From the NCBI GenBank assembly GCA_027064085.1, contig JAMOQH010000141.1, forward strand, positions 23,429 through 87,428: a DNA stretch of 64,000 nt. The letters are read 5' to 3'. The DNA is from a bacterium (GTDB taxonomy: Bacteria > UBP6 > JAFGXH01). Below, piece after piece: positions 1 through 64,000 of this stretch (its first letter is position 1; every line of letters starts with the position of its first letter). The notes below the pieces were generated by a model. It made no database searches. It was not told the DNA's origin and saw only the letters and a program-made list of their open reading frames with translations. Position numbers and translations under genes: made by a program.

Positions 1-1
1 A

Positions 2-937
2 ATATTAACAATCATTTCAACCTACCTAATTGAAAATTATCAACATCTACAATTTTACTTTTTTAACCATATTGCATTTGATTTAAATCCTAGTAATAAA
101 GGTGTCATGGCCTCTGTTATATTTACAACATTAATAAAAACTTTATTACCAATCTTTTTAACTTTAATGATAATAGCAGTAATAGCAAATGTTGCCCAAA
201 CAGGAATAATATTATCTACAGAAAGTCTAAAATTTGATTGGGGGAAAATAAATCCACTAAAAAAAATCAAGCAACTATTCTTTTCAAAAGATACTTTCTT
301 TGAATTATTTAAATCAATTATAAAATTATTTGCTATAGGTTTTATAACTTTTGTCACTGCAAAAAGTTTTGTAGGCCTAATTATTAGCTCTCAAGAGCGT
401 CAAATTGATGACATTTTACATATTACGGGCTTAGTTTTATTTAGAATTTTATTAAATGTTTTAATGTTACTGCTTGTTTTAGGTTTTGTTGACTTTATAT
501 ATCAAAAATTTAAAATGGAAGAAAAAATGAAAATGACTCATCAAGAAATTAAAGATGAGTATAAGCAACTTGAAGGTGATCCTCATGTAAAGGGTAAAAG
601 AAAGCAAAAGCAAAGGGAAATGTCCATGAACAGAATGATGCAAGCAGTTCCAAGTTCAGATGTTATTGTTGCAAACCCAACTCACTTTGCCGTTGCGTTA
701 AAATATGATAAAGAAAATGATTACGCCCCACAAGTAGTAGCTAAAGGAGCTGACCTTATTGCTCAAAAAATTAAAGAAATTGGGCGAAAAAACGGTGTCC
801 CTATAGTTGAAAACAGGCCACTAGCAAGAAATTTATTTTGGAATTTAGAAATAGGTGATTTTATTCCTGCAAACCTATTTAAGGTTGTTGCTGAATTATT
901 CGCCTATGTATATAAATTAGATAAGAAAGGAAGGTAG
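2..937 (+). CDS. flhB: Flagellar export switch protein FlhB, 5'-truncated by window edge
   Basis: FlhB is the inner-membrane gate/switch protein of the flagellar type III export apparatus. The reading frame is open from base 2 with no stop before the ATG at 107, so the gene starts left of the window; the visible 311 codons lack only about 40 of the usual 350 or so. Hydrophobic helices occupy the first 150 codons, then comes a charged linker (KMTHQEIKDEYK) and the cytoplasmic autocleavage site NPTH at bases 674-685, which defines the FlhB/SctU family. The cytoplasmic tail is complete and ends one base before flhA, with a GGAAGG ribosome site in its last codons. The flhB-flhA order supports a flagellar rather than injectisome assignment. 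Identity is secure; only the start is missing. Confidence 0.95.
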   Translation: MLTIISTYLIENYQHLQFYFFNHIAFDLNPSNKGVMASVIFTTLIKTLLPIFLTLMIIAVIANVAQTGIILSTESLKFDWGKINPLKKIKQLFFSKDTFFELFKSIIKLFAIGFITFVTAKSFVGLIISSQERQIDDILHITGLVLFRILLNVLMLLLVLGFVDFIYQKFKMEEKMKMTHQEIKDEYKQLEGDPHVKGKRKQKQREMSMNRMMQAVPSSDVIVANPTHFAVALKYDKENDYAPQVVAKGADLIAQKIKEIGRKNGVPIVENRPLARNLFWNLEIGDFIPANLFKVVAELFAYVYKLDKKGR

Positions 938-938
938 T

Positions 939-3053
939 ATGAGTGAATTAGTTATAAGAAGAAAAATGCCTTTAACATCATTTATAAAAAATAACTCTAA
1001 TGCAATATTTGCAACTTTGATAATATTTGTATTACTATTAATGATAGTGCCAATTCCTACATTTCTATTGGATTTCTTTTTTGTACTTAATTTATCTACA
1101 GCTTTAACTATTTTAGTTGTTTCAGTATATGTTCAAAAACCTCTAGAATTTTCAACTTTTCCATCAGTATTACTTGTGATTACTTTATTTAGATTATCTT
1201 TAAACATTGCTTCAACAAGATTGATACTATTACATGGTTCAGAAGGACCTAGTGCTGCAGGAGCAATAATTAAAACATTTGGTGCATTTGTTGTTGGGGG
1301 TAATTATGTAGTTGGTATTATTATATTTTTAATACTAGTTTTAATAAATTTTATAGTAATTACTAAAGGTAGTGGAAGAATTGCAGAAGTTACAGCAAGA
1401 TTTACCCTTGATGCCATGCCCGGTAAACAGATGGCTATTGATGCAGATTTATCAGCAGGATTAATTGATGAAGATACTGCAAAAGCAAGAAGAAGAGAAG
1501 TTACCGATGAATCAGATTTTTATGGAGCTATGGATGGTGCATCTAAATTTGTAAAAGGAGATGCAATTGTTGGTATTATTGTTACTTTTATTAATATTAT
1601 TGCAGGATTAATTATAGGGGTTTTTCAACAAGGAATGGATTTTGGTTCAGCAGCAAAGGCATATACAATTTTAACTGTTGGTGATGGTTTAGTTTCCCAA
1701 ATTCCATCTTTGGTAATATCAACGGCTGCAGGTATTATTGTTTCAAGGATTGCTTCGGAAGAAAAATTTGGTACTAATATTGGGCAACAATTTACTGGGC
1801 ATAAAACAGCTTTATTTGTTGTTTCGGGTATATTATTGGTTTTTATGGCAATTCCAGGTATGCCTAAATTGTTATTCTTATTTATGTCAGCAGTTATATC
1901 ATTATATGCATATTTTCAATCAGGAATTGAGAAATCTAATAATAATGATGATCCTAAATCTCCAAATTCAACTCAAGAACAAAGTTCTCCTGAGGATATT
2001 AAACAAAACGAAGAAGAACAAATTGAAAACTTATTATCTGTTGATGTAGCTGAATTAGAAGTAGGTTATGGATTAATAGCTTTAGTTGATAAATCAAAAG
2101 ACGGAAGATTAATAGATAGAATAAAAGGATTAAGAAGACAGTTCGCTTCTTCACATGGAGTTATTATTCCATCTATACACATAAGGGATAATTTAAAATT
2201 GCAACCAGAAGAATATTTGTTTTCAATAAAAGGTAGTGAAATAGGCAGATATACAATTCATACAGATAAGTTGCTCGCAATGGCTCCTGAAGGAATAGAT
2301 ATAAATATTATGAAAGGTATAAAAACCAAAGAGCCTGCTTTTAATCTTGATGCTTTGTGGATAAATCCAAAAGATAAAAATAGAGCAGAAGCATTAGGTT
2401 TTACTATTGTTGATACTGCAACAGTAATTTCAACACATTTAACAGAATTAATCAGAAAAAATGCTCATAAATTGATAGGTCGTCAAGAAATTACAAAATT
2501 ATTAGATGTTTTTAGTAAAAATAATGCTAAATTAGTAGAAGAGGTTGTTCCAAACTTAATTTCATTAGGAGAATTAGTTACTGTAATGAAAAATTTATTG
2601 TATGAGCAAGTTCCAGTTAAAGATTTACAATCAATTTTGGAAACTTTGGCTGATAATATTCATAAAACTAAAAATATTGATATTTTAACAGAATTTGTTA
2701 GACAAAGCTTATCTGGTTATATTACTAATCAGTTTTCTGTAGATAAAGTACTTTATACTTTACTTTTAGACCCAAAACTTGAGGAATTAATTAAAAAATC
2801 AATGCAAAGCAATAAAAATGGTGATTTAACATTAAATCTTCCTGCTCAAAAAACAGAATCGATGATAAAGGATTTAACCGATGCAATGGCATATTTTGAA
2901 AATTTTAATTCCTCTCCAATTTTATTGGTAACACCAGAAATAAGAAAAGCATTAAAAAATTATCTTGATAGATTTATTCAAGGATATACTGTTTTATCTT
3001 ATGCCGAAATCAGTAATTCTGTAGAAATTAAACCTATTGCAACTTTAGATTAA
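939..3053 (+). CDS. flhA: Flagellar biosynthesis protein FlhA
   Basis: FlhA forms the nonameric export-gate ring of the flagellar type III secretion system and takes part in proton-driven export. The 704-residue product has the family length, with about eight membrane segments in residues 20-330 and a cytoplasmic domain from about 365. The FHIPEP family signature is visible around residues 154-176 (RFTLDAMPGKQMAIDADLSA), followed by RRREVTDESDFYGAMDGASKFVKGD. The linker at about 330-360 is rich in N, S, P and Q. The start follows flhB by one base, so the pair is translationally coupled. No flhF or fleN follows; the next genes are on the other strand. Confidence is high. Confidence 0.97.
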   Translation: MSELVIRRKMPLTSFIKNNSNAIFATLIIFVLLLMIVPIPTFLLDFFFVLNLSTALTILVVSVYVQKPLEFSTFPSVLLVITLFRLSLNIASTRLILLHGSEGPSAAGAIIKTFGAFVVGGNYVVGIIIFLILVLINFIVITKGSGRIAEVTARFTLDAMPGKQMAIDADLSAGLIDEDTAKARRREVTDESDFYGAMDGASKFVKGDAIVGIIVTFINIIAGLIIGVFQQGMDFGSAAKAYTILTVGDGLVSQIPSLVISTAAGIIVSRIASEEKFGTNIGQQFTGHKTALFVVSGILLVFMAIPGMPKLLFLFMSAVISLYAYFQSGIEKSNNNDDPKSPNSTQEQSSPEDIKQNEEEQIENLLSVDVAELEVGYGLIALVDKSKDGRLIDRIKGLRRQFASSHGVIIPSIHIRDNLKLQPEEYLFSIKGSEIGRYTIHTDKLLAMAPEGIDINIMKGIKTKEPAFNLDALWINPKDKNRAEALGFTIVDTATVISTHLTELIRKNAHKLIGRQEITKLLDVFSKNNAKLVEEVVPNLISLGELVTVMKNLLYEQVPVKDLQSILETLADNIHKTKNIDILTEFVRQSLSGYITNQFSVDKVLYTLLLDPKLEELIKKSMQSNKNGDLTLNLPAQKTESMIKDLTDAMAYFENFNSSPILLVTPEIRKALKNYLDRFIQGYTVLSYAEISNSVEIKPIATLD

Positions 3054-3099
3054 TTCCATTGATAAATTTACTGATTTATACTTAATTTAAATATAATGA

Positions 3100-3151
3100 G
3101 CAAAGATATTTAGCTTTGCGAACAGTGTAAAACTGCCTTAGCAGGTTGAAA
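3100..3151 (+). repeat. Hairpin pair in the convergent flhA/CYTH gap
   Basis: Between the converging flhA and CYTH genes there is a 6-bp stem GCAAAG/CTTTGC (3100-3119) and a second short stem CTGC-CTTA-GCAG (3133-3144) followed directly by GTTGAAA. Neither is followed by a T tract on the plus strand, so a classical terminator is not obvious. The stem-plus-GTTGAAA arrangement recurs at 14744-14763 with a different stem sequence, which hints at a small dispersed repeat family. Evidence is weak. Confidence 0.3.
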
Positions 3152-3170
3152 CTGCAAAAGAATTATCTTT

Positions 3171-3644
3171 TTACTTCCAGTTTTTATATGGATTTTTCAA
3201 TAACATAGAATTGTAATATTTTACATCACCAGTAACTTCTTTACCTAGCCATTCCGGTTTTTCAAATGCTTCATTTTCATCACCAAGTTCAACTTCAGCA
3301 ACAATTAACCCTTCATTTTCTAATAAAAATTTATCTACTTCAAAAATATGATTTCCAACTTTAACATTAGTTCTAGTTTTACTTAAAATAGGCTTTTCAC
3401 AAAGCTCTAAAAGTTCTTTAGCTTCTTCTATTGTAATTTCTTTTTCAAATTCGTATCGGCTTGCACCACTTGCATTACCAATTCCTTTAATTGTTAAAAA
3501 ACCTTTATCTCCTTTAATTCTTATTCTAACTGTTCTTTCTTTAACTGAAGACAAATAACCTTGAGTAATTTCAACAGCATTACCAAGTTTATCTATATTA
3601 GTACCCTCTTTTACTAAAAATTTTTTTTCTATTTCCTGTGCCAT
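3171..3644 (-). CDS. CYTH-domain protein (triphosphate tunnel metalloenzyme family)
   Basis: The 157-residue protein begins with the CYTH signature ExExK (EIEKK, residues 4-8) and continues with alternating charged beta strands (RTVRIRIKGDKGFLTIKG, then YEFEKEI, then FEVDKFL and VAEVEL) that line the tunnel in this fold. Known members hydrolyse inorganic tripolyphosphate or thiamine triphosphate, or act as class IV adenylate cyclases; the compact size suits the bacterial triphosphatase type. I placed the start at 3644 because AGGAGTG precedes that ATG; an upstream in-frame TTG at 3662 would put the ribosome site inside the gene. It follows its partner gene by 8 nt and is probably the last gene of the minus-strand operon that starts with the porin at 8511. 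The substrate is inferred, not shown. Confidence 0.8.
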   Translation of the reverse strand: MAQEIEKKFLVKEGTNIDKLGNAVEITQGYLSSVKERTVRIRIKGDKGFLTIKGIGNASGASRYEFEKEITIEEAKELLELCEKPILSKTRTNVKVGNHIFEVDKFLLENEGLIVAEVELGDENEAFEKPEWLGKEVTGDVKYYNSMLLKNPYKNWK

Positions 3645-3652
3645 AACCACTC

Positions 3653-4228
3653 CTATTTCCAAACAGTATTTTTCATTGCTTTAATATAATTTATATTTTC
3701 AAACTTATCTAGTTTTAAATTTTTAACAGTATCTGCAACTAATTTAGGGTCAGTATGCTCAACCGCAATTGTTTTATATGCGTAATCATTAAACTTACCT
3801 TCTGCAATTTCAACAATAGCTTCACCAACCATGTATCCAAATCTATGCTTATAAACATCAACCATAGTTAATTCTTTAGTATCATTAATTAGTTGAATAT
3901 ATTCTTCATAACTAAGTTCATCTTTCTCTAAAAAAGGAAGTTCTACACCAAAAGCTTTAAAAACTAATGCAAGAGCATTAATATGAATAGGAAAAGAAGC
4001 CTTTGTAAGTACTGTCCATTGCTCCAAACCATCTTTCATACGAATTGGAGTTTTAATATCCATTAATTCTTCTCTAATTTTAGTATTATCATTGCTATTT
4101 GTTGATAATATATAAATTTCTGAGCTTTCTCTTTCTATTTTAAGACCTGTTTCTTTAATTAAAGCTTCACTTTCTGATAAATCTTCTGAAAATGTTCTCC
4201 ATTCCCAACGAGGTATTATTTTTTCCAT
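3653..4228 (-). CDS. Conserved hypothetical protein, possible divergent CYTH-like partner
   Basis: A 191-residue soluble protein beginning MEKIIPRWEWRTF. I do not recognise a named family. The order of charged strands (EIYILSTNSNDNTKIREELMDIKTPIRM, then VEIAEGKFNDYAYKTIAVEHTD) resembles the alternating E/K/R strands of CYTH tunnel proteins, but the ExExK start motif is missing, so a CYTH relation is only a guess. The stop codon TAG is part of the AGGAG ribosome site of the downstream CYTH gene, so the two are co-translated. Its own start has TAGGAGAG at good spacing, and that site lies in a duplicated 11-bp unit shared with the end of the upstream transporter gene. Confidence 0.6.
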   Translation of the reverse strand: MEKIIPRWEWRTFSEDLSESEALIKETGLKIERESSEIYILSTNSNDNTKIREELMDIKTPIRMKDGLEQWTVLTKASFPIHINALALVFKAFGVELPFLEKDELSYEEYIQLINDTKELTMVDVYKHRFGYMVGEAIVEIAEGKFNDYAYKTIAVEHTDPKLVADTVKNLKLDKFENINYIKAMKNTVWK

Positions 4229-4238
4229 TTTTCTCTCC

Positions 4239-4260
4239 TAAGTAATTCCTAAGTAATTCC
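4239..4260 (-). repeat. Tandem 11-bp duplication at a gene junction
   Basis: The unit GGAATTACTTA (minus-strand reading) occurs twice in perfect tandem, covering the last codons and stop of the DASS transporter gene and the ribosome-site spacer of the next gene. The duplication probably arose by slippage. It leaves the stop codon and the AGGAG site intact. Confidence 0.75.
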
Positions 4261-5832
4261 TAATAATTTAAAATATGTCATTCCCATAATAATAGAAACA
4301 ACCCATGCTATAACTTGCATCGTAACACCAAACTTAAAGGTATCCGACCAACTATATTGATTTGTAGTATATGACAATAAAGCAGGTTTACTGTTAAATG
4401 GTAAAACATAAACATGTTCTATTAACATAGCTAATGGAAATGCTAAACTCATAACAGTAAAACCAAATCTACTTGCAATTCCAATTGCAATTGGAATAAA
4501 AATCATAGTTCTCATTGTTTTTGATTGAAAAATTAAGGCTGAAAATACCATTCCAGCAGTTAAAATCACATATAAAGTCATATATGATGTTTCTTTACCT
4601 ATACCAATACTATCAAAAAATGAATTAACTGCAATTCCCGATAAATCGGTAACTTTTAATCCTGCTCCAAGTGTATAAGCTCCAGCTGAAAACATAAGTA
4701 AATGCCAAGGAATATCAATATCATTCCATTCAACAACACCAACTTTAGGCATTAATGCAATGATTGCACCTAAAAAAGCAACTGCTGTTGGACTAATTCC
4801 ATGATATTTATCTGTTACCCATAACCCAAGTATAGCTGAAAATATGATAATAGATTTGATTTCATCAAAACCAATCTTTCCCATTTTAGCAAGCTCTTCC
4901 TTTAGTTTTTCCATTCCTCCAGGGATGACAGGAGTTCTTTCTTCTTTAGATATAGGAAAAAAGATTTTTGTTCCAACAAAGTAAGCAATAACCATTAATA
5001 ACATAGCAACAGGAAGCGATGCCGTCATCCAATCAGAGAAGAAAATATCTTTACCAATTGCTCCTGCAATTAATGATGCAGCCAAAAGATTAGCTCCAGA
5101 GCCTGTCAAAAAAGAAGATGCACCCATATTATTTTGAAATAAATTTTGTAAAACGATATTTCTACCAAAATTATTTCTACTTCCATTAGATGCACCATAT
5201 ACTGCAGCCACAACCATAAAAATTGGAAGTAATATAGCCGCCTTAGCTGTTGTAGCAGATATAAAAAGAGATAAGACTAGATTTATAAGCATAAATGAAA
5301 ATATCATACTCGTTGAATTCTTACCAAACTTTATTATAAACCATAAGGCAAACCTTTTTGCTACCCCTGTTGCAACAAGCATACTTGCTAAAATAAAAGA
5401 CAATATATTCAACCACATAACTTTATGCCCTAACTGAGCATAGGCTTCTTTTTCAGGAAGAACATGAGTTAGGACAAGCGTTATTATTAATATCAAAGAT
5501 GTTAAATAATTAGGTATTGGCTCTGTTACCCATAAAATCAATGATGCTACAAATATTGCTAACATTGCTTTATTAGAAAATACAAAGTTATCCATTCCTA
5601 CTTTATCTAAGTTTGCTTTTGCTTTTGTACTTAAAGTTGCTATATCAAAGTTTTTTAAAAAATCTAAATCTAATACAAATAATATCAATATGAAAGACAG
5701 TAACGCTAATGGAACTCCAATTTTCATCAAAAAAAGCTCAATACTACTTTTTTCTCTTTTTGGAAGCTTTTCCATTTTATAATTATTCATATCCAGAATG
5801 TCAAATTCCTTTTTTATTTCTTCTGTGCTCAA
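4249..5832 (-). CDS. DASS/SLC13-family anion:cation symporter
   Basis: A 527-residue polytopic inner-membrane protein of the divalent anion:sodium symporter family, which moves dicarboxylates, citrate, sulfate or phosphate. Visible features are about 11-12 membrane helices, the WVTEPIPNYLTSL segment (around 100-112), the first helical hairpin motif around SATTAKAAI, and the C-terminal LPFNSKPALLSYTTNQYS segment typical of the second half. The start is a TTG at 5832 with AAGGAGAAAAA just upstream; the next ATG is 14 codons in and has no comparable site. It lies in a minus-strand operon behind an OprO/P-like porin and a lipoprotein and ahead of CYTH-type proteins. That setting would fit transport of a phosphorylated or other divalent anion, but the substrate cannot be read from sequence. 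Confidence 0.88.
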   Translation of the reverse strand: MSTEEIKKEFDILDMNNYKMEKLPKREKSSIELFLMKIGVPLALLSFILILFVLDLDFLKNFDIATLSTKAKANLDKVGMDNFVFSNKAMLAIFVASLILWVTEPIPNYLTSLILIITLVLTHVLPEKEAYAQLGHKVMWLNILSFILASMLVATGVAKRFALWFIIKFGKNSTSMIFSFMLINLVLSLFISATTAKAAILLPIFMVVAAVYGASNGSRNNFGRNIVLQNLFQNNMGASSFLTGSGANLLAASLIAGAIGKDIFFSDWMTASLPVAMLLMVIAYFVGTKIFFPISKEERTPVIPGGMEKLKEELAKMGKIGFDEIKSIIIFSAILGLWVTDKYHGISPTAVAFLGAIIALMPKVGVVEWNDIDIPWHLLMFSAGAYTLGAGLKVTDLSGIAVNSFFDSIGIGKETSYMTLYVILTAGMVFSALIFQSKTMRTMIFIPIAIGIASRFGFTVMSLAFPLAMLIEHVYVLPFNSKPALLSYTTNQYSWSDTFKFGVTMQVIAWVVSIIMGMTYFKLLGIT

Positions 5833-5841
5833 TTTTTCTCC

Positions 5842-7266
5842 TTATTGAACATTTGTTGCCCCTGGTGTTGGCTCTTTTGCTCCATCTTTTGTAAATAATT
5901 CCCAAACATCCCCACCATCAACAGAGCGACCCAAAGAGATATTTTCACCTAAAGCATCCGTATCCAAATATTCTTTAGAGTCTACAACAGTTTCATCAGG
6001 AGCAATTAAAGTTACAGTATCTCCATTTGTTCCTAATTTTTGAGCAACATTTAAAACGCCACCAATATCATCCTTGTTAAAAAAGAAAACAATAAAACTT
6101 TTTGATGCAACTGTTGTTTTTACTGCATCTGTATCAGGAACTTGAGTACATTCAGTTATGCCATCATTAGCATAATTATCATCACATAAATAATATCCTG
6201 CTAAATCAATATCAGTATCACTATTATTATATATTTCAACCCAATCACTATCTGTAAATTCAGTATAAAATGAATTTTTTGCCATAATTTCATTAATAAA
6301 AAGAGCTTGAGGAACAGTTGGTTCACAAGTATTATCTATATTACAAGTACCGCTTTCACAATCAGTTCCTAAAAGACATTCTACACATTTATTATTTAAC
6401 TCATTAGTATTATCTACTAAACATAATGGTGTTGCAGCATCACATTCTGATACATCATCAGCTTTACATTCAGCTACTGCAACAGCTTCACAAACATTTT
6501 CATCATTACAAATCATGTCAATACAATCAGTATCTGCTAAGCATGCTACACATTTATTATTTAACTCATTAGTATCATCTACTAAACATAAAGTTGTTTC
6601 ACCAGTACAAGCAGTTGTATCTGTTGCAGTACAGACAGCAGAAGAGAGAATACTACCATTTGCTGCATTTGGTGTTGGAGCTTTTTCTAGTGAAGTAGAA
6701 AATAATTCCCATGTATCTCCACCATCAGTAGAGCGTCCAATAGAAATATCTGTATCTAAACCACTTGTATCATCATATACATAAGAATCAACAACATCTT
6801 CACTTGCAGAAATCAAGTAAACACTATCACCACTACTTCCAAGATTTTGAGTAATATTTAAAATACCAGTTAAGTCTTTATTAAATGTAAACACCAAAAA
6901 TCCTTTAGCTTTTACTGTAGTTTTTACTGCATCAGTATCAGGAATTTTCGTACAAGAATCAATTCCATCATCAGAATAATGATTATCACATAAATAAAAA
7001 CCTGCTAAATCAATATCTGTATCATTTGGATTATAAATTTCGACCCAATCACTACCATCTAAGTAGGAGTCATTAGATGCCATTATTTCGTTTATAAAAA
7101 GGTTTGTTCCTGCTTCTACACATTTACCATCTGTATTACAAACTGGTCTTGCTGAATCTGTACAGTCAGTATCTGAAGTACATTTTGTTTCGTTACTACT
7201 TGGGTCACTTGAATCACAAGCAAATACAAATAGCATTGCAAGTAAAATTGTTAAGTAAATCTTCAT
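5842..7266 (-). CDS. Lipoprotein with two lamin-tail (LTD) domains and cysteine-rich repeats
   Basis: The 474-residue product starts with a lipoprotein signal peptide (MKIYLTILLAMLFVFAC, lipid-anchor Cys at 17), so it should be an outer-surface or periplasmic lipoprotein. Two lamin-tail domains are visible, each beginning LFINEIMA and containing SDWVEIYN, IDLAGYYLCD and a closing GRS-DGG-WELF segment (about 55-200 and 320-474). Between them are two near-identical cysteine-rich modules around CLVDDTNELNNKCVACL. LTD domains in bacteria occur in secreted and surface proteins, often with nucleases or adhesins; no enzyme domain is visible here. It sits between the porin and the DASS transporter with 9-15 nt gaps. 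The whole gene looks like an internal tandem duplication of an LTD-plus-Cys unit. Confidence 0.85.
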   Translation of the reverse strand: MKIYLTILLAMLFVFACDSSDPSSNETKCTSDTDCTDSARPVCNTDGKCVEAGTNLFINEIMASNDSYLDGSDWVEIYNPNDTDIDLAGFYLCDNHYSDDGIDSCTKIPDTDAVKTTVKAKGFLVFTFNKDLTGILNITQNLGSSGDSVYLISASEDVVDSYVYDDTSGLDTDISIGRSTDGGDTWELFSTSLEKAPTPNAANGSILSSAVCTATDTTACTGETTLCLVDDTNELNNKCVACLADTDCIDMICNDENVCEAVAVAECKADDVSECDAATPLCLVDNTNELNNKCVECLLGTDCESGTCNIDNTCEPTVPQALFINEIMAKNSFYTEFTDSDWVEIYNNSDTDIDLAGYYLCDDNYANDGITECTQVPDTDAVKTTVASKSFIVFFFNKDDIGGVLNVAQKLGTNGDTVTLIAPDETVVDSKEYLDTDALGENISLGRSVDGGDVWELFTKDGAKEPTPGATNVQ

Positions 7267-7281
7267 TTTTCTCCTTTTTAG

Positions 7282-8511
7282 TTAAAAATTAGCAATAAAT
7301 CTTGATTGAAAAATATGTAAATCAATTCCTTCTTCCGGTATATTTTTTTTGTAATCACCATCTCCATCTGACCATTTTGAATTATCAGCATAAGAATAAT
7401 TAAACATTATTCTAAAGTTTGTATTAAAAAACCATGTTAGACCAACTGTATATTGAGTTGCTAATCCACCTTCTATTTTTTCTTGATCAGGGTCACCACC
7501 AACATCATTTAAGTTTAGTCTACTTATTCTTAATGCAAGCTCTATAGCACCAAAATCTCTTTTAGGAATTACAGGTAAAAATTCTCCTGCCATTACGGAG
7601 TAAGGCTTTATTTCTCCTGTTAAAAAAACTCCAAGATGAGCATAAAATCCACTAAAAGATAAATCTCTCTTATCATTTTCTCTAAAAGCCTTATTTATCA
7701 TATACTCTGCTTGCAATCTAATAAATTTGTATGATAAAGCAAATTCTATATTCCCAACACTATTATACTCAACATCACTTATATCACCTGTATCTAAATA
7801 TTTTACTTTAGATACTTTTGTTTCAGGTCTAGAACTGACTTTTATTACTCCTGTATCATCTTCAGTAGTTTCCATAAAGGCCCCCACACCTAAATGAATA
7901 ATAATATCACTAATTGAGTAGGCTAAAGAACCTCTCAATGCGAATCCCAAAGCTTCATCTCCAGACTTACCTTTTGAATCACCAATTTCCTGTCCAAATA
8001 CAGATGTTGAAATTTGACCATAGTTACCCCAATAGTTATATCCTATAGACATTCTTCTACCGGGTGTAAAAGAATTTGCTAATGAACGCTCCATAAAGGT
8101 AATAATTAATGAAGAGGTTAATTCTTCCATACTAAATGGAACCTTATAATATCCAATTTTAAGCATAGAATTACTTCCTATCAATCTTGCTGCCCACATG
8201 TCTTTTGCTTCAACCTGATTATCTGCAATATCCATATCAAATTCAGCAAGCCAATATTTATGCAGTTTTGTCTTTAATGCTAAACGACCTCTTCTTAAAT
8301 CACTACCATTATAAGCATAATCAGATCCACTATATCTAGCAAAATCTAAAAAGATTCTAGCATCAAATCTTAAAGAAAAATCATCTCCAGAACGAAAATA
8401 TAAAACCCCATTTTCCCATGCCCCATCAGCTTTATTATTTTTTTTATCTCCATCAGCAAACACTGAAAATGACATAAAAACAGTTAGCACTATAACCCAA
8501 AATTTATTCAT
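7282..8511 (-). CDS. Phosphate-selective porin O/P-like outer-membrane protein
   Basis: A 409-residue protein with a cleavable signal peptide (MNKFWVIVLTVFMSFSVFA) and alternating aromatic strands throughout, ending in a C-terminal phenylalanine as in outer-membrane barrels. The segment FDARIFLDFARY, then LRRGRLALKTKLHKYWLAEFDMDIADN, then KIGYYKVPFSMEELTSS matches the porin O/P (OprO/OprP) pattern. Family members form anion-selective, often phosphate or pyrophosphate, trimeric pores; selectivity here is inferred. It is the first gene of the minus-strand operon, with GGGAGG before the ATG and a strong promoter at 8549-8577. Confidence 0.82.
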   Translation of the reverse strand: MNKFWVIVLTVFMSFSVFADGDKKNNKADGAWENGVLYFRSGDDFSLRFDARIFLDFARYSGSDYAYNGSDLRRGRLALKTKLHKYWLAEFDMDIADNQVEAKDMWAARLIGSNSMLKIGYYKVPFSMEELTSSLIITFMERSLANSFTPGRRMSIGYNYWGNYGQISTSVFGQEIGDSKGKSGDEALGFALRGSLAYSISDIIIHLGVGAFMETTEDDTGVIKVSSRPETKVSKVKYLDTGDISDVEYNSVGNIEFALSYKFIRLQAEYMINKAFRENDKRDLSFSGFYAHLGVFLTGEIKPYSVMAGEFLPVIPKRDFGAIELALRISRLNLNDVGGDPDQEKIEGGLATQYTVGLTWFFNTNFRIMFNYSYADNSKWSDGDGDYKKNIPEEGIDLHIFQSRFIANF

Positions 8512-8548
8512 ATAACCTCCCTAATGGTACTATACTCAATCACTGTTC

Positions 8549-8577
8549 ATTATAGGGATTTTTCGTTTGAAAGTAAA
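8549..8577 (-). promoter_or_regulatory. Sigma70-type promoter of the porin operon
   Basis: On the minus strand a perfect -10 TATAAT (8549-8554) lies 17 bp from a -35 TTTACT (8572-8577). It is about 40 bp upstream of the porin start codon and is the only good match there. Confidence 0.65.
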
Positions 8578-8804
8578 GAATATTATTTACTTATAATAAA
8601 TAAAAAACATTGAATAAAAGGCAAGTACAAAAGAATTTCATAGAGATTGTTAAAACGAGCTGAAGTCAAGTCTCAACAATTATACGAAAACAAATAAAAG
8701 ATGTTATTTCAATATATTACATTAATAATTTAACAACTTGCATTATATTATCTTTCTAACTGTTTATTTAAAATCTCTAAAACCCTTAAAAAACCTTATT
8801 TTTT

Positions 8805-8848
8805 TACATATATGTAACAGTAAAATATAAAAGTGGTACATATATGTA
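8805..8848 (+). promoter_or_regulatory. Pair of NrdR-box-like palindromes
   Basis: The 12-bp palindrome TACATATATGTA occurs exactly twice, at 8805-8816 and 8837-8848, a 32-bp spacing equal to about three helical turns. Paired AT-rich palindromes with an ACA-TATA-TGT core placed directly upstream of ribonucleotide reductase genes are the hallmark of NrdR operators. They lie just upstream of the -35 of the nrdJ promoter, so binding of the ATP/dATP-sensing repressor NrdR would be expected to block transcription. NrdR itself is not in the window. Confidence 0.75.
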
Positions 8849-8856
8849 TTTTTATA

Positions 8857-8884
8857 TTGACAAAACAACTTAAAATATTATATC
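8857..8884 (+). promoter_or_regulatory. Probable nrdJ promoter
   Basis: A consensus -35 TTGACA (8857-8862) is followed after 16 bp by TATATC (8879-8884); a TATTAT at shorter spacing overlaps. It lies immediately behind the second NrdR-like palindrome and about 25 bp before the GGAGG/ATG of nrdJ. Confidence 0.55.
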
Positions 8885-8907
8885 TTTAGCTTGAATTTGG
8901 AGGAAAA

Positions 8908-11900
8908 ATGACAGAAGAAAAAGAGTTTTTTAAACAGCCCATTTCAAAAGAAATTTGGGCTTCAAAATATCAATTAAAAGACAAAGATGGTGAGCCTGTT
9001 GAAAATGATATTATGGATACATTTAATAGAGTTGCAAATAAATTATCGGAAAATGAAAGCAATAAAGAATATTGGAAAAATGAATTTTTAAATTTAATGA
9101 TTAATGGTAAATTTATCGCTGCAGGTAGAATTATTTCAAATGCAGGAGCTGAAAAATATAAAAACAATACATCACTTATAAACTGTACAGTGATGAATCA
9201 AATTCCCGACTCTATGGAAGGAATAATGCAAGTTGTAAAAGAAAGTGCAAGAACCCTACAAAGAGGAAGTGGGGTTGGTTACGATTTTTCTACAATTAGA
9301 CCTAAAGGTGCATTGGTAAGAGGTGTGGGAAGTGGTACAAGTGGTCCTTTATCATTTATGGAAATTTATGATAAAATGTGCTTTACAATTCAATCAGCTG
9401 GAGGTCGAAGAGGGGCTCAAATGGGATTAATGGATTGTCAACACCCTGATATTATGGATTATATTAAAGCCAAACGAGAAGATGGTAAACTTAGACAATT
9501 TAATTTATCTGTATTAATTACTAAAAAATTTATGGATGCTGTAATTAACAATGAATTGTGGGAATTATGGTTTTGGGAAAGAAAATCAAGTTTAAACACA
9601 GAAACAATTGAAAAAAACTTAATTAAAGTTATAAAAAAAGGCGATATTCCATATAATCATCCAGAATATCATTATTTTCAATACGAGAAAGAACATATTG
9701 AAGTTGAATATGATAACATTGACCCTAGTGAAATTTTTGTAAAAAAAGTTTATGAAAGAATTCCAGCACAGAAAATTTGGAATTTAATAATGAAATCAAC
9801 TTATGATTATGCAGAACCTGGCTTTATTTTAATAGATGAAGTAAACCATAAAAATAACCTTTGGTGGTTAGAAACAATTAGAGCAACAAATCCATGTGTT
9901 ACATCGGATACTTGGGTTCAAACAAATAATGGTCCATTACAGGTTAATGATTTAATAAATAAGCAATTTACAGCTAGAATAAATGGAGCAGAATATCTTA
10001 GTGCAAAAGAAGGTTTTTTCAAAACAGCAACTAAAAAAATTATTGAATTAGAGACATCAGATGGATATAAAATAAAGCTAACTGATGACCATAAAATAAA
10101 GAAAGTAACTAAATTTACAAGAAATACTATTGAATCAGAATGGTGTGAAGCTGGAAAAATAAAAGAAAATGAATATATCTTATTAAATAATCACAATAAC
10201 AATATTTCATGGAAGGGAATAAATGATTATGAAGAAAATGAAGGATATTTAATAGGATTACTTATTGGTGATGGTAGTTTTAGTGAAAACAATGCTATTC
10301 TATCTGTTTGGAAAGATAAAAATATTGTAAATGGAGAAAACTTCACTCTTTCTGGTGCTTATTCAATGATGGAATATGTTGAAAAAGCAGTACTTCCTTT
10401 AAAGAAAAGAATTGATTTCACTGGGTGGCATGAAATAAGTGGAAGAAGCGAATTTCGTTTATCATTATCATCAATAACTAAGATTGCAAAAAACCTTGAT
10501 GTTTATCAGGGTAATAAAGTTATAACAGATAAAATAGAAAAATCATCTAGTAACTTCTATATAGGATTTATAAAAGGACTATTTGATGCAGATGCTTCTG
10601 TTCAAGGAACTCAAGAAAAAGGAGTTTCAATAAGACTTGCACAATCAAATATAAATACTTTAGAGTCAACTCAAAGAATGCTACTTAGACTTGGTATAAA
10701 TTCTAAAATATATAAAGAAAGAAGAAAAGAAGGTAAAACACTACTTCCAGATGGTAAAGGTGAAAGTAAGTTTTATCATACTAAAGCTCAACATGAATTA
10801 ATAATAAGTAATGAAAACATTATAAAATATCAAAAGACTATTGGCTTTAATAATATTGAAAAACAAAATAAATTAACATCTTTAATAGGTAACTTTAAAA
10901 GAAAGCCAAATAGAGAAAGATTTATAACAAAATTAAAATCAATTAAATATCTTGGCTTTGAAGATGTTTATGATGTACAAGTTCCTGGAATCAATGCTTT
11001 TGATGGAAATGGTTTTGTGTGTCACAACTGCGGCGAGCAGCCATTGCCTCCTAATGGGGCTTGTTTATTAGGCTCTATGATACTGCCAACTTATGTAAAA
11101 GAGCCTTTTACAGAAAATGCAAACTTTGATTTTGACAGCTTTAAAAAAGATATAAAAATTGCGGCAAGATTACTTGATAATGTTGTTGAATATAATGGTC
11201 TTCCATTAGAGAATCAAGTTAAGGAAATTCTAGAAAAGAGAAGACATGGAATGGGATTTACAGGCCTAGGAAATACATTTGCTATGCTTAAAATTGCCTA
11301 TGGAAGTGAAAAATCTATAGAAATTACAGCTAAAATCAGTAAAATGCTTGCAGAAGAAAATTATATCGCAGGAATTCAACTAGGAGAAGAAAAAGGGATA
11401 GCAAAAGTTTTAGACTCTTTTTATACTCTTAAAGAGAGTTATTTAAATAGAATAGAGAAAAAATTTAATAAAAAAGACATTTCTTTGCTAAAAAAAGAAG
11501 GGCTTTTAACTAAAAAAGAGGTAAAAGGAACAGTTCTACATGCCGCTTCCAATTATTTTGATGCTTTAGATTATGATTTAAGGCTAGAATTAGCCTTAAA
11601 AGGGTCAAGATTTACCCATGCCACAACAATAGCTCCAAATGGAACAGTATCTTTAGTTAGCAATAATGTTTCAAATGGAATAGAGCCACCTTTTATGTTT
11701 TCTTATTTTAGAAATGTAATAATAGAAGGAAATAATACAAAACAACAACAAGAAGTTATGGACTTTTCATATTTAAAGTACAAAACAGAAATAGATAATA
11801 CTGTAACACCAGATAAATTACCTAATTATTTTGTTTCAACAGAAACATTAACTGCTAAGGAACATATTGCTGTTCAAGCAGCTGCACAAAAATATATTGA

Positions 11901-12204
11901 TACTAGTATATCAAAAACAATTAATGTAAAAACCGATTACCCTTTTGAAGATTTTAAAAATATTTACATTAATGCTTATAAATCTGGCTTAAAAGGTGTA
12001 ACAACTTTTCGATTTAACCCTAATTTTACAACAGGAGTACTTGTGAGTGAGAAAAACTTAAAGAAAACAACTTATGAATTTACCTTAGATGATGGTAGTA
12101 AAGTTAAATTAAAAGGAAATGAAAAGGTTGTATATGAAGGCCAAGAACATGTAGTTTCTAACCTTTATGATGCCCTAAAAGAAGGCTATTATGGTAAATT
12201 TTAA
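8908..12204 (+). CDS. nrdJ: Class II (B12-dependent) ribonucleotide reductase, large chain, intein-containing
   Basis: The 1098-residue precursor is an adenosylcobalamin-type ribonucleotide reductase that makes deoxyribonucleotides. Family landmarks are the active-site Cys in SLINCTVMN (C93), RGSGVGYDFSTIRP, GGRRGAQMG, the NPCGEQPLPP active-site loop, RRHGMGFTGLGN and TIAPNGTVS. A 378-residue intein (330-707) interrupts the loop directly after NP, leaving a 720-residue mature chain. This chain lacks the C-terminal TSCPD/zinc region, which is supplied by the downstream gene, so it corresponds to the NrdJa half of a split enzyme. The GGAGG site precedes the ATG; NrdR-like boxes and a promoter lie upstream. 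Class II enzymes need no oxygen, matching other anaerobic signs in the window. Confidence 0.95.
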   Translation: MTEEKEFFKQPISKEIWASKYQLKDKDGEPVENDIMDTFNRVANKLSENESNKEYWKNEFLNLMINGKFIAAGRIISNAGAEKYKNNTSLINCTVMNQIPDSMEGIMQVVKESARTLQRGSGVGYDFSTIRPKGALVRGVGSGTSGPLSFMEIYDKMCFTIQSAGGRRGAQMGLMDCQHPDIMDYIKAKREDGKLRQFNLSVLITKKFMDAVINNELWELWFWERKSSLNTETIEKNLIKVIKKGDIPYNHPEYHYFQYEKEHIEVEYDNIDPSEIFVKKVYERIPAQKIWNLIMKSTYDYAEPGFILIDEVNHKNNLWWLETIRATNPCVTSDTWVQTNNGPLQVNDLINKQFTARINGAEYLSAKEGFFKTATKKIIELETSDGYKIKLTDDHKIKKVTKFTRNTIESEWCEAGKIKENEYILLNNHNNNISWKGINDYEENEGYLIGLLIGDGSFSENNAILSVWKDKNIVNGENFTLSGAYSMMEYVEKAVLPLKKRIDFTGWHEISGRSEFRLSLSSITKIAKNLDVYQGNKVITDKIEKSSSNFYIGFIKGLFDADASVQGTQEKGVSIRLAQSNINTLESTQRMLLRLGINSKIYKERRKEGKTLLPDGKGESKFYHTKAQHELIISNENIIKYQKTIGFNNIEKQNKLTSLIGNFKRKPNRERFITKLKSIKYLGFEDVYDVQVPGINAFDGNGFVCHNCGEQPLPPNGACLLGSMILPTYVKEPFTENANFDFDSFKKDIKIAARLLDNVVEYNGLPLENQVKEILEKRRHGMGFTGLGNTFAMLKIAYGSEKSIEITAKISKMLAEENYIAGIQLGEEKGIAKVLDSFYTLKESYLNRIEKKFNKKDISLLKKEGLLTKKEVKGTVLHAASNYFDALDYDLRLELALKGSRFTHATTIAPNGTVSLVSNNVSNGIEPPFMFSYFRNVIIEGNNTKQQQEVMDFSYLKYKTEIDNTVTPDKLPNYFVSTETLTAKEHIAVQAAAQKYIDTSISKTINVKTDYPFEDFKNIYINAYKSGLKGVTTFRFNPNFTTGVLVSEKNLKKTTYEFTLDDGSKVKLKGNEKVVYEGQEHVVSNLYDALKEGYYGKF
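9895..11028 (+). other. Intein with LAGLIDADG homing endonuclease domain in NrdJ
   Basis: Residues 330-707 of the nrdJ product form a protein-splicing element. It starts with Cys (CVTSDTWVQ), has the block B pattern KIKLTDDHKI with T-x-x-H, two LAGLIDADG-type motifs (GLLIGDGS at about intein residue 120 and GLFDADAS at about 227), the block F segment YDVQVPGINAFDGNGFVCHN, and ends His-Asn before Cys+1. All splicing residues (Cys1, block B His, terminal His-Asn, Cys+1) are present, so it should be active. Both endonuclease motifs keep an acidic residue, so homing may also be active. The +1 residue is the radical-carrying Cys of the NPCxE active site, so the enzyme cannot work until splicing is complete. 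Confidence 0.93.
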
Positions 12205-12275
12205 TAAGTTAAATAAATAAAAATATTTTATCCAAATTATATACAAAATGGAGATATAAATAATAGGAGAAAAGC

Positions 12276-12983
12276 TTGAGTGGAATTAAAGAAATATCTG
12301 GAAAGATTGTAGATTGGAAAATTATAGATGAAAAAAATGGAAAACTTAGTACAGTAAAAAGAGCAAGACCAGCGGAGTTATCTGGTAGTACTTATGCTCT
12401 AAAATCTAATTTATTAAAAAGTACTTTGTATATCACCATTAACAATATAAAAATGGAAAATGGAAAAGATAGGCCTTTTGAAATATTCTTTAATACAAGA
12501 GATACAGGCAAATTTATAGAACTTCAAATTATTACGAGATTAATTTCGGCTATTTTTAGAAGAACAGAAAATGCAGTATTTGTAATTGATGAATTAAAAG
12601 CTGTTGCTAATCCGGAAAACACAGGATACTTTAGAGGTCCAAGAGAAGAAAAAGGAGAGACAAAAGGAAAGTATATTCCATCTATTTTTTATGAAATTGG
12701 TGAAATAATAGAAGAGCATTTTATTATTTTAGGATTTAATGACCCAAGACTTAAAAAAAAAATTATCTCAAATAATTCGGCACCTCAAATAAAAGGGAAA
12801 ATTGAATCTTGGGAAATCTATGAATTTGAAGAAGATGAATCAGATAGCGAAATCGTTTTAAACCAAGAAATTCCAGATGAAATGATTACCGGTATAGAAT
12901 GCCCTCAATGTCATGAAAAAACTTTAACAAAACAAGGTGGCTGTGATGTATGTCCATTATGTAGTTATAGTAAATGTGGATAA
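12276..12983 (+). CDS. nrdJb: Class II ribonucleotide reductase C-terminal chain (NrdJb-like, TSCPD/zinc ribbon)
   Basis: The 235-residue protein corresponds to the C-terminal part of single-chain NrdJ. It has the segment KRARPAELSGSTYAL, the strand pair LYITINNIKMENGKDRPFEIFFNT, the helix ITRLISAIFRR, and a C-terminal cysteine cluster (ECPQCHEKTLTKQGGCDVC, then CSYSKCG) typical of the TSCPD/zinc region that helps re-reduce the active site. Split NrdJa/NrdJb enzymes are known, for example in Pseudomonas. The start is a TTG at 12276 with AGGAGA five bases upstream; no ATG occurs before about residue 56, which would cut off conserved sequence. It lies 71 nt behind nrdJ and is probably co-transcribed. 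Confidence 0.85.
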   Translation: MSGIKEISGKIVDWKIIDEKNGKLSTVKRARPAELSGSTYALKSNLLKSTLYITINNIKMENGKDRPFEIFFNTRDTGKFIELQIITRLISAIFRRTENAVFVIDELKAVANPENTGYFRGPREEKGETKGKYIPSIFYEIGEIIEEHFIILGFNDPRLKKKIISNNSAPQIKGKIESWEIYEFEEDESDSEIVLNQEIPDEMITGIECPQCHEKTLTKQGGCDVCPLCSYSKCG

Positions 12984-13027
12984 ATAATTAATATAAATTA
13001 TCTATCTAGAATTAAAAAAACTTCAAC

Positions 13028-13046
13028 CAAAATAAAATTTTGTTTT
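13028..13046 (+). terminator. Possible weak terminator after nrdJb
   Basis: A 6-bp AT-rich stem CAAAAT-AAA-ATTTTG is followed by TTTT about 45 bp after the nrdJb stop. The stem is weak, so this is only a candidate. Confidence 0.35.
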
Positions 13047-13089
13047 CCGTTTAAAAAAGTAACTAAATTATAAATTTATTTCTTTTTAA

Positions 13090-13117
13090 TTGAATAATAT
13101 AAATAATGAGTTATAAT
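13090..13117 (+). promoter_or_regulatory. Promoter of the AAA/PD-(D/E)XK gene
   Basis: TTGAAT (13090-13095) and a perfect TATAAT (13112-13117) are separated by 16 bp, 23 bp before the start codon. Confidence 0.6.
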
Positions 13118-13140
13118 AAACTAACTTATGAGGTTTAAAG

Positions 13141-14691
13141 ATGAAAAAATTACCCGTTGGAATATATACATTAAAAAAAATAGTAAAAGGAAACTACCTT
13201 TATATTGATAAAACAGATATCGCTCTTGATATTATTGAAAATAATGAATATGTTTTTTTATCCAGACCACGCCGATTTGGTAAATCTTTATTTCTAGATA
13301 CTTTAAAAAATATTTTTGAAGCCAATAAAGAGTTATTTAAAGGACTTTATATTTATGATAAATATGATTGGACTAAAAAATATCCAGTTATAAAAATTAG
13401 CTTTAGTGGTAATATTTACAGTAAAGAAGATTTAAACAGAAACCTACTTCATATTATGGAAAATATCCAGAAAGACTTGAAAATCACATGTAAAAACCAA
13501 ACAGATGCCAATATTTGTTTTTCTGAATTAATTAGAGAAACAAGTGAAAAATATAAAAGCCAAGTAGTTGTTTTAATTGACGAATATGATAAACCGATTT
13601 TAGACAATATTACAAAACCAGAAAATGCTCAGGAAATAAGGGAAGGCTTAAGAGATTTTTATACCAGAATAAAAGATAATGACCAATATTTAAAATTTGC
13701 ATTTTTAACAGGAGTAAGTAAATTTAGTAAAACTAGTATATTTTCTGGATTAAATAATATTACAGATATAACATTAAATCCTAAATATGGTAATGTTTGT
13801 GGTTATACTCAAAATGATATAGAGAGTTCATTCTTACCATACTTAGAAGGGGTTGATTTAGAAAAGTTAAAAACATGGTATAATGGATACAACTTTTTAA
13901 AAGATAAAGTCTATAATCCTTATAATATATTACTTTTTATACAAAATGGTAAATTATATAAAAACTACTGGTTTGAAACCGGGACTCCAACATTTTTAAT
14001 TAAACTTATTAAAGAAAATAATTATTTTTTACCTAAACTATCCGATATAAGTGTAGGCGATGAGTTATTAAACTCTTTTGATGTTAACAATATAAAAGTT
14101 GAAACACTTTTTTTTCAAACAGGTTACTTAACAATAGATGAAGTTAGCACAACTATTTTTGAAACACTTGAGTACAAACTCAAAATACCAAATAAAGAAG
14201 TACAGATTTCTTTAAATAATAAATTTATAGATTATTTAACAAGAGATAATAGCTTAAATACTACGAAAACCAATATTTATCAATCACTACTGGATGCAAA
14301 CTTAAAAGAGTTCAAAAAAGTTCTTATCGCCCTTTTTGCTTCAATTCCCTATAATAATTATGTAAATAACAATATTTTATCTTATGAGGGGTATTATGCC
14401 TCTGTAATTTATGCTTGTTTATCATCATTAGGATTAAATATTATAGCAGAAGATGTTACAAATAAAGGCAGAATAGACTTAACAGTAATTTTAAATAAAA
14501 AAGTTTATATATTAGAGTTTAAAGTATTAAATTCCACTCCTAAAACCAATACTGCATTAAATCAAATTATAAAAAACAACTATCATGAAAAATATATGGA
14601 TAAATATAAGGAAATTTATCAAATTGGTATTATTTTTAATGAAAAAAAGAGAAATATCGTTAAATTTAATCATAAAAAAGTGAAAGTATAG
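13141..14691 (+). CDS. AAA-ATPase-like protein with C-terminal PD-(D/E)XK nuclease-like domain
   Basis: The 516-residue protein begins LPVGIYTLKKIVKGNYLYIDKT and has the modified nucleotide-binding loop RPRRFGKSLFLDTL (about 41-54) that defines the AAA-ATPase-like family common in Bacteroidetes, anaerobes and host-associated bacteria. The acidic VVLIDEYDKPI around 141-151 is the Walker B equivalent. The C-terminal region carries GRIDLTV, then VYILEFKV, the D...ExK core of the PD-(D/E)XK nuclease fold. The biological role of this family is not established; it is often present in many copies per genome and behaves like a selfish or defence-related gene. It has its own promoter and a GAGG ribosome site and is monocistronic. 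Confidence 0.85.
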   Translation: MKKLPVGIYTLKKIVKGNYLYIDKTDIALDIIENNEYVFLSRPRRFGKSLFLDTLKNIFEANKELFKGLYIYDKYDWTKKYPVIKISFSGNIYSKEDLNRNLLHIMENIQKDLKITCKNQTDANICFSELIRETSEKYKSQVVVLIDEYDKPILDNITKPENAQEIREGLRDFYTRIKDNDQYLKFAFLTGVSKFSKTSIFSGLNNITDITLNPKYGNVCGYTQNDIESSFLPYLEGVDLEKLKTWYNGYNFLKDKVYNPYNILLFIQNGKLYKNYWFETGTPTFLIKLIKENNYFLPKLSDISVGDELLNSFDVNNIKVETLFFQTGYLTIDEVSTTIFETLEYKLKIPNKEVQISLNNKFIDYLTRDNSLNTTKTNIYQSLLDANLKEFKKVLIALFASIPYNNYVNNNILSYEGYYASVIYACLSSLGLNIIAEDVTNKGRIDLTVILNKKVYILEFKVLNSTPKTNTALNQIIKNNYHEKYMDKYKEIYQIGIIFNEKKRNIVKFNHKKVKV

Positions 14692-14743
14692 AAAAATTAC
14701 AATAATATTTAAACAATTTATTGGTTAAATATTCCATGGAAAA

Positions 14744-14763
14744 CAAACTTCGTTTGGTTGAAA
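14744..14763 (+). repeat. Short hairpin followed by GTTGAAA
   Basis: The perfect stem-loop CAAAC-TTC-GTTTG is followed by GTTGAAA. The same tail follows a different short stem at 3133-3151. The rest of this 224-bp gap (14692-14915) is AT-rich, with a possible promoter near TTGCAT at 14862 for the next gene. Significance is uncertain. Confidence 0.3.
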
Positions 14764-14915
14764 TGGTAAAACAAATACACCGTAATTACCCTAAGCCTAT
14801 AAGAGTAGAATAACTATTTTATAAATAAATTAAATAAGCTTGTAAAATAATAAAATAATCCTTGCATTTAAAATGTAAATGTAATATCACTATATCATAA
14901 TATTTTAGGGGGACT

Positions 14916-16106
14916 ATGTACAGATCACATCACATTGAAAAGTTAATGCAAACATCCTCATGGATTAGAAAGATGTTCGAAGAAGGTATTGAATTAAAAA
15001 AACAATACGGAGAAGAAAATGTTTTTGATTTTTCTTTAGGTAATCCAATTACTGAGCCACCACAAGCATTCTTTGATAAATTAAAAGAAATAGCAGACAA
15101 TCCTGTTCCTGGTACTCATAGATACATGCCCAATCAAGGTTTATATTCAACAAGGAGTAAAGTTGCTGCATATTATTCAAAAGAATTTGACATGAATATT
15201 AATGCCGATGATGTAATTATGACTGTAGGTGCAGCAGGTGCAATTAATGTAATTTTAAAAACATTTATAGACCCTGCAAATGAAATCATTACTTTTGCTC
15301 CTTATTTTGCAGAATATAAATTTTATGCAGATAATCATCAAGCAAGATTAATTGTTCTTGGTAGTGATGATGAATTTAATCCAGATTTAGAAAGATTAAG
15401 GGATATGATTAATCCAGAAACTGCAGCAATAATATTGAATTCGCCTCATAATCCAACAGGCAAAATTTATAGTGAAGATTTTATAAAAGAGCTTGTTGAA
15501 GTTCTTGAAGAAGGAACAGCTAGAATTGGAAGGCCAATTTATATAATTACAGACGAACCATATAGAAAAATTGTTTATGATGGATACCAAAATCCTGTAA
15601 TTTTTAAACATTATAAATATACAATTTTTGTAACATCTCACTCTAAAGACTTATCTCTTGCAGGTGAAAGAATTGGTTATGCAATTGTTCACCCTAATAT
15701 GCCATTCAAAGAAAAATTAATGACATCAATGGCATTTTCAAACAGAATTTTAGGATTTGTAAATGCCCCTGCAATTATGCAACTTCTTGTAGAAGATATT
15801 GTTTCAGAGTCTGTTAATATAGAGGAATACAAAGAAAAAAGAGATTTATTATACAATGGTTTACTTGATGCAGGCTTTACTGCTTATAAACCGCAAGGTG
15901 CTTTTTATATTTTTGTAAAAAGTCCTATAAAAAATGAAATTAAAATGATAGAGCATTTAAAAAAATATAATATATTAGCTGTTCCTGGTGTTGGTTTTGG
16001 AAAACGAGGATACTTTAGACTTTCCTATGCTGTTAAAAAAGATGTTGTAGTAAAAAGCCTTCCTTTATTCAAAAAAGCAATGGAAGAACTACACTTTATA
16101 AAATAA
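14916..16106 (+). CDS. Pyridoxal-phosphate aminotransferase, class I/II (aspartate aminotransferase-like)
   Basis: A 396-residue fold-type I aminotransferase. It has the LGNPITEPP substrate loop, GAAGAINVILKTF cofactor-phosphate region, the NSPHNPTGK motif, DEPYRKIVYD, the Schiff-base lysine K244 in SHSKDLSLAGERIGY, and the arginine segment GYFRLSYA near the end. Members transfer amino groups between aspartate, alanine or aromatic amino acids and 2-oxo acids; the precise donor cannot be read here. AGGGGG precedes the ATG. The branched-chain aminotransferase gene follows 45 nt later, so the two probably form one amino-acid operon. Confidence 0.9.
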   Translation: MYRSHHIEKLMQTSSWIRKMFEEGIELKKQYGEENVFDFSLGNPITEPPQAFFDKLKEIADNPVPGTHRYMPNQGLYSTRSKVAAYYSKEFDMNINADDVIMTVGAAGAINVILKTFIDPANEIITFAPYFAEYKFYADNHQARLIVLGSDDEFNPDLERLRDMINPETAAIILNSPHNPTGKIYSEDFIKELVEVLEEGTARIGRPIYIITDEPYRKIVYDGYQNPVIFKHYKYTIFVTSHSKDLSLAGERIGYAIVHPNMPFKEKLMTSMAFSNRILGFVNAPAIMQLLVEDIVSESVNIEEYKEKRDLLYNGLLDAGFTAYKPQGAFYIFVKSPIKNEIKMIEHLKKYNILAVPGVGFGKRGYFRLSYAVKKDVVVKSLPLFKKAMEELHFIK

Positions 16107-16151
16107 TTTATTAATTACTAAATATGTTAGATTTATCTAATAGGAGGATAT

Positions 16152-17171
16152 ATGACTGTTAATATTGATTGGGATAATTTAAGTTTTAGTCTTACTCCAA
16201 CTGCCTATATGTATGTTGAAAATACTTATGAAGGCTGTTGGGTTAATGAAGGAGCCTTTAGACCATTTGGAGAAATTGCAATATCACCTGCCGCAGCTGT
16301 ACTAAACTATGGTCAAGGCTTATTTGAAGGCTTAAAAGCATATAAAAACCACGATGGTAAAGTTGCTTTATTTAGACATAGAGAAAATATTAAAAGAATG
16401 AATGAAGGTGCTATGAGATTATCTATGCCCACTTATGACGAAGATAAATTTATGGAAGTAATAGAAGAGCTAGTAAGAAAAAACCATGAGTATATCCCGC
16501 CTTTTGGAAAAGGAGAGCTTTATATTAGACCAACTTTATGGGGAACTACTCCATTATTAGGGGTTGCTCCTGCTAAAGATTATGGTTTTATGGTTTTTGC
16601 TTCTCCAGTAGGACCTTATTTCAAAACAGGATTTAAACCAATTAAACTTAGAATTACTAAATCTTACCATAGAGCAGCCCCTAAGGGGACAGGTAACATT
16701 AAATATATTGGTAATTACGCTAGTGGAATGCTTCCTGCTAAAAAAGCAAAAGCTGAAGGTTTAAATGAAGTTATTTATTTAGATGCAGTTCATGATAAAT
16801 ATATAGAAGAAGTTGGGGCAGCTAACTTTTTTATGGTTAAAGGCAACACTCTATATACTCCAGAAAGAGGAAGTATATTAAAAGGAATAACTAGAGATTC
16901 AGTAATGACTATAGCAAAAGATATTCTAAAAATGGAAGTTATTGAGAAAAAAGTTTCTTATGAAGAAGTTTTAGATGCAGATGAATGTTTTGCATCAGGA
17001 ACAGCAGCGGTTATTGCATCTATTGGTCATATTCAATATGGAGATAGAGTTAAAATATATAATAACATGAATGTTGGACCAGTAGCACAAAAACTTTATA
17101 CTATATTAAGAGAATTTCAACACATGCAAAGAGAAGATATATATGGTTGGAGTAAAGAAATCATTATTTAA
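16152..17171 (+). CDS. ilvE: Branched-chain amino acid aminotransferase
   Basis: A 339-residue fold-type IV PLP enzyme that catalyses the last step of valine, leucine and isoleucine synthesis. Diagnostic segments are LNYGQGLFEGLKAYK, FRHRENIKRMNEGAMRLSMP, the Schiff-base lysine K184 in GTGNIKYIGNYASG, NEVIYLDA, and EVGAANFFMVKG. This long form belongs to the type II group of branched-chain aminotransferases. An AGGAGG site lies just before the ATG. The 3' end overlaps the convergent lipoprotein gene by 8 bp. Confidence 0.93.
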   Translation: MTVNIDWDNLSFSLTPTAYMYVENTYEGCWVNEGAFRPFGEIAISPAAAVLNYGQGLFEGLKAYKNHDGKVALFRHRENIKRMNEGAMRLSMPTYDEDKFMEVIEELVRKNHEYIPPFGKGELYIRPTLWGTTPLLGVAPAKDYGFMVFASPVGPYFKTGFKPIKLRITKSYHRAAPKGTGNIKYIGNYASGMLPAKKAKAEGLNEVIYLDAVHDKYIEEVGAANFFMVKGNTLYTPERGSILKGITRDSVMTIAKDILKMEVIEKKVSYEEVLDADECFASGTAAVIASIGHIQYGDRVKIYNNMNVGPVAQKLYTILREFQHMQREDIYGWSKEIII

Positions 17172-18276
17172 CTTTTGAAAGTCCATCTAAATCCATAGCA
17201 AATGCTATTTCTAATAGTTTTGACGAATCTTTAAATTCATTTTTAAAATATGTAGCAACTTTAACAGCTAAATAAGGAAGTCTAACAATCGCAATATTAT
17301 CCTTTAATACTGTTATAGAAAATTTTCCTATTTTATCATGTACTAAATTTTTATTATTAAAATAACTTAATAAACCTAAAGCATCTGCTTTTCCAATATG
17401 AATTGATAATAATAATTTTTTATTTTTCTTAACAGAAATAGAAAAAGTGTTGTTTATAAAATAAATTCTGCTTAAATCCAATCCATTTAAAACTCCTTTA
17501 TCGTTTATAATAAAAGGCTTAATTGTAGAAATAGCTTCAACTTCCTTTTCTTTAAATTTTTTACTAATTCTCATAATTTTAGAGTTAAGCTCTTTAATTT
17601 TTAAAAAATATTCTTTTAACTCAGGATATTTAGTATTTTCATCAAAAATAGATTCAATCGCCTTAATATCAAATTCTTTTAATACTTCTTCTATCATTTT
17701 ATCATTTTGAACTGATTTTTTATTTGCAGTAATTTTAATCTCAATATTATTTTTCAATATAACCCAAACCCATTTATTTTTTAAATGCTTTACAGGATAA
17801 CCGCCAAATCTTTTATTATAAGCTTTTTTACCTAGCTCATTTAAGTGATCTTTATAGCTAACAATAATCCAAAACAGTTTGTGCCTTTCAATCATCTTTT
17901 TTGTTGGATAAATTGCTGTCCAAACAGAATTTGAAAAGTAAGTTACTTTTGTATATTTATATTTTCCCTCTTTTTTTATGGTTAAAGGATTTTTGATATT
18001 CTTGAAATTTTTTGAAAATTCATATATTTTTTTTTGATATTCTTTTTTTTCTTGCAGTAACTTATCTCCATATTTAAAAATATCTGATAATTTTTCAACT
18101 TGTTTTTGACTTACTACCGATTTTTTTATTTTTAAAGAATTAAGCATTTTTTTATCTATTCTTTTTTGAATTTTTGTAGTTTGAGACTTTATACTTTCTT
18201 TATCTCTTTTTTTATTACAAGCACTAAAAACAATAATAATGATAACAAAAAGAGTCAATATTTTTTTTATTTTCAT
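17164..18276 (-). CDS. Lipoprotein of unknown function
   Basis: A 370-residue lysine-rich protein with a lipoprotein signal (MKIKKILTLFVIIIIVFSAC), so probably anchored in the inner or outer membrane facing the periplasm. I do not recognise any domain. It is mostly helical, with a coiled-coil-prone stretch (KKRDKESIKSQTTKIQKRID). The start at 18276 is chosen because it gives an intact lipobox and has TTGGAG upstream; an in-frame ATG 14 codons earlier would bury the signal peptide. It is monocistronic and converges on ilvE with an 8-bp overlap. Confidence 0.65.
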   Translation of the reverse strand: MKIKKILTLFVIIIIVFSACNKKRDKESIKSQTTKIQKRIDKKMLNSLKIKKSVVSQKQVEKLSDIFKYGDKLLQEKKEYQKKIYEFSKNFKNIKNPLTIKKEGKYKYTKVTYFSNSVWTAIYPTKKMIERHKLFWIIVSYKDHLNELGKKAYNKRFGGYPVKHLKNKWVWVILKNNIEIKITANKKSVQNDKMIEEVLKEFDIKAIESIFDENTKYPELKEYFLKIKELNSKIMRISKKFKEKEVEAISTIKPFIINDKGVLNGLDLSRIYFINNTFSISVKKNKKLLLSIHIGKADALGLLSYFNNKNLVHDKIGKFSITVLKDNIAIVRLPYLAVKVATYFKNEFKDSSKLLEIAFAMDLDGLSKVK

Positions 18277-18391
18277 AAAATCTCCAACTAAAGAACAAAT
18301 AATAAATCTTTCTAGCATAAAAAAAATAAATTTACAATATTTAGTTTTTTAAAAGAATATCAACAAAATAAAAATATTTAAAAACAGTAAC

Positions 18392-18421
18392 TTGACATTT
18401 TTGAATAAAATAATCTATACT
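18392..18421 (+). promoter_or_regulatory. Sigma70-type promoter of the CpoB-like/LysM operon
   Basis: A perfect -35 TTGACA (18392-18397) lies 18 bp before TATACT (18416-18421), 25 bp upstream of the chosen start codon at 18447. Confidence 0.7.
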
Positions 18422-18446
18422 TTCGATGTGTATATTTAGGGTTTCA

Positions 18447-19301
18447 ATGAAAATATATTTATTATTAATGATTTTATTTTTTACTTATTCTTGCAGTAGC
18501 TATATTAAAGTTGAAAAACACAATAAAGATATTAATAGTTTGCAAGAAGAAATTTCTACTTTAAAAAAGAAAGAATATAAAATGAAATTAAAAATTGATT
18601 CAATAAATAATCAATTAATTATCTTAGAAAATCAATTAATAAAGGTAAAAAAGAAACTTATTACGGCTAGTTATAATAATAAATCTAATGATAACAATAT
18701 AACTAAAAATAAAATAATAAAAAAGAAGTTAACACAAGATGAAATTCTTAAAATCACCGAACTGAGTAAAAAAGAGGATGAAGATGAAGAACCAATTGTT
18801 TTAACTAATTCAATGCTTGGTTCAACATATAAAAAAAGAAATCATAAAATAGCAAAAACAAAAATAAAGTACAACAAAAAAAATAAAAATCATTTTCTAA
18901 AAACAATGAAAAAAGAATATGCAGATGCATTATTATTACACAGAAACAATAAATTTGATGAAAGCATAAGCTCATTTAACAAGTTAATTAAAAAATATTC
19001 TAGTATAAAGAGTTCCCTAACTGATAATTTTTACTATTGGCTAGGAGAAAACTATTTAAGTTTAAAAGATGTTCCCCTTGCAAGGAAAAATTTTGAAATA
19101 GTAATAAATAAATACTCTAAAGCAAATAAAGTTCCTGATTCTATGTTTAAATTAGGTTTTATTTTAGAACAAGAAGATCGTCAAGATATGGCAATAAAAA
19201 ATTATTATAATATTTTAATAAAGAAATATCCAAATACTGAAGCAGGTAAATTAGCTAAAAAAAGACTTTTACAGCTAAAACCACAAGGAGGAAATAAATG
19301 A
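18447..19301 (+). CDS. CpoB/YbgF-like lipoprotein with coiled coil and TPR repeats
   Basis: The 284-residue protein has a lipoprotein signal (MKIYLLLMILFFTYSC), a long N-terminal coiled coil (about 25-85), a basic linker, and C-terminal tetratricopeptide repeats (YADALLLHRNNKFDESISSFNKL, YYWLGENYLSLKDVPLARKNFE, and a third). This coiled coil plus TPR order is that of CpoB/YbgF, which coordinates peptidoglycan synthesis with Tol-Pal, and of related outer-membrane assembly lipoproteins. No tol or pal genes are adjacent, so the assignment is structural. An in-frame ATG 7 codons upstream would disrupt the signal peptide. The stop overlaps the next start by 4 bp (ATGA). Confidence 0.7.
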   Translation: MKIYLLLMILFFTYSCSSYIKVEKHNKDINSLQEEISTLKKKEYKMKLKIDSINNQLIILENQLIKVKKKLITASYNNKSNDNNITKNKIIKKKLTQDEILKITELSKKEDEDEEPIVLTNSMLGSTYKKRNHKIAKTKIKYNKKNKNHFLKTMKKEYADALLLHRNNKFDESISSFNKLIKKYSSIKSSLTDNFYYWLGENYLSLKDVPLARKNFEIVINKYSKANKVPDSMFKLGFILEQEDRQDMAIKNYYNILIKKYPNTEAGKLAKKRLLQLKPQGGNK

Positions 19302-20395
19302 AAAAATCTTTAATTCTGTTAATATCTTTTCTAGCAGTGTTTTCACTACATGCTCAATATGGAGTTGAATCTAAGAGTTTAGATGTTGATGAAAGTAAAA
19401 TAGTTATAGTTAAAGAGGGCGATACCCTTTGGGATTTATGTGAACAATACTTAGGAGATCCTTTTTTATGGCCTAAAATATGGGCATTAAATCCACAAAT
19501 TGAGAATCCACATTTAATAGAACCTGGAGATAAGGTAAAGTTTAATTTAAAAACAGGTGAAATGAAGATTATCCCTAAAAATAAAATTAATACTACAAAC
19601 ATAAACAATGATTTTGATAATAGTGATTTTAGTACTAATAACTCATCTTCTATTACTATAGCTCAAAAGAAAAATTTTATGTTTAGCAATAGAAAAACCA
19701 ATACTGAAGTAACCCATATTACAGTAAGAAACGAAGCTCTTTTATCTGATAAAAAACTTAAAAGTTCAGGTAAAATATCTTCATCCAAAGAAGAAAAGGT
19801 TTTATTAAGTAAAAATGATGAAGTCTACCTTAGATTTAAAAATTTAGATAAAATTAAAATTGGAGATAAATACAATATATATAAAATAAGGAAAAGACTA
19901 AAGCACCCCCTTAGGGATAAGGAATATGGCTATTTAATTGATATTTTGGGAGAAGTAACCATTAGTGGAAAAACTACATCTAAAGCAATAGCTATAATTA
20001 CAAATGCTTACCAAGAAATACAAAGGGGTAATCATGTTGTTCCAAAAATTGATTTAGCTCTTAGCGTTGATAAAACTCCTACTCCAAGAAGAATAGATGG
20101 TCATATAATAGACTTTGTTAAAAATGCTGAGAATATTGCTAATAAAGAATTAGCTTTTATAGATAAAGGAGCTAATGATGGAGTAAAAAAAGGAATGATT
20201 TTTAGAGTTATTAGAGACAAAGACCCTATAACAAATGAGTATATTCCAACTTTTCAAATAGGTAAATTAATAATAATGTCAACAAATAAAAATACATCTA
20301 CTGCTTTTATTATGATCGCAACTCAAAACATTAAAAAAGGTGATAGAATTACAACTCAAAAACCAAGAAAAAACAAAAAATTTAAGTTGCAATAG
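19298..20395 (+). CDS. Secreted LysM-domain protein
   Basis: A 365-residue protein with a signal peptide (MKKSLILLISFLAVFSLHA) followed by one LysM peptidoglycan-binding domain at about 35-85 (IVKEGDTLWDLCEQYLGDP, then IWALNPQIENPHLIEPGDKV). The remaining 270 residues form beta-rich modules with repeated patterns such as KIGDKYNIYKIRK and GVKKGMIFRVIRDKD, resembling flagellar-assembly or outer-membrane-associated beta domains seen with LysM in deltaproteobacterial proteins. It is translationally coupled to the upstream CpoB-like gene, so both probably act at the cell wall/outer-membrane interface. Confidence 0.75.
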   Translation: MKKSLILLISFLAVFSLHAQYGVESKSLDVDESKIVIVKEGDTLWDLCEQYLGDPFLWPKIWALNPQIENPHLIEPGDKVKFNLKTGEMKIIPKNKINTTNINNDFDNSDFSTNNSSSITIAQKKNFMFSNRKTNTEVTHITVRNEALLSDKKLKSSGKISSSKEEKVLLSKNDEVYLRFKNLDKIKIGDKYNIYKIRKRLKHPLRDKEYGYLIDILGEVTISGKTTSKAIAIITNAYQEIQRGNHVVPKIDLALSVDKTPTPRRIDGHIIDFVKNAENIANKELAFIDKGANDGVKKGMIFRVIRDKDPITNEYIPTFQIGKLIIMSTNKNTSTAFIMIATQNIKKGDRITTQKPRKNKKFKLQ

Positions 20396-20422
20396 ATAAA
20401 ACATCGAAATTAAAACTAAATC

Positions 20423-20451
20423 TTGAAAAAAAAACAAGTCTTTGGTATTAT
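20423..20451 (+). promoter_or_regulatory. Promoter of efp
   Basis: TTGAAA (20423-20428) and TATTAT (20446-20451) are separated by 17 bp and lie 41 bp before the EF-P start. Confidence 0.55.
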
Positions 20452-20492
20452 AGCATTGTTGTTTGTTATTACTATATATTTAAGGAGATTAA

Positions 20493-21056
20493 ATGATTTC
20501 AACAAGTGAATTCAAAAAAGGTGTAAAAATGGAATTATCTACAACACCCTTTGTTATAATTGATTTTCAACATGTAAAACCAGGTAAAGGCCCTGCATTT
20601 GTTAGAACAAAGTTAAAAAACTTAATAACAGGAAAAGTTATTGATAGAACTTTTCGTTCAGGTGAAAAAGTACAGGAAGCTGATGTTGAACAAAGATCTA
20701 TGCAGTATTTATATAAAGATGGAAGTGATTTTATTTTAATGGATAATGAAACTTTTGATCAAATTGCAATACCTGAAGAAACAGTAGGAGATGATGCTAA
20801 GTGGATGTTAGAGGAAGCAATTATTGATGTATTGATTTACAAGGGTAATCCAGTAACAATAGAACTTCCTGCATTTTTAGAGTTAGTAATAACAGAAACA
20901 GATCCCGGTGTAAAAGGTGATACGGCCCAAGGGGGTAGTAAACCAGCAACATTAGAAACAGGAGCTGTTGTAAATGTTCCTCTTTTTGTTGGAGAGGGAG
21001 AAACTATCAGAGTTGATACCAGAACTGGTGACTATATGGAAAGAGTAAAAAAATAA
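20493..21056 (+). CDS. efp: Translation elongation factor P
   Basis: EF-P relieves ribosome stalling at polyproline stretches. The 187-residue protein has the canonical three-domain length. It starts MISTSEFKKGVKMEL and carries the modification loop VKPGKGPAF with Lys32 at the tip, followed by the OB-fold signature near residues 150-170 (KPATLETGAVVNVPLFVGEGETIRVDTRTG). A lysine at the tip suggests an EpmA-type or other lysine modification rather than rhamnosylation of an arginine; no modification enzyme is in the window. A small membrane-protein gene and an outer-membrane protein gene follow closely. Confidence 0.96.
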   Translation: MISTSEFKKGVKMELSTTPFVIIDFQHVKPGKGPAFVRTKLKNLITGKVIDRTFRSGEKVQEADVEQRSMQYLYKDGSDFILMDNETFDQIAIPEETVGDDAKWMLEEAIIDVLIYKGNPVTIELPAFLELVITETDPGVKGDTAQGGSKPATLETGAVVNVPLFVGEGETIRVDTRTGDYMERVKK

Positions 21057-21069
21057 ATAAGGAGTTATT

Positions 21070-21261
21070 ATGGGCGGACGAGTTGCTAAAACAAAATCAA
21101 CTGCAACTAAAAAAGGAGCATTTGCTCTTGTTGCAGGAATAGGAACAGGTATACTTTATTGGAAAACAGGTTGGCCTCTTGGAGTAGTAGGAACAGTTGG
21201 CACACTGTATCTAACTGCCCAATGGTTTATATTTAGAGCCAAAAATGGCATGAGGTTTTAG
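21070..21261 (+). CDS. Small membrane protein of unknown function
   Basis: A 63-residue protein with a basic N-terminus and two hydrophobic segments (GAFALVAGIGTGILYW and PLGVVGTVGTLYLTAQWFIF), so probably a double-spanning inner-membrane protein. AAGGAG precedes the ATG, only 13 nt behind efp, and its stop overlaps the next gene's GTG start by one base. The tight context supports a real gene; function is unknown. Confidence 0.65.
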   Translation: MGGRVAKTKSTATKKGAFALVAGIGTGILYWKTGWPLGVVGTVGTLYLTAQWFIFRAKNGMRF

Positions 21262-22163
21262 TGAAATATTTATTATTATTATTATTATTATTATTACCAA
21301 TATATGTGTATTCCATAGATTCATCAGACTTGGATTTATGGAAAAATAAAAGGCAATTTACTCCCACTAAATCATTAGCAATGGCTGGTGCTCAAAATAT
21401 TGGAGCAAATAAAACAGATGCAGCATATTTAAACCCTGCAACCTTAATAACAAAAGATAAAAAATACATGATGTCTCTTGATACTCAATATTCTAATTCG
21501 GAAATTCCTACACAATTTATGATTTCTGCTGTTGATAGTAGAACATCGGTAGTTGCTGGAGGAGCTTATGTTAGTTACTACGACTACAATAAAAAAGAAA
21601 ACTCCAAAACAGTAAATTATAATGCCTTACAAGTTGGATTATCATATGCTTATCCGATAGCCGGGGGACTTGTTTTAGGTATTGCCGGTAGATATTACAA
21701 ATATAAGAAAGATGATAAGAATTATATTCATACAGCCACATTTGATCTTGGAATGACATATAGATTTTCTCCTTATGTAAAAATAGGTGTTGTTGGCTAT
21801 AATTTAACAAATTTGGATTATATTGAAACACCAATGTCTGTTGTTAGTGGATTTTCCATTGGTGATGATGATATATTTTTGTTGAATTTTGATTTTGTTG
21901 CTAATTTTTCAGCACCTGATATTTATGATAAATCGGGGAGTGCTGCTTATGAGTATCATACAGGAATACAAGTTACTCCTGTTGAAGGCTTTTCTGTTCT
22001 AGCTGGATATGAGGTAAATAAAGTTCTTGATGAAAACTTCTGGTCTTTGGGAACAGAGATTTTTATTCCTGAAAGCAGAGTTGAGTTAACGGGAGCATAT
22101 TTACAATCCACATCTAAAAAATCAAATAAATACTTTAGTTTTTCATTAAGGTTGTATTTTTAA
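21261..22163 (+). CDS. PorV/UPF0164-like outer-membrane beta-barrel protein
   Basis: A 300-residue protein with an unusual signal peptide containing nine consecutive leucines, all TTA codons. The mature part begins with KSLAMAGAQNIGANKTDAAYLNPATL, the SRAMGGAG-like plug motif of the FadL/PorV/UPF0164 outer-membrane family, and continues as alternating beta strands ending FSLRLYF with a terminal aromatic. Members act as lipid or hydrophobic-substrate channels or as scaffolds in type IX secretion; which applies here is unknown. The GTG start shares one base with the preceding stop. Confidence 0.75.
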   Translation: MKYLLLLLLLLLPIYVYSIDSSDLDLWKNKRQFTPTKSLAMAGAQNIGANKTDAAYLNPATLITKDKKYMMSLDTQYSNSEIPTQFMISAVDSRTSVVAGGAYVSYYDYNKKENSKTVNYNALQVGLSYAYPIAGGLVLGIAGRYYKYKKDDKNYIHTATFDLGMTYRFSPYVKIGVVGYNLTNLDYIETPMSVVSGFSIGDDDIFLLNFDFVANFSAPDIYDKSGSAAYEYHTGIQVTPVEGFSVLAGYEVNKVLDENFWSLGTEIFIPESRVELTGAYLQSTSKKSNKYFSFSLRLYF

Positions 22164-22222
22164 ATTTAATAAGAATAAAAATTGTTATTAATTGTTATTA
22201 GTTAGAGTTTATTGGTGTACTT

Positions 22223-23113
22223 ATGAATAATAGCTATAGCTTAATTTTTTATATAATTTTAACATTCTATTCAATTAATATTTTTTCTGAAGAAAGAATA
22301 TTTTTTAATAGAAATAATTTTAAAAATTTATGTGAAAGATTAAATGAATTTAAAAACCAAAAAAAGAATCTAGATAACTTAAATGCCTATGATAGAGCAG
22401 AAGAGAGAATAAAAATAAATAAAGAAAAAAGTAAATTTATGGACAGTTATTTTATAATACATTTAAAATCTGATGAATTTAAATTAAGTGATTATGATTT
22501 TACAGCTTTTCATTTTAAAATAGAAAATATAAAATTAAAATCAGGCTTGGAAATAATACCGAATAAGGATATTTTATTAAATATAGAAAAAGAAAATGCT
22601 AAAATGATAGCTGCTAAAAAAAAGCTAGGAATACTTGACTTATATTTAAAAATCAAATTAGAAAACACAGCAACTTTATACAATGATTATTGCAATATAA
22701 AAAACAAGAAAATAATTAAGCTTAAACCTAAAATATATGAATATTTTTTTATGTGTGCTCAATCTAATGATATAATAGATTATGAATTATTATACAAAAA
22801 AAAGGATAAATTCATTTCATCTCTTTTTATTGATTTAAGAGATAAAGAAAAAATAAAAAAAATAAAAAACAATTTATCTTTAGTAGAAAAAAGAATCTAT
22901 TATTGTAAAAATAAGTTTAAAGGTTATGGAACTAAAATATACCAAATTAAAGTTGATTTAGATGGAGATAAAATTTTAGTAAATAAAGGCTCTACTTTTG
23001 CCAATAAAGACTTAGAATACTGTATTGATAGAGAAATATTAAGAGAAAAATTTCCTGAAATAAGTAAAGAATATTCTATTTATTTTTCAATAGTTATATC
23101 AAATATTAAATAG
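22223..23113 (+). CDS. Hypothetical exported protein
   Basis: A 296-residue lysine-rich protein with an N-terminal hydrophobic segment (SLIFYIILTFYSINIFS) consistent with a signal peptide. No domain is recognised. The C-terminal part (YQIKVDLDGDKILVNKGSTFANKDLEYCIDREIL) could be a small beta domain with one disulfide-capable Cys. The ribosome site is weak. Its 3' end overlaps the convergent GT9-like gene by 8 bp. Confidence 0.55.
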   Translation: MNNSYSLIFYIILTFYSINIFSEERIFFNRNNFKNLCERLNEFKNQKKNLDNLNAYDRAEERIKINKEKSKFMDSYFIIHLKSDEFKLSDYDFTAFHFKIENIKLKSGLEIIPNKDILLNIEKENAKMIAAKKKLGILDLYLKIKLENTATLYNDYCNIKNKKIIKLKPKIYEYFFMCAQSNDIIDYELLYKKKDKFISSLFIDLRDKEKIKKIKNNLSLVEKRIYYCKNKFKGYGTKIYQIKVDLDGDKILVNKGSTFANKDLEYCIDREILREKFPEISKEYSIYFSIVISNIK

Positions 23114-23939
23114 AAAATATTCCTTTTTTTAAGCATAAATATTTTTTATTTTTATCTTTTAATGGGCAATATACAGAATCAACATTACAAGGAGAACAAG
23201 TATATTTTATAGGATTAATTTTTGTATTCCTAGAATATATATGTTCTTGATAGTTTATTGAAGAAAACACTATTTCAGTATTCCCTTTTCTCATAAAAGA
23301 AATAAAATGATCAAATGATGAATTTAAAACTATAACTCTTTCGTAATTATGTATTATTACCGTTAGTAATTCCTCTAATGTAAAATCATTGCTATAAATT
23401 AATTTATAATTTCTTTTACTTATTTTATGGCTTAATAAGCTCGTAATTTCTTTATTATATGGTGATATAAATACTGTTTCTTTTCTTTTTATATAAGGCT
23501 TTAACTCCAATTGATTAAACCAAATATTAGCAGAGAAATCTAAATTTAATATTTTACTAAAATCCTCAATAATTAGCTTAGGATTATCCTCATTATTTAA
23601 CATAATATCAAATATTTTATTAGCTAATGGCATAAATAACCCAAATCTTACTCTAGCCTTTAACACTCTATATTTCCAAACAATTTTATAGTCTTTTTGT
23701 AAAGAAATATAGAAATCATAATAAATACTAGAGTCTAATTTTCCTATCTTAAAAGGAACTAGTTTCCTTAAAAATCTATATTTTTTTTCTAAAATAAAGT
23801 CAATTTTAAGATTTTTATGTTTATTCTTAAGAATAAAAGCTAAAATAATTGCATAAAATACAGACCTATCATTATTTTCAGGATGAATTATTATTCTATC
23901 AGGCTTAAATTTTCTGAGTAGTTGTTTATTCATAATCAA
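23106..23939 (-). CDS. Divergent heptosyltransferase-like (GT9) protein
   Basis: The 277-residue protein opens with KPDRIIIHPENNDRSVFYAIILAFILK and has a C-terminal half resembling the nucleotide-sugar side of GT9 enzymes: TVFISPYNK, LLTVIIHNYERVIVLNSSFDHFISFMRKGNTEIVFSS, then a cysteine-containing end around YTCSPCNVDSVYC as seen after the active site of many heptosyltransferases. The usual NDSG motif is replaced by NSSF, so catalytic activity is doubtful. If active it would add a sugar to lipopolysaccharide core or another surface glycan. It overlaps the upstream nuclease gene by 4 bp (ATGA). Confidence 0.5.
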   Translation of the reverse strand: MIMNKQLLRKFKPDRIIIHPENNDRSVFYAIILAFILKNKHKNLKIDFILEKKYRFLRKLVPFKIGKLDSSIYYDFYISLQKDYKIVWKYRVLKARVRFGLFMPLANKIFDIMLNNEDNPKLIIEDFSKILNLDFSANIWFNQLELKPYIKRKETVFISPYNKEITSLLSHKISKRNYKLIYSNDFTLEELLTVIIHNYERVIVLNSSFDHFISFMRKGNTEIVFSSINYQEHIYSRNTKINPIKYTCSPCNVDSVYCPLKDKNKKYLCLKKGIFSI

Positions 23940-25186
23940 AAATCTGAAATTCTATCAACTAAATCGGGCCTATCTATAAAAGGATTTCTATTATGTTGAT
24001 AATCATTAAAAATCTTATTATTTCTGTTTATTTCAGCTTGACTAACAGGGTCTTCTCTATGCCATCTTCTTAATACAATTTCTTCATAAGGAGGAATATG
24101 ATTATATGGAGCAGGACCAGTCATATAAGCTTGAGATTGATTAATATCTCCATTTTCTTTATAATATCTAACTGCAAAATAAAATAATGATCTCGCTATA
24201 TCCCCTTTAAAGCTGTCTATAGGTTCGAATACTGAATGTGCGTTGCAATTAGTTGAAGGTTTACCTTTTTTGGCTTCAGTTTGTATACCATCATTATGAA
24301 GATAACCATCCCAATCACAAAAATAGCAACAATTATTGATTTCTGCACAATTATTATCATAATTACAAGTATCATAACAAGTAGGGTTACAATCAGTTTT
24401 AACAACATCACCAAAATGAACATTTCCTCTTTTTGAGTTAACGGTTGAAGATACCAGCCTTAAATGATGTAAATCACTAACCATAGGACTAGAACCTCCA
24501 AAATATGATTGAGGCCAGATATGCTCTACATTCAAACTTAAGTTTGATAAACCACTATATGAACATTTACCACCATCAAGTGTATGTAACTTCGACTCTA
24601 CTCTTCCATAACTAATAACGGTATGTCCTTTTATTTTTTGATATAAGGCATCAATTAATTCATCATTTTTTAAATCATCAGTAATAGTATCATAGTAATT
24701 ACCGTAAGATGCAGTTACACAGTTTCCTGCTGAATCAGTAGTATAACCTTTATCACAGTAACAAATATAGTTTTCATTAGTTATTCTTCCACATATTGTT
24801 TTGTGAGCTTCATTACATGGGTTATTGTTACATGGATTTGTTCCGACGCATTTACCATTTTCTAAAGAATAACCATCTTTACATACGCATAAAGCATCAC
24901 CATTGTATTCTTTACATTTAAAATTTTCTTCAGGACAAGAATCAACTTTACAAACTCCATTTGGGTCATCTTCATCTTTTATACAAGTTTTATTCGTATC
25001 CTCTTTATAACCTGGCTCACATATACAAGTATAGTCATTTCCTAAATCCTTACAAATAGTTTTATGCCTAACTGCAGAATTTGCACATGGATTATTTTTA
25101 CAATAGTCTATGTCAGATTTAGTACCTTCTGAACTACAAGAAGTGATAATAAGGGAGAATAACAACAAAAAATATAAATATTTCAT
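23936..25186 (-). CDS. Lipoprotein with EGF-like repeats and endonuclease I domain
   Basis: The 416-residue product has a lipoprotein signal (MKYLYFLLLFSLIITSC), three to four EGF-like six-Cys modules in residues 25-155 (for example NPCANSAVRHKTICKDLG and CICEPGY), and a C-terminal endonuclease I domain. The latter shows the EndA/Vvn catalytic signature NVEHIWPQSYFGGSSPMVSDLHHL, then RGNVHFG, then DIARSLFYFAVRYY. Family enzymes are secreted or periplasmic, magnesium-dependent and cut DNA and RNA non-specifically. Here the nuclease would be anchored at the cell surface or periplasm and could degrade external DNA for nutrition or biofilm turnover. The gene has its own promoter with nearby direct repeats. 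Confidence 0.88.
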   Translation of the reverse strand: MKYLYFLLLFSLIITSCSSEGTKSDIDYCKNNPCANSAVRHKTICKDLGNDYTCICEPGYKEDTNKTCIKDEDDPNGVCKVDSCPEENFKCKEYNGDALCVCKDGYSLENGKCVGTNPCNNNPCNEAHKTICGRITNENYICYCDKGYTTDSAGNCVTASYGNYYDTITDDLKNDELIDALYQKIKGHTVISYGRVESKLHTLDGGKCSYSGLSNLSLNVEHIWPQSYFGGSSPMVSDLHHLRLVSSTVNSKRGNVHFGDVVKTDCNPTCYDTCNYDNNCAEINNCCYFCDWDGYLHNDGIQTEAKKGKPSTNCNAHSVFEPIDSFKGDIARSLFYFAVRYYKENGDINQSQAYMTGPAPYNHIPPYEEIVLRRWHREDPVSQAEINRNNKIFNDYQHNRNPFIDRPDLVDRISDF

Positions 25187-25212
25187 AATAAATACCTCAA
25201 AACGACTACATC

Positions 25213-25240
25213 ATTCTACCCAAATAATAAATTAAGTCAA
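25213..25240 (-). promoter_or_regulatory. Promoter of the EGF/endonuclease I gene
   Basis: On the minus strand TTGACT (25235-25240) and TAGAAT (25213-25218) are spaced by 16 bp, 27 bp before the start codon. Direct repeats lie immediately upstream of the -35. Confidence 0.6.
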
Positions 25241-25242
25241 GC

Positions 25243-25290
25243 AACGATATCTAGTCAACCACTAAACACAGTTTTATAACGATATTTAGT
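25243..25290. repeat. Two direct repeats AACGATATyTAGT, operator-like
   Basis: AACGATATCTAGT (25243-25255) and AACGATATTTAGT (25278-25290) differ at one base and are 35 bp apart, between the divergent endonuclease and superoxide-reductase genes. The first touches the -35 of the endonuclease promoter. This looks like a regulator-binding pair, regulator unknown. The rest of the 225-bp gap shows only AT-rich sequence. Confidence 0.5.
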
Positions 25291-25411
25291 TGCAAAAACA
25301 CACACTAGCAAAAAACAGCCTTATTTTACTTAAAAAAATAAAAAATAAAAAATGGAAATAAAAATGCTGTTATTTTGTTTAGTTACTGATTGATTATTTT
25401 GAGGAGAAATT

Positions 25412-25798
25412 ATGTTAAATGTAAACAAATATGTAGATATCAATACATTGGATAAAGAAGCAAAAAAAGATTACATTGATAGGCACTCTGCTTTTATTGA
25501 AGTAGAAAAAGAAGTTGCAAAAGGTGAAATGTTAACTGTTACAGTAAGAGTTGGAGATGAATACCCTCACCCTGATGATTTTGACCATTATATTTCATAT
25601 GTTCAGCTTTACAATGGTCAGACTTTACTTGCACAGGCAAATTTTGAGCCAGGAGCTGTATTTGGAAACGGTGGCAAGGGTAATTTAAGAGTTACTTTTA
25701 ATATTATGGCTAATAAAAACCTAAACTTAACAGCAATGGCTTATTGTACCAAACATGGTCTTTGGGAAAGTGATACTGTTAAAGTTGTTGTTAAATAA
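25412..25798 (+). CDS. Superoxide reductase (neelaredoxin type)
   Basis: The 128-residue protein reduces superoxide to hydrogen peroxide without making oxygen, a typical anaerobe defence. All five ligands of the catalytic His4Cys1 iron site can be seen: His25, His53, His59, Cys112 and His115 (in the segments DRHSAF, HPDDFDHYI and YCTKHG). The N-terminal desulforedoxin-type Cys4 centre is absent, making this the one-iron form. The conserved Glu-Lys before the first His is replaced by Asp-Arg, keeping charge. GAGGAG precedes the ATG and a terminator follows, so it is monocistronic. Confidence 0.92.
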   Translation: MLNVNKYVDINTLDKEAKKDYIDRHSAFIEVEKEVAKGEMLTVTVRVGDEYPHPDDFDHYISYVQLYNGQTLLAQANFEPGAVFGNGGKGNLRVTFNIMANKNLNLTAMAYCTKHGLWESDTVKVVVK

Positions 25799-25847
25799 AA
25801 AAATATTAATATTATTTTTCGTTAATCCGAGAAGTAAACATTCCCCC

Positions 25848-25878
25848 GAGGGAGCCATTGGTTCCCTCCTCCTTTTTT
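25848..25878 (+). terminator. Rho-independent terminator after the superoxide reductase gene
   Basis: The stem GGGAGCC-ATT-GGTTCCC (25850-25866, one G-T wobble, extendable by two pairs) is followed by CTCCTTTTTT. It lies about 50 bp after the superoxide reductase stop and at the end of the convergent metallophosphatase gene. Confidence 0.8.
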
Positions 25879-27271
25879 ACTGATTATTTTTGACATTTCT
25901 TTCAGTTTCTGAAAGAAATGATTTTAACTTAAAAACATCTTTATTCACATCAATATATATGTAGTTCCTTAATCCTTCTTTTAAGATATATGGTGTTTTA
26001 ATACTAAAAACAGGAGCCCAAGTACCACTATCAATAAAAATAGTATCCTTGTCTATGGGGAATGACCTAGGTTGATGGGAATGACCAAAAATAACAGCTT
26101 TAGTATCTATTATTCTAGCTATTTTTTTAGCATAATTAGGTATTTTTTCCTCTATTGTAAAAATAGTTTCTCCTTTGGTAATCATTTCATAGATAAAAAA
26201 TAGTAAAGGAAATGCAGAAAGAGGCACCATTAACTTTATCCACAAAGGAATAGGAACCAAAGCCAATGCAATAGTACCTCCTGTGAGTAAAAAAAATAGA
26301 AATACTCTGTCAAGCCATAATTCTTTTATCATTCTAAATGTTCTATATGTAATAGGTAATTGTCTTAAATCACTAAGACTATCTATTTCTTTCATTGTTA
26401 GATCTAATCTTTTAGCTTCCTGTTTTAATAAATTATCATATCCATCAGGAGCTTTGTTTTGTTTTTTCTTAATGGAAAATATTTTAAACATCACTAAAAT
26501 ACTTCCCCAAATCCAATTAAACATTAAAGATCTTTTTGTAAAAGCATATTTAGTAAGCCAATGTTTAAAATATGCAAAACCACTTAGTATATAATCTGAA
26601 GCATGAGGATTAAAATACCCCATCGATGTCATTAAGTACCTGTTTGATAAATTTCCCATAGGTAAAGCAATTTCTTCAACTCCTTTATTTATTATGGTTG
26701 GTTTAAGAGGATATTTAAAAGAGGTATAATAATCATATTGGTTTCCATGTTCTATATAAATTTCTCCTTTCTTATAATAAAACCATGTATAAAAGTTAAT
26801 TTGTTCTTTTGATATATTAAAACCATTTTTTTTAGCTAATTCTGTTAAATACTCTATAAAAAATACCTGTAATTTATTAAAGTATAATTCTCTATCATGA
26901 TTTCCTATAACATATACAAGCTTATTACCTTTTGCAATAAATTCAGCAACTAATTTAAAAAAATCTTCTTGGTCATATAAGATTTTTTTTAATTTCCATA
27001 AACTTTTTTCTTCATTTGGATATAAACCTCGTTTTTTTTCATTATTAGAAATTTTAAAATCAGGAATTTTAGGATAGGCAACAACTAAATCAAAATCAAT
27101 AATATCTCCATTAAAAACTAGTGTTAAATTTTCTTGATTATTATTTTCTAATAGTTTTTTAAAGGATTTAGAAATAGAATATAATTCATTTTTATATAGT
27201 TTCCAACCATCTGAATTATTTTCTATATCAGTTAAATGTAAGTCTGATACAATTAAATATTTACCATTCAT
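25877..27271 (-). CDS. Calcineurin-like metallophosphoesterase with membrane segments
   Basis: A 464-residue protein with the complete five-motif metallophosphoesterase pattern: SDLHL (N-terminal), NGDIIDF, GNHDREL, IEHGNQYD and FGHSHQPR near the C-terminus. Two hydrophobic helices around residues 325-370 (FLFFLLTGGTIALALVPIPLW and LPLLFFIYEM) are inserted between the fourth and fifth motifs and should tie it to the membrane. Substrates in this family include nucleotides, phospholipids and UDP-sugars; the membrane insertion may point to a lipid, but this is unproven. I placed the start at 27271 because AGGAG precedes that ATG; an ATG four codons upstream would overlap the ribosome site. Confidence 0.8.
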   Translation of the reverse strand: MNGKYLIVSDLHLTDIENNSDGWKLYKNELYSISKSFKKLLENNNQENLTLVFNGDIIDFDLVVAYPKIPDFKISNNEKKRGLYPNEEKSLWKLKKILYDQEDFFKLVAEFIAKGNKLVYVIGNHDRELYFNKLQVFFIEYLTELAKKNGFNISKEQINFYTWFYYKKGEIYIEHGNQYDYYTSFKYPLKPTIINKGVEEIALPMGNLSNRYLMTSMGYFNPHASDYILSGFAYFKHWLTKYAFTKRSLMFNWIWGSILVMFKIFSIKKKQNKAPDGYDNLLKQEAKRLDLTMKEIDSLSDLRQLPITYRTFRMIKELWLDRVFLFFLLTGGTIALALVPIPLWIKLMVPLSAFPLLFFIYEMITKGETIFTIEEKIPNYAKKIARIIDTKAVIFGHSHQPRSFPIDKDTIFIDSGTWAPVFSIKTPYILKEGLRNYIYIDVNKDVFKLKSFLSETERNVKNNQ

Positions 27272-27363
27272 ATATCTCCTCATAATGAAAAGCCTAGAAT
27301 AGAAATTTATTTATTTATATTTTTTTGTCAAGTTTTATTTTTTTACTTAACTAAAATTTATAC

Positions 27364-27392
27364 TAGACTAAATTTACAATAGGATATATAAT
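27364..27392 (+). promoter_or_regulatory. Promoter of the Ser/Thr kinase operon
   Basis: A perfect -10 TATAAT (27387-27392) has a TAGACT (27364-27369) 17 bp upstream. The start codon of the kinase is 21 bp downstream. Confidence 0.5.
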
Positions 27393-27413
27393 GCATAGTT
27401 GTTTTAAGGAGTT

Positions 27414-29402
27414 ATGGAAAATAAAAAGGTATTAATTAATAAATATGAAATTATTAAAGAACTTGGTCGTGGTGGAATGGCAATTGTTTATTTAGCCGTA
27501 GATAAACAATTAAAAAGAGAAGTTGCTGTAAAAATGTTGCATCCACACATGAATGAAAGTGAACACATTATCAGGTTTGAAAGAGAAGCTGTTGTGCTTG
27601 CTACTTTATCCCATACAAATATTGTTAATATCTATGAATTTTTTGAATTTGAGGGAAACTATTATATTATTTATGAATATGTAAATGGAGAAACTCTAGG
27701 AAACTTTCTCGAATATCACAGAATAAGATATCCTATTATTTCTCTAATGATAGCATATGAAATAATTGAAGCTATTGAATATATACATAAAAACGGAGTT
27801 ATTCATAGGGATATAAAACCTGATAATATAATGATTTCCAGAAATGGTACTGTTAAGGTAATGGATTTTGGTATAGCAAAAGTTTTATCAAATACAACCG
27901 TTACAGATGCTGGTTCTCTACTTGGATCTCCAGCATATATGTCACCAGAACAAGTTATGGGAGAAGAAATTACATTTAAATCTGATATATTTTCTATTGG
28001 TGTATTAATTTATAAATTAATAACGAATGTATCTCCATTTGCATCTTCTTCAACTGCATCAACATTAAAAAATGTTTTAAATTCCAGCTATCCAAGAATT
28101 TCCCATCCTTTGGTTGATAAGGGAATGGAAAGGATTATTGAGTTTTGCCTAAATAAGGACCCCAAAAAGAGAATTAATGATTTAACTGCTTTAAAACTAA
28201 TTATAAAAGAAAAAATTGCTAACGAAGGAAAAGAACCTCCCTTCAAGGAAGAACTATCAGTTTTTTTTAAAAATCCCGATGTTTATCAAATAAACTTAAA
28301 ACAAAATTTACTTGAACATTATAAAAAATATTCATATCAGCTATATAAACAAAAAAATATATTAAAATCTCTTAATTACTGTGGTAAAGCTCTTGAACTA
28401 GCTCCCAAAGATCCACAGTTAAGAGTTTTAAGTAATAAATTAAAGATTTTTAATAATGGAAAACGATTAAGAATAATTATTTCATTTTTTATAATACTGA
28501 CACTAATGTTAATACTATTTTTTAATATTATATTTATTAAACAAAGTAAAATTTCCTACCAATATAAATTAAATACATTTGACTATACCTATTTATCATT
28601 AATTTCTAAAAATAAATTTCTAAATAAATTTTTAGATTATGATAATTCATATTTACAACAAATAATAAATAACCCAAAAAACATAATAGAAATAAATACT
28701 AAGTTTAATGATAAAAAGATTAAAGTAAATACCAAAGATAAATTAATAAATTATTCTTCTATAAACAAGAATAAAAATAAAAGGGTAAACCCTATTTCTA
28801 TAAATAACACTAAAAATAAAATGCTAACATCTACGGCGATAAACAAAAATAAGAATAAATCATTAATAATAAAGAAAGTTGCAATTACTCCTAAGAAAAT
28901 AAAATATGGGGAATTACAATATTGCTTTAGACCTTATGCCAAAGTTATCATTGACGATAAGATATACTCTAATAGTTGTATTACAAACAAAATTAAAATT
29001 CCTTATGGAAAACATAAAATTATTGCAAAATACCCCTACTCAAATGATTACAAAGGAATTATTACTATAGATGATAAACATAAAAATACAAAAATAAGAT
29101 ATAATTTTAATCATAATAGTAAAATTTATTTAAATTTAAAATCAGTTGCCTCAATTATAGTTTCATTAAAAAATGAATATGGTAAATATATAAACATAAA
29201 TACATTAAATGGTAAAAGAGTCTTGTTTAAAAATAGGAAACTAAGAGAAGTTAAATATTTTTTTGTTAAACCAGGAAGATATTATATGGATATAACAAAT
29301 GGAGACTTATACTATAATAATTTATTGTTAGATATTACTCAAAAAAGGAATTATATAATAAATATGGATTTAGAAAATGATAAAAATATTAAAATACAGT
29401 AG
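27414..29402 (+). CDS. Membrane-anchored Hanks-type Ser/Thr protein kinase
   Basis: A 662-residue receptor-like kinase. The N-terminal kinase domain (residues 10-270) is complete: glycine loop GRGGMAIVY, ATP-binding K40 in VAVKML, catalytic D133 in HRDIKPDNIM, DFG in MDFGIAKV, and SPAYMSPEQ. A TPR-like helix pair follows, then one membrane helix (about 350-372). The outer part has a long Asn/Lys/Ile-rich linker and a beta domain with YGKHKIIAKYP and VKPGRYYMDI, like PEGA carbohydrate- or envelope-associated domains. It probably senses envelope state. The 3' end overlaps the next lipoprotein gene by 26 bp, so their products probably work together. Confidence 0.88.
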   Translation: MENKKVLINKYEIIKELGRGGMAIVYLAVDKQLKREVAVKMLHPHMNESEHIIRFEREAVVLATLSHTNIVNIYEFFEFEGNYYIIYEYVNGETLGNFLEYHRIRYPIISLMIAYEIIEAIEYIHKNGVIHRDIKPDNIMISRNGTVKVMDFGIAKVLSNTTVTDAGSLLGSPAYMSPEQVMGEEITFKSDIFSIGVLIYKLITNVSPFASSSTASTLKNVLNSSYPRISHPLVDKGMERIIEFCLNKDPKKRINDLTALKLIIKEKIANEGKEPPFKEELSVFFKNPDVYQINLKQNLLEHYKKYSYQLYKQKNILKSLNYCGKALELAPKDPQLRVLSNKLKIFNNGKRLRIIISFFIILTLMLILFFNIIFIKQSKISYQYKLNTFDYTYLSLISKNKFLNKFLDYDNSYLQQIINNPKNIIEINTKFNDKKIKVNTKDKLINYSSINKNKNKRVNPISINNTKNKMLTSTAINKNKNKSLIIKKVAITPKKIKYGELQYCFRPYAKVIIDDKIYSNSCITNKIKIPYGKHKIIAKYPYSNDYKGIITIDDKHKNTKIRYNFNHNSKIYLNLKSVASIIVSLKNEYGKYININTLNGKRVLFKNRKLREVKYFFVKPGRYYMDITNGDLYYNNLLLDITQKRNYIINMDLENDKNIKIQ

Positions 29403-30336
29403 TTTATTAATCGTATTCTTTTTTACAGGCTGTTTATTCACAGAACCTATAAATGAGAAAGTAAATTCTAATTTTAGTTATTCTGGAGATTTTTTAGTGA
29501 ATACCCCGGTATCTTTACAATATAAAGATATAGATGAAAAAACTTCTGACATGGTTTTAACATGGCAAATTGAAGAAGTTCCTCCTTATTCTGTTATGGA
29601 AGAAAATTCTTTTTTACCAAGTAATGATATAAATAGAAGAGTTTTTATACCTGATATACCTGGTATCTACACTGTTTCCTTAAGTGTAGAGGATAAATAT
29701 CATGCTAAAAGTATAACTAGAAAAACAATACAAATAAAAAATAATTTACCTATTGCGGTAATAAAATCATTAAATAATAATAATTTTATTACTGATAAAG
29801 AAATATTTTTTGATGCTTCAGATTCTTATGATATAGATTATAATAAAATCACTTCTTTTAGTTGGAGTATTATATCAGCACCTAAAGGTAGTAATGTATT
29901 ATATGAAACATCTAATGATGAAGATTTTAGTATAAAACCTGATATATATGGCGATTATACTATCAAGCTAGTAATTAAAGATATAAATGAAGATGAAAAC
30001 TATACAACATATTCATTTCATGTTTACAAGGCTACAAATCCTAAGATATTAAAAACCTCTCCTGATAGTAGCATTGCTTTAATTCCAATAAAAGAAACTT
30101 TATCACAAGAAATATATGCTATAGTAACTGATGACATAACAGCTAGTTCAAAATTAAATTATTTTTGGAGCATATCAATAAATAATGAGGATTTTTTTAA
30201 TATATCAAATACTAATAGGCTAGTTTTAAATGGAAATCTTTATGGAATAGGAGATTTAATTTTAATAAAGCTTAGAGTGGTAAATTCAGCTAATAATTAT
30301 GCAGAAGTGTTATGGAGGTTTGTAATAATAGAATGA
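29377..30336 (+). CDS. Lipoprotein with PKD-like beta-sandwich domains
   Basis: A 319-residue protein with a lipoprotein signal (MIKILKYSSLLIVFFFTGC). It contains two to three immunoglobulin-like PKD modules, visible as DIPGIYTVSLSVEDKYHA followed by KSITRKTIQI, then FDASDSYDIDYNKITSFSWSI and DIYGDYTIKLVIKD. PKD modules mediate protein or polysaccharide contacts at the cell surface. It is translationally coupled to the kinase upstream and to the exported protein downstream. Confidence 0.75.
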   Translation: MIKILKYSSLLIVFFFTGCLFTEPINEKVNSNFSYSGDFLVNTPVSLQYKDIDEKTSDMVLTWQIEEVPPYSVMEENSFLPSNDINRRVFIPDIPGIYTVSLSVEDKYHAKSITRKTIQIKNNLPIAVIKSLNNNNFITDKEIFFDASDSYDIDYNKITSFSWSIISAPKGSNVLYETSNDEDFSIKPDIYGDYTIKLVIKDINEDENYTTYSFHVYKATNPKILKTSPDSSIALIPIKETLSQEIYAIVTDDITASSKLNYFWSISINNEDFFNISNTNRLVLNGNLYGIGDLILIKLRVVNSANNYAEVLWRFVIIE

Positions 30337-31781
30337 AAATTATTTTAGGCTTATTGATACTATTAATGTCAGTAAATATAAGTAGTAATAACTTTATAAA
30401 GCTAAATGAAGCTGTTGATATTAATGTTTGTAAAAATTATCCAACAAATAAATTATATAAATGGAAATTTACTGAAAAACCTATAAGCTCTACTTTAAAA
30501 GATAATGATATAAACAGAAATAATTGCTTTATATTTTTTACACCTGATAAAAAGGGACACTATCAAATCAAATTAGAAGTAGATAAATTTAATGAATTAT
30601 TTAATTTTGAAGTACTTGAATCATTAGAAAAAACAACAATTGATATTTCTTATTATACTAAGAATAATTATTATTATAATTCATTAGAATACTATAAGTA
30701 TTATGATAACAATGATATTACTTTTGAAATTAATAAAAAAATAGAAAAATTTAATTTTAATATTAAAGGAATTGCATTAATTAAAGATTTAGGAACTAAT
30801 AAAACTTTTATAATAAATACCAATAAAAGTAATTATTTAAAATTTGGTCAATTATATAAAATAACCTTTTTCCCCGATAATTATCAAAAAAAAGAAATAA
30901 TAATTAACACTAAAGATTTTGATAATAATATTGATTTAATCCCTTTAACAACAAAACTAAATTTAGAAATAATAAATTCTGAAAATAAAAAGATTATAGG
31001 AACAACATCAATCTACTACAACGAAGTAACTGTTAGTAAATTTTTATCTTATAATATATTTATAAATGATCCAAATCAGATATTATTTTCACCAATAAAA
31101 ACAATAAATAACTATCCATCCATTATCTATAACTATAATAGCAATATTCATAATTTAAAATATGATAATATAGAGTTTCATAAACTTAAAATACATTTAG
31201 AAAATATACAAGAACCTGAATTTATAACAATAAAAATTAAATCCTTGTTATTGGATAAATGTTTAATAAATAATTTAAATGCTCAATGTATATATCAGAG
31301 AGCATTTATTTTAAATAAAAACAAAGAAATTCTATTACCATCGGGAAAGTATGAAATAACTGTTTACAAAAAAGGCTTTAAGAATATAGTTAAAACAATT
31401 GATTTTAATAATGATTCTGACTTTACAATAAATAATTTTTTGGAAAATAATATGGTAAAAGTTAGCTTCCCAGAAAATGTAATATCCATATCCCTTAGCG
31501 ATAAAGAAAATAATAATTACCATTTTAAAATTGATGACACTATAAAAGAATTATATATCCCAATTGGGATATATAATGTTTCATTATTTACTTATAATGG
31601 AATATTTAATATTAAATTACTAGAAATTAATGATGACACTAAAATAGAATATAATTGGAGAAAAATAAATATAAATATAAAAGAAAATAGTAAAATAATA
31701 TATGGAGGGATTATTCTTATTGAAAATAAAAACTATATCTTCAATAACGGAAATTTGCATGAATTTTATATTAACAAATAA
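30333..31781 (+). CDS. Exported PEGA-like beta-domain protein of unknown function
   Basis: A 482-residue Asn/Ile/Lys-rich protein with a signal peptide (MKIILGLLILLMSVNISS). The sequence reads as a series of beta modules (for example LPSGKYEITVYKKGFKNIVKTI, IPIGIYNVSLFTYNG) typical of PEGA-type repeats, matching the outer part of the kinase two genes upstream. The ATG at 30333 overlaps the preceding stop as ATGA; an in-frame ATG seven codons earlier would spoil the signal peptide. Probably an envelope partner of the kinase; exact role unknown. Confidence 0.65.
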   Translation: MKIILGLLILLMSVNISSNNFIKLNEAVDINVCKNYPTNKLYKWKFTEKPISSTLKDNDINRNNCFIFFTPDKKGHYQIKLEVDKFNELFNFEVLESLEKTTIDISYYTKNNYYYNSLEYYKYYDNNDITFEINKKIEKFNFNIKGIALIKDLGTNKTFIINTNKSNYLKFGQLYKITFFPDNYQKKEIIINTKDFDNNIDLIPLTTKLNLEIINSENKKIIGTTSIYYNEVTVSKFLSYNIFINDPNQILFSPIKTINNYPSIIYNYNSNIHNLKYDNIEFHKLKIHLENIQEPEFITIKIKSLLLDKCLINNLNAQCIYQRAFILNKNKEILLPSGKYEITVYKKGFKNIVKTIDFNNDSDFTINNFLENNMVKVSFPENVISISLSDKENNNYHFKIDDTIKELYIPIGIYNVSLFTYNGIFNIKLLEINDDTKIEYNWRKININIKENSKIIYGGIILIENKNYIFNNGNLHEFYINK

Positions 31782-31802
31782 AAATAACTTAATGGAGAAA
31801 AT

Positions 31803-32546
31803 ATGACAGCTAAAGAAATATTTGATATTTTATCTAAAGAAGTTGGTATCATACCCGAAAAAGAAGAAGATGCACAAGAATGGTTTAAAAATGCTTACAA
31901 ACAAGGAAATGAAACCGTTCAAAAAGCTCTTCTTGAATTATTAACTTACGATGTTATTAGGCCAATAAATGACGATGAAAAGATTATGTGGCTTTTTAGA
32001 ACTGTTTTTCATGGAAAGCAAGAAAGCAAGAAAGAACTAAGAAGAATGTATTACGAAGGACACGGAGAAGAGACAACTAAAAAAGAAATAGTAGATTTTC
32101 TTAATAAAGAAGCCACAAATAATGACTTAGAATCAATAATATTTATGGGACATATTCATCATGGTGGTTTTGGTGTTGAAAAAAATATAGATATTGCTCA
32201 TCACTGGTATCATAAAGCTGCAAAAAAAGGAGATGCCGGAGCCCAAATAGCTGTTGCAGATTATCATTTTAACAAAAAAGAATACAATGATGCCTATAAT
32301 TGGTATCATAAAGCCGCAGAGCAAAATAAAAGAACTGCATACATAAGACTTAGCATGATGTATAAACTAGGGCTTGGAACAGAAGTAAATCATGAAAAAT
32401 CATATTTTTACAGAAATAAAATAAAAGAAGAACTAAACCTAAAAAGAAAGCAAGAAGCTAAAAGGAAACCTATAGCTTATCCTAGTACAAAAAGTAAAAT
32501 AAGAACTTATAAACCAAAATCTAAGAAAAAACATGAAAAAAGGTAA
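31803..32546 (+). CDS. Sel1-like repeat protein
   Basis: A 247-residue soluble protein with Sel1-type alpha-helical repeats, seen as SIIFMGHIHHGGFGVEKNIDIAHHWYHKAAKKGDAGAQIAVADYHF and a second KEYNDAYNWYHKAAEQNKRTAYIRLSMMYKLG. Sel1 repeats are scaffolds for protein complexes and signalling. The C-terminus is strongly basic. GGAG precedes the ATG, and the end overlaps the histidine kinase gene by 14 bp, suggesting an adaptor for that kinase or the Ser/Thr kinase upstream. Confidence 0.8.
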   Translation: MTAKEIFDILSKEVGIIPEKEEDAQEWFKNAYKQGNETVQKALLELLTYDVIRPINDDEKIMWLFRTVFHGKQESKKELRRMYYEGHGEETTKKEIVDFLNKEATNNDLESIIFMGHIHHGGFGVEKNIDIAHHWYHKAAKKGDAGAQIAVADYHFNKKEYNDAYNWYHKAAEQNKRTAYIRLSMMYKLGLGTEVNHEKSYFYRNKIKEELNLKRKQEAKRKPIAYPSTKSKIRTYKPKSKKKHEKR

Positions 32547-34089
32547 TATCTTCTTAAAAGTAATAATTGGATTTTCAATTATCATTATTATATTTATTTT
32601 TTCAACTCTTTATATAAATATTGAATTAAAATATGTAAATAAAAAACTTACTCTTTTAAATAAAGGTTATGTTTTATTTATAAGAAATTTATCTAAAATT
32701 CAAATCACTTTAAATAATGATAAAAAAATACTAGAAAAAATTATGAAAGATGAAAAAATAAAAAAGAATTTTAAATTATTTATTCTAAATAGATATAAAA
32801 ACCACCCTATTGATAAAATTTTTACAAAATCATTATTTGAAATTAATAGCTTATTGAAAAATAATTCATTCTATGATGGTAAAAAATTTTATAATTTTGC
32901 TAAAATAGAGTTAAATATCTTAAAAGGATATTATTCTGAAAATGTTAGTGCTTGTAGCAAGTATATTAATAACAAGGCAGATAAAAAGGATTGTCAAAAT
33001 TCAATAAATAGGCTTATTGTTCGTATCAGATATTTAAATACGGTTACAGATAAAAAATTATCAGAACTATCTTTAAATATAGAAGATATTTTAGAAAAAA
33101 TAACTATTTATAACTTTATATTTATTGGACTTTCTGCAATTATCATTATTATTATTTTAATTTTTTTAATTATGCTGATTGCTCCAATTAAAAATCTCAT
33201 AAATGCCATTTCATTTATAAAAAAAGGAGATTACTCACATAGAGTAGAAATGAAAAGTAGTGGAGAAATTGGTGTTTTAGTTGATTCATTTAATGATATG
33301 ATTTCAACTTTACAACAAAGAGACGAGCAAATTAAAGCCCAACAAAAATCACTTGAAGAGCATCATAAAAATGAAATAAAAATTAAAAATAAACTCCTTG
33401 AAGTAGAAAGATTGGCAGCAATTGGAAAAATATCTGCACAAATTGCTCATGAAATAAGAAATCCGTTAAATTCAATAAATTTAAATACAGATATAATTGG
33501 AGATGAAATATTTGACGAAAACTTTAATCCTGATGAAATAAAACCATTATTTGACCATATTAAAATAGAAATAGAAAGATTAAATAATATAACTGAAAAG
33601 TATTTAAGATTAGCAAAAGAGCCTGATTTAAACCTAGAGGCAAATGATATAGTAAAGCTTTTAAATGATGTAATTGAATTAATGGAAATTGAATTTACAA
33701 ATAAAGAAGTTTTAATAATTAAAGACTTTAAAGTTGGATCATATATTTTAAATTTTGATAAGAATATAGTAAAATCAGTATTTATTAATATACTAAAAAA
33801 TGCACTTGAAGCAAGCTCTAAAAATGGAAAAGTAACTGTTTTTATCGATAAAACAAATAAAAATGGTGTTGAATATATAAAAATTTCAATTAAAGATACA
33901 GGAATAGGTATTTCTGACAAAGATAAGGAAAATATTTTTAATCCATTTTTTACAACAAAGAAATATGGGACAGGTATAGGCTTGTTTACTGTAAAAGAAG
34001 GTGTTTTAAGTCATAACGGAGAAATCAAATTTAATTCTAAATTTAGTAAAGGTACAGAATTTGTAATTTATTTACCTTTTACATCATGA
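32533..34089 (+). CDS. Sensor histidine kinase with HAMP domain (orphan)
   Basis: A 518-residue inner-membrane sensor. It has a first membrane helix (about 8-28), a 160-residue periplasmic sensor region of unknown fold containing two cysteines, a second helix (about 195-217), a HAMP linker, a short coiled coil, the phosphoacceptor His306 in AHEIRNPLNS, and an ATPase domain with ILKNALEAS (N box), KDTGIGIS (G1) and TGIGLFTVK (G2). No response-regulator gene is adjacent, so its partner is elsewhere. It is the last gene of the kinase/lipoprotein/Sel1 operon. Its last codons are duplicated 116 bp downstream. Confidence 0.9.
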   Translation: MKKGNIFLKVIIGFSIIIIIFIFSTLYINIELKYVNKKLTLLNKGYVLFIRNLSKIQITLNNDKKILEKIMKDEKIKKNFKLFILNRYKNHPIDKIFTKSLFEINSLLKNNSFYDGKKFYNFAKIELNILKGYYSENVSACSKYINNKADKKDCQNSINRLIVRIRYLNTVTDKKLSELSLNIEDILEKITIYNFIFIGLSAIIIIIILIFLIMLIAPIKNLINAISFIKKGDYSHRVEMKSSGEIGVLVDSFNDMISTLQQRDEQIKAQQKSLEEHHKNEIKIKNKLLEVERLAAIGKISAQIAHEIRNPLNSINLNTDIIGDEIFDENFNPDEIKPLFDHIKIEIERLNNITEKYLRLAKEPDLNLEANDIVKLLNDVIELMEIEFTNKEVLIIKDFKVGSYILNFDKNIVKSVFINILKNALEASSKNGKVTVFIDKTNKNGVEYIKISIKDTGIGISDKDKENIFNPFFTTKKYGTGIGLFTVKEGVLSHNGEIKFNSKFSKGTEFVIYLPFTS

Positions 34090-34207
34090 TACCCACCCCA
34101 TGAAGCTAAGCAACTAGCTTCTAACCCCCCCCCAAGAGGGGAATTTATTTACTTTTATCATTTGAGATTTTATCATTTATTTTCCATTTACCTTTTACAT
34201 CATGATA
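34070..34207. repeat. 22-bp perfect direct repeat flanking a palindromic element
   Basis: The last 20 coding bases of the histidine kinase gene, including its stop, plus two bases (34070-34091) are repeated exactly at 34186-34207. The 94 bp in between contain the palindromic element described separately plus AT-rich sequence. The second copy supplies the -35 of the hutH promoter. Confidence 0.9.
34088..34148 (+). repeat. Dispersed palindromic repeat, copy 1
   Basis: A 61-bp element reading GATACCCACC, then the perfect stem-loop GAAGCTA-AGCAAC-TAGCTTC, then a C9 tract and CCAAGAGGGGAATTTA. A second copy (reverse orientation) is at 62959-63020, with the same ends and the same AGCAAC loop but a partly different stem. 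The nested palindrome architecture is like small REP-type elements found in intergenic regions. Confidence 0.8.
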
Positions 34208-34222
34208 AAAATATGTTATAAA
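34194..34222 (+). promoter_or_regulatory. Promoter of hutH
   Basis: TTTACA (34194-34199) and TATAAA (34217-34222) at 17-bp spacing, 27 bp before the start codon. The -35 hexamer is inside the duplicated 22-bp sequence derived from the end of the histidine kinase gene. Confidence 0.6.
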
Positions 34223-34248
34223 AAAATGTTCTTTTTTTAGGAGTTCTT

Positions 34249-35772
34249 ATGGTCGTTTTAAGTAGTAAAAATATGACATTTAATGAATTTATTAATGTAG
34301 CTATTAATAAAGAAAAGCTTAGTTTATCTCAAGAATTAAAGGAGAAAATTAAAAAAGCAAGAGATTTAGTTGAAGAATTAGATAAGGGAGATACTCCTAT
34401 TTATGGAATAAATACTGGTTTTGGATTTTTGGCTGGAAAAAAGATAGATAAATCGCAAATAGAACAGTTACAATTTAATTTAATTCGTTCTCATTGCACT
34501 GCAGTTGGAGAACCTTATAGTGAAGAAGTCACCCGTGGAATAATGCTTCTTAGGGCAAGAGTCATGAGTCAAGGATATTCGGGTATAAGAGCAGAAGTAA
34601 TAGAATTTCTAATCGATTTATTAAATAAAAATATTCTTCCTGTTATACCCTCTCAAGGTAGTGTTGGAGCAAGTGGAGATTTAGCTCCATTAGCACACTT
34701 AGCTATTACTTTGTTGGGAGAAGGAGAAGTTTTTTATAATGGTAAAATTGAAAAAACTAGCAATGTTTTTAAAAAGGAAAATCTTACTCCTATTAAGTTG
34801 CATTCAAAAGAAGGGCTTGTTTTAATAAATGGAACTCAGGCAATGACAGCAAATGGCCTTATTCAGTTATACAGGGCAAAAAATATTTTAAAATCCTCAG
34901 ATATCATTGTTTCTATTAGTTTAGATGCCTTAAAAGGTACAGTAAAAGCATTTGACGAAAAGATTTCTCTTATTAGGCCACATAAAGGGCAAATAGATAC
35001 TGCAAAAAATGTTAGAAATATGCTTAAAGGAAGCGAGATATTAGTTTCACACGATGGCTGCGGAAAAGTTCAAGATGCATATTCTTTAAGATGTGTTCCA
35101 CAAGTGCACGGCTCTATCAAAGATGTAATTAATTATGTTGAAAAAACTCTATTTACAGAAATGAATTCTGTTACAGATAATCCTCTTGTTTTTCCAAATG
35201 AAAAAGAAATTATATCAGGGGGTAATTTTCATGGAGAACCTATAGCATTTGCTATGGATTTTTTAGGTATTGCAATTAGTGAAATTGCATCTATTTCAGA
35301 AAGAAGAATTGAACAAATGGTTAATCCAAATTCTAATGATCATTTACCAGCATTTTTAATAAAAGATGAGGGACTTAACTCAGGTTTTATGATTGCTCAT
35401 GTTACAGCAGCATCGTTAACATCAGAAAACAAAATATATGCCCATCCAAGCTCTGTTGATTCTATACCAACTTCAGCAAATAAGGAAGACCATGTTTCTA
35501 TGGGAACTATAGGCTCAAATAAAGCTGCAAAAATAATAGATAATGTAGAAAAAGTTATTGCGATTGAATATATGGTTGCATCTCAAGCTTTAGACTTTAG
35601 AAAGCCTTTAAAATCTAGTATTGCAGTAGAAAAGGCTGTTTCTATTTTAAGAGAAAATGTTCCATTTTTAACAAAAGATGAGTACTTAAAACCATATATA
35701 GAAACTGCTATTGATATAGTTAGTAGTGGTAAATTAGTAAAAGAAATTAGTAAAATTATAGATTTAAGCTAG
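34249..35772 (+). CDS. hutH: Histidine ammonia-lyase
   Basis: HutH deaminates histidine to urocanate, the first step of histidine catabolism. The 507-residue protein has the full family length, the MIO-forming triad Ala141-Ser142-Gly143 in GSVGASGDLAPLAH, the YGINTGFG loop near residue 53, NGTQAM, and SVTDNPLVF with GGNFHGEP. The alternatives, phenylalanine/tyrosine ammonia-lyase, differ mainly in one active-site pair that I cannot resolve by eye; the NFHGEP context favours histidine. AGGAG precedes the ATG. No hutU, hutI or hutG is adjacent, so the rest of the pathway must be elsewhere. Confidence 0.9.
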   Translation: MVVLSSKNMTFNEFINVAINKEKLSLSQELKEKIKKARDLVEELDKGDTPIYGINTGFGFLAGKKIDKSQIEQLQFNLIRSHCTAVGEPYSEEVTRGIMLLRARVMSQGYSGIRAEVIEFLIDLLNKNILPVIPSQGSVGASGDLAPLAHLAITLLGEGEVFYNGKIEKTSNVFKKENLTPIKLHSKEGLVLINGTQAMTANGLIQLYRAKNILKSSDIIVSISLDALKGTVKAFDEKISLIRPHKGQIDTAKNVRNMLKGSEILVSHDGCGKVQDAYSLRCVPQVHGSIKDVINYVEKTLFTEMNSVTDNPLVFPNEKEIISGGNFHGEPIAFAMDFLGIAISEIASISERRIEQMVNPNSNDHLPAFLIKDEGLNSGFMIAHVTAASLTSENKIYAHPSSVDSIPTSANKEDHVSMGTIGSNKAAKIIDNVEKVIAIEYMVASQALDFRKPLKSSIAVEKAVSILRENVPFLTKDEYLKPYIETAIDIVSSGKLVKEISKIIDLS

Positions 35773-35819
35773 TTTACTCCATTTGATTCTATATTGTATT
35801 TATCATAATATTTATTTAT

Positions 35820-35906
35820 TTATTTTAGAAAGTCTCCATAAAGTGCAGTTTCAATTTCAAAATCCCTAAGATTTCCCACATACTCTTTCTCGTAATGCCT
35901 CTTACA
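35820..35906 (-). pseudogene. Possible coding remnant in frame with the last operon gene
   Basis: Immediately after the TAA of the last gene of the large minus-strand operon, the same frame stays open for 28 codons ending DFEIETALYGDFLK and a TAA. The composition is protein-like. It may be the lost C-terminus of that gene after a nonsense mutation, or a scrap of another gene. No start codon with a ribosome site is seen. The rest of the gap to hutH (35773-35819) shows nothing. Confidence 0.3.
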
Positions 35907-36791
35907 TTAAATATTATTTTTCAATAAAACATCATACTCTTTTAACTTCTTATTTAGCTTCTTTATATCATAAATAACATCATCTGCCAAATTTAATAAA
36001 TTCCTATCAAGACTCTTGCTTGTGTCCATATTATCAAGAGTTTCATTTAAGGCATTTAAAATATCAGAATTTGATTTATTATGTATTTTTGAAATCTTTA
36101 AAATTTCATTTGCATTTTCTTTTAAATTCACCACCTGCTTTTCAATATTTACAGTTATATTTTTTGAGATGTTATTTGTTTGTAAAATCAGCTTATTAAT
36201 ATCATTTTCTTTGATATTTTTTTCTATTTTTTTTAATTCTTCTATATTTTTTTTAATTTTTGATAAATTTTCATTTTCTTTTTTTAGTCTTTTCTCCACA
36301 CTGATTAATTCTTCATTTTGCTTTAAAACAGTGTTATACTTTTCAATAACATCATCAATATTTTTTTTCTTTTCAGAAATCAAAGAAATAAAATTATCAT
36401 CACTTTTATCTATTTGTGGTAATATTTTTGTAAAAAAATCAGAAATTCTTTTAGCAGAATCATATTCAAGAGTAATAACTAAGTCTTCAATATCATCAAC
36501 AGAATCAAAATCAACTTTGCAGGCAAGCTCTTCTATAAAAGTTACAAGTTTAACATAATTTTCAAATTTATCATTAGAAGTTTTTGCTTTTTTTAATTTA
36601 TCCGTTAAATTTTCAATATTTTTTATATCAGTATTTGATAAATTGCCAACAAGTATTTTTTTTTTAACACAACTGTTAGTACTTGAAGTATCCTTTCCCC
36701 TAACTTTAACATCTTTCACAACTTCTTTACTACAATTAGGACATTTATTTCCCAAATAAACAGGACTATGCCCACAATTTTTACATTTCAT
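35907..36791 (-). CDS. Zinc-ribbon plus coiled-coil protein, last gene of the large operon
   Basis: A 294-residue protein with an N-terminal zinc ribbon (Cys3, Cys6, Cys17, Cys20 in KCKNCG and KCPNC) and a long helical, coiled-coil body (for example LISVEKRLKKENENLSKI). No enzymatic motif is seen. It starts with AAGGGAAAACA before the ATG, 15 nt after the previous gene. Paired small zinc-ribbon proteins at the end of this operon may be adaptors that bind the kinase, which also carries a zinc ribbon. This is inferred from shared architecture only. The frame continues open beyond its stop for 28 codons. Confidence 0.7.
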   Translation of the reverse strand: MKCKNCGHSPVYLGNKCPNCSKEVVKDVKVRGKDTSSTNSCVKKKILVGNLSNTDIKNIENLTDKLKKAKTSNDKFENYVKLVTFIEELACKVDFDSVDDIEDLVITLEYDSAKRISDFFTKILPQIDKSDDNFISLISEKKKNIDDVIEKYNTVLKQNEELISVEKRLKKENENLSKIKKNIEELKKIEKNIKENDINKLILQTNNISKNITVNIEKQVVNLKENANEILKISKIHNKSNSDILNALNETLDNMDTSKSLDRNLLNLADDVIYDIKKLNKKLKEYDVLLKNNI

Positions 36792-36806
36792 TGTTTTCCC
36801 TTATTA

Positions 36807-37307
36807 TTATTTTTTAAACCATGAGTTAGGAAGTCTGACTTTATTTACCTTATCATCATAAAAAGAAAGTCCTACATAATCCTCCTCACCTCCATAATAC
36901 CAATAATAATCCGTAATTTGATCAGGTTTACCTAATTCCATTAAAACCGCAGCCTTACCGTAACCTTTAAAACTCTTCCAAAATTTCATTTTCTCTATTA
37001 AATCTGTTGGCACTTCAACAAGTTTTTTAGAAGAATCAGAAAATTTCTTGGCTTGTTTTGGGTTACTTAATATCTCTTCTAAATCATTTACCCTATTTTG
37101 TAATTTTTTAATATCCTCATAAATAGGGGACAAATCAACTTTACTTTTTTCTTCATTCCCTTTTGCAAGAGATACTGATTTATCATCTATGAGCATATCC
37201 TGATTTTTCTCTGGTTTAACAAAGTAAGCCTTAAAACTATTACCACATTCAAAGCAAAAATTAGCCTTATCTTCACATTTAGTATTACATTTACTACATA
37301 TTTTCAT
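36807..37307 (-). CDS. Zinc-ribbon protein with C-terminal SmpA/OmlA-like segment
   Basis: A 166-residue protein starting with a zinc ribbon (Cys4-x2-Cys7 and Cys18-x2-Cys21), then a charged linker with a short coiled coil (DIKKLQNRVNDLEEIL), then a compact C-terminal module FWKSFKGYGKAAVLMELGKPDQITDYYWYYGG followed by YVGLSFYDDKV. This last part resembles the BamE/SmpA-type beta-lactamase-inhibitor-like fold (the G-x-x-L-G-x-P pattern), normally a protein-binding module. AAGGGGG precedes the ATG. Function in the operon is unknown. Confidence 0.65.
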   Translation of the reverse strand: MKICSKCNTKCEDKANFCFECGNSFKAYFVKPEKNQDMLIDDKSVSLAKGNEEKSKVDLSPIYEDIKKLQNRVNDLEEILSNPKQAKKFSDSSKKLVEVPTDLIEKMKFWKSFKGYGKAAVLMELGKPDQITDYYWYYGGEEDYVGLSFYDDKVNKVRLPNSWFKK

Positions 37308-37316
37308 ATTTCCCCC

Positions 37317-37841
37317 TTAAAATCCTTTATAGATATCAAATCCAAGCATTATTATCAAAATAATTAATAAAAAAATCATCATATTGGTTTTTAAAGCCAA
37401 ATCATCTTTTTTCTGAATTTCATTATCTTCAGTTTCTATTTCAATAATTTCTTTTTTTTCTTTATCTATTACCCCACCTTCAATTATTTCTTCTATAACT
37501 CTTGCTTCTTTATTATCAACAGGACTAACCCTTTTATCTAATTTATCCTTTAATAAAGCCACCTTATCCTTAAATTCGTCATCTTCGTCACTAATAGCAG
37601 GAAATACAGTTTGATAAAATTTTAACAACTTTAAAGAAGTATTGTTACATTCAACAACAATATCAATAATATCATCAAGTTCATCTTCTGTTTCTATATT
37701 AGAAATATTCTCTAAATTAATATCATCTATTATAAATTTAGCAAGCTCTGCTGATAATTTATCCTTTTCTATAGAATTATCTTTCTCTTCATTCCATATT
37801 TTCCACAAACCATTAACTTGATGCTTTAAACTTTCATTCAT
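37317..37841 (-). CDS. C-tail-anchored acidic protein
   Basis: A 174-residue acidic helical protein with a single hydrophobic helix at the extreme C-terminus (NMMIFLLIILIIMLGFDIY), so probably tail-anchored in the inner membrane with the bulk in the cytoplasm. The start at 37841 is chosen because GGAG lies 8 nt upstream and because the same 25-bp initiation region precedes the neighbouring gene at 38160; an in-frame ATG 14 codons earlier overlaps the previous gene and lacks a ribosome site. It is the only clear membrane anchor in the large operon and may localise part of the complex. Confidence 0.65.
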   Translation of the reverse strand: MNESLKHQVNGLWKIWNEEKDNSIEKDKLSAELAKFIIDDINLENISNIETEDELDDIIDIVVECNNTSLKLLKFYQTVFPAISDEDDEFKDKVALLKDKLDKRVSPVDNKEARVIEEIIEGGVIDKEKKEIIEIETEDNEIQKKDDLALKTNMMIFLLIILIIMLGFDIYKGF

Positions 37842-38175
37842 TTTACATGCTCCATTTTCAATATTTATCAATTTCATCTTCAAGTATTTTTACCCTTAAT
37901 AATATTTTAGAAATCTCCTCTCTTAAGTAAAATGTCTCTGATTTTAATTTTGAAACTTCTTCATTTAATTTATGATTCGCATAAATACTATTAATTTCAA
38001 TTGTTTTCTTCTCATTTTCAGATTCAACTAATTTATACTCTAATTGCATTACCTTATACTCTAATTTCATTACAGATTTAAAATCATAATCATCAATATT
38101 CCTTGAACTTATATACTCATCTTCTGGCTCAACAAAAAATAATTTACTATTTTCATTCATTTTACATGCTCCATT
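37832..38175. repeat. Duplicated 25-bp translation-initiation region
   Basis: An identical 25-bp sequence occurs at 37832-37856 and 38151-38175. In both places it provides the GGAG site and the ATG-AAT-GAA start of a small gene. At 38151-38175 it also encodes the last codons of the Hsp70 gene, so the other copy is probably a duplicate of the Hsp70 3' end. The 319-bp period equals the 100-residue gene between them. Confidence 0.85.
37858..38160 (-). CDS. Small coiled-coil protein
   Basis: A 100-residue, strongly helical protein with heptad-like repeats (KLEYKVMQLEYKLVESENEK and later FYLREEISKILLRVKILEDEI). No enzymatic motif. It starts MNENSKLFF with the ATG overlapping the Hsp70 stop (ATGA), so it is co-translated with Hsp70. 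It could be a co-chaperone-like or oligomerisation partner; this is inferred from context. Confidence 0.6.
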   Translation of the reverse strand: MNENSKLFFVEPEDEYISSRNIDDYDFKSVMKLEYKVMQLEYKLVESENEKKTIEINSIYANHKLNEEVSKLKSETFYLREEISKILLRVKILEDEIDKY

Positions 38176-39719
38176 AAATCACCTAAATTTATTTTATTTT
38201 CTTTTCCTTCATTTTTATCTTTAATGTGAATATAATAACATCTATTTTCATCCATAGAAAATGCTATTTGCCATTTATTTCCCCATACAGGATTGGGTAA
38301 ATACTTACTTAAAGGAGATAATTCAAAAGGAATATGACCATTTTCAGAATCAATAAAAAGCTTCATTGACCTCTTAAAGGCATCCCTATTAGGCAAACCG
38401 ATATACTCTTCCTTATAATTTGCAATTTTAGAATCTTTTAAAGAAATACCTTTATTTAAAGAAATAAAATCAACTTTATTTTTATTTTCATCATAAGTTG
38501 TAATTCCAATACTCAAAGGTACAACAGTATCCAGCGATATTAATCCAGCTGATAAAATAGCAGCCCCTTTCGCTATTGCAAGGTTTTTATCACTGTCAAT
38601 AAAAGTAGAATCAAATCTAAAATCAGTTGATGCAACCGATGAAAAGAAATCCATAATAGTTTTTTCTACTAAATAGAAATTACAGAATCCACCAACAAGT
38701 AAAACCCTAAATTTATCAGGATTATTTACATCAATATTATGACTAGAAAATGTTTTTGAGATTTCATCAAGTTTTTCTATTATGATATTTTTTATTTTAT
38801 CATCAAAAACCTTACATAAATTACTAGGTTTACAAGGATTTCCACTTACAGTAAATAATTTTCTATTTCTAGATTGCTCTTTTAAATAACGAGGAATATT
38901 TTTATCCAAAGTAGTTTTTTGACTAATTTTTTTGTACTCAAAATCTATAATTGCCTCATAATATTCCTCACTTGAAGAGTGGACATAATTATTTTCTTCA
39001 AAAATATTTTGAACAACTGCATCATCATAGGCAACCCCTGCACTCCCTAATGATTCATGAGTTAATTTGCCTGCACCACTTGATTCAAGTATTTTTACTT
39101 CTGCTTTACTTAATTTTGATAAACTAATATCAAGAGTTCCACCTCCAAAATCACAAACAAGTAAATGCCCTGTAAAATGAGTATTGTAATTTTTATGATA
39201 TAAATATGAATAATAAGCAGACGCAGCAACAGGCTCACTTACAAGTTTAACATTTTGTCCTATATTTTTCTTGCATATTTCTAGTAAAGTTTCACGCCCT
39301 TTATGATTTCCATCTTTAAGCCATATTTCAGGAACTGTAACAGTAAAACTCTTTATATCACTTTTAGAAAATTTTTGTGTTTTGCAATATTCATCAATAA
39401 GATATGAAATATATTTTTCAGCTATTTCTACTGGTGTTTCTTTAGAATTTTCAGGCCAGTCAAACTCCTCTAAAATATCAGAATCAGTTTCCTGTAAAAG
39501 CATTTTAAACTTTGAATAAACATCATATTCAGTATTTCCTGTTTTACCTTTTGCATCATCTCCAATTGAGATATCACCATCTTCTTTAGAAACAGCAAAG
39601 TAAGAAGGAATATACTTTTCCATTGAGGCTAATTCAAAATTCATTATACTATCGGTATTTTCATCATAATATGCAATAATACTATTTGTAGTTCCAAAAT
39701 CTAATCCTATATTTTTCAT
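38157..39719 (-). CDS. Hsp70/DnaK-family chaperone-like ATPase
   Basis: The 520-residue protein has an actin/Hsp70 ATPase domain: phosphate-1 loop DFGTTNS (residues 7-13), VSEPVAAS, the phosphate-2 loop DFGGGTLDIS starting at Asp190, and the adenosine motif LLVGGFCN around 335. The first roughly 400 residues match the ATPase domain and the remainder is a short, divergent substrate-binding domain without the long lid, so it is clearly shorter than housekeeping DnaK (about 640). No dnaJ or grpE is nearby. It lies between a double AAA+ ATPase and small coiled-coil/zinc-ribbon genes in the 18-gene operon and probably serves assembly or regulated disassembly of that system. Confidence 0.88.
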   Translation of the reverse strand: MKNIGLDFGTTNSIIAYYDENTDSIMNFELASMEKYIPSYFAVSKEDGDISIGDDAKGKTGNTEYDVYSKFKMLLQETDSDILEEFDWPENSKETPVEIAEKYISYLIDEYCKTQKFSKSDIKSFTVTVPEIWLKDGNHKGRETLLEICKKNIGQNVKLVSEPVAASAYYSYLYHKNYNTHFTGHLLVCDFGGGTLDISLSKLSKAEVKILESSGAGKLTHESLGSAGVAYDDAVVQNIFEENNYVHSSSEEYYEAIIDFEYKKISQKTTLDKNIPRYLKEQSRNRKLFTVSGNPCKPSNLCKVFDDKIKNIIIEKLDEISKTFSSHNIDVNNPDKFRVLLVGGFCNFYLVEKTIMDFFSSVASTDFRFDSTFIDSDKNLAIAKGAAILSAGLISLDTVVPLSIGITTYDENKNKVDFISLNKGISLKDSKIANYKEEYIGLPNRDAFKRSMKLFIDSENGHIPFELSPLSKYLPNPVWGNKWQIAFSMDENRCYYIHIKDKNEGKENKINLGDLMEHVK

Positions 39720-39730
39720 TATTCTCCCTT

Positions 39731-42361
39731 TTATAATCTTTCTGGAATATCCTCTGCTAATAATTTTACTAAATCATCTTTTGATAAATCCACATTTTCA
39801 TTTTCTAAAATTCTTTCTCCCAAATTTTCTACCATTAAATTAAAACAATTAATCGCATCACCTGCATTTCCAAAATTTTCTTTTTTTAATTTCTTTGTTT
39901 TTAAAAATAAATCAAGTAAAGCCTGCTTTAATCTTTCATCAAGAATATATTCCTGCTTTTTTGCATAATTTTTTATAACAGTAAATAATTCATCAGAAGT
40001 AAAATCATCAAAGATTATTTTTCTTGAAAATCTTCTGTCTAGCCCCGAATTATTATTTAAGAAATTATTCATTTCTTTTGAATAACCTGCACCTATAATT
40101 AACAAATTTCCATTATATTTAGTCATTGCAGGCACTAATACATTATTAATAACATCTTTTCCATAGCTTTCTCCTAAACTTCCCTCTGTTAAGCCATAAA
40201 TTTCATCAATAAATAATATCCCACCCATAGCATCTTCTATTAATTTCTGGGCTTTAACTTCACTATCTCCAACAACATTAGCTATTAAATCTTTTGCACT
40301 AACATCAAGTAATTTATCAGATGGTAAAACCCCTAGTCCATTTAGTAGTTTTCCCATTAACCTAGCCACAGTTGTTTTTCCAGTTCCAGGATTTCCAATA
40401 AATAGCATATGCAAATTTTGATTTTTTAAAACTTTAAGTCCTTTCTTTTCACGAATTTTATTTAACTTAACTCCCTTTATTAATTTATTAATTTGATTTT
40501 TAACAGAATTTAACCCTGTCATAGAATTCAACTCTTCTAAAACCTCTTCAAAGGAGCTTTTACTATTTATAGAAATGTATTTTCTCATAAAATTAGGAAT
40601 ATCATCTAAAATAAATTTATTTATATCTATTTTTTCATTATTTTTACTATTTCTTATTCGTTTTCTTCGTTTATTATCCATCCCTTTATAAACATCTTCT
40701 TTTACAGCTCTTGCATTCCCAAAATCTTCATCACTTTGATTTGCTGCATGCCATTTATTAATAATTAAAGGTAATTTTTTAGATAATTCATCAGTCATAT
40801 TTTTTTTATTTTTTAAAATAGTATCTTTTAAAATCTCATACAACACATCAGAGTTAAAATTAGGAATTGTAATTATATTGTGTTCTGAAAACCTTGACTT
40901 AAAGCCTGGATTAGAATTAATAACCTCATCAATGTGCTTAGGATATCCTGCAAAAATTACAGAAAACTCACCTTTATGATTTTCCATAGCCTCAAGTATT
41001 GTTTCAAGAGCTTCCATTCCGAAATCATTTTCTCCACCCTGTAATAAACGATATGCTTCATCAACAAAAAGTATTCCTCCCATAGCCTGATTTATTAATT
41101 GTGAAGTTTTTATAGCAGTATGTCCAACATAAGCAGCAACTAAATCTTCTCTAGAAGCTTTTACAAGATGCCCTAATTTTAATAAACCATTTTCTCGAAA
41201 TATTTCACCAAGCAATCTAGCAATAGTTGTTTTACCTGTTCCAGGAGAGCCTTTTAAGGCAAGATGTAAGTTTATAGCTATTGTTTTCTTTTTATTTACC
41301 GAAACTCTATCAAGAAAAAAATGAGGAATTTTTATTATTTCAGCCTGTATATTATCAGCCCCCCCCCTTAATTCATTAATTTCATCAATAAAATCATCAA
41401 TTTTATCTTTAATAACATTGATTCCACGCATTTTAGATAATTTTTCTGCTGCTGATTCTTCATTGAGAGTTACACCTGAAAGCTCTGTAAAAGTTTTTTC
41501 AGAAAAGTCTTTTTTTTCATTTAATATTCTTGCAAATTCCTGTAAAGATATTTTATTAGAAACAGAATAAGATGTTATTTTAGGTAAATACTCATCAAAC
41601 ATAGCCCAATCTATTTTATAATCATACTTAATTCTATAATAATTAATTGTATTTTTAATCTCATCAATAAGAGGATAACTTACAGGATAAACAGAATCAG
41701 ATAAATGATTATTTAAATTAAACATTTTTGAATATAAAAACTGCCATTGCTGATTTCTTTGAAATATTAATTCAAATTGCTCTCCTTGTAAATCAGGTAA
41801 AATAAAAATACAAATATTATTATTTTCATGTCCAAAATTTAACCAACTAGTAAAATTTGCAGCCATCTGCCTTCTTGCATTAGCTTCAAAATTATTAAAA
41901 AAATCAAAAGCATCAGATAATATTACCGCAGTTTTAATTTCTTTTTGTTGCATTATTTCATCTAGTTTTGCAACAACATTTAAGTCATTCATTAATCCAA
42001 AAGAGTAAACTCCGTTTCTTGTATTTAAATTATTTTTAGCTATAGTATCTTTTGATGCCTTTGCTAACAAAAGCCCTCTTTTTCCTAAAGGACCTTTAGG
42101 TATTAAACTATTTGTTTTTAATTTTTTTTCAAATTTCTTTTTAGAGTCTAAAATTATATCATAAGATGTCTTTTCATAAGTATATATTTTATTTTTGGGA
42201 TTATATAAGGCAATTCTCTCATATCCTTTTGATTTTAATTGATAAAAAATTAATTCATCAAGTTTCCTAAATTTTAAATCATCAGAGCAGTATTCATCAT
42301 GAGTATTTCCATATAAGAAAAAAAAACGCTCATGAATATTTTCAAAAAAAGATTTTCTCAT
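39731..42361 (-). CDS. Double AAA+ ATPase of the CbxX/CfqX (SpoVK) type
   Basis: An 876-residue protein with an N-terminal region of about 300 residues related in layout to an inactive ATPase or nuclease module (VKTAVILSDAFDFFNN), followed by two CbxX/CfqX-like AAA+ domains. Walker A motifs are GSPGTGKT at 371-378 and GNPGTGKT at 656-663; Walker B motifs read GGILFVDEAYRL and GGILFIDEIYGL; arginine-finger segments are FKSRFSEH and LDRRFSRK. Relatives include Rubisco activase CbxX, ESX-secretion EccA and sporulation SpoVK, all of which remodel protein complexes. A G9 tract at 41359-41367 sits just before the first AAA+ domain, so a one-base slip would remove both ATPase domains. The ribosome site is weak. 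Confidence 0.88.
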   Translation of the reverse strand: MRKSFFENIHERFFFLYGNTHDEYCSDDLKFRKLDELIFYQLKSKGYERIALYNPKNKIYTYEKTSYDIILDSKKKFEKKLKTNSLIPKGPLGKRGLLLAKASKDTIAKNNLNTRNGVYSFGLMNDLNVVAKLDEIMQQKEIKTAVILSDAFDFFNNFEANARRQMAANFTSWLNFGHENNNICIFILPDLQGEQFELIFQRNQQWQFLYSKMFNLNNHLSDSVYPVSYPLIDEIKNTINYYRIKYDYKIDWAMFDEYLPKITSYSVSNKISLQEFARILNEKKDFSEKTFTELSGVTLNEESAAEKLSKMRGINVIKDKIDDFIDEINELRGGADNIQAEIIKIPHFFLDRVSVNKKKTIAINLHLALKGSPGTGKTTIARLLGEIFRENGLLKLGHLVKASREDLVAAYVGHTAIKTSQLINQAMGGILFVDEAYRLLQGGENDFGMEALETILEAMENHKGEFSVIFAGYPKHIDEVINSNPGFKSRFSEHNIITIPNFNSDVLYEILKDTILKNKKNMTDELSKKLPLIINKWHAANQSDEDFGNARAVKEDVYKGMDNKRRKRIRNSKNNEKIDINKFILDDIPNFMRKYISINSKSSFEEVLEELNSMTGLNSVKNQINKLIKGVKLNKIREKKGLKVLKNQNLHMLFIGNPGTGKTTVARLMGKLLNGLGVLPSDKLLDVSAKDLIANVVGDSEVKAQKLIEDAMGGILFIDEIYGLTEGSLGESYGKDVINNVLVPAMTKYNGNLLIIGAGYSKEMNNFLNNNSGLDRRFSRKIIFDDFTSDELFTVIKNYAKKQEYILDERLKQALLDLFLKTKKLKKENFGNAGDAINCFNLMVENLGERILENENVDLSKDDLVKLLAEDIPERL
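41359..41367 (-). repeat. G9 homopolymer in the double-AAA+ gene
   Basis: Nine consecutive G on the coding strand encode Arg332-Gly333-Gly334 and the first base of Ala335. In a genome this AT-rich, a G9 run in a coding sequence is unusual and is the typical form of a slipped-strand phase-variation tract. It could also be a sequencing hot spot. Confidence 0.8.
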
Positions 42362-42363
42362 CT

Positions 42364-43671
42364 TTATTTACTAAGCTTTGTTTTAAATTTTTCAAAATCA
42401 AGTTTTGTTTCATCTTGACATGATTTATCTTCTGTACCTGCCTTACAAACAGGAGTAGAACACTCAACACCTAAATACTGGGTTGTTTCGAGAATCTCCT
42501 TTAATCTTTCCTGTCTATAATTCTCATCATTTCTACTTCTATCAAAAAATGAAACATTAATACTATTTCTAATACTATCCTCTGATTCCTCCGGAGAATA
42601 TTTTATAACAATTTCATCATCTCCCATTCCAAACTTAATATGTAAGGGGTTTCTTAAATCCTCCTTTTCATAAATAGCTTCTTTTAGCACCCAGCCTTTT
42701 TGTTCAAATTTAGATGCAAGTACCTCTGCAAGATCTCCTCTTACCTGAGAAGAAAATACTGAATTTCTAGCTTTATTAACGGTCGTTTCAATTTTATTCT
42801 CATATTCATTTATTTCTTTAGCCATTATTTCTAAATTTTCCAAAGAAAGATTATTTTTATCTTTTTTAAAATTATCTTTAATTTCATTTAGCTCTTTTAA
42901 GAGTAATGAAATATCTCCTTTACTCCAATAATCAACATCAACATCAAATTTTTCAACTCCGTTACTTGTATTAAACTCAAATTCAACATTTTTACTATTT
43001 TCACAATTATCAATAAAATCTTTAATATCAACTTCAATATTTTCATAAAGAATATTCCATTCTGCTTCTTTAAGTTCAAGCTCCATTCTTAATTGCTGTG
43101 CATCAAGAAAAATATTTTGTGCACTTGAAACAGCTGCCTGATAAATGCCATTGTTTATATTTGAAACAACAGATGTATTTACTTTTTGAATTAACTGATT
43201 TAACTGACCTGGCATAAATTTATCATGACGATAGTTTTGTTCAATAAATTCGAGTAATTTACTTGTATCACTTAACCATTGATTAGCAAGCTCAAGTGAT
43301 TTAATTTCAGTATCTTGTAATGCACCGATTTGAGATTGTAATTGACTTGTAACATTACTAAACTCATTTGATAAATTCTTTAACTCCACTCTTAAATTTT
43401 TGATATCACTAGATTGAGCCTTTAGTTTATTATTAAAATTACTCTTCATGTTATTTATTGTATTAATATGATTTTTTTCCATATTTTTTATATTAGATGA
43501 TAAAGAATCAATATATTTCTTTTGAGTATTTAAGTTTTTTTGCAATTCCTTATTTCTTTGTCTAGTCTGCTCATCTCTATATTCATTTCTATTATTTCTT
43601 CTTTGATTTCTACTGTTACTACCAAAAATCGAACCAAAAATATTCCCAATAAAATCTAATTCTCCACTCAT
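42364..43671 (-). CDS. Coiled-coil protein of unknown function
   Basis: A 435-residue protein. Residues 30-110 form a long coiled coil (for example SSDIKNLRVELKNLSNEFSN), followed by a helical middle and a C-terminal globular part (RGDLAEVLASKFEQKGWVLKEAIYEKED, then DDEIVIKYSPEE) ending with three cysteines (CSTPVC and SCQDE). I do not recognise the family. The start at 43671 has GGGAGAGG upstream; an in-frame TTG at 43683 would include the ribosome site. Located between the radical-SAM and double-AAA+ genes, it may be a structural subunit. Confidence 0.65.
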   Translation of the reverse strand: MSGELDFIGNIFGSIFGSNSRNQRRNNRNEYRDEQTRQRNKELQKNLNTQKKYIDSLSSNIKNMEKNHINTINNMKSNFNNKLKAQSSDIKNLRVELKNLSNEFSNVTSQLQSQIGALQDTEIKSLELANQWLSDTSKLLEFIEQNYRHDKFMPGQLNQLIQKVNTSVVSNINNGIYQAAVSSAQNIFLDAQQLRMELELKEAEWNILYENIEVDIKDFIDNCENSKNVEFEFNTSNGVEKFDVDVDYWSKGDISLLLKELNEIKDNFKKDKNNLSLENLEIMAKEINEYENKIETTVNKARNSVFSSQVRGDLAEVLASKFEQKGWVLKEAIYEKEDLRNPLHIKFGMGDDEIVIKYSPEESEDSIRNSINVSFFDRSRNDENYRQERLKEILETTQYLGVECSTPVCKAGTEDKSCQDETKLDFEKFKTKLSK

Positions 43672-43689
43672 AACCTCTCCCAATCATAA

Positions 43690-44295
43690 TTAATTTATAA
43701 ATTTACTATTCCATTCTTTTAAAAATTTCTTTCCAGGAACTCCCGAAAAATGTATTTTATCTTTTTTAAAAAACATTTCTATCTTTCTTCCGTTTACCCC
43801 ATATAAGTCAAGATAATTTTCATATCTACAAGATAAGGGAATAATCTTCTGATTTGAAGACCCCCTTAAACTTTTTCCATCATCTAATTTGCTATTATAT
43901 TCACCATCAATCAACAAATCAATATTTTTTAATAAATTATTTATATCTTCATTATTTTTTATTTTCAACTCCTCTAAAGTATATCCAGTATATAAAATAA
44001 TACCATAATCATTTATCTTTTTTAAGTTATTAATAAGAATATTCAGATTTTTTGCCTGTAAAAAAGGCTCCCCTCCACTTATTGTTAAACCTTCAATATT
44101 TTTATTTTCTGAAATTAAAGAGGTTAATTCAGGTATTTTATATTTTTTACCTCCAGTCATTGATTTAGAGCGTGGAGATAAACATCCTTCACAATTTTTA
44201 TTACAACCTTGTAACCAAATAGCAAACCTCTTAAATGGCCCTAACGTTTCTGTTTCTTCCAATAAATTATAAATTTGTAAACTTTCTTTAATCAT
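43690..44295 (-). CDS. Radical-SAM protein, NrdG-like activase family
   Basis: A 201-residue protein with the iron-sulfur-binding Cys31-x3-Cys35-x2-Cys38 (GCNKNCEGC) after IWLQG and the SAM-binding ISGGEPFLQ motif, the layout of anaerobic ribonucleotide reductase activating proteins (NrdG) and of pyruvate-formate-lyase-activating enzymes. No nrdD partner is in the window and the cell has a class II enzyme, so activation of NrdD is not the obvious role. Inside a conflict-type operon it may activate or modify another protein by glycyl-radical or related chemistry. It overlaps the DUF2357 gene by 8 bp. Confidence 0.82.
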   Translation of the reverse strand: MIKESLQIYNLLEETETLGPFKRFAIWLQGCNKNCEGCLSPRSKSMTGGKKYKIPELTSLISENKNIEGLTISGGEPFLQAKNLNILINNLKKINDYGIILYTGYTLEELKIKNNEDINNLLKNIDLLIDGEYNSKLDDGKSLRGSSNQKIIPLSCRYENYLDLYGVNGRKIEMFFKKDKIHFSGVPGKKFLKEWNSKFIN

Positions 44296-47200
44296 CTAAA
44301 CTAATATCCTTTATTTTTATACGGCTTGATACATCTTCACCTGTTAAATAACTATTCAAAATATAAACAAATTTTGACATATCTTTCTTACGCTCTTTAT
44401 CATCCTCAGAAGATAACTCAAAATTAAATCTTGATTTACTTTCATGACCATTTTCCATAAAAACTCTATCTATTTCTATAATTTTTTTAGCAATTTTAAG
44501 AATTCTTGGAGTTCCAGCTTTGAATAAATCATTGTCCTGCCCTCTTAACATTAGTAGACCAAAAAGGAGTTCATTGTTATTTCTAAAAGGAACAGATAGC
44601 ATTCCTATTTTATATTTATCATTCATAATATCTTTATTTTTTTTAATATCAGCAGGTAGCCGTTTATATCTCTCTTCTATTATGCCCAATAAGATATGAA
44701 TATAGTTAGAATCTAAATTATTTAAAGAATGAATAAATTCTTCATTGCCCCATATACCCATTGCTAATGCCCCTAATGGTCTATTTAAGCGATTAAAACT
44801 TTTAAGATTTTGCTTGTCATTATATAAAAATAAAACTTGTTTCATTACTTCTTTCAATAATTTTTTATTCTTTAATTTCGAAGCAAATAAATATCCAATT
44901 TGTAAGTAAGCATGTCTTTGAATATCTCCGTTATTACTCTTAATGTCTCCAAGGATATTATCAATAATATATTCAGGACAAAAATCTCCTAAATAATTTA
45001 AAAGATATTCTGTATTCTGGTTTTTGAGTAATTTAGGAACAATAATATTATTAATATTATTAATACTTTTTTTATTTAATTTTTCAAATGAAGTTTGTAA
45101 TATTTTTTTCAACTCTATTTCAATATATTTACTTTTTAAATTAATTAATGATACCGAATATTTATTCACTAAATTTAGAAAATAAAAACCATCAGGATTT
45201 ATTTTTCCAATTTTAACCCAAATTGTATCCCCTTCTACGATATTATATTCTTTACCTTTATCATAAAGAAATCCCTTTTCATAGATACCAATATCGACCA
45301 TGTAACCATTCCACTTAACTTCATTCACAACACCAGTAAAAAGATATCCTTCTTTTAATTCATTAAAATCACTAATTGTAGTAAATTCATTTTCTTTTAT
45401 TTTTAAAATCTCAGAATAAATAATATCTCCAGCTAAATAATTATCAGTTTCTGAAGTATACATATACGAATCAACTCCATACCCATTATCTATAAATAAT
45501 CCATTTTTAATAATATTTACAATTTCTCCTTTAAATATCATTCCCTTCTTTAAATCTGCTATACTTGTAACCCTGCTTAAAAACTTTTCATCATTAAAAT
45601 AATTCTCAAAATCATCAATCATATTGACAATATTATCAATAATAGGCTCAGGATTAATCTTAGCCGGCATTTGAGGTCTTTCATTTTTAATACTTGCAGC
45701 CTGTTGCTTTTTACCTTCATCACCTCTTTTCCATTTCACTTCAAGTTCTTTAAATGGAGGATTTTCAATTTTATAAGGTAAAATAATTAATCTAAAAGCT
45801 CCCTCTCCATACACATACTCAACTTTCATTTTAATATCCATTGGTTTGGATAAAGGAAAGTGAGATGATTCTAAAATAGCCTCAAAGGCCATATCTTTAT
45901 CACTATTCTCATCCCTACTTAATGGAAATGCTATGAACTCCTGATTTGCAGGAAGTACCAAAACCTTTTTTATATCCTCAGAAATTTTTTCACCAGGTGA
46001 AACAAGCCTTCCTTCTGATAATTGTATTTTATCTCTTTGTGTTTTAAGCCATAATTCTGGCACCCAGTCTTTATAAGTTTTTAATCCATTATCAAATCTA
46101 TTTAAATAAGACTCAGCCCCCTTTGCTATTAAATCAATATCTCTATATAAAGATATTATTTTTTTTGATTGTATAGTGTTTTTTATTTTATTTAAAGATA
46201 ATAAATGCCCTACTATAACAAACTTTATCTCCTTAACCTTTATTGATGCTTTTATCTTATTAGGTTTTAATTCCATAGATAACTTACGATACTTATCATT
46301 AAAAAATTTTATCCATTTATTAACAATTTCTTTTATAATATTTGAATCATAGTTAATTTTAATCCATTCGGTTTCATCTTTATTTATAGGGATATAAATT
46401 TCCTTTTTATTTAGAATTAACTCTTCACATTTACCCGTATTTAATATAAAATCAACAATTTTTTTCTTATCTTTAAGGTTTCCAAATTTTTCTTTAATAT
46501 ATAAAAATAAATATCTCCTTTGAAATTCGATAAAGGATAGCTCCCCTAATCCTGAAACTTCAATAAAAAGAGGTCTTCTTTCCCAGTATATTCCCTTAGA
46601 ATTTGAATAGTTTTCTAATTTTTCATCATAATGAGCAATCAAACATGAAAATGTTAATTCTGTGGCATCTGTATCTAAAACGATTACAGCATTTCCTTCC
46701 CTTATACCACTCTTTTTAAAATCCTCTAAAGTCTGCCAACCCAAAAGGGTCGAAACACTTCTCCATGGAAAAGAAATTTTACCAAATAAAGTTGATATTG
46801 AAGAACGCATTTCTATTTGATTAAATTCATCCATATTATCGGGAAAAGCAATTGCTAAATTTGAGAAACTACTAATATTAGAGTTTATTTTTATTTTATC
46901 TAAAACTCTATACAACATTTCAGGAATTTCTCTGTGATTTTGTTTTTTTTCACTCCAAAAACCATTAATAGATATAATATCACCAAAAAATGGATTTAAT
47001 ATTCTATTTTTTTTACCAACAAGATAATCAAAATCTTCACCTAAGGATAATTTTACAGAATAAAGATAGCTATCTAGTTTAACTATATTATTTTCATAAA
47101 TAATACCTGGGGATATCAATGAAAAATTAGCTCCAATATTTCCAGAAACATCTTTTTTTATCATTTTTTTTATTATTGGTTTTGTTAGATTAAAATCTTT

Positions 47201-48412
47201 TTTTATATCATTAATAATTAAAGAAATAAGAGCATCAATATTATCCAAAGAAACTTTTTTCGTTATGGTTTTAGTTTTTTTATTATTTTCAAATATATTT
47301 GAACTAAAAATAACTTTATTGTCAAAATCAATATCAAAATTAAAATTAAAATTAATGATTTTTCTATTTTTGCTACTATATTTAATAGTTTTATTATTAA
47401 TAAACTCTTCAATTATAATCATAAGTGACGAATTAATACTACCTACCTGCAATTTATATATTTTATTTCCTAAAATATATAAATTTTTTCTTTGTATACT
47501 ATCATCAATATTTCCATATAAAATTATTCCAGCATTTTTAGTTTTAAAGCCAGGCTCAACTTTACAAAATTCATCAAATAAAATAATTTCATTAAAACTT
47601 CTTAATTCAGTAATAATTCTCCAAGTAATTAAAGATGTAAATCTATTTATACCATTATTCCATAATAATGCAATTTCCTCATCATAATGCCTTAACCAAT
47701 GAACCGCTCTCCAGATACGATTATATTTCTTATCAGAAAGTAAAACATTATTTGGCTTAATTTCAATTGCTCTTTCAATATTAGACAACTTACTATCAGG
47801 CAATGTTTTCAATAATTTTAAAGTATCTTTGAGTATTTTAATATCCTGCTGATTTGTCGATGGAAGCCAATTGATTCGATTAGATAAAAAAGTCTTAAAA
47901 TCTTTTATAAATCTAACAACAACACGATTTTCAAGTATATCATAAGAAGAATTTCTTTTAACTGTCATTACTTTTTGTTTTGCACCAATTTTTTCTCTTA
48001 ACTTTCTTCCAGGTTGTTTTGAAAGCCATGTCATACAACGAGTATCCATTTCTTTTGCTTTGTGTATAGGTAATATCAAATGCTCTCTTAATATTTTTCT
48101 TCTTGGATTACTAATTATATACTCCAAAGCTTTAAAACATTTTTCACAGGTTCTATAAATATTATCTTCAGGAATAATATCAATTTTTTTATGTTCTTGA
48201 TTCAGTACATCAAGAATATTTATCAATGATTGATTCATTGATTTACCTGTTATCGGGTCATATCTAGAGGCATCAATAAAAAAATGTGATATCTCAAGCA
48301 TTAATCTCCAATACTCAAAGGCATGAAAATTATTTTTTATAAACTCAGAAGATTCTATATCATATTTATCAGGAGGATTTTCATCCCATGGTTTTTTTAA
48401 ATATTCATTCAT
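44288..48412 (-). CDS. Large DUF2357 (McrC-like) protein with S1-type OB folds
   Basis: A 1374-residue protein. Near residues 150-170 it has VKRNSSYDILENRVVVRFIKDF, the conserved RNxS-xxxENRxV segment of DUF2357 proteins, which pair with McrB-type GTPases/AAA+ proteins. Two S1-type OB folds follow at about 950 and 1016 (KGMIFKGEIVNIIKNGLFIDNG and EGYLFTGVVNEVKWNGYMVDIG), implying RNA or single-strand binding, and a helical HEAT-like tail from about 1150. The start at 48412 was chosen over an in-frame ATG 12 codons upstream that overlaps the AAA+ gene. It follows the McrB-like gene by 4 nt, as expected for a McrBC-type pair. Confidence 0.72.
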   Translation of the reverse strand: MNEYLKKPWDENPPDKYDIESSEFIKNNFHAFEYWRLMLEISHFFIDASRYDPITGKSMNQSLINILDVLNQEHKKIDIIPEDNIYRTCEKCFKALEYIISNPRRKILREHLILPIHKAKEMDTRCMTWLSKQPGRKLREKIGAKQKVMTVKRNSSYDILENRVVVRFIKDFKTFLSNRINWLPSTNQQDIKILKDTLKLLKTLPDSKLSNIERAIEIKPNNVLLSDKKYNRIWRAVHWLRHYDEEIALLWNNGINRFTSLITWRIITELRSFNEIILFDEFCKVEPGFKTKNAGIILYGNIDDSIQRKNLYILGNKIYKLQVGSINSSLMIIIEEFINNKTIKYSSKNRKIINFNFNFDIDFDNKVIFSSNIFENNKKTKTITKKVSLDNIDALISLIINDIKKDFNLTKPIIKKMIKKDVSGNIGANFSLISPGIIYENNIVKLDSYLYSVKLSLGEDFDYLVGKKNRILNPFFGDIISINGFWSEKKQNHREIPEMLYRVLDKIKINSNISSFSNLAIAFPDNMDEFNQIEMRSSISTLFGKISFPWRSVSTLLGWQTLEDFKKSGIREGNAVIVLDTDATELTFSCLIAHYDEKLENYSNSKGIYWERRPLFIEVSGLGELSFIEFQRRYLFLYIKEKFGNLKDKKKIVDFILNTGKCEELILNKKEIYIPINKDETEWIKINYDSNIIKEIVNKWIKFFNDKYRKLSMELKPNKIKASIKVKEIKFVIVGHLLSLNKIKNTIQSKKIISLYRDIDLIAKGAESYLNRFDNGLKTYKDWVPELWLKTQRDKIQLSEGRLVSPGEKISEDIKKVLVLPANQEFIAFPLSRDENSDKDMAFEAILESSHFPLSKPMDIKMKVEYVYGEGAFRLIILPYKIENPPFKELEVKWKRGDEGKKQQAASIKNERPQMPAKINPEPIIDNIVNMIDDFENYFNDEKFLSRVTSIADLKKGMIFKGEIVNIIKNGLFIDNGYGVDSYMYTSETDNYLAGDIIYSEILKIKENEFTTISDFNELKEGYLFTGVVNEVKWNGYMVDIGIYEKGFLYDKGKEYNIVEGDTIWVKIGKINPDGFYFLNLVNKYSVSLINLKSKYIEIELKKILQTSFEKLNKKSINNINNIIVPKLLKNQNTEYLLNYLGDFCPEYIIDNILGDIKSNNGDIQRHAYLQIGYLFASKLKNKKLLKEVMKQVLFLYNDKQNLKSFNRLNRPLGALAMGIWGNEEFIHSLNNLDSNYIHILLGIIEERYKRLPADIKKNKDIMNDKYKIGMLSVPFRNNNELLFGLLMLRGQDNDLFKAGTPRILKIAKKIIEIDRVFMENGHESKSRFNFELSSEDDKERKKDMSKFVYILNSYLTGEDVSSRIKIKDISLDD

Positions 48413-48416
48413 AATA

Positions 48417-51104
48417 TTACTCTTTCTTATTTTTTTTAGAATTATCACTACTCACGATATCTTTGCCTCTCTCTTCGATTTCATCCTCTAAATTTTCTAG
48501 ATATTCAGCTGTATTCCAATTAAAAACACCGTATCCCTTTGTTGAGGCCATTTTATAATCTTTGGATAAAGCCTCTGCATGTTTACTTATTATTCTAGCT
48601 ATTGGTTCTATACACTCTTTCTTTGTATCTCCCTCAGTTTCTATTCCTCTTAGTTTAGGCATAATTTTTTGAACAATTTGGTCTTCGAAAGCTCTTTGAC
48701 AAGCAAAATCATATTTTTGCTGATTTTTCTTATCTTTAAGTTCTCCATCTTCTTTAGTTAATTCACAAACATCAGGATGATTTGCAATATAATTTTCAAT
48801 TCCTTGATAAACCCTATGTCCAATTGCTCTTCCTGCAAATCTTATTTTATCATTTATATCCTCCACTATCTTTTTAAATTTTGCTCTCTTTTCTTTTGGT
48901 AATGTTTCTACTGAACGCCCCCATGATCTCCATGTTTCAAACTTAAATACTCCTGATTTTCCAGCCATTTTCAAAGTATTTCTTTGATGAAATTTTCTTG
49001 GACTAGGAAATGAAATAACATTACTTCTATCTATTGCCTTATCTGATAATGTCATTGTTGATTCATCTTCATTCATTGTTCCAACATATAAAATATTCCT
49101 TCCAAGATTTAAAGAATATTTTTCACCAGAGCCTAAATCTATATCTATTTCAACAGATTGCTGTCCTCTTCTTAACTCTAATTTACTGAGTAAATCACTA
49201 AAGTACTGCTCTATTTTTGCCAAGTTCATTTCATCTAAAAGAACAAGTAATATTCCATCATTAAATCCATTACCTTCAGATGAATCTCTTTGACTTTGTG
49301 CCATAGCACGAAGTAATTGCTTGGGATTAAATTTTTGCTCCATATAGTTAAAAAATCCAAACATATCCTGTGAACTATCCCAATTCGGTTGTACTGCTAT
49401 AGGAGCAAATTGTATACCTCCAAATCTTGAATATAATCGAGGAAGCTCTGATTTACCTGTTCCACTAACTCCAGCCAAAACAGTTAATGGTGACCATTCT
49501 GATATTTTTAAAGATGTATGAAATGCCTTTACTAATCGCTCATTAAACTTAAACCCAGATTCTTCCATTTTTTTAAATATATTATTCAACCAATCAATTT
49601 CATTCTCTTCTCTATAAGAATTTTTACGAATATCTACAAAATCCTTTAATGGCTCTTTAATAACTCCAATTCTTGCTTCACGAGTTGCAGAAGGAGATTC
49701 TGTATATTTCTTTAAATCATTTTCAAGTTCTGCTACATCTTTTTTATATTTTTCTAATCTAATTTTACTAATCTTTAATTGCTCTCTTAAGCCTTCTAGT
49801 TCTATTACAGACTTAATACTTCTACTATTTTCAATTTCTAAGCTTGAAATTTTTTCAAGTAATCCTCTTATTTTTTCATCATCATTATTTTTTTGCTCTT
49901 TTAAAAAATCTAATTCTTTAATTTCTTTAATAGATGGTCTATTAAACAATTCTTCTTTAAGTCTTTCTATTTTCTTTTCTTTACTTCTTAAATCTCGCAA
50001 AATCTCATTTGGTTCTTTATTTTCAAGTTTAACTTTTAATTCTTCAAAACTTTCAATTTTTTCATTTAAATCAATAAGACTATCTTTATAAGACTCTATC
50101 GTTTGAATTTTAGCATCCAATTCAATTTTTAAATTATCTAACTCTGCCTCAAATTTATTTTCGAGATGTTCTCTAATTTCTTCTTTTTTACTTTCTATCT
50201 CTCCTTGCTCATAATCAAGTTCTCTTCTCTGGATATTTATTCTATTTTCTTTTTCTTGATACTTGACTTGTAACTCTTCTTCATACTTTACAAATTTCTT
50301 TTTTTCTTCTTTAAATTTATCATATTCCATCTTAAGATCAGCTTTTTCTTTTTCTATTTCTTTTATTAATTCCCTTCTTTCCTTTTCAAAAGAAAGAAAA
50401 AATGCTTTTCTGTCATTTTCACGAATATTATCCAATTCTTTTAATTGCTTAGTTCTTGTTTCATTCAATTCTTTAATTAAATTTTCTTTTTGTTTATTTA
50501 AGTCATTTAATTCACTTTTTAGGCTTAAAGTTGCCTTCTCATTTTCCTTTACAAACCCTTCTTTTGCATCATTTTCTTTGATTAAAATAATTCTTTCTCT
50601 ATCAATTAAAAATTTCTCTTTTTTCTGTAAACGTTTCTCTCTTTCTAACAAATCTTTATCCAAAACTTTTAATTCTTTATTTTTATCACTAATTTTTAAT
50701 TCTAAGTTTTTTAATTTTTCCTTATATCCCTCCTGCTCCCGTTCCATAAACTCTTTATTTTCTTTTTTAATATTTAATAATTCTATTCTGATTTCTCTTT
50801 TCTTATTCAATAAGTCATTTTCAAGGTCCTCAATTTCTTTGTTAAGTAAAATAGTTTTTTGATTAAATTGTTCCAAAGCTTCTTTCTTAAATCCTTCTTT
50901 TGCATTTAACTCTCTTTTTCGAATTTCAAATTCTCTATTTTTTAAAATATTATTCTGATTTATAATTTTTTTCATATCTTCTTTTAATTTTTTTTCTTTT
51001 TCCAATAAATTATTTTTAAATTTATTCAATTTATTTTCTTGCTCATCAAGCTCTTTTGCTCTTTTTTCTAATTCTTTTTCTGTATCCTTATCAAACATAG
51101 CCAT
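48417..51104 (-). CDS. McrB-like AAA+ ATPase with long N-terminal coiled coil
   Basis: An 895-residue protein. Residues 1-470 are an almost uninterrupted coiled coil rich in E, K and L. The C-terminal part is a McrB-type AAA+ domain with Walker A GVSGTGKSEL (about 542-551), Walker B LLVLLDEMNLAKIEQYFSDLLSKLE, sensor 1 VGTMNEDESTMTLSDKAIDRS and a distinctive PNWDSSQDMFGFFNYME segment. McrB relatives use NTP hydrolysis to drive an associated nuclease; here the partner is probably the adjacent DUF2357 protein. GGGGAGAG precedes the ATG, overlapping the end of the upstream gene. The coiled coil may measure distance or form a hetero-oligomer, as in SMC-like defence proteins. Confidence 0.88.
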   Translation of the reverse strand: MAMFDKDTEKELEKRAKELDEQENKLNKFKNNLLEKEKKLKEDMKKIINQNNILKNREFEIRKRELNAKEGFKKEALEQFNQKTILLNKEIEDLENDLLNKKREIRIELLNIKKENKEFMEREQEGYKEKLKNLELKISDKNKELKVLDKDLLEREKRLQKKEKFLIDRERIILIKENDAKEGFVKENEKATLSLKSELNDLNKQKENLIKELNETRTKQLKELDNIRENDRKAFFLSFEKERRELIKEIEKEKADLKMEYDKFKEEKKKFVKYEEELQVKYQEKENRINIQRRELDYEQGEIESKKEEIREHLENKFEAELDNLKIELDAKIQTIESYKDSLIDLNEKIESFEELKVKLENKEPNEILRDLRSKEKKIERLKEELFNRPSIKEIKELDFLKEQKNNDDEKIRGLLEKISSLEIENSRSIKSVIELEGLREQLKISKIRLEKYKKDVAELENDLKKYTESPSATREARIGVIKEPLKDFVDIRKNSYREENEIDWLNNIFKKMEESGFKFNERLVKAFHTSLKISEWSPLTVLAGVSGTGKSELPRLYSRFGGIQFAPIAVQPNWDSSQDMFGFFNYMEQKFNPKQLLRAMAQSQRDSSEGNGFNDGILLVLLDEMNLAKIEQYFSDLLSKLELRRGQQSVEIDIDLGSGEKYSLNLGRNILYVGTMNEDESTMTLSDKAIDRSNVISFPSPRKFHQRNTLKMAGKSGVFKFETWRSWGRSVETLPKEKRAKFKKIVEDINDKIRFAGRAIGHRVYQGIENYIANHPDVCELTKEDGELKDKKNQQKYDFACQRAFEDQIVQKIMPKLRGIETEGDTKKECIEPIARIISKHAEALSKDYKMASTKGYGVFNWNTAEYLENLEDEIEERGKDIVSSDNSKKNKKE

Positions 51105-51105
51105 C

Positions 51106-53310
51106 TTACTCTCCCCTTAAATTATTAAATAAAAATTTATTCATATTTTTAGTCTTTATATATATTTTTTTTATATAATCAGATGTAAATTCTTTTTTAT
51201 TTTTACTTGCATGTGTAATTTCCTGACGAATATCTTGCTGTAATTCAACTATAAACTCAAAAAAATCAGGGAATTTTTTAGCGAATTCTATTAGCGGATG
51301 TTTTTCATTATATGAAGCCACCATTAAACTATATAAAACTTTTGCATTCAAAGTTGAATTATTTTTTATTTTATTAATATTTATATGTGTTAAACTCTTT
51401 AAAAGCCCTTTTTCTTTAACATTAAAGCCTAATTTCTTTGCTAATTCACTAAAAATAATAGAATTTAAATCATCATTTTTAGAAAACTTAAACTTTCTAA
51501 AATCATCTATAATAAAACTTTCATTAATTATCTCAAAAATAGACTCAAAAACTTTAGTAAAAGAGGTTGCAACTTTATTGACTTCATACTTATTATAATC
51601 TGATTTCACATATTTTGAATATGAGTAAAACAGTTTACTAATTTCACTATAATACTTTTCATAATCTACAATATTATCTCCAAATTCATTTTTAACATCA
51701 ATGTTTGCCTCTGTTTCAATCATGGAACTAGCCTTATTTAGTTCTTTTTGTAATTTAAAGTCAACTTTTATCTTTACTTTATTGTTCTCAAGATTTTTCA
51801 AAAGAATTGAAATTAAATTATAGGTAAAACCTATATACTTCTTATAATTTTCTAATAAAATATTTGTTCTATCCCTTCTTTTTTTATCCTTTCCGCCGTG
51901 TTGGCTTGCATTTCTTAATTCTTCAATTTCAAAAAATATTTCAAGTATATTTGGTTCTTTTTTCACAATATTAAACAAAGGATGATCAGGATTATTTTTT
52001 ACCGTAAATAAACTTATAAGTAACCTAGCTTTAATTTTTCCTGAATTATAATTCGCTACTGACTTCAATTGTCCAAATGGTATATTAATATACTTAGATA
52101 TAATATTTTCATTATTTCCTATTAAATTTTGCAAAAATATTTTTATACATTCTCTATTTCCTAATTTATCATTCTTAACCAAACCTATATTTTTAAAACT
52201 GTCTTTAGTTGGAAATTGCTCGGATATTTCACTAAAAAGTAATTCTATTACCAAATGAATATTATTTGATAAAGAGTTTAGAGTATTTTTTTCTATGTTT
52301 CGGCCTTGAATTTCCAATGAAACCTCATTTAACTTTAGTTTCATCAATAAATTAAATAAATCCTCATATTTTAAAATATTATCTCCAAATTGCATTATTA
52401 TTTGATTGCTCAAATCTTTATTTTGTCTTTTCAAAAGATTCACAATATTCTCTGTTGAATCAGAAACTTCTTCTTTAATAAATCCTGATATAAATTTATT
52501 TAACCCATAATCACTCTTAGAAACCTTGGTAATTATTTTTCTAAATTTAAAATCATTCTCCAAACCAAAAGGGTCGTAAACATTCCATGATTTTCCATTT
52601 GATATCTCTTTAGGGAAATATATCCATGCAGTCAACCAATAAGCTCCAATAGGCTTCTCATTAATTAATGAGATATTCTTATATAAATCATATATTTTAT
52701 CATGCTTATATTCTGAAAAACTTGAAGAATTTAACTTTGAATTTAATTTTTTATGATTCTTTGTTATTCTACTTACTTCATCCATATTAGGAGGATTAAC
52801 ATCTATATTTTTAAATATCTCAATAAAATGAATTGATTTTTTATTATTATTTGAAATATTTAACTTTTTATCAACTATTTTTTTTATATTATCCTTAAAA
52901 TCAATAATAAACCTATCCCAAAATTCTCCTGTAAAAGCATCCTGAAAAATATAAGCTGAAATCATTTCCCCTCTATCATTAATTTCACCATTAAGAACAT
53001 CGTTTCCTTTTTTAGTAATATAATGATTTTCATCTATATATTCACTATTTAATAATTCTTCAAAAATTTTAGCAGTTAAATCAATTTCAATTCCAATATA
53101 ATCAGCCACCTTTTTTGTCGATAAAAAACCAATCTTTATGAGTCCAAGCACAGCCTTTTGTAAAATATTTATTTTTCTTGGCCTAGGTTGAGGAGCCAAT
53201 ACTTTATACACATAACATGGCCATGCAAATAATTTTCTTTCCCCCCATTCATAAGGCTGATTTTGAGGTTTAAAGTAAAGTATCTCTGTTTTATCTTTAT
53301 CAAATTCCAC
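51106..53310 (-). CDS. Winged-helix protein with two tandem HEPN-like repeats
   Basis: A 734-residue protein starting at a GTG that shares one base with the helicase stop. Residues 48-110 look like a winged helix (KAVLGLIKIGFLSTKKVADYIG). The rest carries two copies of a helical domain: HPL at residue 443 then Arg466-x4-His471 (LRNASQHGGKDKK), and HPL at 671 then Arg695-x4-His700 (IRQEITHASKNKK). Arg-x4-6-His with a polar residue after Arg is the signature of HEPN ribonuclease domains, and the spacing from HPL to the Arg is 23 and 24 residues. I propose a single-chain double-HEPN RNase, by analogy with HEPN dimers such as Cas13 or Csm6. No named family is recognised. Confidence 0.6.
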   Translation of the reverse strand: MEFDKDKTEILYFKPQNQPYEWGERKLFAWPCYVYKVLAPQPRPRKINILQKAVLGLIKIGFLSTKKVADYIGIEIDLTAKIFEELLNSEYIDENHYITKKGNDVLNGEINDRGEMISAYIFQDAFTGEFWDRFIIDFKDNIKKIVDKKLNISNNNKKSIHFIEIFKNIDVNPPNMDEVSRITKNHKKLNSKLNSSSFSEYKHDKIYDLYKNISLINEKPIGAYWLTAWIYFPKEISNGKSWNVYDPFGLENDFKFRKIITKVSKSDYGLNKFISGFIKEEVSDSTENIVNLLKRQNKDLSNQIIMQFGDNILKYEDLFNLLMKLKLNEVSLEIQGRNIEKNTLNSLSNNIHLVIELLFSEISEQFPTKDSFKNIGLVKNDKLGNRECIKIFLQNLIGNNENIISKYINIPFGQLKSVANYNSGKIKARLLISLFTVKNNPDHPLFNIVKKEPNILEIFFEIEELRNASQHGGKDKKRRDRTNILLENYKKYIGFTYNLISILLKNLENNKVKIKVDFKLQKELNKASSMIETEANIDVKNEFGDNIVDYEKYYSEISKLFYSYSKYVKSDYNKYEVNKVATSFTKVFESIFEIINESFIIDDFRKFKFSKNDDLNSIIFSELAKKLGFNVKEKGLLKSLTHININKIKNNSTLNAKVLYSLMVASYNEKHPLIEFAKKFPDFFEFIVELQQDIRQEITHASKNKKEFTSDYIKKIYIKTKNMNKFLFNNLRGE

Positions 53311-56300
53311 TATAATACCTCTTTATAATTTCTAAAAACACCTTCTTCACCTTTACATAACTTGTTAAATTCATACATTTGAGGTATTGCAACCTGAGCA
53401 ACAGCAGTTTCAAACATTTTTGAATCTCCAACGGCAACAAGTAGTTTTTTTTGACGACTCATTGCAACACATAAACGATTAGGAAATGTCATAAATCCAT
53501 ATTTTTTTCTTGAATCTTTTTCTGTATTTGACTTAAAATCATTACTTCTTGTAATAGAAAGCAAAACAACATCAAATTCTCTTCCCTGAAAAGCATCAAT
53601 TGAACCAATTCTTAATTTATCATCATTTTCTAAATCCTCTAAGTTAATTCCCATTTTTATTATTTCTTCTTTTATTAAATCCCTTTGAGCAGCATAAAAA
53701 GTAATTACTCCATAAGTCAACTTAGAGTTTTCTGTAATAAGATTATTTATTTCTTTTGCTATAATTTTAGCTTCAACTAACCTTGACTTACTTTGTCCGG
53801 ATTGCTCTTTTCCAGCAATTAAGGGTACATCTATCCATGCAACAGATTTGCTGTTATAATTTTGTAAATTGTGTTGTAATCTTTCTATTGGCATTCCGGA
53901 TTCTATATGAGGTTCATTATGACATTCATAAAAATTTTTACTTACAAAATCACCTAAAACAGGGGTTGTTCTAAATTGTTTATCTAATGTAACACATCGT
54001 TTAACACCAGTAGTTCTTTCTAATTCTTTCAAATTTTTAAATAATTTTTCAAATAAACTTTCTTTTAGTTTTTCTTCGATATTAATATCATTTTCAGTAT
54101 TTTCTGAAATACTATTTTCCATTTTAGCTAAAATAGAATCTTCTACAATATGAGGTAACTGTCTATGGTCTCCAACTAAAATTATTCTTCTTTTTGCTTG
54201 AGCCATAGGAATCAGTAAATCCAAAGGAGTTGCTCTTGCAGCTTCATCAATAATTACTGTATCATAAATCAAATCATTATTTTTTATTTTTTGCATTTTT
54301 GAAGAATCAGCCTGCTGACATGATGCAGCTAAAACAGACGTATAATGTGCAAGCATCTCCATAACCCCCTGTGGGTCAAATTGTATATCATCAAGATATT
54401 CAGCTAAAATAGATGCTTCACCTGTTTTTGTTTTTAATAATTTTTGATTAACTTCATCGAGAATATCTGTAAGTAATATAGAAATATTTTTATTTTCCAT
54501 ATAGTCAAAACTTGATTTTTTTGAAGGAATACATCTATCAAGTAAATTTTCTTTTAATAATTCTAAGTCTTTTAAAAATTTAGGGCTTTCAGGAAAAGAG
54601 TGTTCCAAACTTCTTTTTAAAATATTTAATTCTTCTTTATGTAAAATGCTAATAATATCCCTGCTTTCCATATATTTCAACAAATTATATGATTTTACAA
54701 AACCATCATCGGCAAATGATACTTTATGTATTCTTAATCCTCTAATTAATTTAATTAAACGAGTATCTCTACTACCCTTTGTTTTAGATTCATTTTCCAT
54801 ATTAACAATCTCTTTAGTTAAAAGACTCATTAATTTATTAGATATTAAATTTCTTCCATTTATATCATTTTTTATACCTTTTAATAAATCAAAAGTTTGA
54901 ATAGAATTGCCTGGCGTTTGTAAATATGAATTAACTTTTAGTCTAAGTTTTTTATAAATAGAATCAGGAGGTAATGCCTCTAGTTTACTACTTAGAATAA
55001 CTTCTTGTTCCTCTATCCATTTATTTGTAATTCGTCTGCTTGCACTTATTATATCTTTATCTTTTCCACCAAGTTTTATAGCAGGAATACCATTAATTTT
55101 TATTCTATCAGTTGCATTTTCAACAGCATCATGTTGAAAACTTGACACTAAAACTAAATCATTAAGCTTTTGGATACTAGTCTTTTCTACTTCTTCAGCT
55201 AACCTTTCTATTATTGCAGTAATAACAGTCGTTTTACCTGTTCCTGGTGGACCTTGAATAATCGCGATATCAGGAGTATTTAACGCAACTTTAATAGCCT
55301 CTAACTGGGATTTTGTAGGCGGTTGACTTTCCATTTTTTTTCTTAATTTAGAAGAAATTGCTTTGATTTTTTTTACTCTTACATCCACCGTTGAAATGCC
55401 CTCTAGTATTTGAGCTAACTGTGGCATTGGGTTTTTAGATGTAAATATATTATCATGAGCTTTCTTTCTGCGCTCATTTGCGACTTTATCTCCAATATAT
55501 GAATAAAAGATATAACCTATTTCAGGAATTTTTTTTTCTTCATTATCTTTGAGAGTAAATTTAATTGTTAAATTAGTTAAGTCTATTTTATATTTAATAG
55601 GATTAATCATAATATTATTTTTAAAAAAAGTTTTATTTTCTACTTTCTCATCAGAATTTGATAATAACAGACCTATCTCTTCAGGAATAACATCAGCTAT
55701 AGATAAGTTTAACGGATCTCTATTATCCAAATATTTCTTTGTATTTTTTAGTTTTTCACCAATATTATCCTTCTCGAGTATTTTTAAAATATAGTTATCA
55801 TTCTCCACCCAAAAACTATCATACTCAAAACAACCAATATTTATTATTTTTTCATCCAATTCTTCCTTTTCAATTTTATTATATATTCTCCAGCTATCCA
55901 ATAAACTTTCTCCAGCTTTAGAAAGTTCTTCTAATTGCTTTTTTGAATTTCTTCTAATATCAGTGGCAGTATCAGTAAATTCCATTTCACATACAGCAAT
56001 AATAATATTCTCTTTTGAATTTTCACTAAAATATCTATTTTGCGTTATTCTTTGTAATATAAATTTCCCGTTTATATTGCCAATATCAGCAATTATTTTA
56101 TCACCATATAGTCTAAAGGATTCATTTTCATCACTATTTTTTAGATCATCATTTACTCCTTTTGACAAAAAAATATATTGGTTTTTATTATCATCTACTT
56201 TTTTAAGCCAAAATTCATCTTTAAGAAATTTATAACATTTATCTTTTGATTCATTCGTTGATAAATTTTTAAGAGTTGGTAAATATTTAAGCTCTATTTC

Positions 56301-56657
56301 TTTAAAAATTTTATCATCAACTTCAATAGATAATTTATCATCAAATTCTATTTTTCTATTAAACTTATAATATTCTATCAATAAAATTGTTTCGTTTTTA
56401 TTTTCAATATATTTTGTAATTATTGTAATAAATGGAGTATTTACCGAAATTAAATCATATATTAAATCATTATTTTTTTTATCTTTGGGCTCAACTAAAA
56501 TATGTTTTTTAGAACTTTTCACAATATAAGAATTTAGTTTATTTGAATAAAAAAGAAGTACAGGTTCGTTATTCATATTATCCAATTCATTTTGTTTTTT
56601 TACTAATACTTCAATAATTCCTTTTTCGTTTTCATATTTTATCTTACTATATTTCAT
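53310..56657 (-). CDS. Superfamily 1 (UPF1/DNA2-like) helicase
   Basis: A 1115-residue protein with an N-terminal non-catalytic part of about 420 residues and a complete SF1B helicase core: Walker A GPPGTGKTT (469-477), Walker B IIDEAARATPLDL (Asp804), motif III LVGDHRQLPH, motif V IGSIDAFQGREFDVVLLS, and motif VI RLCVAMSRQKK. This is the UPF1/Dna2/Nam7 group, 5'-3' translocases on RNA or DNA. It lies between the TerY-P kinase and the double-HEPN protein, with an 8-nt gap and a 1-nt overlap respectively. Comparable helicases are frequent in prokaryotic defence loci and could unwind or sense invading nucleic acid. Confidence 0.92.
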   Translation of the reverse strand: MKYSKIKYENEKGIIEVLVKKQNELDNMNNEPVLLFYSNKLNSYIVKSSKKHILVEPKDKKNNDLIYDLISVNTPFITIITKYIENKNETILLIEYYKFNRKIEFDDKLSIEVDDKIFKEIELKYLPTLKNLSTNESKDKCYKFLKDEFWLKKVDDNKNQYIFLSKGVNDDLKNSDENESFRLYGDKIIADIGNINGKFILQRITQNRYFSENSKENIIIAVCEMEFTDTATDIRRNSKKQLEELSKAGESLLDSWRIYNKIEKEELDEKIINIGCFEYDSFWVENDNYILKILEKDNIGEKLKNTKKYLDNRDPLNLSIADVIPEEIGLLLSNSDEKVENKTFFKNNIMINPIKYKIDLTNLTIKFTLKDNEEKKIPEIGYIFYSYIGDKVANERRKKAHDNIFTSKNPMPQLAQILEGISTVDVRVKKIKAISSKLRKKMESQPPTKSQLEAIKVALNTPDIAIIQGPPGTGKTTVITAIIERLAEEVEKTSIQKLNDLVLVSSFQHDAVENATDRIKINGIPAIKLGGKDKDIISASRRITNKWIEEQEVILSSKLEALPPDSIYKKLRLKVNSYLQTPGNSIQTFDLLKGIKNDINGRNLISNKLMSLLTKEIVNMENESKTKGSRDTRLIKLIRGLRIHKVSFADDGFVKSYNLLKYMESRDIISILHKEELNILKRSLEHSFPESPKFLKDLELLKENLLDRCIPSKKSSFDYMENKNISILLTDILDEVNQKLLKTKTGEASILAEYLDDIQFDPQGVMEMLAHYTSVLAASCQQADSSKMQKIKNNDLIYDTVIIDEAARATPLDLLIPMAQAKRRIILVGDHRQLPHIVEDSILAKMENSISENTENDINIEEKLKESLFEKLFKNLKELERTTGVKRCVTLDKQFRTTPVLGDFVSKNFYECHNEPHIESGMPIERLQHNLQNYNSKSVAWIDVPLIAGKEQSGQSKSRLVEAKIIAKEINNLITENSKLTYGVITFYAAQRDLIKEEIIKMGINLEDLENDDKLRIGSIDAFQGREFDVVLLSITRSNDFKSNTEKDSRKKYGFMTFPNRLCVAMSRQKKLLVAVGDSKMFETAVAQVAIPQMYEFNKLCKGEEGVFRNYKEVL

Positions 56658-56665
56658 AATTTCTC

Positions 56666-58090
56666 TTAAAATTTTACGAATGTAATAACACGATGATAAT
56701 TTTTTTCACTATCAAAATGAATCATTAAATCATCTTCTCTATTTGGTATTAAAAAATTATGTTTCCGTTTAATCAAAACTTTATCTTTCATATTTTTAGA
56801 TGCAATAAAATACCTTCCTCTATCAAGATTACTTATAAGTATTTCATTTTTCTGTGCATTATATTCAAGACTTAATTTATTTTCAGAATTTAATCTATTT
56901 CCTGAAATAAGATACGAGTCTATATTAGTTTTTATATTTTCTGTTAAAACAATTGAAGCAATACTTGTTCCAAAACTACTTAATCCGCCCTCCCAGTCAA
57001 TTTCTTTTTTAGGAGGTAACCACGATTTTATATTTATTAATACCGTTTGTGGTTTCTTTTCTCCACATAAAGGACAGATTTCATTATTTGCATAATAATG
57101 AAATCCACATTCACAAGAAATTAAGGAATGTAACGCTTCATTTAAAACATTTTCCCATTCTACTAATGAAGGCCGCTTAAGATAATCATTAACTCCATTC
57201 TCAAATGTTTCTTTAAACAGTCGTTGCAAATTTGAACTTAAAACTAATTTTCTTGGCATACCATTCTCTGTAAAATTAGAGTTATCATTTTCATCATCAA
57301 CCCATGGTATATCTCCCTTTTGAGCCTTTTCTTCCATTTCAGGCTCACCTTCTGTTACAATATCGCCATATCGAGGATGCACTCCTGTCAGCATCCAAAA
57401 CGCAATTACAGCAAATGCATGAGCATCAGTTAATGTATTAACCCCAGAAACCCCCTTAACCAACTCTGGAGCACCATAAGGGGGAGTATATATTATTTTA
57501 TGACTCATTTTACTTTGATATTCTAAATTATCTGCATCAATTAATGAAATATAATCATCATCAATATCCTTAGATATAAAAAAATTATCAGGAGATGGAT
57601 CCGCAAAAACTAAGCCTTTGGAATGTAGCTGAGACATTGTCTCTGCGATTTTACCAAGAAGCTTTAATCTTTTTTTCAATCCCCCTGTTTCAATATATCT
57701 TTTAAAACTTTCTTCATCTTTAGGAACTAATACATCATGTTCATAGAACATTAAATCTTTTAATGGAATCATATCGTCAAGTATTTCCATAACATATCCT
57801 AAATACGGAAAGCTTAATATTGAAATAGGATATTTTATTTCTATATCATCCAATGATATATTTTTTATTTTTTTAAATGCCTCTTGCCTTTCCTTTATAT
57901 CAGACATGTTATTAAATTCAAATTTTCCACTAGGATTAGTTCTCATGAGCTTAATTGCAATCCCCTTTTCTTGAGCCAAAAACACAGCACCCTGCCCTCC
58001 CTCTCCTATTTTCTTTTCCAAATGATAAACTCTTCCATTTTCATCAGTAAGAGTTAAAGGGAAATCATTTATTTTCCTATTTTCTAACAT
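56666..58090 (-). CDS. TerY-P-type Ser/Thr kinase with zinc ribbon
   Basis: A 474-residue soluble kinase. Glycine loop GEGGQG (29-34), ATP lysine Lys47, catalytic loop FADPSPDN (Asp164, with Ser166 in the place of the usual Lys, Asn169), metal-binding IDADNL instead of DFG, and a PPYGAPELV activation segment. A zinc ribbon (CECGF, then CPLCG) follows at about 330-355, and a C-terminal FHA-like beta domain ends the protein (LISNLDRGRYFIASKN). These atypical motifs are those of the kinase in TerY-P triads. It sits directly after the PP2C and vWA genes, as in those triads, which have been reported as an anti-phage system. It probably phosphorylates a partner in the operon. Confidence 0.88.
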   Translation of the reverse strand: MLENRKINDFPLTLTDENGRVYHLEKKIGEGGQGAVFLAQEKGIAIKLMRTNPSGKFEFNNMSDIKERQEAFKKIKNISLDDIEIKYPISILSFPYLGYVMEILDDMIPLKDLMFYEHDVLVPKDEESFKRYIETGGLKKRLKLLGKIAETMSQLHSKGLVFADPSPDNFFISKDIDDDYISLIDADNLEYQSKMSHKIIYTPPYGAPELVKGVSGVNTLTDAHAFAVIAFWMLTGVHPRYGDIVTEGEPEMEEKAQKGDIPWVDDENDNSNFTENGMPRKLVLSSNLQRLFKETFENGVNDYLKRPSLVEWENVLNEALHSLISCECGFHYYANNEICPLCGEKKPQTVLINIKSWLPPKKEIDWEGGLSSFGTSIASIVLTENIKTNIDSYLISGNRLNSENKLSLEYNAQKNEILISNLDRGRYFIASKNMKDKVLIKRKHNFLIPNREDDLMIHFDSEKNYHRVITFVKF

Positions 58091-58097
58091 TTTTTTC

Positions 58098-58808
58098 CTA
58101 TATAAATTTTAATACACCAATTGTTTTATCATCACCACTAAAAGGGGTAGGCCAATTTTCTAATTCATCTTTTAAAATACGCCATCTTTTTTGAGGAAAT
58201 TCATCACTAATATTTAATATATATTCAGAAAATTCCAAATATTTATCTTTTAGCAAATCATCTGCAACTCCATCAGTGGCAAGTATTATTCCTTTTATAT
58301 CATCGGTAATGTCAAATTCATTAATTATCCATTTATCAATATTCCATGTACTTCCAAGAGCATAAGTTTCATTTCCGAATCCTTCTCTTTCTTTAGATAA
58401 ATTACTAGCATATTTACCTCTATTTACTAGAATAATACCATCGCCAAGTTGTGCAGTTATTAATTTACCATTATTTAAAGCCAAAGCAAAAAGAATTGTT
58501 GAACATGATTCCTTATCACTATATTTTACCGAAACTAATGAAGTCCACATTGTTTGTAAAATCATTAATAAATGCCTTACATTAGAAGATTTATTTTTAT
58601 ACCAGTAATTAACAGCATCATAACTAGCCTTACAAGCCATCTTTGAACCAAACTCAGAAAATTTTTTAGACCCCATTCCATCGGCAACAACTACTAAAGA
58701 ACCAAAAAAATATTTATAAGAAAACCAAGCATCCTGATTTGGCAAATTGTTTTTTTTATGCATTTCACCTTTAGATGAATAGCCATACATTATAAATTTA
58801 GAACTCAT
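58098..58808 (-). CDS. PP2C-type Ser/Thr protein phosphatase
   Basis: A 236-residue metal-dependent phosphatase. It has the PP2C motif series: NQDAW (about 24-28), VVADGMGS, a CSTILFAL strand, QLGDGIIL, ILATDGVADDL and GDDKTIGVL near the C-terminus, giving all metal-binding aspartates. It is the natural counterpart of the kinase encoded immediately downstream and part of the TerY-P triad. AAGG precedes the ATG 2 nt after the vWA gene. Confidence 0.93.
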   Translation of the reverse strand: MSSKFIMYGYSSKGEMHKKNNLPNQDAWFSYKYFFGSLVVVADGMGSKKFSEFGSKMACKASYDAVNYWYKNKSSNVRHLLMILQTMWTSLVSVKYSDKESCSTILFALALNNGKLITAQLGDGIILVNRGKYASNLSKEREGFGNETYALGSTWNIDKWIINEFDITDDIKGIILATDGVADDLLKDKYLEFSEYILNISDEFPQKRWRILKDELENWPTPFSGDDKTIGVLKFI

Positions 58809-58810
58809 TT

Positions 58811-59539
58811 TTATGACCTTTTAAAAAAAACTTCAGCTTCTTTATTTTTATTCAAATCTCTACTTTGAGCCCTTGTTGTAACACTCATTGTAACAAACTT
58901 AAAAAACTCATATATTTTATCAGCATCATCAGCTTTAAAAACACTTTTACTATCATCGGCTAAAAACTCTTTTAACATCGCTTCACCAGAATCATCTCCA
59001 ATAAACATCGCCATTCTATCTGCTTTTTTCGCCCTTTCAGAATTCAACAATTTTTTTAATTCTTCTTTCCAATTATCATTTGGCTCTCCATCTGATATTA
59101 ATACAATTGCAGGAGTATAGGCTCGACTAGATATTTTACTTTTATCTTCAAGTAATTTTCTTGCAACATTAAAAGCCTTTCCCATTGGAGTAAGCCCAGA
59201 AGCTGTCATATCTTCCCACAAGATGTCTTTAACAGCTCTAAGCGAGGTATGGATTTTTGCATTATCACCCCCAAAAGTAATAATTGAAACTTGTATTTCT
59301 GCACCAATTATTGTTTCATCTTTAAAAGTTTCTAACATTTTAGATAAAGATTTATTTAAACTCATCATTGCAGACATTCCACCTTTCACAATATTCCATT
59401 CTTTACCATCTTCAATAACTGTTCTTCCTGTTTTAACAATCTCTCCAGATATAACCCTATCCATACTACCACTGGTATCAATCAATATAATAACGGGTAA
59501 TGGACGTGGTTTTGATTGTGTACAAAAATTCATTACCAT
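58811..59539 (-). CDS. TerY-like von Willebrand factor A protein, copy 1
   Basis: A 242-residue single-domain vWA protein. The metal-ion-dependent adhesion site is intact: DTSGS (21-25), Thr in MTASGLTPMG and Asp in LISDGEPNDNW. The arrangement is that of TerY from tellurite-resistance/TerY-P clusters, where vWA proteins scaffold the kinase-phosphatase pair. AGGAGG lies 7 nt before the ATG. A second, shorter vWA gene is just upstream. Confidence 0.9.
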   Translation of the reverse strand: MVMNFCTQSKPRPLPVIILIDTSGSMDRVISGEIVKTGRTVIEDGKEWNIVKGGMSAMMSLNKSLSKMLETFKDETIIGAEIQVSIITFGGDNAKIHTSLRAVKDILWEDMTASGLTPMGKAFNVARKLLEDKSKISSRAYTPAIVLISDGEPNDNWKEELKKLLNSERAKKADRMAMFIGDDSGEAMLKEFLADDSKSVFKADDADKIYEFFKFVTMSVTTRAQSRDLNKNKEAEVFFKRS

Positions 59540-59541
59540 AA

Positions 59542-60108
59542 TTAAACCTCCTTTATTTTAATTTCTAAATTATTAAAAAAGTCTTTTATATACATTATAT
59601 CGCTTGCCAAAAAAACTTTATTTTTATGGGTTTTATTTACATTTTCAAGAAATTTATTAATGAAAGTTGCACCATCATCATCACCAATAAATACAGCATT
59701 AAAATTAGCTCCTTTACTAATATCTAATTTAATTAGCTCATTTACCTCATACCTCCAGTCATTAAAATCTGTAGGTGTTCCATCTGATATTAAAATCACC
59801 TCTGGATATAAACTATTCTCCAAAGCTAAATCAGAAAACATCTCCCTCATTAATTTAATTGCTTCTGAAAATTTTGTTTTACCATCTGCAATTAAAGGAC
59901 TATATTTAATTTCAGATAAAAGCTTGAAATCAAGAATAATTTCTGCCTCTGTAGAAAATGATATTATTGATAAAAAAATATCATATATTTTTACTTTCTT
60001 TAAAGAATTAATAAAATTTGAAATTGATGAATTAACAACATCAATTTTATCCCCATACATACTACCACTACGGTCAACCAATAAAAAAATAGGTAACTTT
60101 TTTTTCAT
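59542..60108 (-). CDS. TerY-like von Willebrand factor A protein, copy 2
   Basis: A 188-residue vWA protein with MIDAS residues in LVDRSGSM (Asp12, Ser14, Ser16), a Thr in DGKTKFSEA and Asp in LISDGTPTDFNDW. It shares the DGxPxDxxxW pattern with its neighbour, so the two are paralogues that probably arose by duplication, and two vWA subunits may form a heterodimer. Its ATG follows the CARF gene stop immediately; the ribosome site TTGGAG is inside that gene. Confidence 0.9.
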   Translation of the reverse strand: MKKKLPIFLLVDRSGSMYGDKIDVVNSSISNFINSLKKVKIYDIFLSIISFSTEAEIILDFKLLSEIKYSPLIADGKTKFSEAIKLMREMFSDLALENSLYPEVILISDGTPTDFNDWRYEVNELIKLDISKGANFNAVFIGDDDGATFINKFLENVNKTHKNKVFLASDIMYIKDFFNNLEIKIKEV

Positions 60109-61554
60109 TTATATCTCCAAAGTTATAAATTTTAAATCTTCAATATTCTCCTTAAAAGATACAGAATCATCAAGACCTCCATCCATAGTCTCATAAAATG
60201 CATGTAAAAATCTTTCTGCAAATTTTTCAAGTCTATTTGCATCTTTAAGTTTTAACGGGGTTGTTCCATGTGCAAGTATAGATTTATTTCTTAAACTTCC
60301 CATAGAAACAATTGTTTTTAAATTGAATTTATATTTTGCATCAAACATTTTATCTCCTAATGAAATTAAAAGAGCTGCCATATTTGCATAACCAAGCGGG
60401 TAATCTGGCAGGCTTAAGACTTTATTATCCCAACCTATCTCAGCTAAACTATCAACATATCTTTTCTCTAATTCATCCTTATTTATTTTCAAATTAGAAT
60501 AAACTGGTTTATTAATAACAATATTATACTTATTTTTTAAACGATATGCAAAGCATCCTTCCATAGCTCTATAAAAGAATAAACATGAAAAGTCATATCT
60601 TTTTAGGTTATTTTTATAAAATAATCCTAATAAATAAAAGTTCAATAACTTAGTTTTAATATCATTTTTCTGTAGACTTTCTAAAAAGTCTATTTGTTTT
60701 GTAACTTTCTTCATATCATTTTCATAAAACCCCTGCAATATAACAAAATTATCATTTAAATGCTCTTTTACATTTATTATAGACTCCATCAATTCTTCAA
60801 TATCTACATCACACCATTTTGAGTATAATTTTGATAAATCCTTTAAAAACTTTGCATATTTAGGCTCTTCTAATCTTTCTGATAATTCTAAAAACCTATC
60901 ATGTGCCTCAGAAAACTGACCTTTATTAAAAAGTACCTTCCCTCTTGTAATTTCCTCATGCCCATATAGAGTAATAGGGTTTGGCAAATAAAGTAAGTCT
61001 TCTCCACCTGGAATAGGACGACGTCTTATAGGGTCATAATTTTTACTTTCAATATAACAAATAGGCATATCTAACTGCCAAGCAACTAATCCAGCAGCAG
61101 CACTCATTATCTTTTTTCCACCAGTAATATCAACAATTGCTTTTAATTTTTCTTCATTAGTAATTTCAGAAACCTTGTTTTTAATTAATTTATATATCTT
61201 CAAAGGGTCTGTAGGATCACAAGTTAAGTGATGAAAATTACTATAACCAATCATTGGAACAACATGCTCTCCTATAATATTAATCCCCTCTGAAGTTTTT
61301 TTAGAAGAAATTACCAGCACCTGCTTAGGGTTTATTACTTTTGATGATATAATACTCGTTTCAGGAGAAAACCCTGACATTGTTATCAGCAGATCAAATT
61401 CTTTGTTTTTTACATTTTTATTATTTGCCCATCGCTCTTTTGCTAATTTAACCACATCATCCAGTAAATTTTCATAATAAAAATTATCCTTTTCTTCTTT
61501 ATTTTCTTTATCAATTGATAACCATTTTTTAATGTTTTTCTCAAATTCACTCAA
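60109..61554 (-). CDS. CARF-HEPN protein (Csm6/Csx1/Cas02710-like) without CRISPR
   Basis: A 481-residue protein. The N-terminal Rossmann-like CARF domain reads DLLITMSGFSPETSII (strand 1 and ligand loop), then IVDITGGKKIMSAAAGLVAWQLDMPICYIE, the D-x-TGGKK-M motif typical of CARF sensors of cyclic oligoadenylate. A helical middle with RYDFSCLFFYRAMEG follows, and the C-terminal end carries LRNKSILAHG, an Rx6H HEPN RNase motif (Arg422, His429). Such proteins are ligand-activated RNases, usually companions of type III CRISPR. I chose the TTG at 61554, five bases after AGGAG; a GTG at 61560 overlaps that site. No CRISPR array, Cas10 or other cyclase gene is in the window. Confidence 0.82.
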   Translation of the reverse strand: MSEFEKNIKKWLSIDKENKEEKDNFYYENLLDDVVKLAKERWANNKNVKNKEFDLLITMSGFSPETSIISSKVINPKQVLVISSKKTSEGINIIGEHVVPMIGYSNFHHLTCDPTDPLKIYKLIKNKVSEITNEEKLKAIVDITGGKKIMSAAAGLVAWQLDMPICYIESKNYDPIRRRPIPGGEDLLYLPNPITLYGHEEITRGKVLFNKGQFSEAHDRFLELSERLEEPKYAKFLKDLSKLYSKWCDVDIEELMESIINVKEHLNDNFVILQGFYENDMKKVTKQIDFLESLQKNDIKTKLLNFYLLGLFYKNNLKRYDFSCLFFYRAMEGCFAYRLKNKYNIVINKPVYSNLKINKDELEKRYVDSLAEIGWDNKVLSLPDYPLGYANMAALLISLGDKMFDAKYKFNLKTIVSMGSLRNKSILAHGTTPLKLKDANRLEKFAERFLHAFYETMDGGLDDSVSFKENIEDLKFITLEI

Positions 61555-61570
61555 TTTCACTCCTATAAGT

Positions 61571-62836
61571 TTAATGATAATTAAAAGGTAATATCTCTAT
61601 TATTTCTTTTATATTTTCAGGTAAGCATTTATTATTTATAAAAGTTCTTAACTTTTCCATTTGTGGAACAGAATATTTTAATTTATCCTCTGTTTCCTTT
61701 AGTAAATACCTTGCATCATCTAAAAAATAATTATCATCAAAACATGCAAAAGCCACCGTTGATATAACAGAACCAATTAATTTTAATGTTGCTCCAAAAT
61801 CATTTATTTTTATCATTTTAATTGAATTTTTAAAACGTTCCAAAGAATAGTTCATAAATATATCTTCTGTTCTTTGCCAACAAAATACTCCTCTATAAAG
61901 ATTTATTAACTCCCATGGATGCTGAATTTGCTCACTCCAATTTTTATAATAACTTGTATATTCACTTATTATTTCAGGATTTACCTCATCACAAAAAAAC
62001 AAGGTTCTCAAAAAAATATGATGATGATATTGTGTTTTTATATCATTAGAATTTTTAAATAATTCCAAACATTCATTTAAATCACCTATTGTATCTTCAA
62101 CAATAGAGATTCTATTAGTAAAGCCTCCATCAATAGCATTAAGTGCTCTATAGCATTTTGTTTGATCTATCTCCCCTAACTTATCAATCTCATCAATCTC
62201 AGATATATTAAATAGTTCTATTGCCTCAACAAAACATTTTTCAGCCTTTTCATAGTTTCTATTTATTGAATATGATTGCCCTAGGCTACTTTTAACCATT
62301 CCCTTCATAACAAAGGATAAATTTTCAAAATTTGAATCTAATAAAATACTAGAGTTTACATTTAAAGCAGTATCAAAATCAAACTTATCATTGTAATGAA
62401 CGACTACATTTAAATCAATATATGTAACAAGTTCAAAATCATCATTTAATAAATTAATACGATTACTTTCATAATTAGAAACTGCTTTATCTATTCTGTG
62501 AGGATCTCCACCATGATTAGCATCCTGAAGTTCAATTGCAGTCCATAATAAACTTATTTCAGCAGAAGTGTAGTTAATGTCTAAATTTGGAATTAAATAT
62601 TTAACATTTTTAAATAAAATATGTAATTTACTTAAATCCCGACTTTTAGATTGATATTTTTCTTCTAATTTTTTAATAATTTTAAATTTATAACTTTTAT
62701 CAACAATAAGTATCTTTTTTAATTCGACTAAAACTTCTTTCTTGAAATTATCATTTTGGTATATTAAGAAAAACTGAAACATCTTTTCACAATTATTTTT
62801 TAACTCTTCAACTTTACTTAATACCTTATCTTTCAT
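61571..62836 (-). CDS. Helical TPR-like protein, first intact gene of the large operon
   Basis: A 421-residue all-helical protein. TPR-like helices can be seen around residues 180-210 (SFVMKGMVKSSLGQSYSI, NRNYEKAEKCFVEAIELF). No catalytic motif is seen. AGGAG precedes the ATG, and the CARF-HEPN gene follows after 10-16 nt, so it is likely a partner or inhibitor of that RNase. The family is not recognised. Confidence 0.65.
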   Translation of the reverse strand: MKDKVLSKVEELKNNCEKMFQFFLIYQNDNFKKEVLVELKKILIVDKSYKFKIIKKLEEKYQSKSRDLSKLHILFKNVKYLIPNLDINYTSAEISLLWTAIELQDANHGGDPHRIDKAVSNYESNRINLLNDDFELVTYIDLNVVVHYNDKFDFDTALNVNSSILLDSNFENLSFVMKGMVKSSLGQSYSINRNYEKAEKCFVEAIELFNISEIDEIDKLGEIDQTKCYRALNAIDGGFTNRISIVEDTIGDLNECLELFKNSNDIKTQYHHHIFLRTLFFCDEVNPEIISEYTSYYKNWSEQIQHPWELINLYRGVFCWQRTEDIFMNYSLERFKNSIKMIKINDFGATLKLIGSVISTVAFACFDDNYFLDDARYLLKETEDKLKYSVPQMEKLRTFINNKCLPENIKEIIEILPFNYH

Positions 62837-62841
62837 ATTCC

Positions 62842-63122
62842 TTACTCCTCAATCTCCAACGCAACTTCCAAAACACTCTTCCTGCCCCATGCTTTCCTCA
62901 CATCATCAGAAACCAATAACCTACAGCCTTTAAAGTTTTAATTTCTTCTTTAAACTCCATAAATCCCCCTCCTTGGAGGGGTTCAGAATCTAGTTGCTTC
63001 GATTCTAAAAGGTGGGTATCCTTGTCCATTAATTTCCTAAATTTATTCTTTAATTTATCAAATACCATTTCATCTTCCTCTAATAATTCCAATAATATTT
63101 CTTTTACTTCTTCTTTATTCAT
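62842..63122 (-). pseudogene. Frameshifted small leader gene interrupted by a repeat
   Basis: A small gene starts at 63122 (AGAGGTGA before the ATG, MNKEEVKEILLELLEEDE) and is open for 74 codons to 62898. Its middle (DTHLLESKQLDSEPLQGGGF) is translated from a dispersed palindromic repeat. After MEFKEEIKTLKAVG the frame ends, but the adjacent frame continues as LLVSDDVRKAWGRKS, VLEVALEIEE and a TAA at 62842 that touches the ribosome site of the next gene. A single missing base near 62920 would explain this. Neither half is recognised. The final part is richer in G than its surroundings. Confidence 0.6.
62959..63020 (-). repeat. Dispersed palindromic repeat, copy 2
   Basis: On the minus strand a 62-bp element starts GATACCCACC, has the stem-loop AGAATCGA-AGCAAC-TAGATTCT (one mismatch) and ends CCAAGGAGGGGGATTTAT. 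It shares its ends and AGCAAC loop with copy 1 at 34088-34148; one stem pair has changed from G-C to T-A, preserving pairing. It lies inside the coding frame of the leader gene without stopping it. Confidence 0.8.
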
Positions 63123-63150
63123 TAAAATCACCTCTAAAAACATTAAAACT

Positions 63151-63178
63151 ATTATACACAACAATTTATCATTATCAA
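63151..63178 (-). promoter_or_regulatory. Promoter of the large 18-gene operon
   Basis: On the minus strand TTGATA (63173-63178) and a perfect TATAAT (63151-63156) are spaced by 16 bp, 29 bp before the leader-gene start. No other good promoter is seen between this point and the first operon gene. Everything down to 35907 could be read from it, although internal promoters cannot be excluded. Confidence 0.65.
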
Positions 63179-63207
63179 ATATTTGCAATCCAAAAAATCA
63201 TATTATC

Positions 63208-63999
63208 CTAGATTTTTACCTTTCTTCTCATAAACTTAATATTACTAACTGAAATTGAACTATTGTTTTCACTTACAATATGATACTCTTTATTTATACT
63301 AACAGAAGGAGCACCAAATATTTGCATATTGTTATTATTTTTAGATATCTTTTCATATGAAATATGTTTATGTCCATGCAATAACAAATCAATATTATTT
63401 TCTTTACAAAAACTACTCACTTCTTTGCTATTCTCAAGCTTCATAAAATTATCAATAAAATCTTCAATCTCTGGGCTAATCTTCCCTAAAATTCCATGCT
63501 CAATTTTCTCTAAATGATGATGCATCAAAAATATTTTTTTCTTATTATTCTTCCGTACAGTCAGGGCACTGCCCTGACTCATACTACCAAAAGCACTGCC
63601 CTGACTCATATTCGCAATAAGACGAGGCAATGCCTCATCTTTACGCAAATTCACATACCTAACTGCATTATCAAAAATATTTTTATTAATCCCAGCATTA
63701 CTGTTTGTACCTATTATTATCAAATTATCAAATTCAAATATAAAATTATCAATATATTTTCGTTTTCCCATAATAATCCGTGCAAATTCTTTATAATCAG
63801 CAATTTTAAATCCACTTGCAAACACAAATGCCCCCAAAGGATTAACATCATGATTTCCAGGAATTACAATTACTTTTCCCTTGATTATAAATTCTTTAAA
63901 TGCTTTATAAAATTTCATATAACCAAGGCCATCATCTGTAATGTCGCCTGTTACAACAATTAAATCAGGATTTTCTCTTTTTAAAGATACTACTATTTT
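63208..63999 (-). CDS. Calcineurin-like metallophosphoesterase, 5'-truncated by window edge
   Basis: The frame is open from the right edge (codon boundary at 63999) with no stop and no need for the ATG at 63918, because the preceding codons encode NPDLIVVTGDITDDG, the second metal motif of the family. Further motifs are GNHDVNP, LMHHHLEK and LHGHKHIS, giving a full phosphoesterase core. Between the third and fourth motifs is an odd stretch, DEALPRLIANMSQGSAFGS followed by MSQGSALTV, encoded by palindromic repeats (63559-63639). The N-terminal SDxH motif lies outside the window. Cyclic-nucleotide or nucleotide substrates are common in this family; none is indicated here. Confidence 0.85.
   Translation of the reverse strand, partial: KIVVSLKRENPDLIVVTGDITDDGLGYMKFYKAFKEFIIKGKVIVIPGNHDVNPLGAFVFASGFKIADYKEFARIIMGKRKYIDNFIFEFDNLIIIGTNSNAGINKNIFDNAVRYVNLRKDEALPRLIANMSQGSAFGSMSQGSALTVRKNNKKKIFLMHHHLEKIEHGILGKISPEIEDFIDNFMKLENSKEVSSFCKENNIDLLLHGHKHISYEKISKNNNNMQIFGAPSVSINKEYHIVSENNSSISVSNIKFMRRKVKI
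63559..63639 (-). repeat. In-frame palindromic repeat cluster in the metallophosphatase gene
   Basis: Contains a 21-nt palindrome with 10-bp arms (63559-63579; arm AGTCAGGGCA), an 18-bp direct repeat (63566-63583 and 63593-63610) with a 27-bp period, and a second palindrome around GATGAGGCATTGCCTCGTC (63621-63639). The 27-bp period is nine codons and gives a duplicated MSQGSA nonapeptide. These G-rich palindromes contrast with the AT-rich gene and look like inserted mobile repeats. Confidence 0.85.
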
Positions 64000-64000
64000 A

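Follow-up and report, generated by a model that had tools for sequence, protein, structure and literature searches.

Few predicted RNA-targeting defence systems are as elaborate as the CoCoNuTs. What defines them is a long coiled coil fused to an McrB-like GTPase whose NxD motif usually has E or D as its next residue (PMC11090510). In Type III-A, CnuE has two HEPN domains, with RxxxxH and then a C-terminal RxH, and CnuC combines DUF2357 with an Hsp70-like NBD/SBD, HEAT repeats and often a cold-shock domain, and has no PD-(D/E)xK nuclease. The CnuH helicase of Types II and III-A carries SmpB-like (SPB) and RelE-like (RTL) domains. Type III-A loci are known to take on AAA+ extensions and CARF nucleases (PMC11090510). 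No CoCoNuT is reported to have been put to an experimental test by the time of that description.

The window, a 64,000 nt stretch of bacterial DNA, contains an 18-gene operon. From sequence comparison we read it, with a probability of roughly 70%, as a compound antivirus locus in which a putative CoCoNuT III-A and TerY-P core has a CARF-HEPN arm in front and an accessory cassette behind. The initial annotation had described 18 tightly packed minus-strand genes with a single good promoter at their head and no gene on the opposite strand, and all of this was borne out. The 18 ORFs were confirmed at 35907-62836, with intergenic distances from g1 to g18 of 10, 0, 2, 2, 7, 8, -1, 1, -32, -8, 6, 2, 11, -4, -26, 9 and 15 nt and a coding share of 99.7%. 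GC skew was negative throughout the block (-0.20 to -0.42), and no long ORF on its opposite strand pointed to a competing gene. The larger overlaps are probably artefacts of start codons called too far upstream; Met13 is a possible start for g10, as is an internal ATG for g16. Profile searches also upheld the domain calls of CARF-HEPN, two VWA, PP2C, kinase, SF1 helicase, DUF2357, radical SAM, AAA+ and Hsp70. The claim that modules linked to conflict systems are packed here as one operon is likewise supported.

The promoter-like site ranked best of the 5 sites with ≥9 matches in the searched stretch, where 3.0 ± 1.7 were expected by chance. A terminator search at the 3' end of the operon found no terminator-like site. 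The small ORF g0 had no Pfam match, and coding-looking sequence runs on from it in another frame; g0 may be a 19th gene or a degenerate or frameshifted first gene. The edge of the window is the end of its contig (C141), which cuts off the upstream context of the operon.

Table 1. Features of the operon and its head, in window coordinates.
Feature	Position	Strand	Assignment	Evidence or remarks
Promoter-like site	63151..63178	-	Operon head	TTGATA-N16-TATAAT; 11/12 consensus matches
g0	62898..63122	-	74-aa ORF between promoter and g1	Shine-Dalgarno-like sequence
g1	61571..62836	-	TPR-like helical protein, 421 aa	TPR_1 E 3.7e-5, below cut-off
g2	60109..61560	-	Predicted CARF-HEPN ribonuclease, Csx1/Csm6 class	HEPN motif RNKSILAH
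g3	59542..60108	-	Second TerY-like VWA protein	MIDAS DRSGS; VWA 2.6e-10
g4	58811..59539	-	TerY-like VWA protein	MIDAS DTSGS; VWA 1e-10
g5	58098..58808	-	PP2C phosphatase, TerY-P triad	PP2C_2 2.9e-32
g6	56666..58090	-	Ser/Thr kinase with C-terminal zinc ribbon, TerY-P triad	Pkinase 2.3e-12; CECG...CPLC
g7	53310..56657	-	CnuH, UPF1-like SF1 helicase	AAA_11 6.7e-30; AAA_12 1.3e-33
g8	51106..53310	-	CnuE	N-terminal wHTH-like domain; HEPN-like motifs RNASQH (466), RQEITH (695)
g9	48417..51104	-	CnuB; long N-terminal coiled coil and McrB-type NTPase	GVSGTGKS; DEMN; NxD motif TMNEDE
g10	44288..48448	-	CnuCD; S1/cold-shock-like segment, putative Hsp70-like region	DUF2357 (McrC N-terminal) 4.2e-9
g11	43690..44295	-	Radical-SAM protein, NrdG/PflA-like activase fold	Fer4_12 6.6e-30; CNKNCEGC
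g12	42364..43671	-	Coiled-coil protein starting MSG, small C-terminal alpha/beta domain	Start corrected
g13	39731..42361	-	AAA+ ATPase; N-terminal 'GNxxD' domain, two CbxX/SpoVK-type AAA domains	Walker A in both
g14	38157..39719	-	Stand-alone Hsp70	HSP70 1.1e-16; both phosphate motifs (DFGT, DFGG)
g15	37858..38160	-	100-aa coiled-coil protein	
g16	37317..37883	-	188-aa protein, hydrophobic C-terminal segment	
g17	36807..37307	-	Zinc-ribbon and coiled-coil protein	
g18	35907..36791	-	Zinc-ribbon and long coiled-coil protein	

The initial annotation knew of no described system with this gene set. For g3-g10 that view had to be given up, since these genes match the Type III-A CoCoNuT with TerY-P that Bell et al. 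have described (eLife 2024, PMC11090510). The adjacent VWA, PP2C and zinc-ribbon Ser/Thr kinase genes that identify TerY-P are g3/g4, g5 and g6, and g4 is ∼40% identical to the first VWA protein of the Klebsiella, Photobacterium and Pseudanabaena loci. A UPF1-like CnuH beside a CnuE with an N-terminal wHTH, which marks Types II and III, is found in g7, 34-36% identical to CoCoNuT CnuH, and g8, which has an MkoB-like N-terminus and scored 6e-4 against wHTH-PRTase_assc, below the cut-off. Both HEPN-like motifs of g8 align to III-A CnuE, the first fitting RxxxxH and the second being RxxxxH rather than RxH.

The general CoCoNuT trait, an McrB-like GTPase with NxD rather than NxxD and a long coiled coil, is present in g9. 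Its identity to Klebsiella CnuB is 39.6% over 64% of its length. The McrB/AAA_5 score of g9 falls under the Pfam cut-off, but the protein is clearly homologous to CnuB. One coiled-coil CnuB escaped BLAST with composition correction, and the search was rechecked with the correction off. In a CnuB tree the rows nearest g9 by path were all III-A, but the tree does not resolve the fork that would place g9 inside the III-A clade. g10 has no PD-(D/E)xK nuclease and a weak S1-like segment (0.032), and it aligns in several blocks with Klebsiella III-A CnuCD, including the IVLDTDAT region and the C-terminus. A CnuCD profile run against PDB sequences returned a cold-shock match only, which was insignificant.

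In 5/5 other loci compared (L012, L013, L053, L061/L062 and L077), one or more VWA genes preceded the series PP2C-kinase-CnuH-CnuE-CnuB-CnuCD. On viral contigs a CnuB profile found remote McrB relatives and one III-B/III-C-like locus (L055), none with the radical-SAM cassette.

Two genes precede this core. The first, g1, is possibly a scaffold or sensor. The second, g2, has CARF plus HEPN with the R-x4-6-H motif of Csx1/Csm6, and scored 1.8e-7 with the Csm6 HEPN family PF09670, 2.7e-7 with Csm6_6H and 3.3e-117 with PADLOC CARF_HEPN; its 70.6 bits against TIGR02710 are below the cut-off. The genome carries a Type III-B Cas10 with GGDD and Cmr genes on contig C136, which places a Type III CRISPR signal source in the same genome as the extended CoCoNuT. 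This Cas10 is a plausible ligand source for g2. The same genes invite another explanation, that g2 is an effector of that CRISPR system and sits at the operon head by chance, not acting with the CoCoNuT. In line with that explanation, its nearest plasmid-borne homologues come from Thermus and Meiothermus and are CRISPR proteins of the Csm6/TIGR02710 kind. We consider it unlikely, since the CRISPR locus already holds its own CARF protein (PF09651), g2 is separated from its operon neighbours by only 0-10 nt, and CARF nucleases adjoin TerY-P in other III-A CoCoNuTs (PMC11090510).

Behind the core, g11-g14 form a separate module to which g15-g18 probably belong. The start of g12 is probably the ATG of 'MSGEL', 4 codons past a TTG, because MSG is where almost every homologue starts or aligns. 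No significant family was found for g12 in Pfam, PADLOC, NCBIfam or PDB, and a structure predicted from 2 sequences (pLDDT 74.6) matched no PDB fold at E ≤ 0.001. The model of the g13 N-terminal domain was poor (pLDDT 52). The layout of g18 is analogous to that of zinc-ribbon coiled-coil proteins in cyanobacterial copies of the cassette.

All of g11-g14 are present on a Calothrix plasmid (40%, 29%, 31% and 25% identity), and the cassette also occurs in cyanobacterial genomes without a CoCoNuT. A related cluster of Hsp70-like, radical-SAM, MSG coiled-coil and AAA genes, again without a CoCoNuT, lies in G002, a genome from the same family as the window. Related radical-SAM/AAA sets were seen in at least three operon layouts and several phyla; the other layouts include helicase-PIN operons on proteobacterial plasmids and, within the phylum of the window, helicase-HDRY-protein operons. 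We found no published description of the radical-SAM/coiled-coil/AAA+/Hsp70 cassette. Searches of viral contigs with g12 and a radical-SAM profile returned nothing, and a g12 search of genome contigs found one locus, the wide g12 scans being insensitive. A g12 profile run over 290 genomes gave no convincing full-length g12 besides that of the window.

None of the other loci compared had all 18 genes together, so the operon seems to be compounded from two cassettes. The junction of the blocks was seen in the window genome only, so the functional coupling of g11-g18 to the core is argued from tight spacing. The initial annotation had proposed one integrated system, an idea weakened by the neighbourhood comparison, in which each block recurs alone and the two are joined only here. 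The blocks could accordingly be two unrelated defence cassettes lying side by side in a defence island, co-transcribed and not cooperating. Five III-A CoCoNuT loci that lack the cassette, many cassette loci that lack a CoCoNuT and a junction unique in the sample would all follow from this, and we regard it as a serious contender, somewhat short of an even chance. Against it, there is an 8-nt overlap of g10 with g11 and thus no gap between the blocks. Two further operon layouts, unrelated to this one, also have radical-SAM relatives next to pairs of UPF1-like helicases, suggesting that the two have a functional affinity.

On the compound-locus reading, we infer that the operon as a whole cleaves RNA in a regulated way and thereby brings about abortive infection. 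As proposed for III-A, the coiled-coil McrB-like GTPase CnuB and the nuclease-less DUF2357/Hsp70-like CnuCD would engage viral or aberrant ribosome-associated RNA, which the UPF1-like CnuH would feed through the double-HEPN nuclease CnuE. The VWA/PP2C/kinase triad may set the on-off threshold by phosphorylation; such switching of an RNA-cleaving helicase/HEPN/McrB core, suggested at the outset from the DNA, is likewise predicted by Bell et al. 2024 (PMC11090510). g2 would provide a second, nucleotide-triggered cleavage arm, its ligand probably being cyclic oligoadenylate from the genome's own Cas10. The cassette may contribute an Hsp70, an activase-like radical-SAM enzyme, adaptors of the coiled-coil and zinc-ribbon kinds, and an AAA+ unfoldase whose N-terminal domain serves recognition; together these could remodel or covalently modify a protein target, either a CoCoNuT partner or a stalled or phage protein, and so arm or reset the system.

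A stress-response operon, tellurite/metal or proteotoxic, would assign the same parts to TerY-P metal sensing, protein rescue by Hsp70/AAA proteins and growth arrest by RNA cleavage. Work cited in PMC11090510 links TerY-P triads to tellurite and chemical stress, and Hsp70 and CbxX-type AAA proteins are chaperone-like. The CARF-HEPN, double-HEPN, McrBC-like and UPF1-like helicase parts are, however, defence-associated, and relatives occur on plasmids and in mobile contexts; a purely stress-related role thus seems quite improbable.

Should the targets of the cassette be defence proteins, radical-SAM protein modification would become a testable regulatory layer in phage defence. We tentatively raise a broader idea, doubtful as it is, that a radical-SAM protein, an MSG coiled-coil protein and a GNxxD-AAA+ ATPase, plus Hsp70, make up a widespread undescribed cassette that repeatedly plugs into helicase-nuclease defence and arms or silences it by radical-based covalent modification of proteins. 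If true, this would add to antiviral immunity a kind of control not known before. The cassette and the related radical-SAM/AAA sets offer concrete undescribed targets.

Among described systems, Mokosh shares the helicase, as g7 and plasmid helicases match MkoA and the g8 N-terminus weakly resembles MkoB; the rest of its gene set is unrelated. g11 resembles the NrdG/PflA activases in its CxxxCxxC motif and NrdG-like Fer4_12 domain, but scored 107.6 bits against an NrdG equivalog cut-off of 126.1, and a glycyl-radical (RVxGY-type) motif is absent from every operon protein; we thus rejected g11 as an NrdG activating a glycyl-radical enzyme of the operon. A DO-GTPase homologue lies beside one cyanobacterial cassette copy, and passages of Kaur et al. 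2020 (PMC7159879) place Hsp70 in some DO-GTPase conflict systems. The window operon, however, encodes no such GTPase, and the searched passages of that paper do not contain the radical-SAM/CbxX cassette. Like the window operon, the SpoVK/CDC48-like extension of III-A in Klebsiella (L012) joins an AAA+ ATPase to the CoCoNuT. Its ATPase, however, matches g13 at the P-loop only (E 7e-6) and sits 5' of the core rather than 3' of CnuCD, and its partner protein has no match to g12; on these grounds g12/g13 were ruled out as the SpoVK/glycine-zipper pair. g2 has the CARF, 6H and HEPN segments and R-x6-H motif of Csx1/Csm6 ribonucleases, but is not part of a CRISPR locus and instead lies close to the start of a TerY-P/CoCoNuT operon.

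The closest system is CoCoNuT Type III-A (PMC11090510), with a duplicated VWA, PP2C, STK-zinc ribbon, CnuH, two-HEPN CnuE, coiled-coil NxD CnuB and a nuclease-less CnuC that bears additional domains, in identical order. The operon differs in the second HEPN motif of g8 (RxxxxH against the RxH described), in lacking an ATPase between the VWA genes and in having CARF-HEPN instead of 2xCARF-D-ExK or RtcR-type proteins. Bell et al. 2024 do not mention a CARF-HEPN effector like g2, and 'Radical SAM' is absent from their text. The operon further adds, on its 3' side, a radical-SAM protein, a CbxX-type tandem AAA protein and a separate Hsp70. It represents a new way of extending CoCoNuTs, with a predicted CARF-HEPN trigger arm 5' and a radical-SAM/AAA+/Hsp70 cassette 3' of the core.

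The 18 minus-strand genes (g1–g18, numbered from the operon head) form the tight array described in the initial annotation, with gaps of -32 to +15 nt and a coding share of 99.7%. Misassigned start codons probably account for the two largest overlaps. The whole block shows a uniformly negative GC skew. The promoter proposed for the operon head was recovered as a strong promoter-like site with 11/12 consensus matches; no terminator was found for the operon. On its upstream side the end of the window coincides with the contig end. In the ORF g0, coding-looking sequence (VSDDVRKAWGRKSVLEVALEIEE) runs on in a different frame past the CCCCTCCAAGGAGGGG palindrome, as if frameshifted. Domains of g1–g18 were assigned by Pfam, PADLOC and NCBIfam profile searches.

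Features of the operon and its head, in window positions
Feature	Assignment	Position	Strand	E-value
Operon	g1–g18	35907-62836	-	
Promoter	promoter-like site	63178-63151		
g0	74-aa ORF between promoter and g1	62898-63122	-	
g1	TPR-like			
g2	CARF-HEPN			PADLOC 3.3e-117; Csm6 HEPN 1.8e-7
g3, g4	VWA, both			
g5	PP2C			
g6	kinase + zinc ribbon			
g7	UPF1-like SF1 helicase			
g8	wHTH-like N-terminal start, two HEPN-like motifs	51106-53310	-	
g9	coiled coil + McrB-type NTPase			
g10	DUF2357, without nuclease			
g11	radical SAM, NrdG/PflA-like			
g12	coiled coil, no family assigned			
g13	tandem CbxX-type AAA+			
g14	Hsp70			
g15-g18	coiled-coil, membrane-anchor-like and zinc-ribbon proteins			

In CoCoNuTs, a McrB carrying an NxD motif is joined to coiled coils (Bell et al. 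2024, PMC11090510). The defining set of Type III-A is the helicase CnuH, a double-HEPN CnuE, a coiled-coil CnuB and a CnuCD that lacks the nuclease; most loci also have TerY-P, and some have duplicated VWA genes, CARF nucleases or AAA+ extensions (PMC11090510). The initial annotation knew of no described system with this full set of genes; the core (g3–g10), however, matches a described one, CoCoNuT Type III-A with TerY-P (PMC11090510). The core is a fresh member of that type, g7 to g10 corresponding to CnuH, CnuE, CnuB and CnuCD. The g9 motif TMNEDE is an NxD followed by E, and the III-A, III-B and III-C relatives fetched likewise have TMNQDE or TMNEDE. The order PP2C-kinase-CnuH-CnuE-CnuB-CnuCD, preceded by one or more VWA genes, is kept in five other loci (Klebsiella pKP57-mcr10, Photobacterium damselae p1, Caballeronia pSBC2-5, and genomes G022 and G635). 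g10 aligns with the Klebsiella CnuCD in separated blocks spread along its length. In the CnuB tree g9 stands next to the III-A clade at a fork that is not resolved, and in g8 the second HEPN motif reads RQEITH (RxxxxH, residues 695–700), compared with RxH in other Type III-A CnuE. For these reasons the core is assigned to Type III-A on its architecture rather than its phylogeny. The RxxxxH motif may represent a less derived state. The same genome has another McrB-like NTPase gene, distant from g9 (L083, contig C34:6137-7069), and plasmid pSYSX of Synechocystis PCC 6803, a laboratory model strain suited to experiments, has a III-C-like CoCoNuT locus (L052; McrB, DUF2357, PLD protein). TerY-P neighbourhoods were reportedly dealt with by Anantharaman et al. 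2012.

Recurrence of the gene order, raised in the initial annotation, extends to the core and stops at the g10/g11 junction: no cassette was seen downstream of five other III-A CoCoNuTs. The g11–g14 cassette is a separate block. On Calothrix plasmid pCAL6303.02, homologues of g11, g12, g13 and g14 (40, 29, 31 and 25% identity) lie together without a CoCoNuT. The g12 profile matched 13/386 cyanobacterial genomes, the weakest few marginally. Among the near-full-length cyanobacterial loci annotated, a g13 homologue adjoins g12 or lies at most ~2.3 kb away, and several annotated loci add g11 or g14 homologues, zinc-ribbon coiled-coil proteins or DO-GTPase homologues. In G002, a genome of the window's own family, a radical SAM, an MSG-type coiled coil, an AAA and a DFGT-motif protein form one gene run; the last has no Pfam match, and its "Hsp70-like" label rests on that motif. 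No description of the cassette or its junction was found in the literature searched, largely that outside subscription journals, and "radical SAM" is absent from the entire CoCoNuT paper (PMC11090510). The cassette, so far undescribed, deserves study of its own.

The radical-SAM family was found repeatedly beside AAA+ proteins and UPF1-like helicases. Two further layouts were selected among the radical-SAM matches. One is a five-gene plasmid operon (UPF1-like helicase, PIN protein, coiled coil, ClpX-like AAA, radical SAM) from Moellerella, Polaromonas, Photobacterium toruni, Acinetobacter and Leisingera (L046, L047, L048, L049, L051), which looks like an undescribed defence-type system. By profile comparison, the N-terminal domain of g13 matches that of the plasmid AAA proteins (97% probability, E 1.2e-10), while the motor domains differ; g12 matches the plasmid coiled coil weakly (E 2.9e-4, probability 40%). 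The other layout is helicase, HDRY-like-motif protein, coiled coil, small protein and radical SAM (L098, L102, L105), with 2/3 examples in the window's own phylum (28 genomes in the set searched) and the remaining one in another genome. Within 8 kb, an AAA gene is present in about a third of the 18 radical-SAM loci inspected in the 386-genome survey, and a helicase in 3/18. The link is recurrent and not universal, because most of the rest have neither. At L050 (Aristaeella lactis plasmid), L101 and L106, an AAA with the g13-type N-terminal domain (GNxxD) and a radical SAM lie beside FHA or zinc-ribbon proteins; PP2C also occurs in L050 and L101, and kinases in L050.

Parts, order, motifs and the recurrence of each block are observed directly. 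From what is known of the families, CnuH, CnuE, CnuB and CnuCD would recognise and cleave RNA, TerY-P would exert control by phosphorylation, g2 would be a second RNase arm, and the outcome would be abortive infection. The role of g11–g18 is the least certain part. The operon has no glycyl-radical motif, and its gaps are too small for a precursor peptide, which would leave one of its own proteins, a protein of the host or a small molecule as the radical-SAM substrate.

A possible signal source for g2 was found in the same genome. Contig C136 carries a Type III-B CRISPR locus (L067) with Cmr1, Cas10 (PF22335; GGDD, at residue 672, and HD), Cmr3, its own CARF protein (PF09651), Cmr4 and Cmr5, the Cmr names being based on sequence inspection and gene order. 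In principle, a cyclic oligoadenylate is therefore available as ligand, and we infer that it acts on g2. Among plasmid-borne proteins, the nearest relatives of g2 are Csm6/TIGR02710 proteins from Thermus and Meiothermus. Compared with the CoCoNuTs of PMC11090510, the operon is distinguished by its CARF-HEPN front, g2 being a CARF effector unmentioned there.
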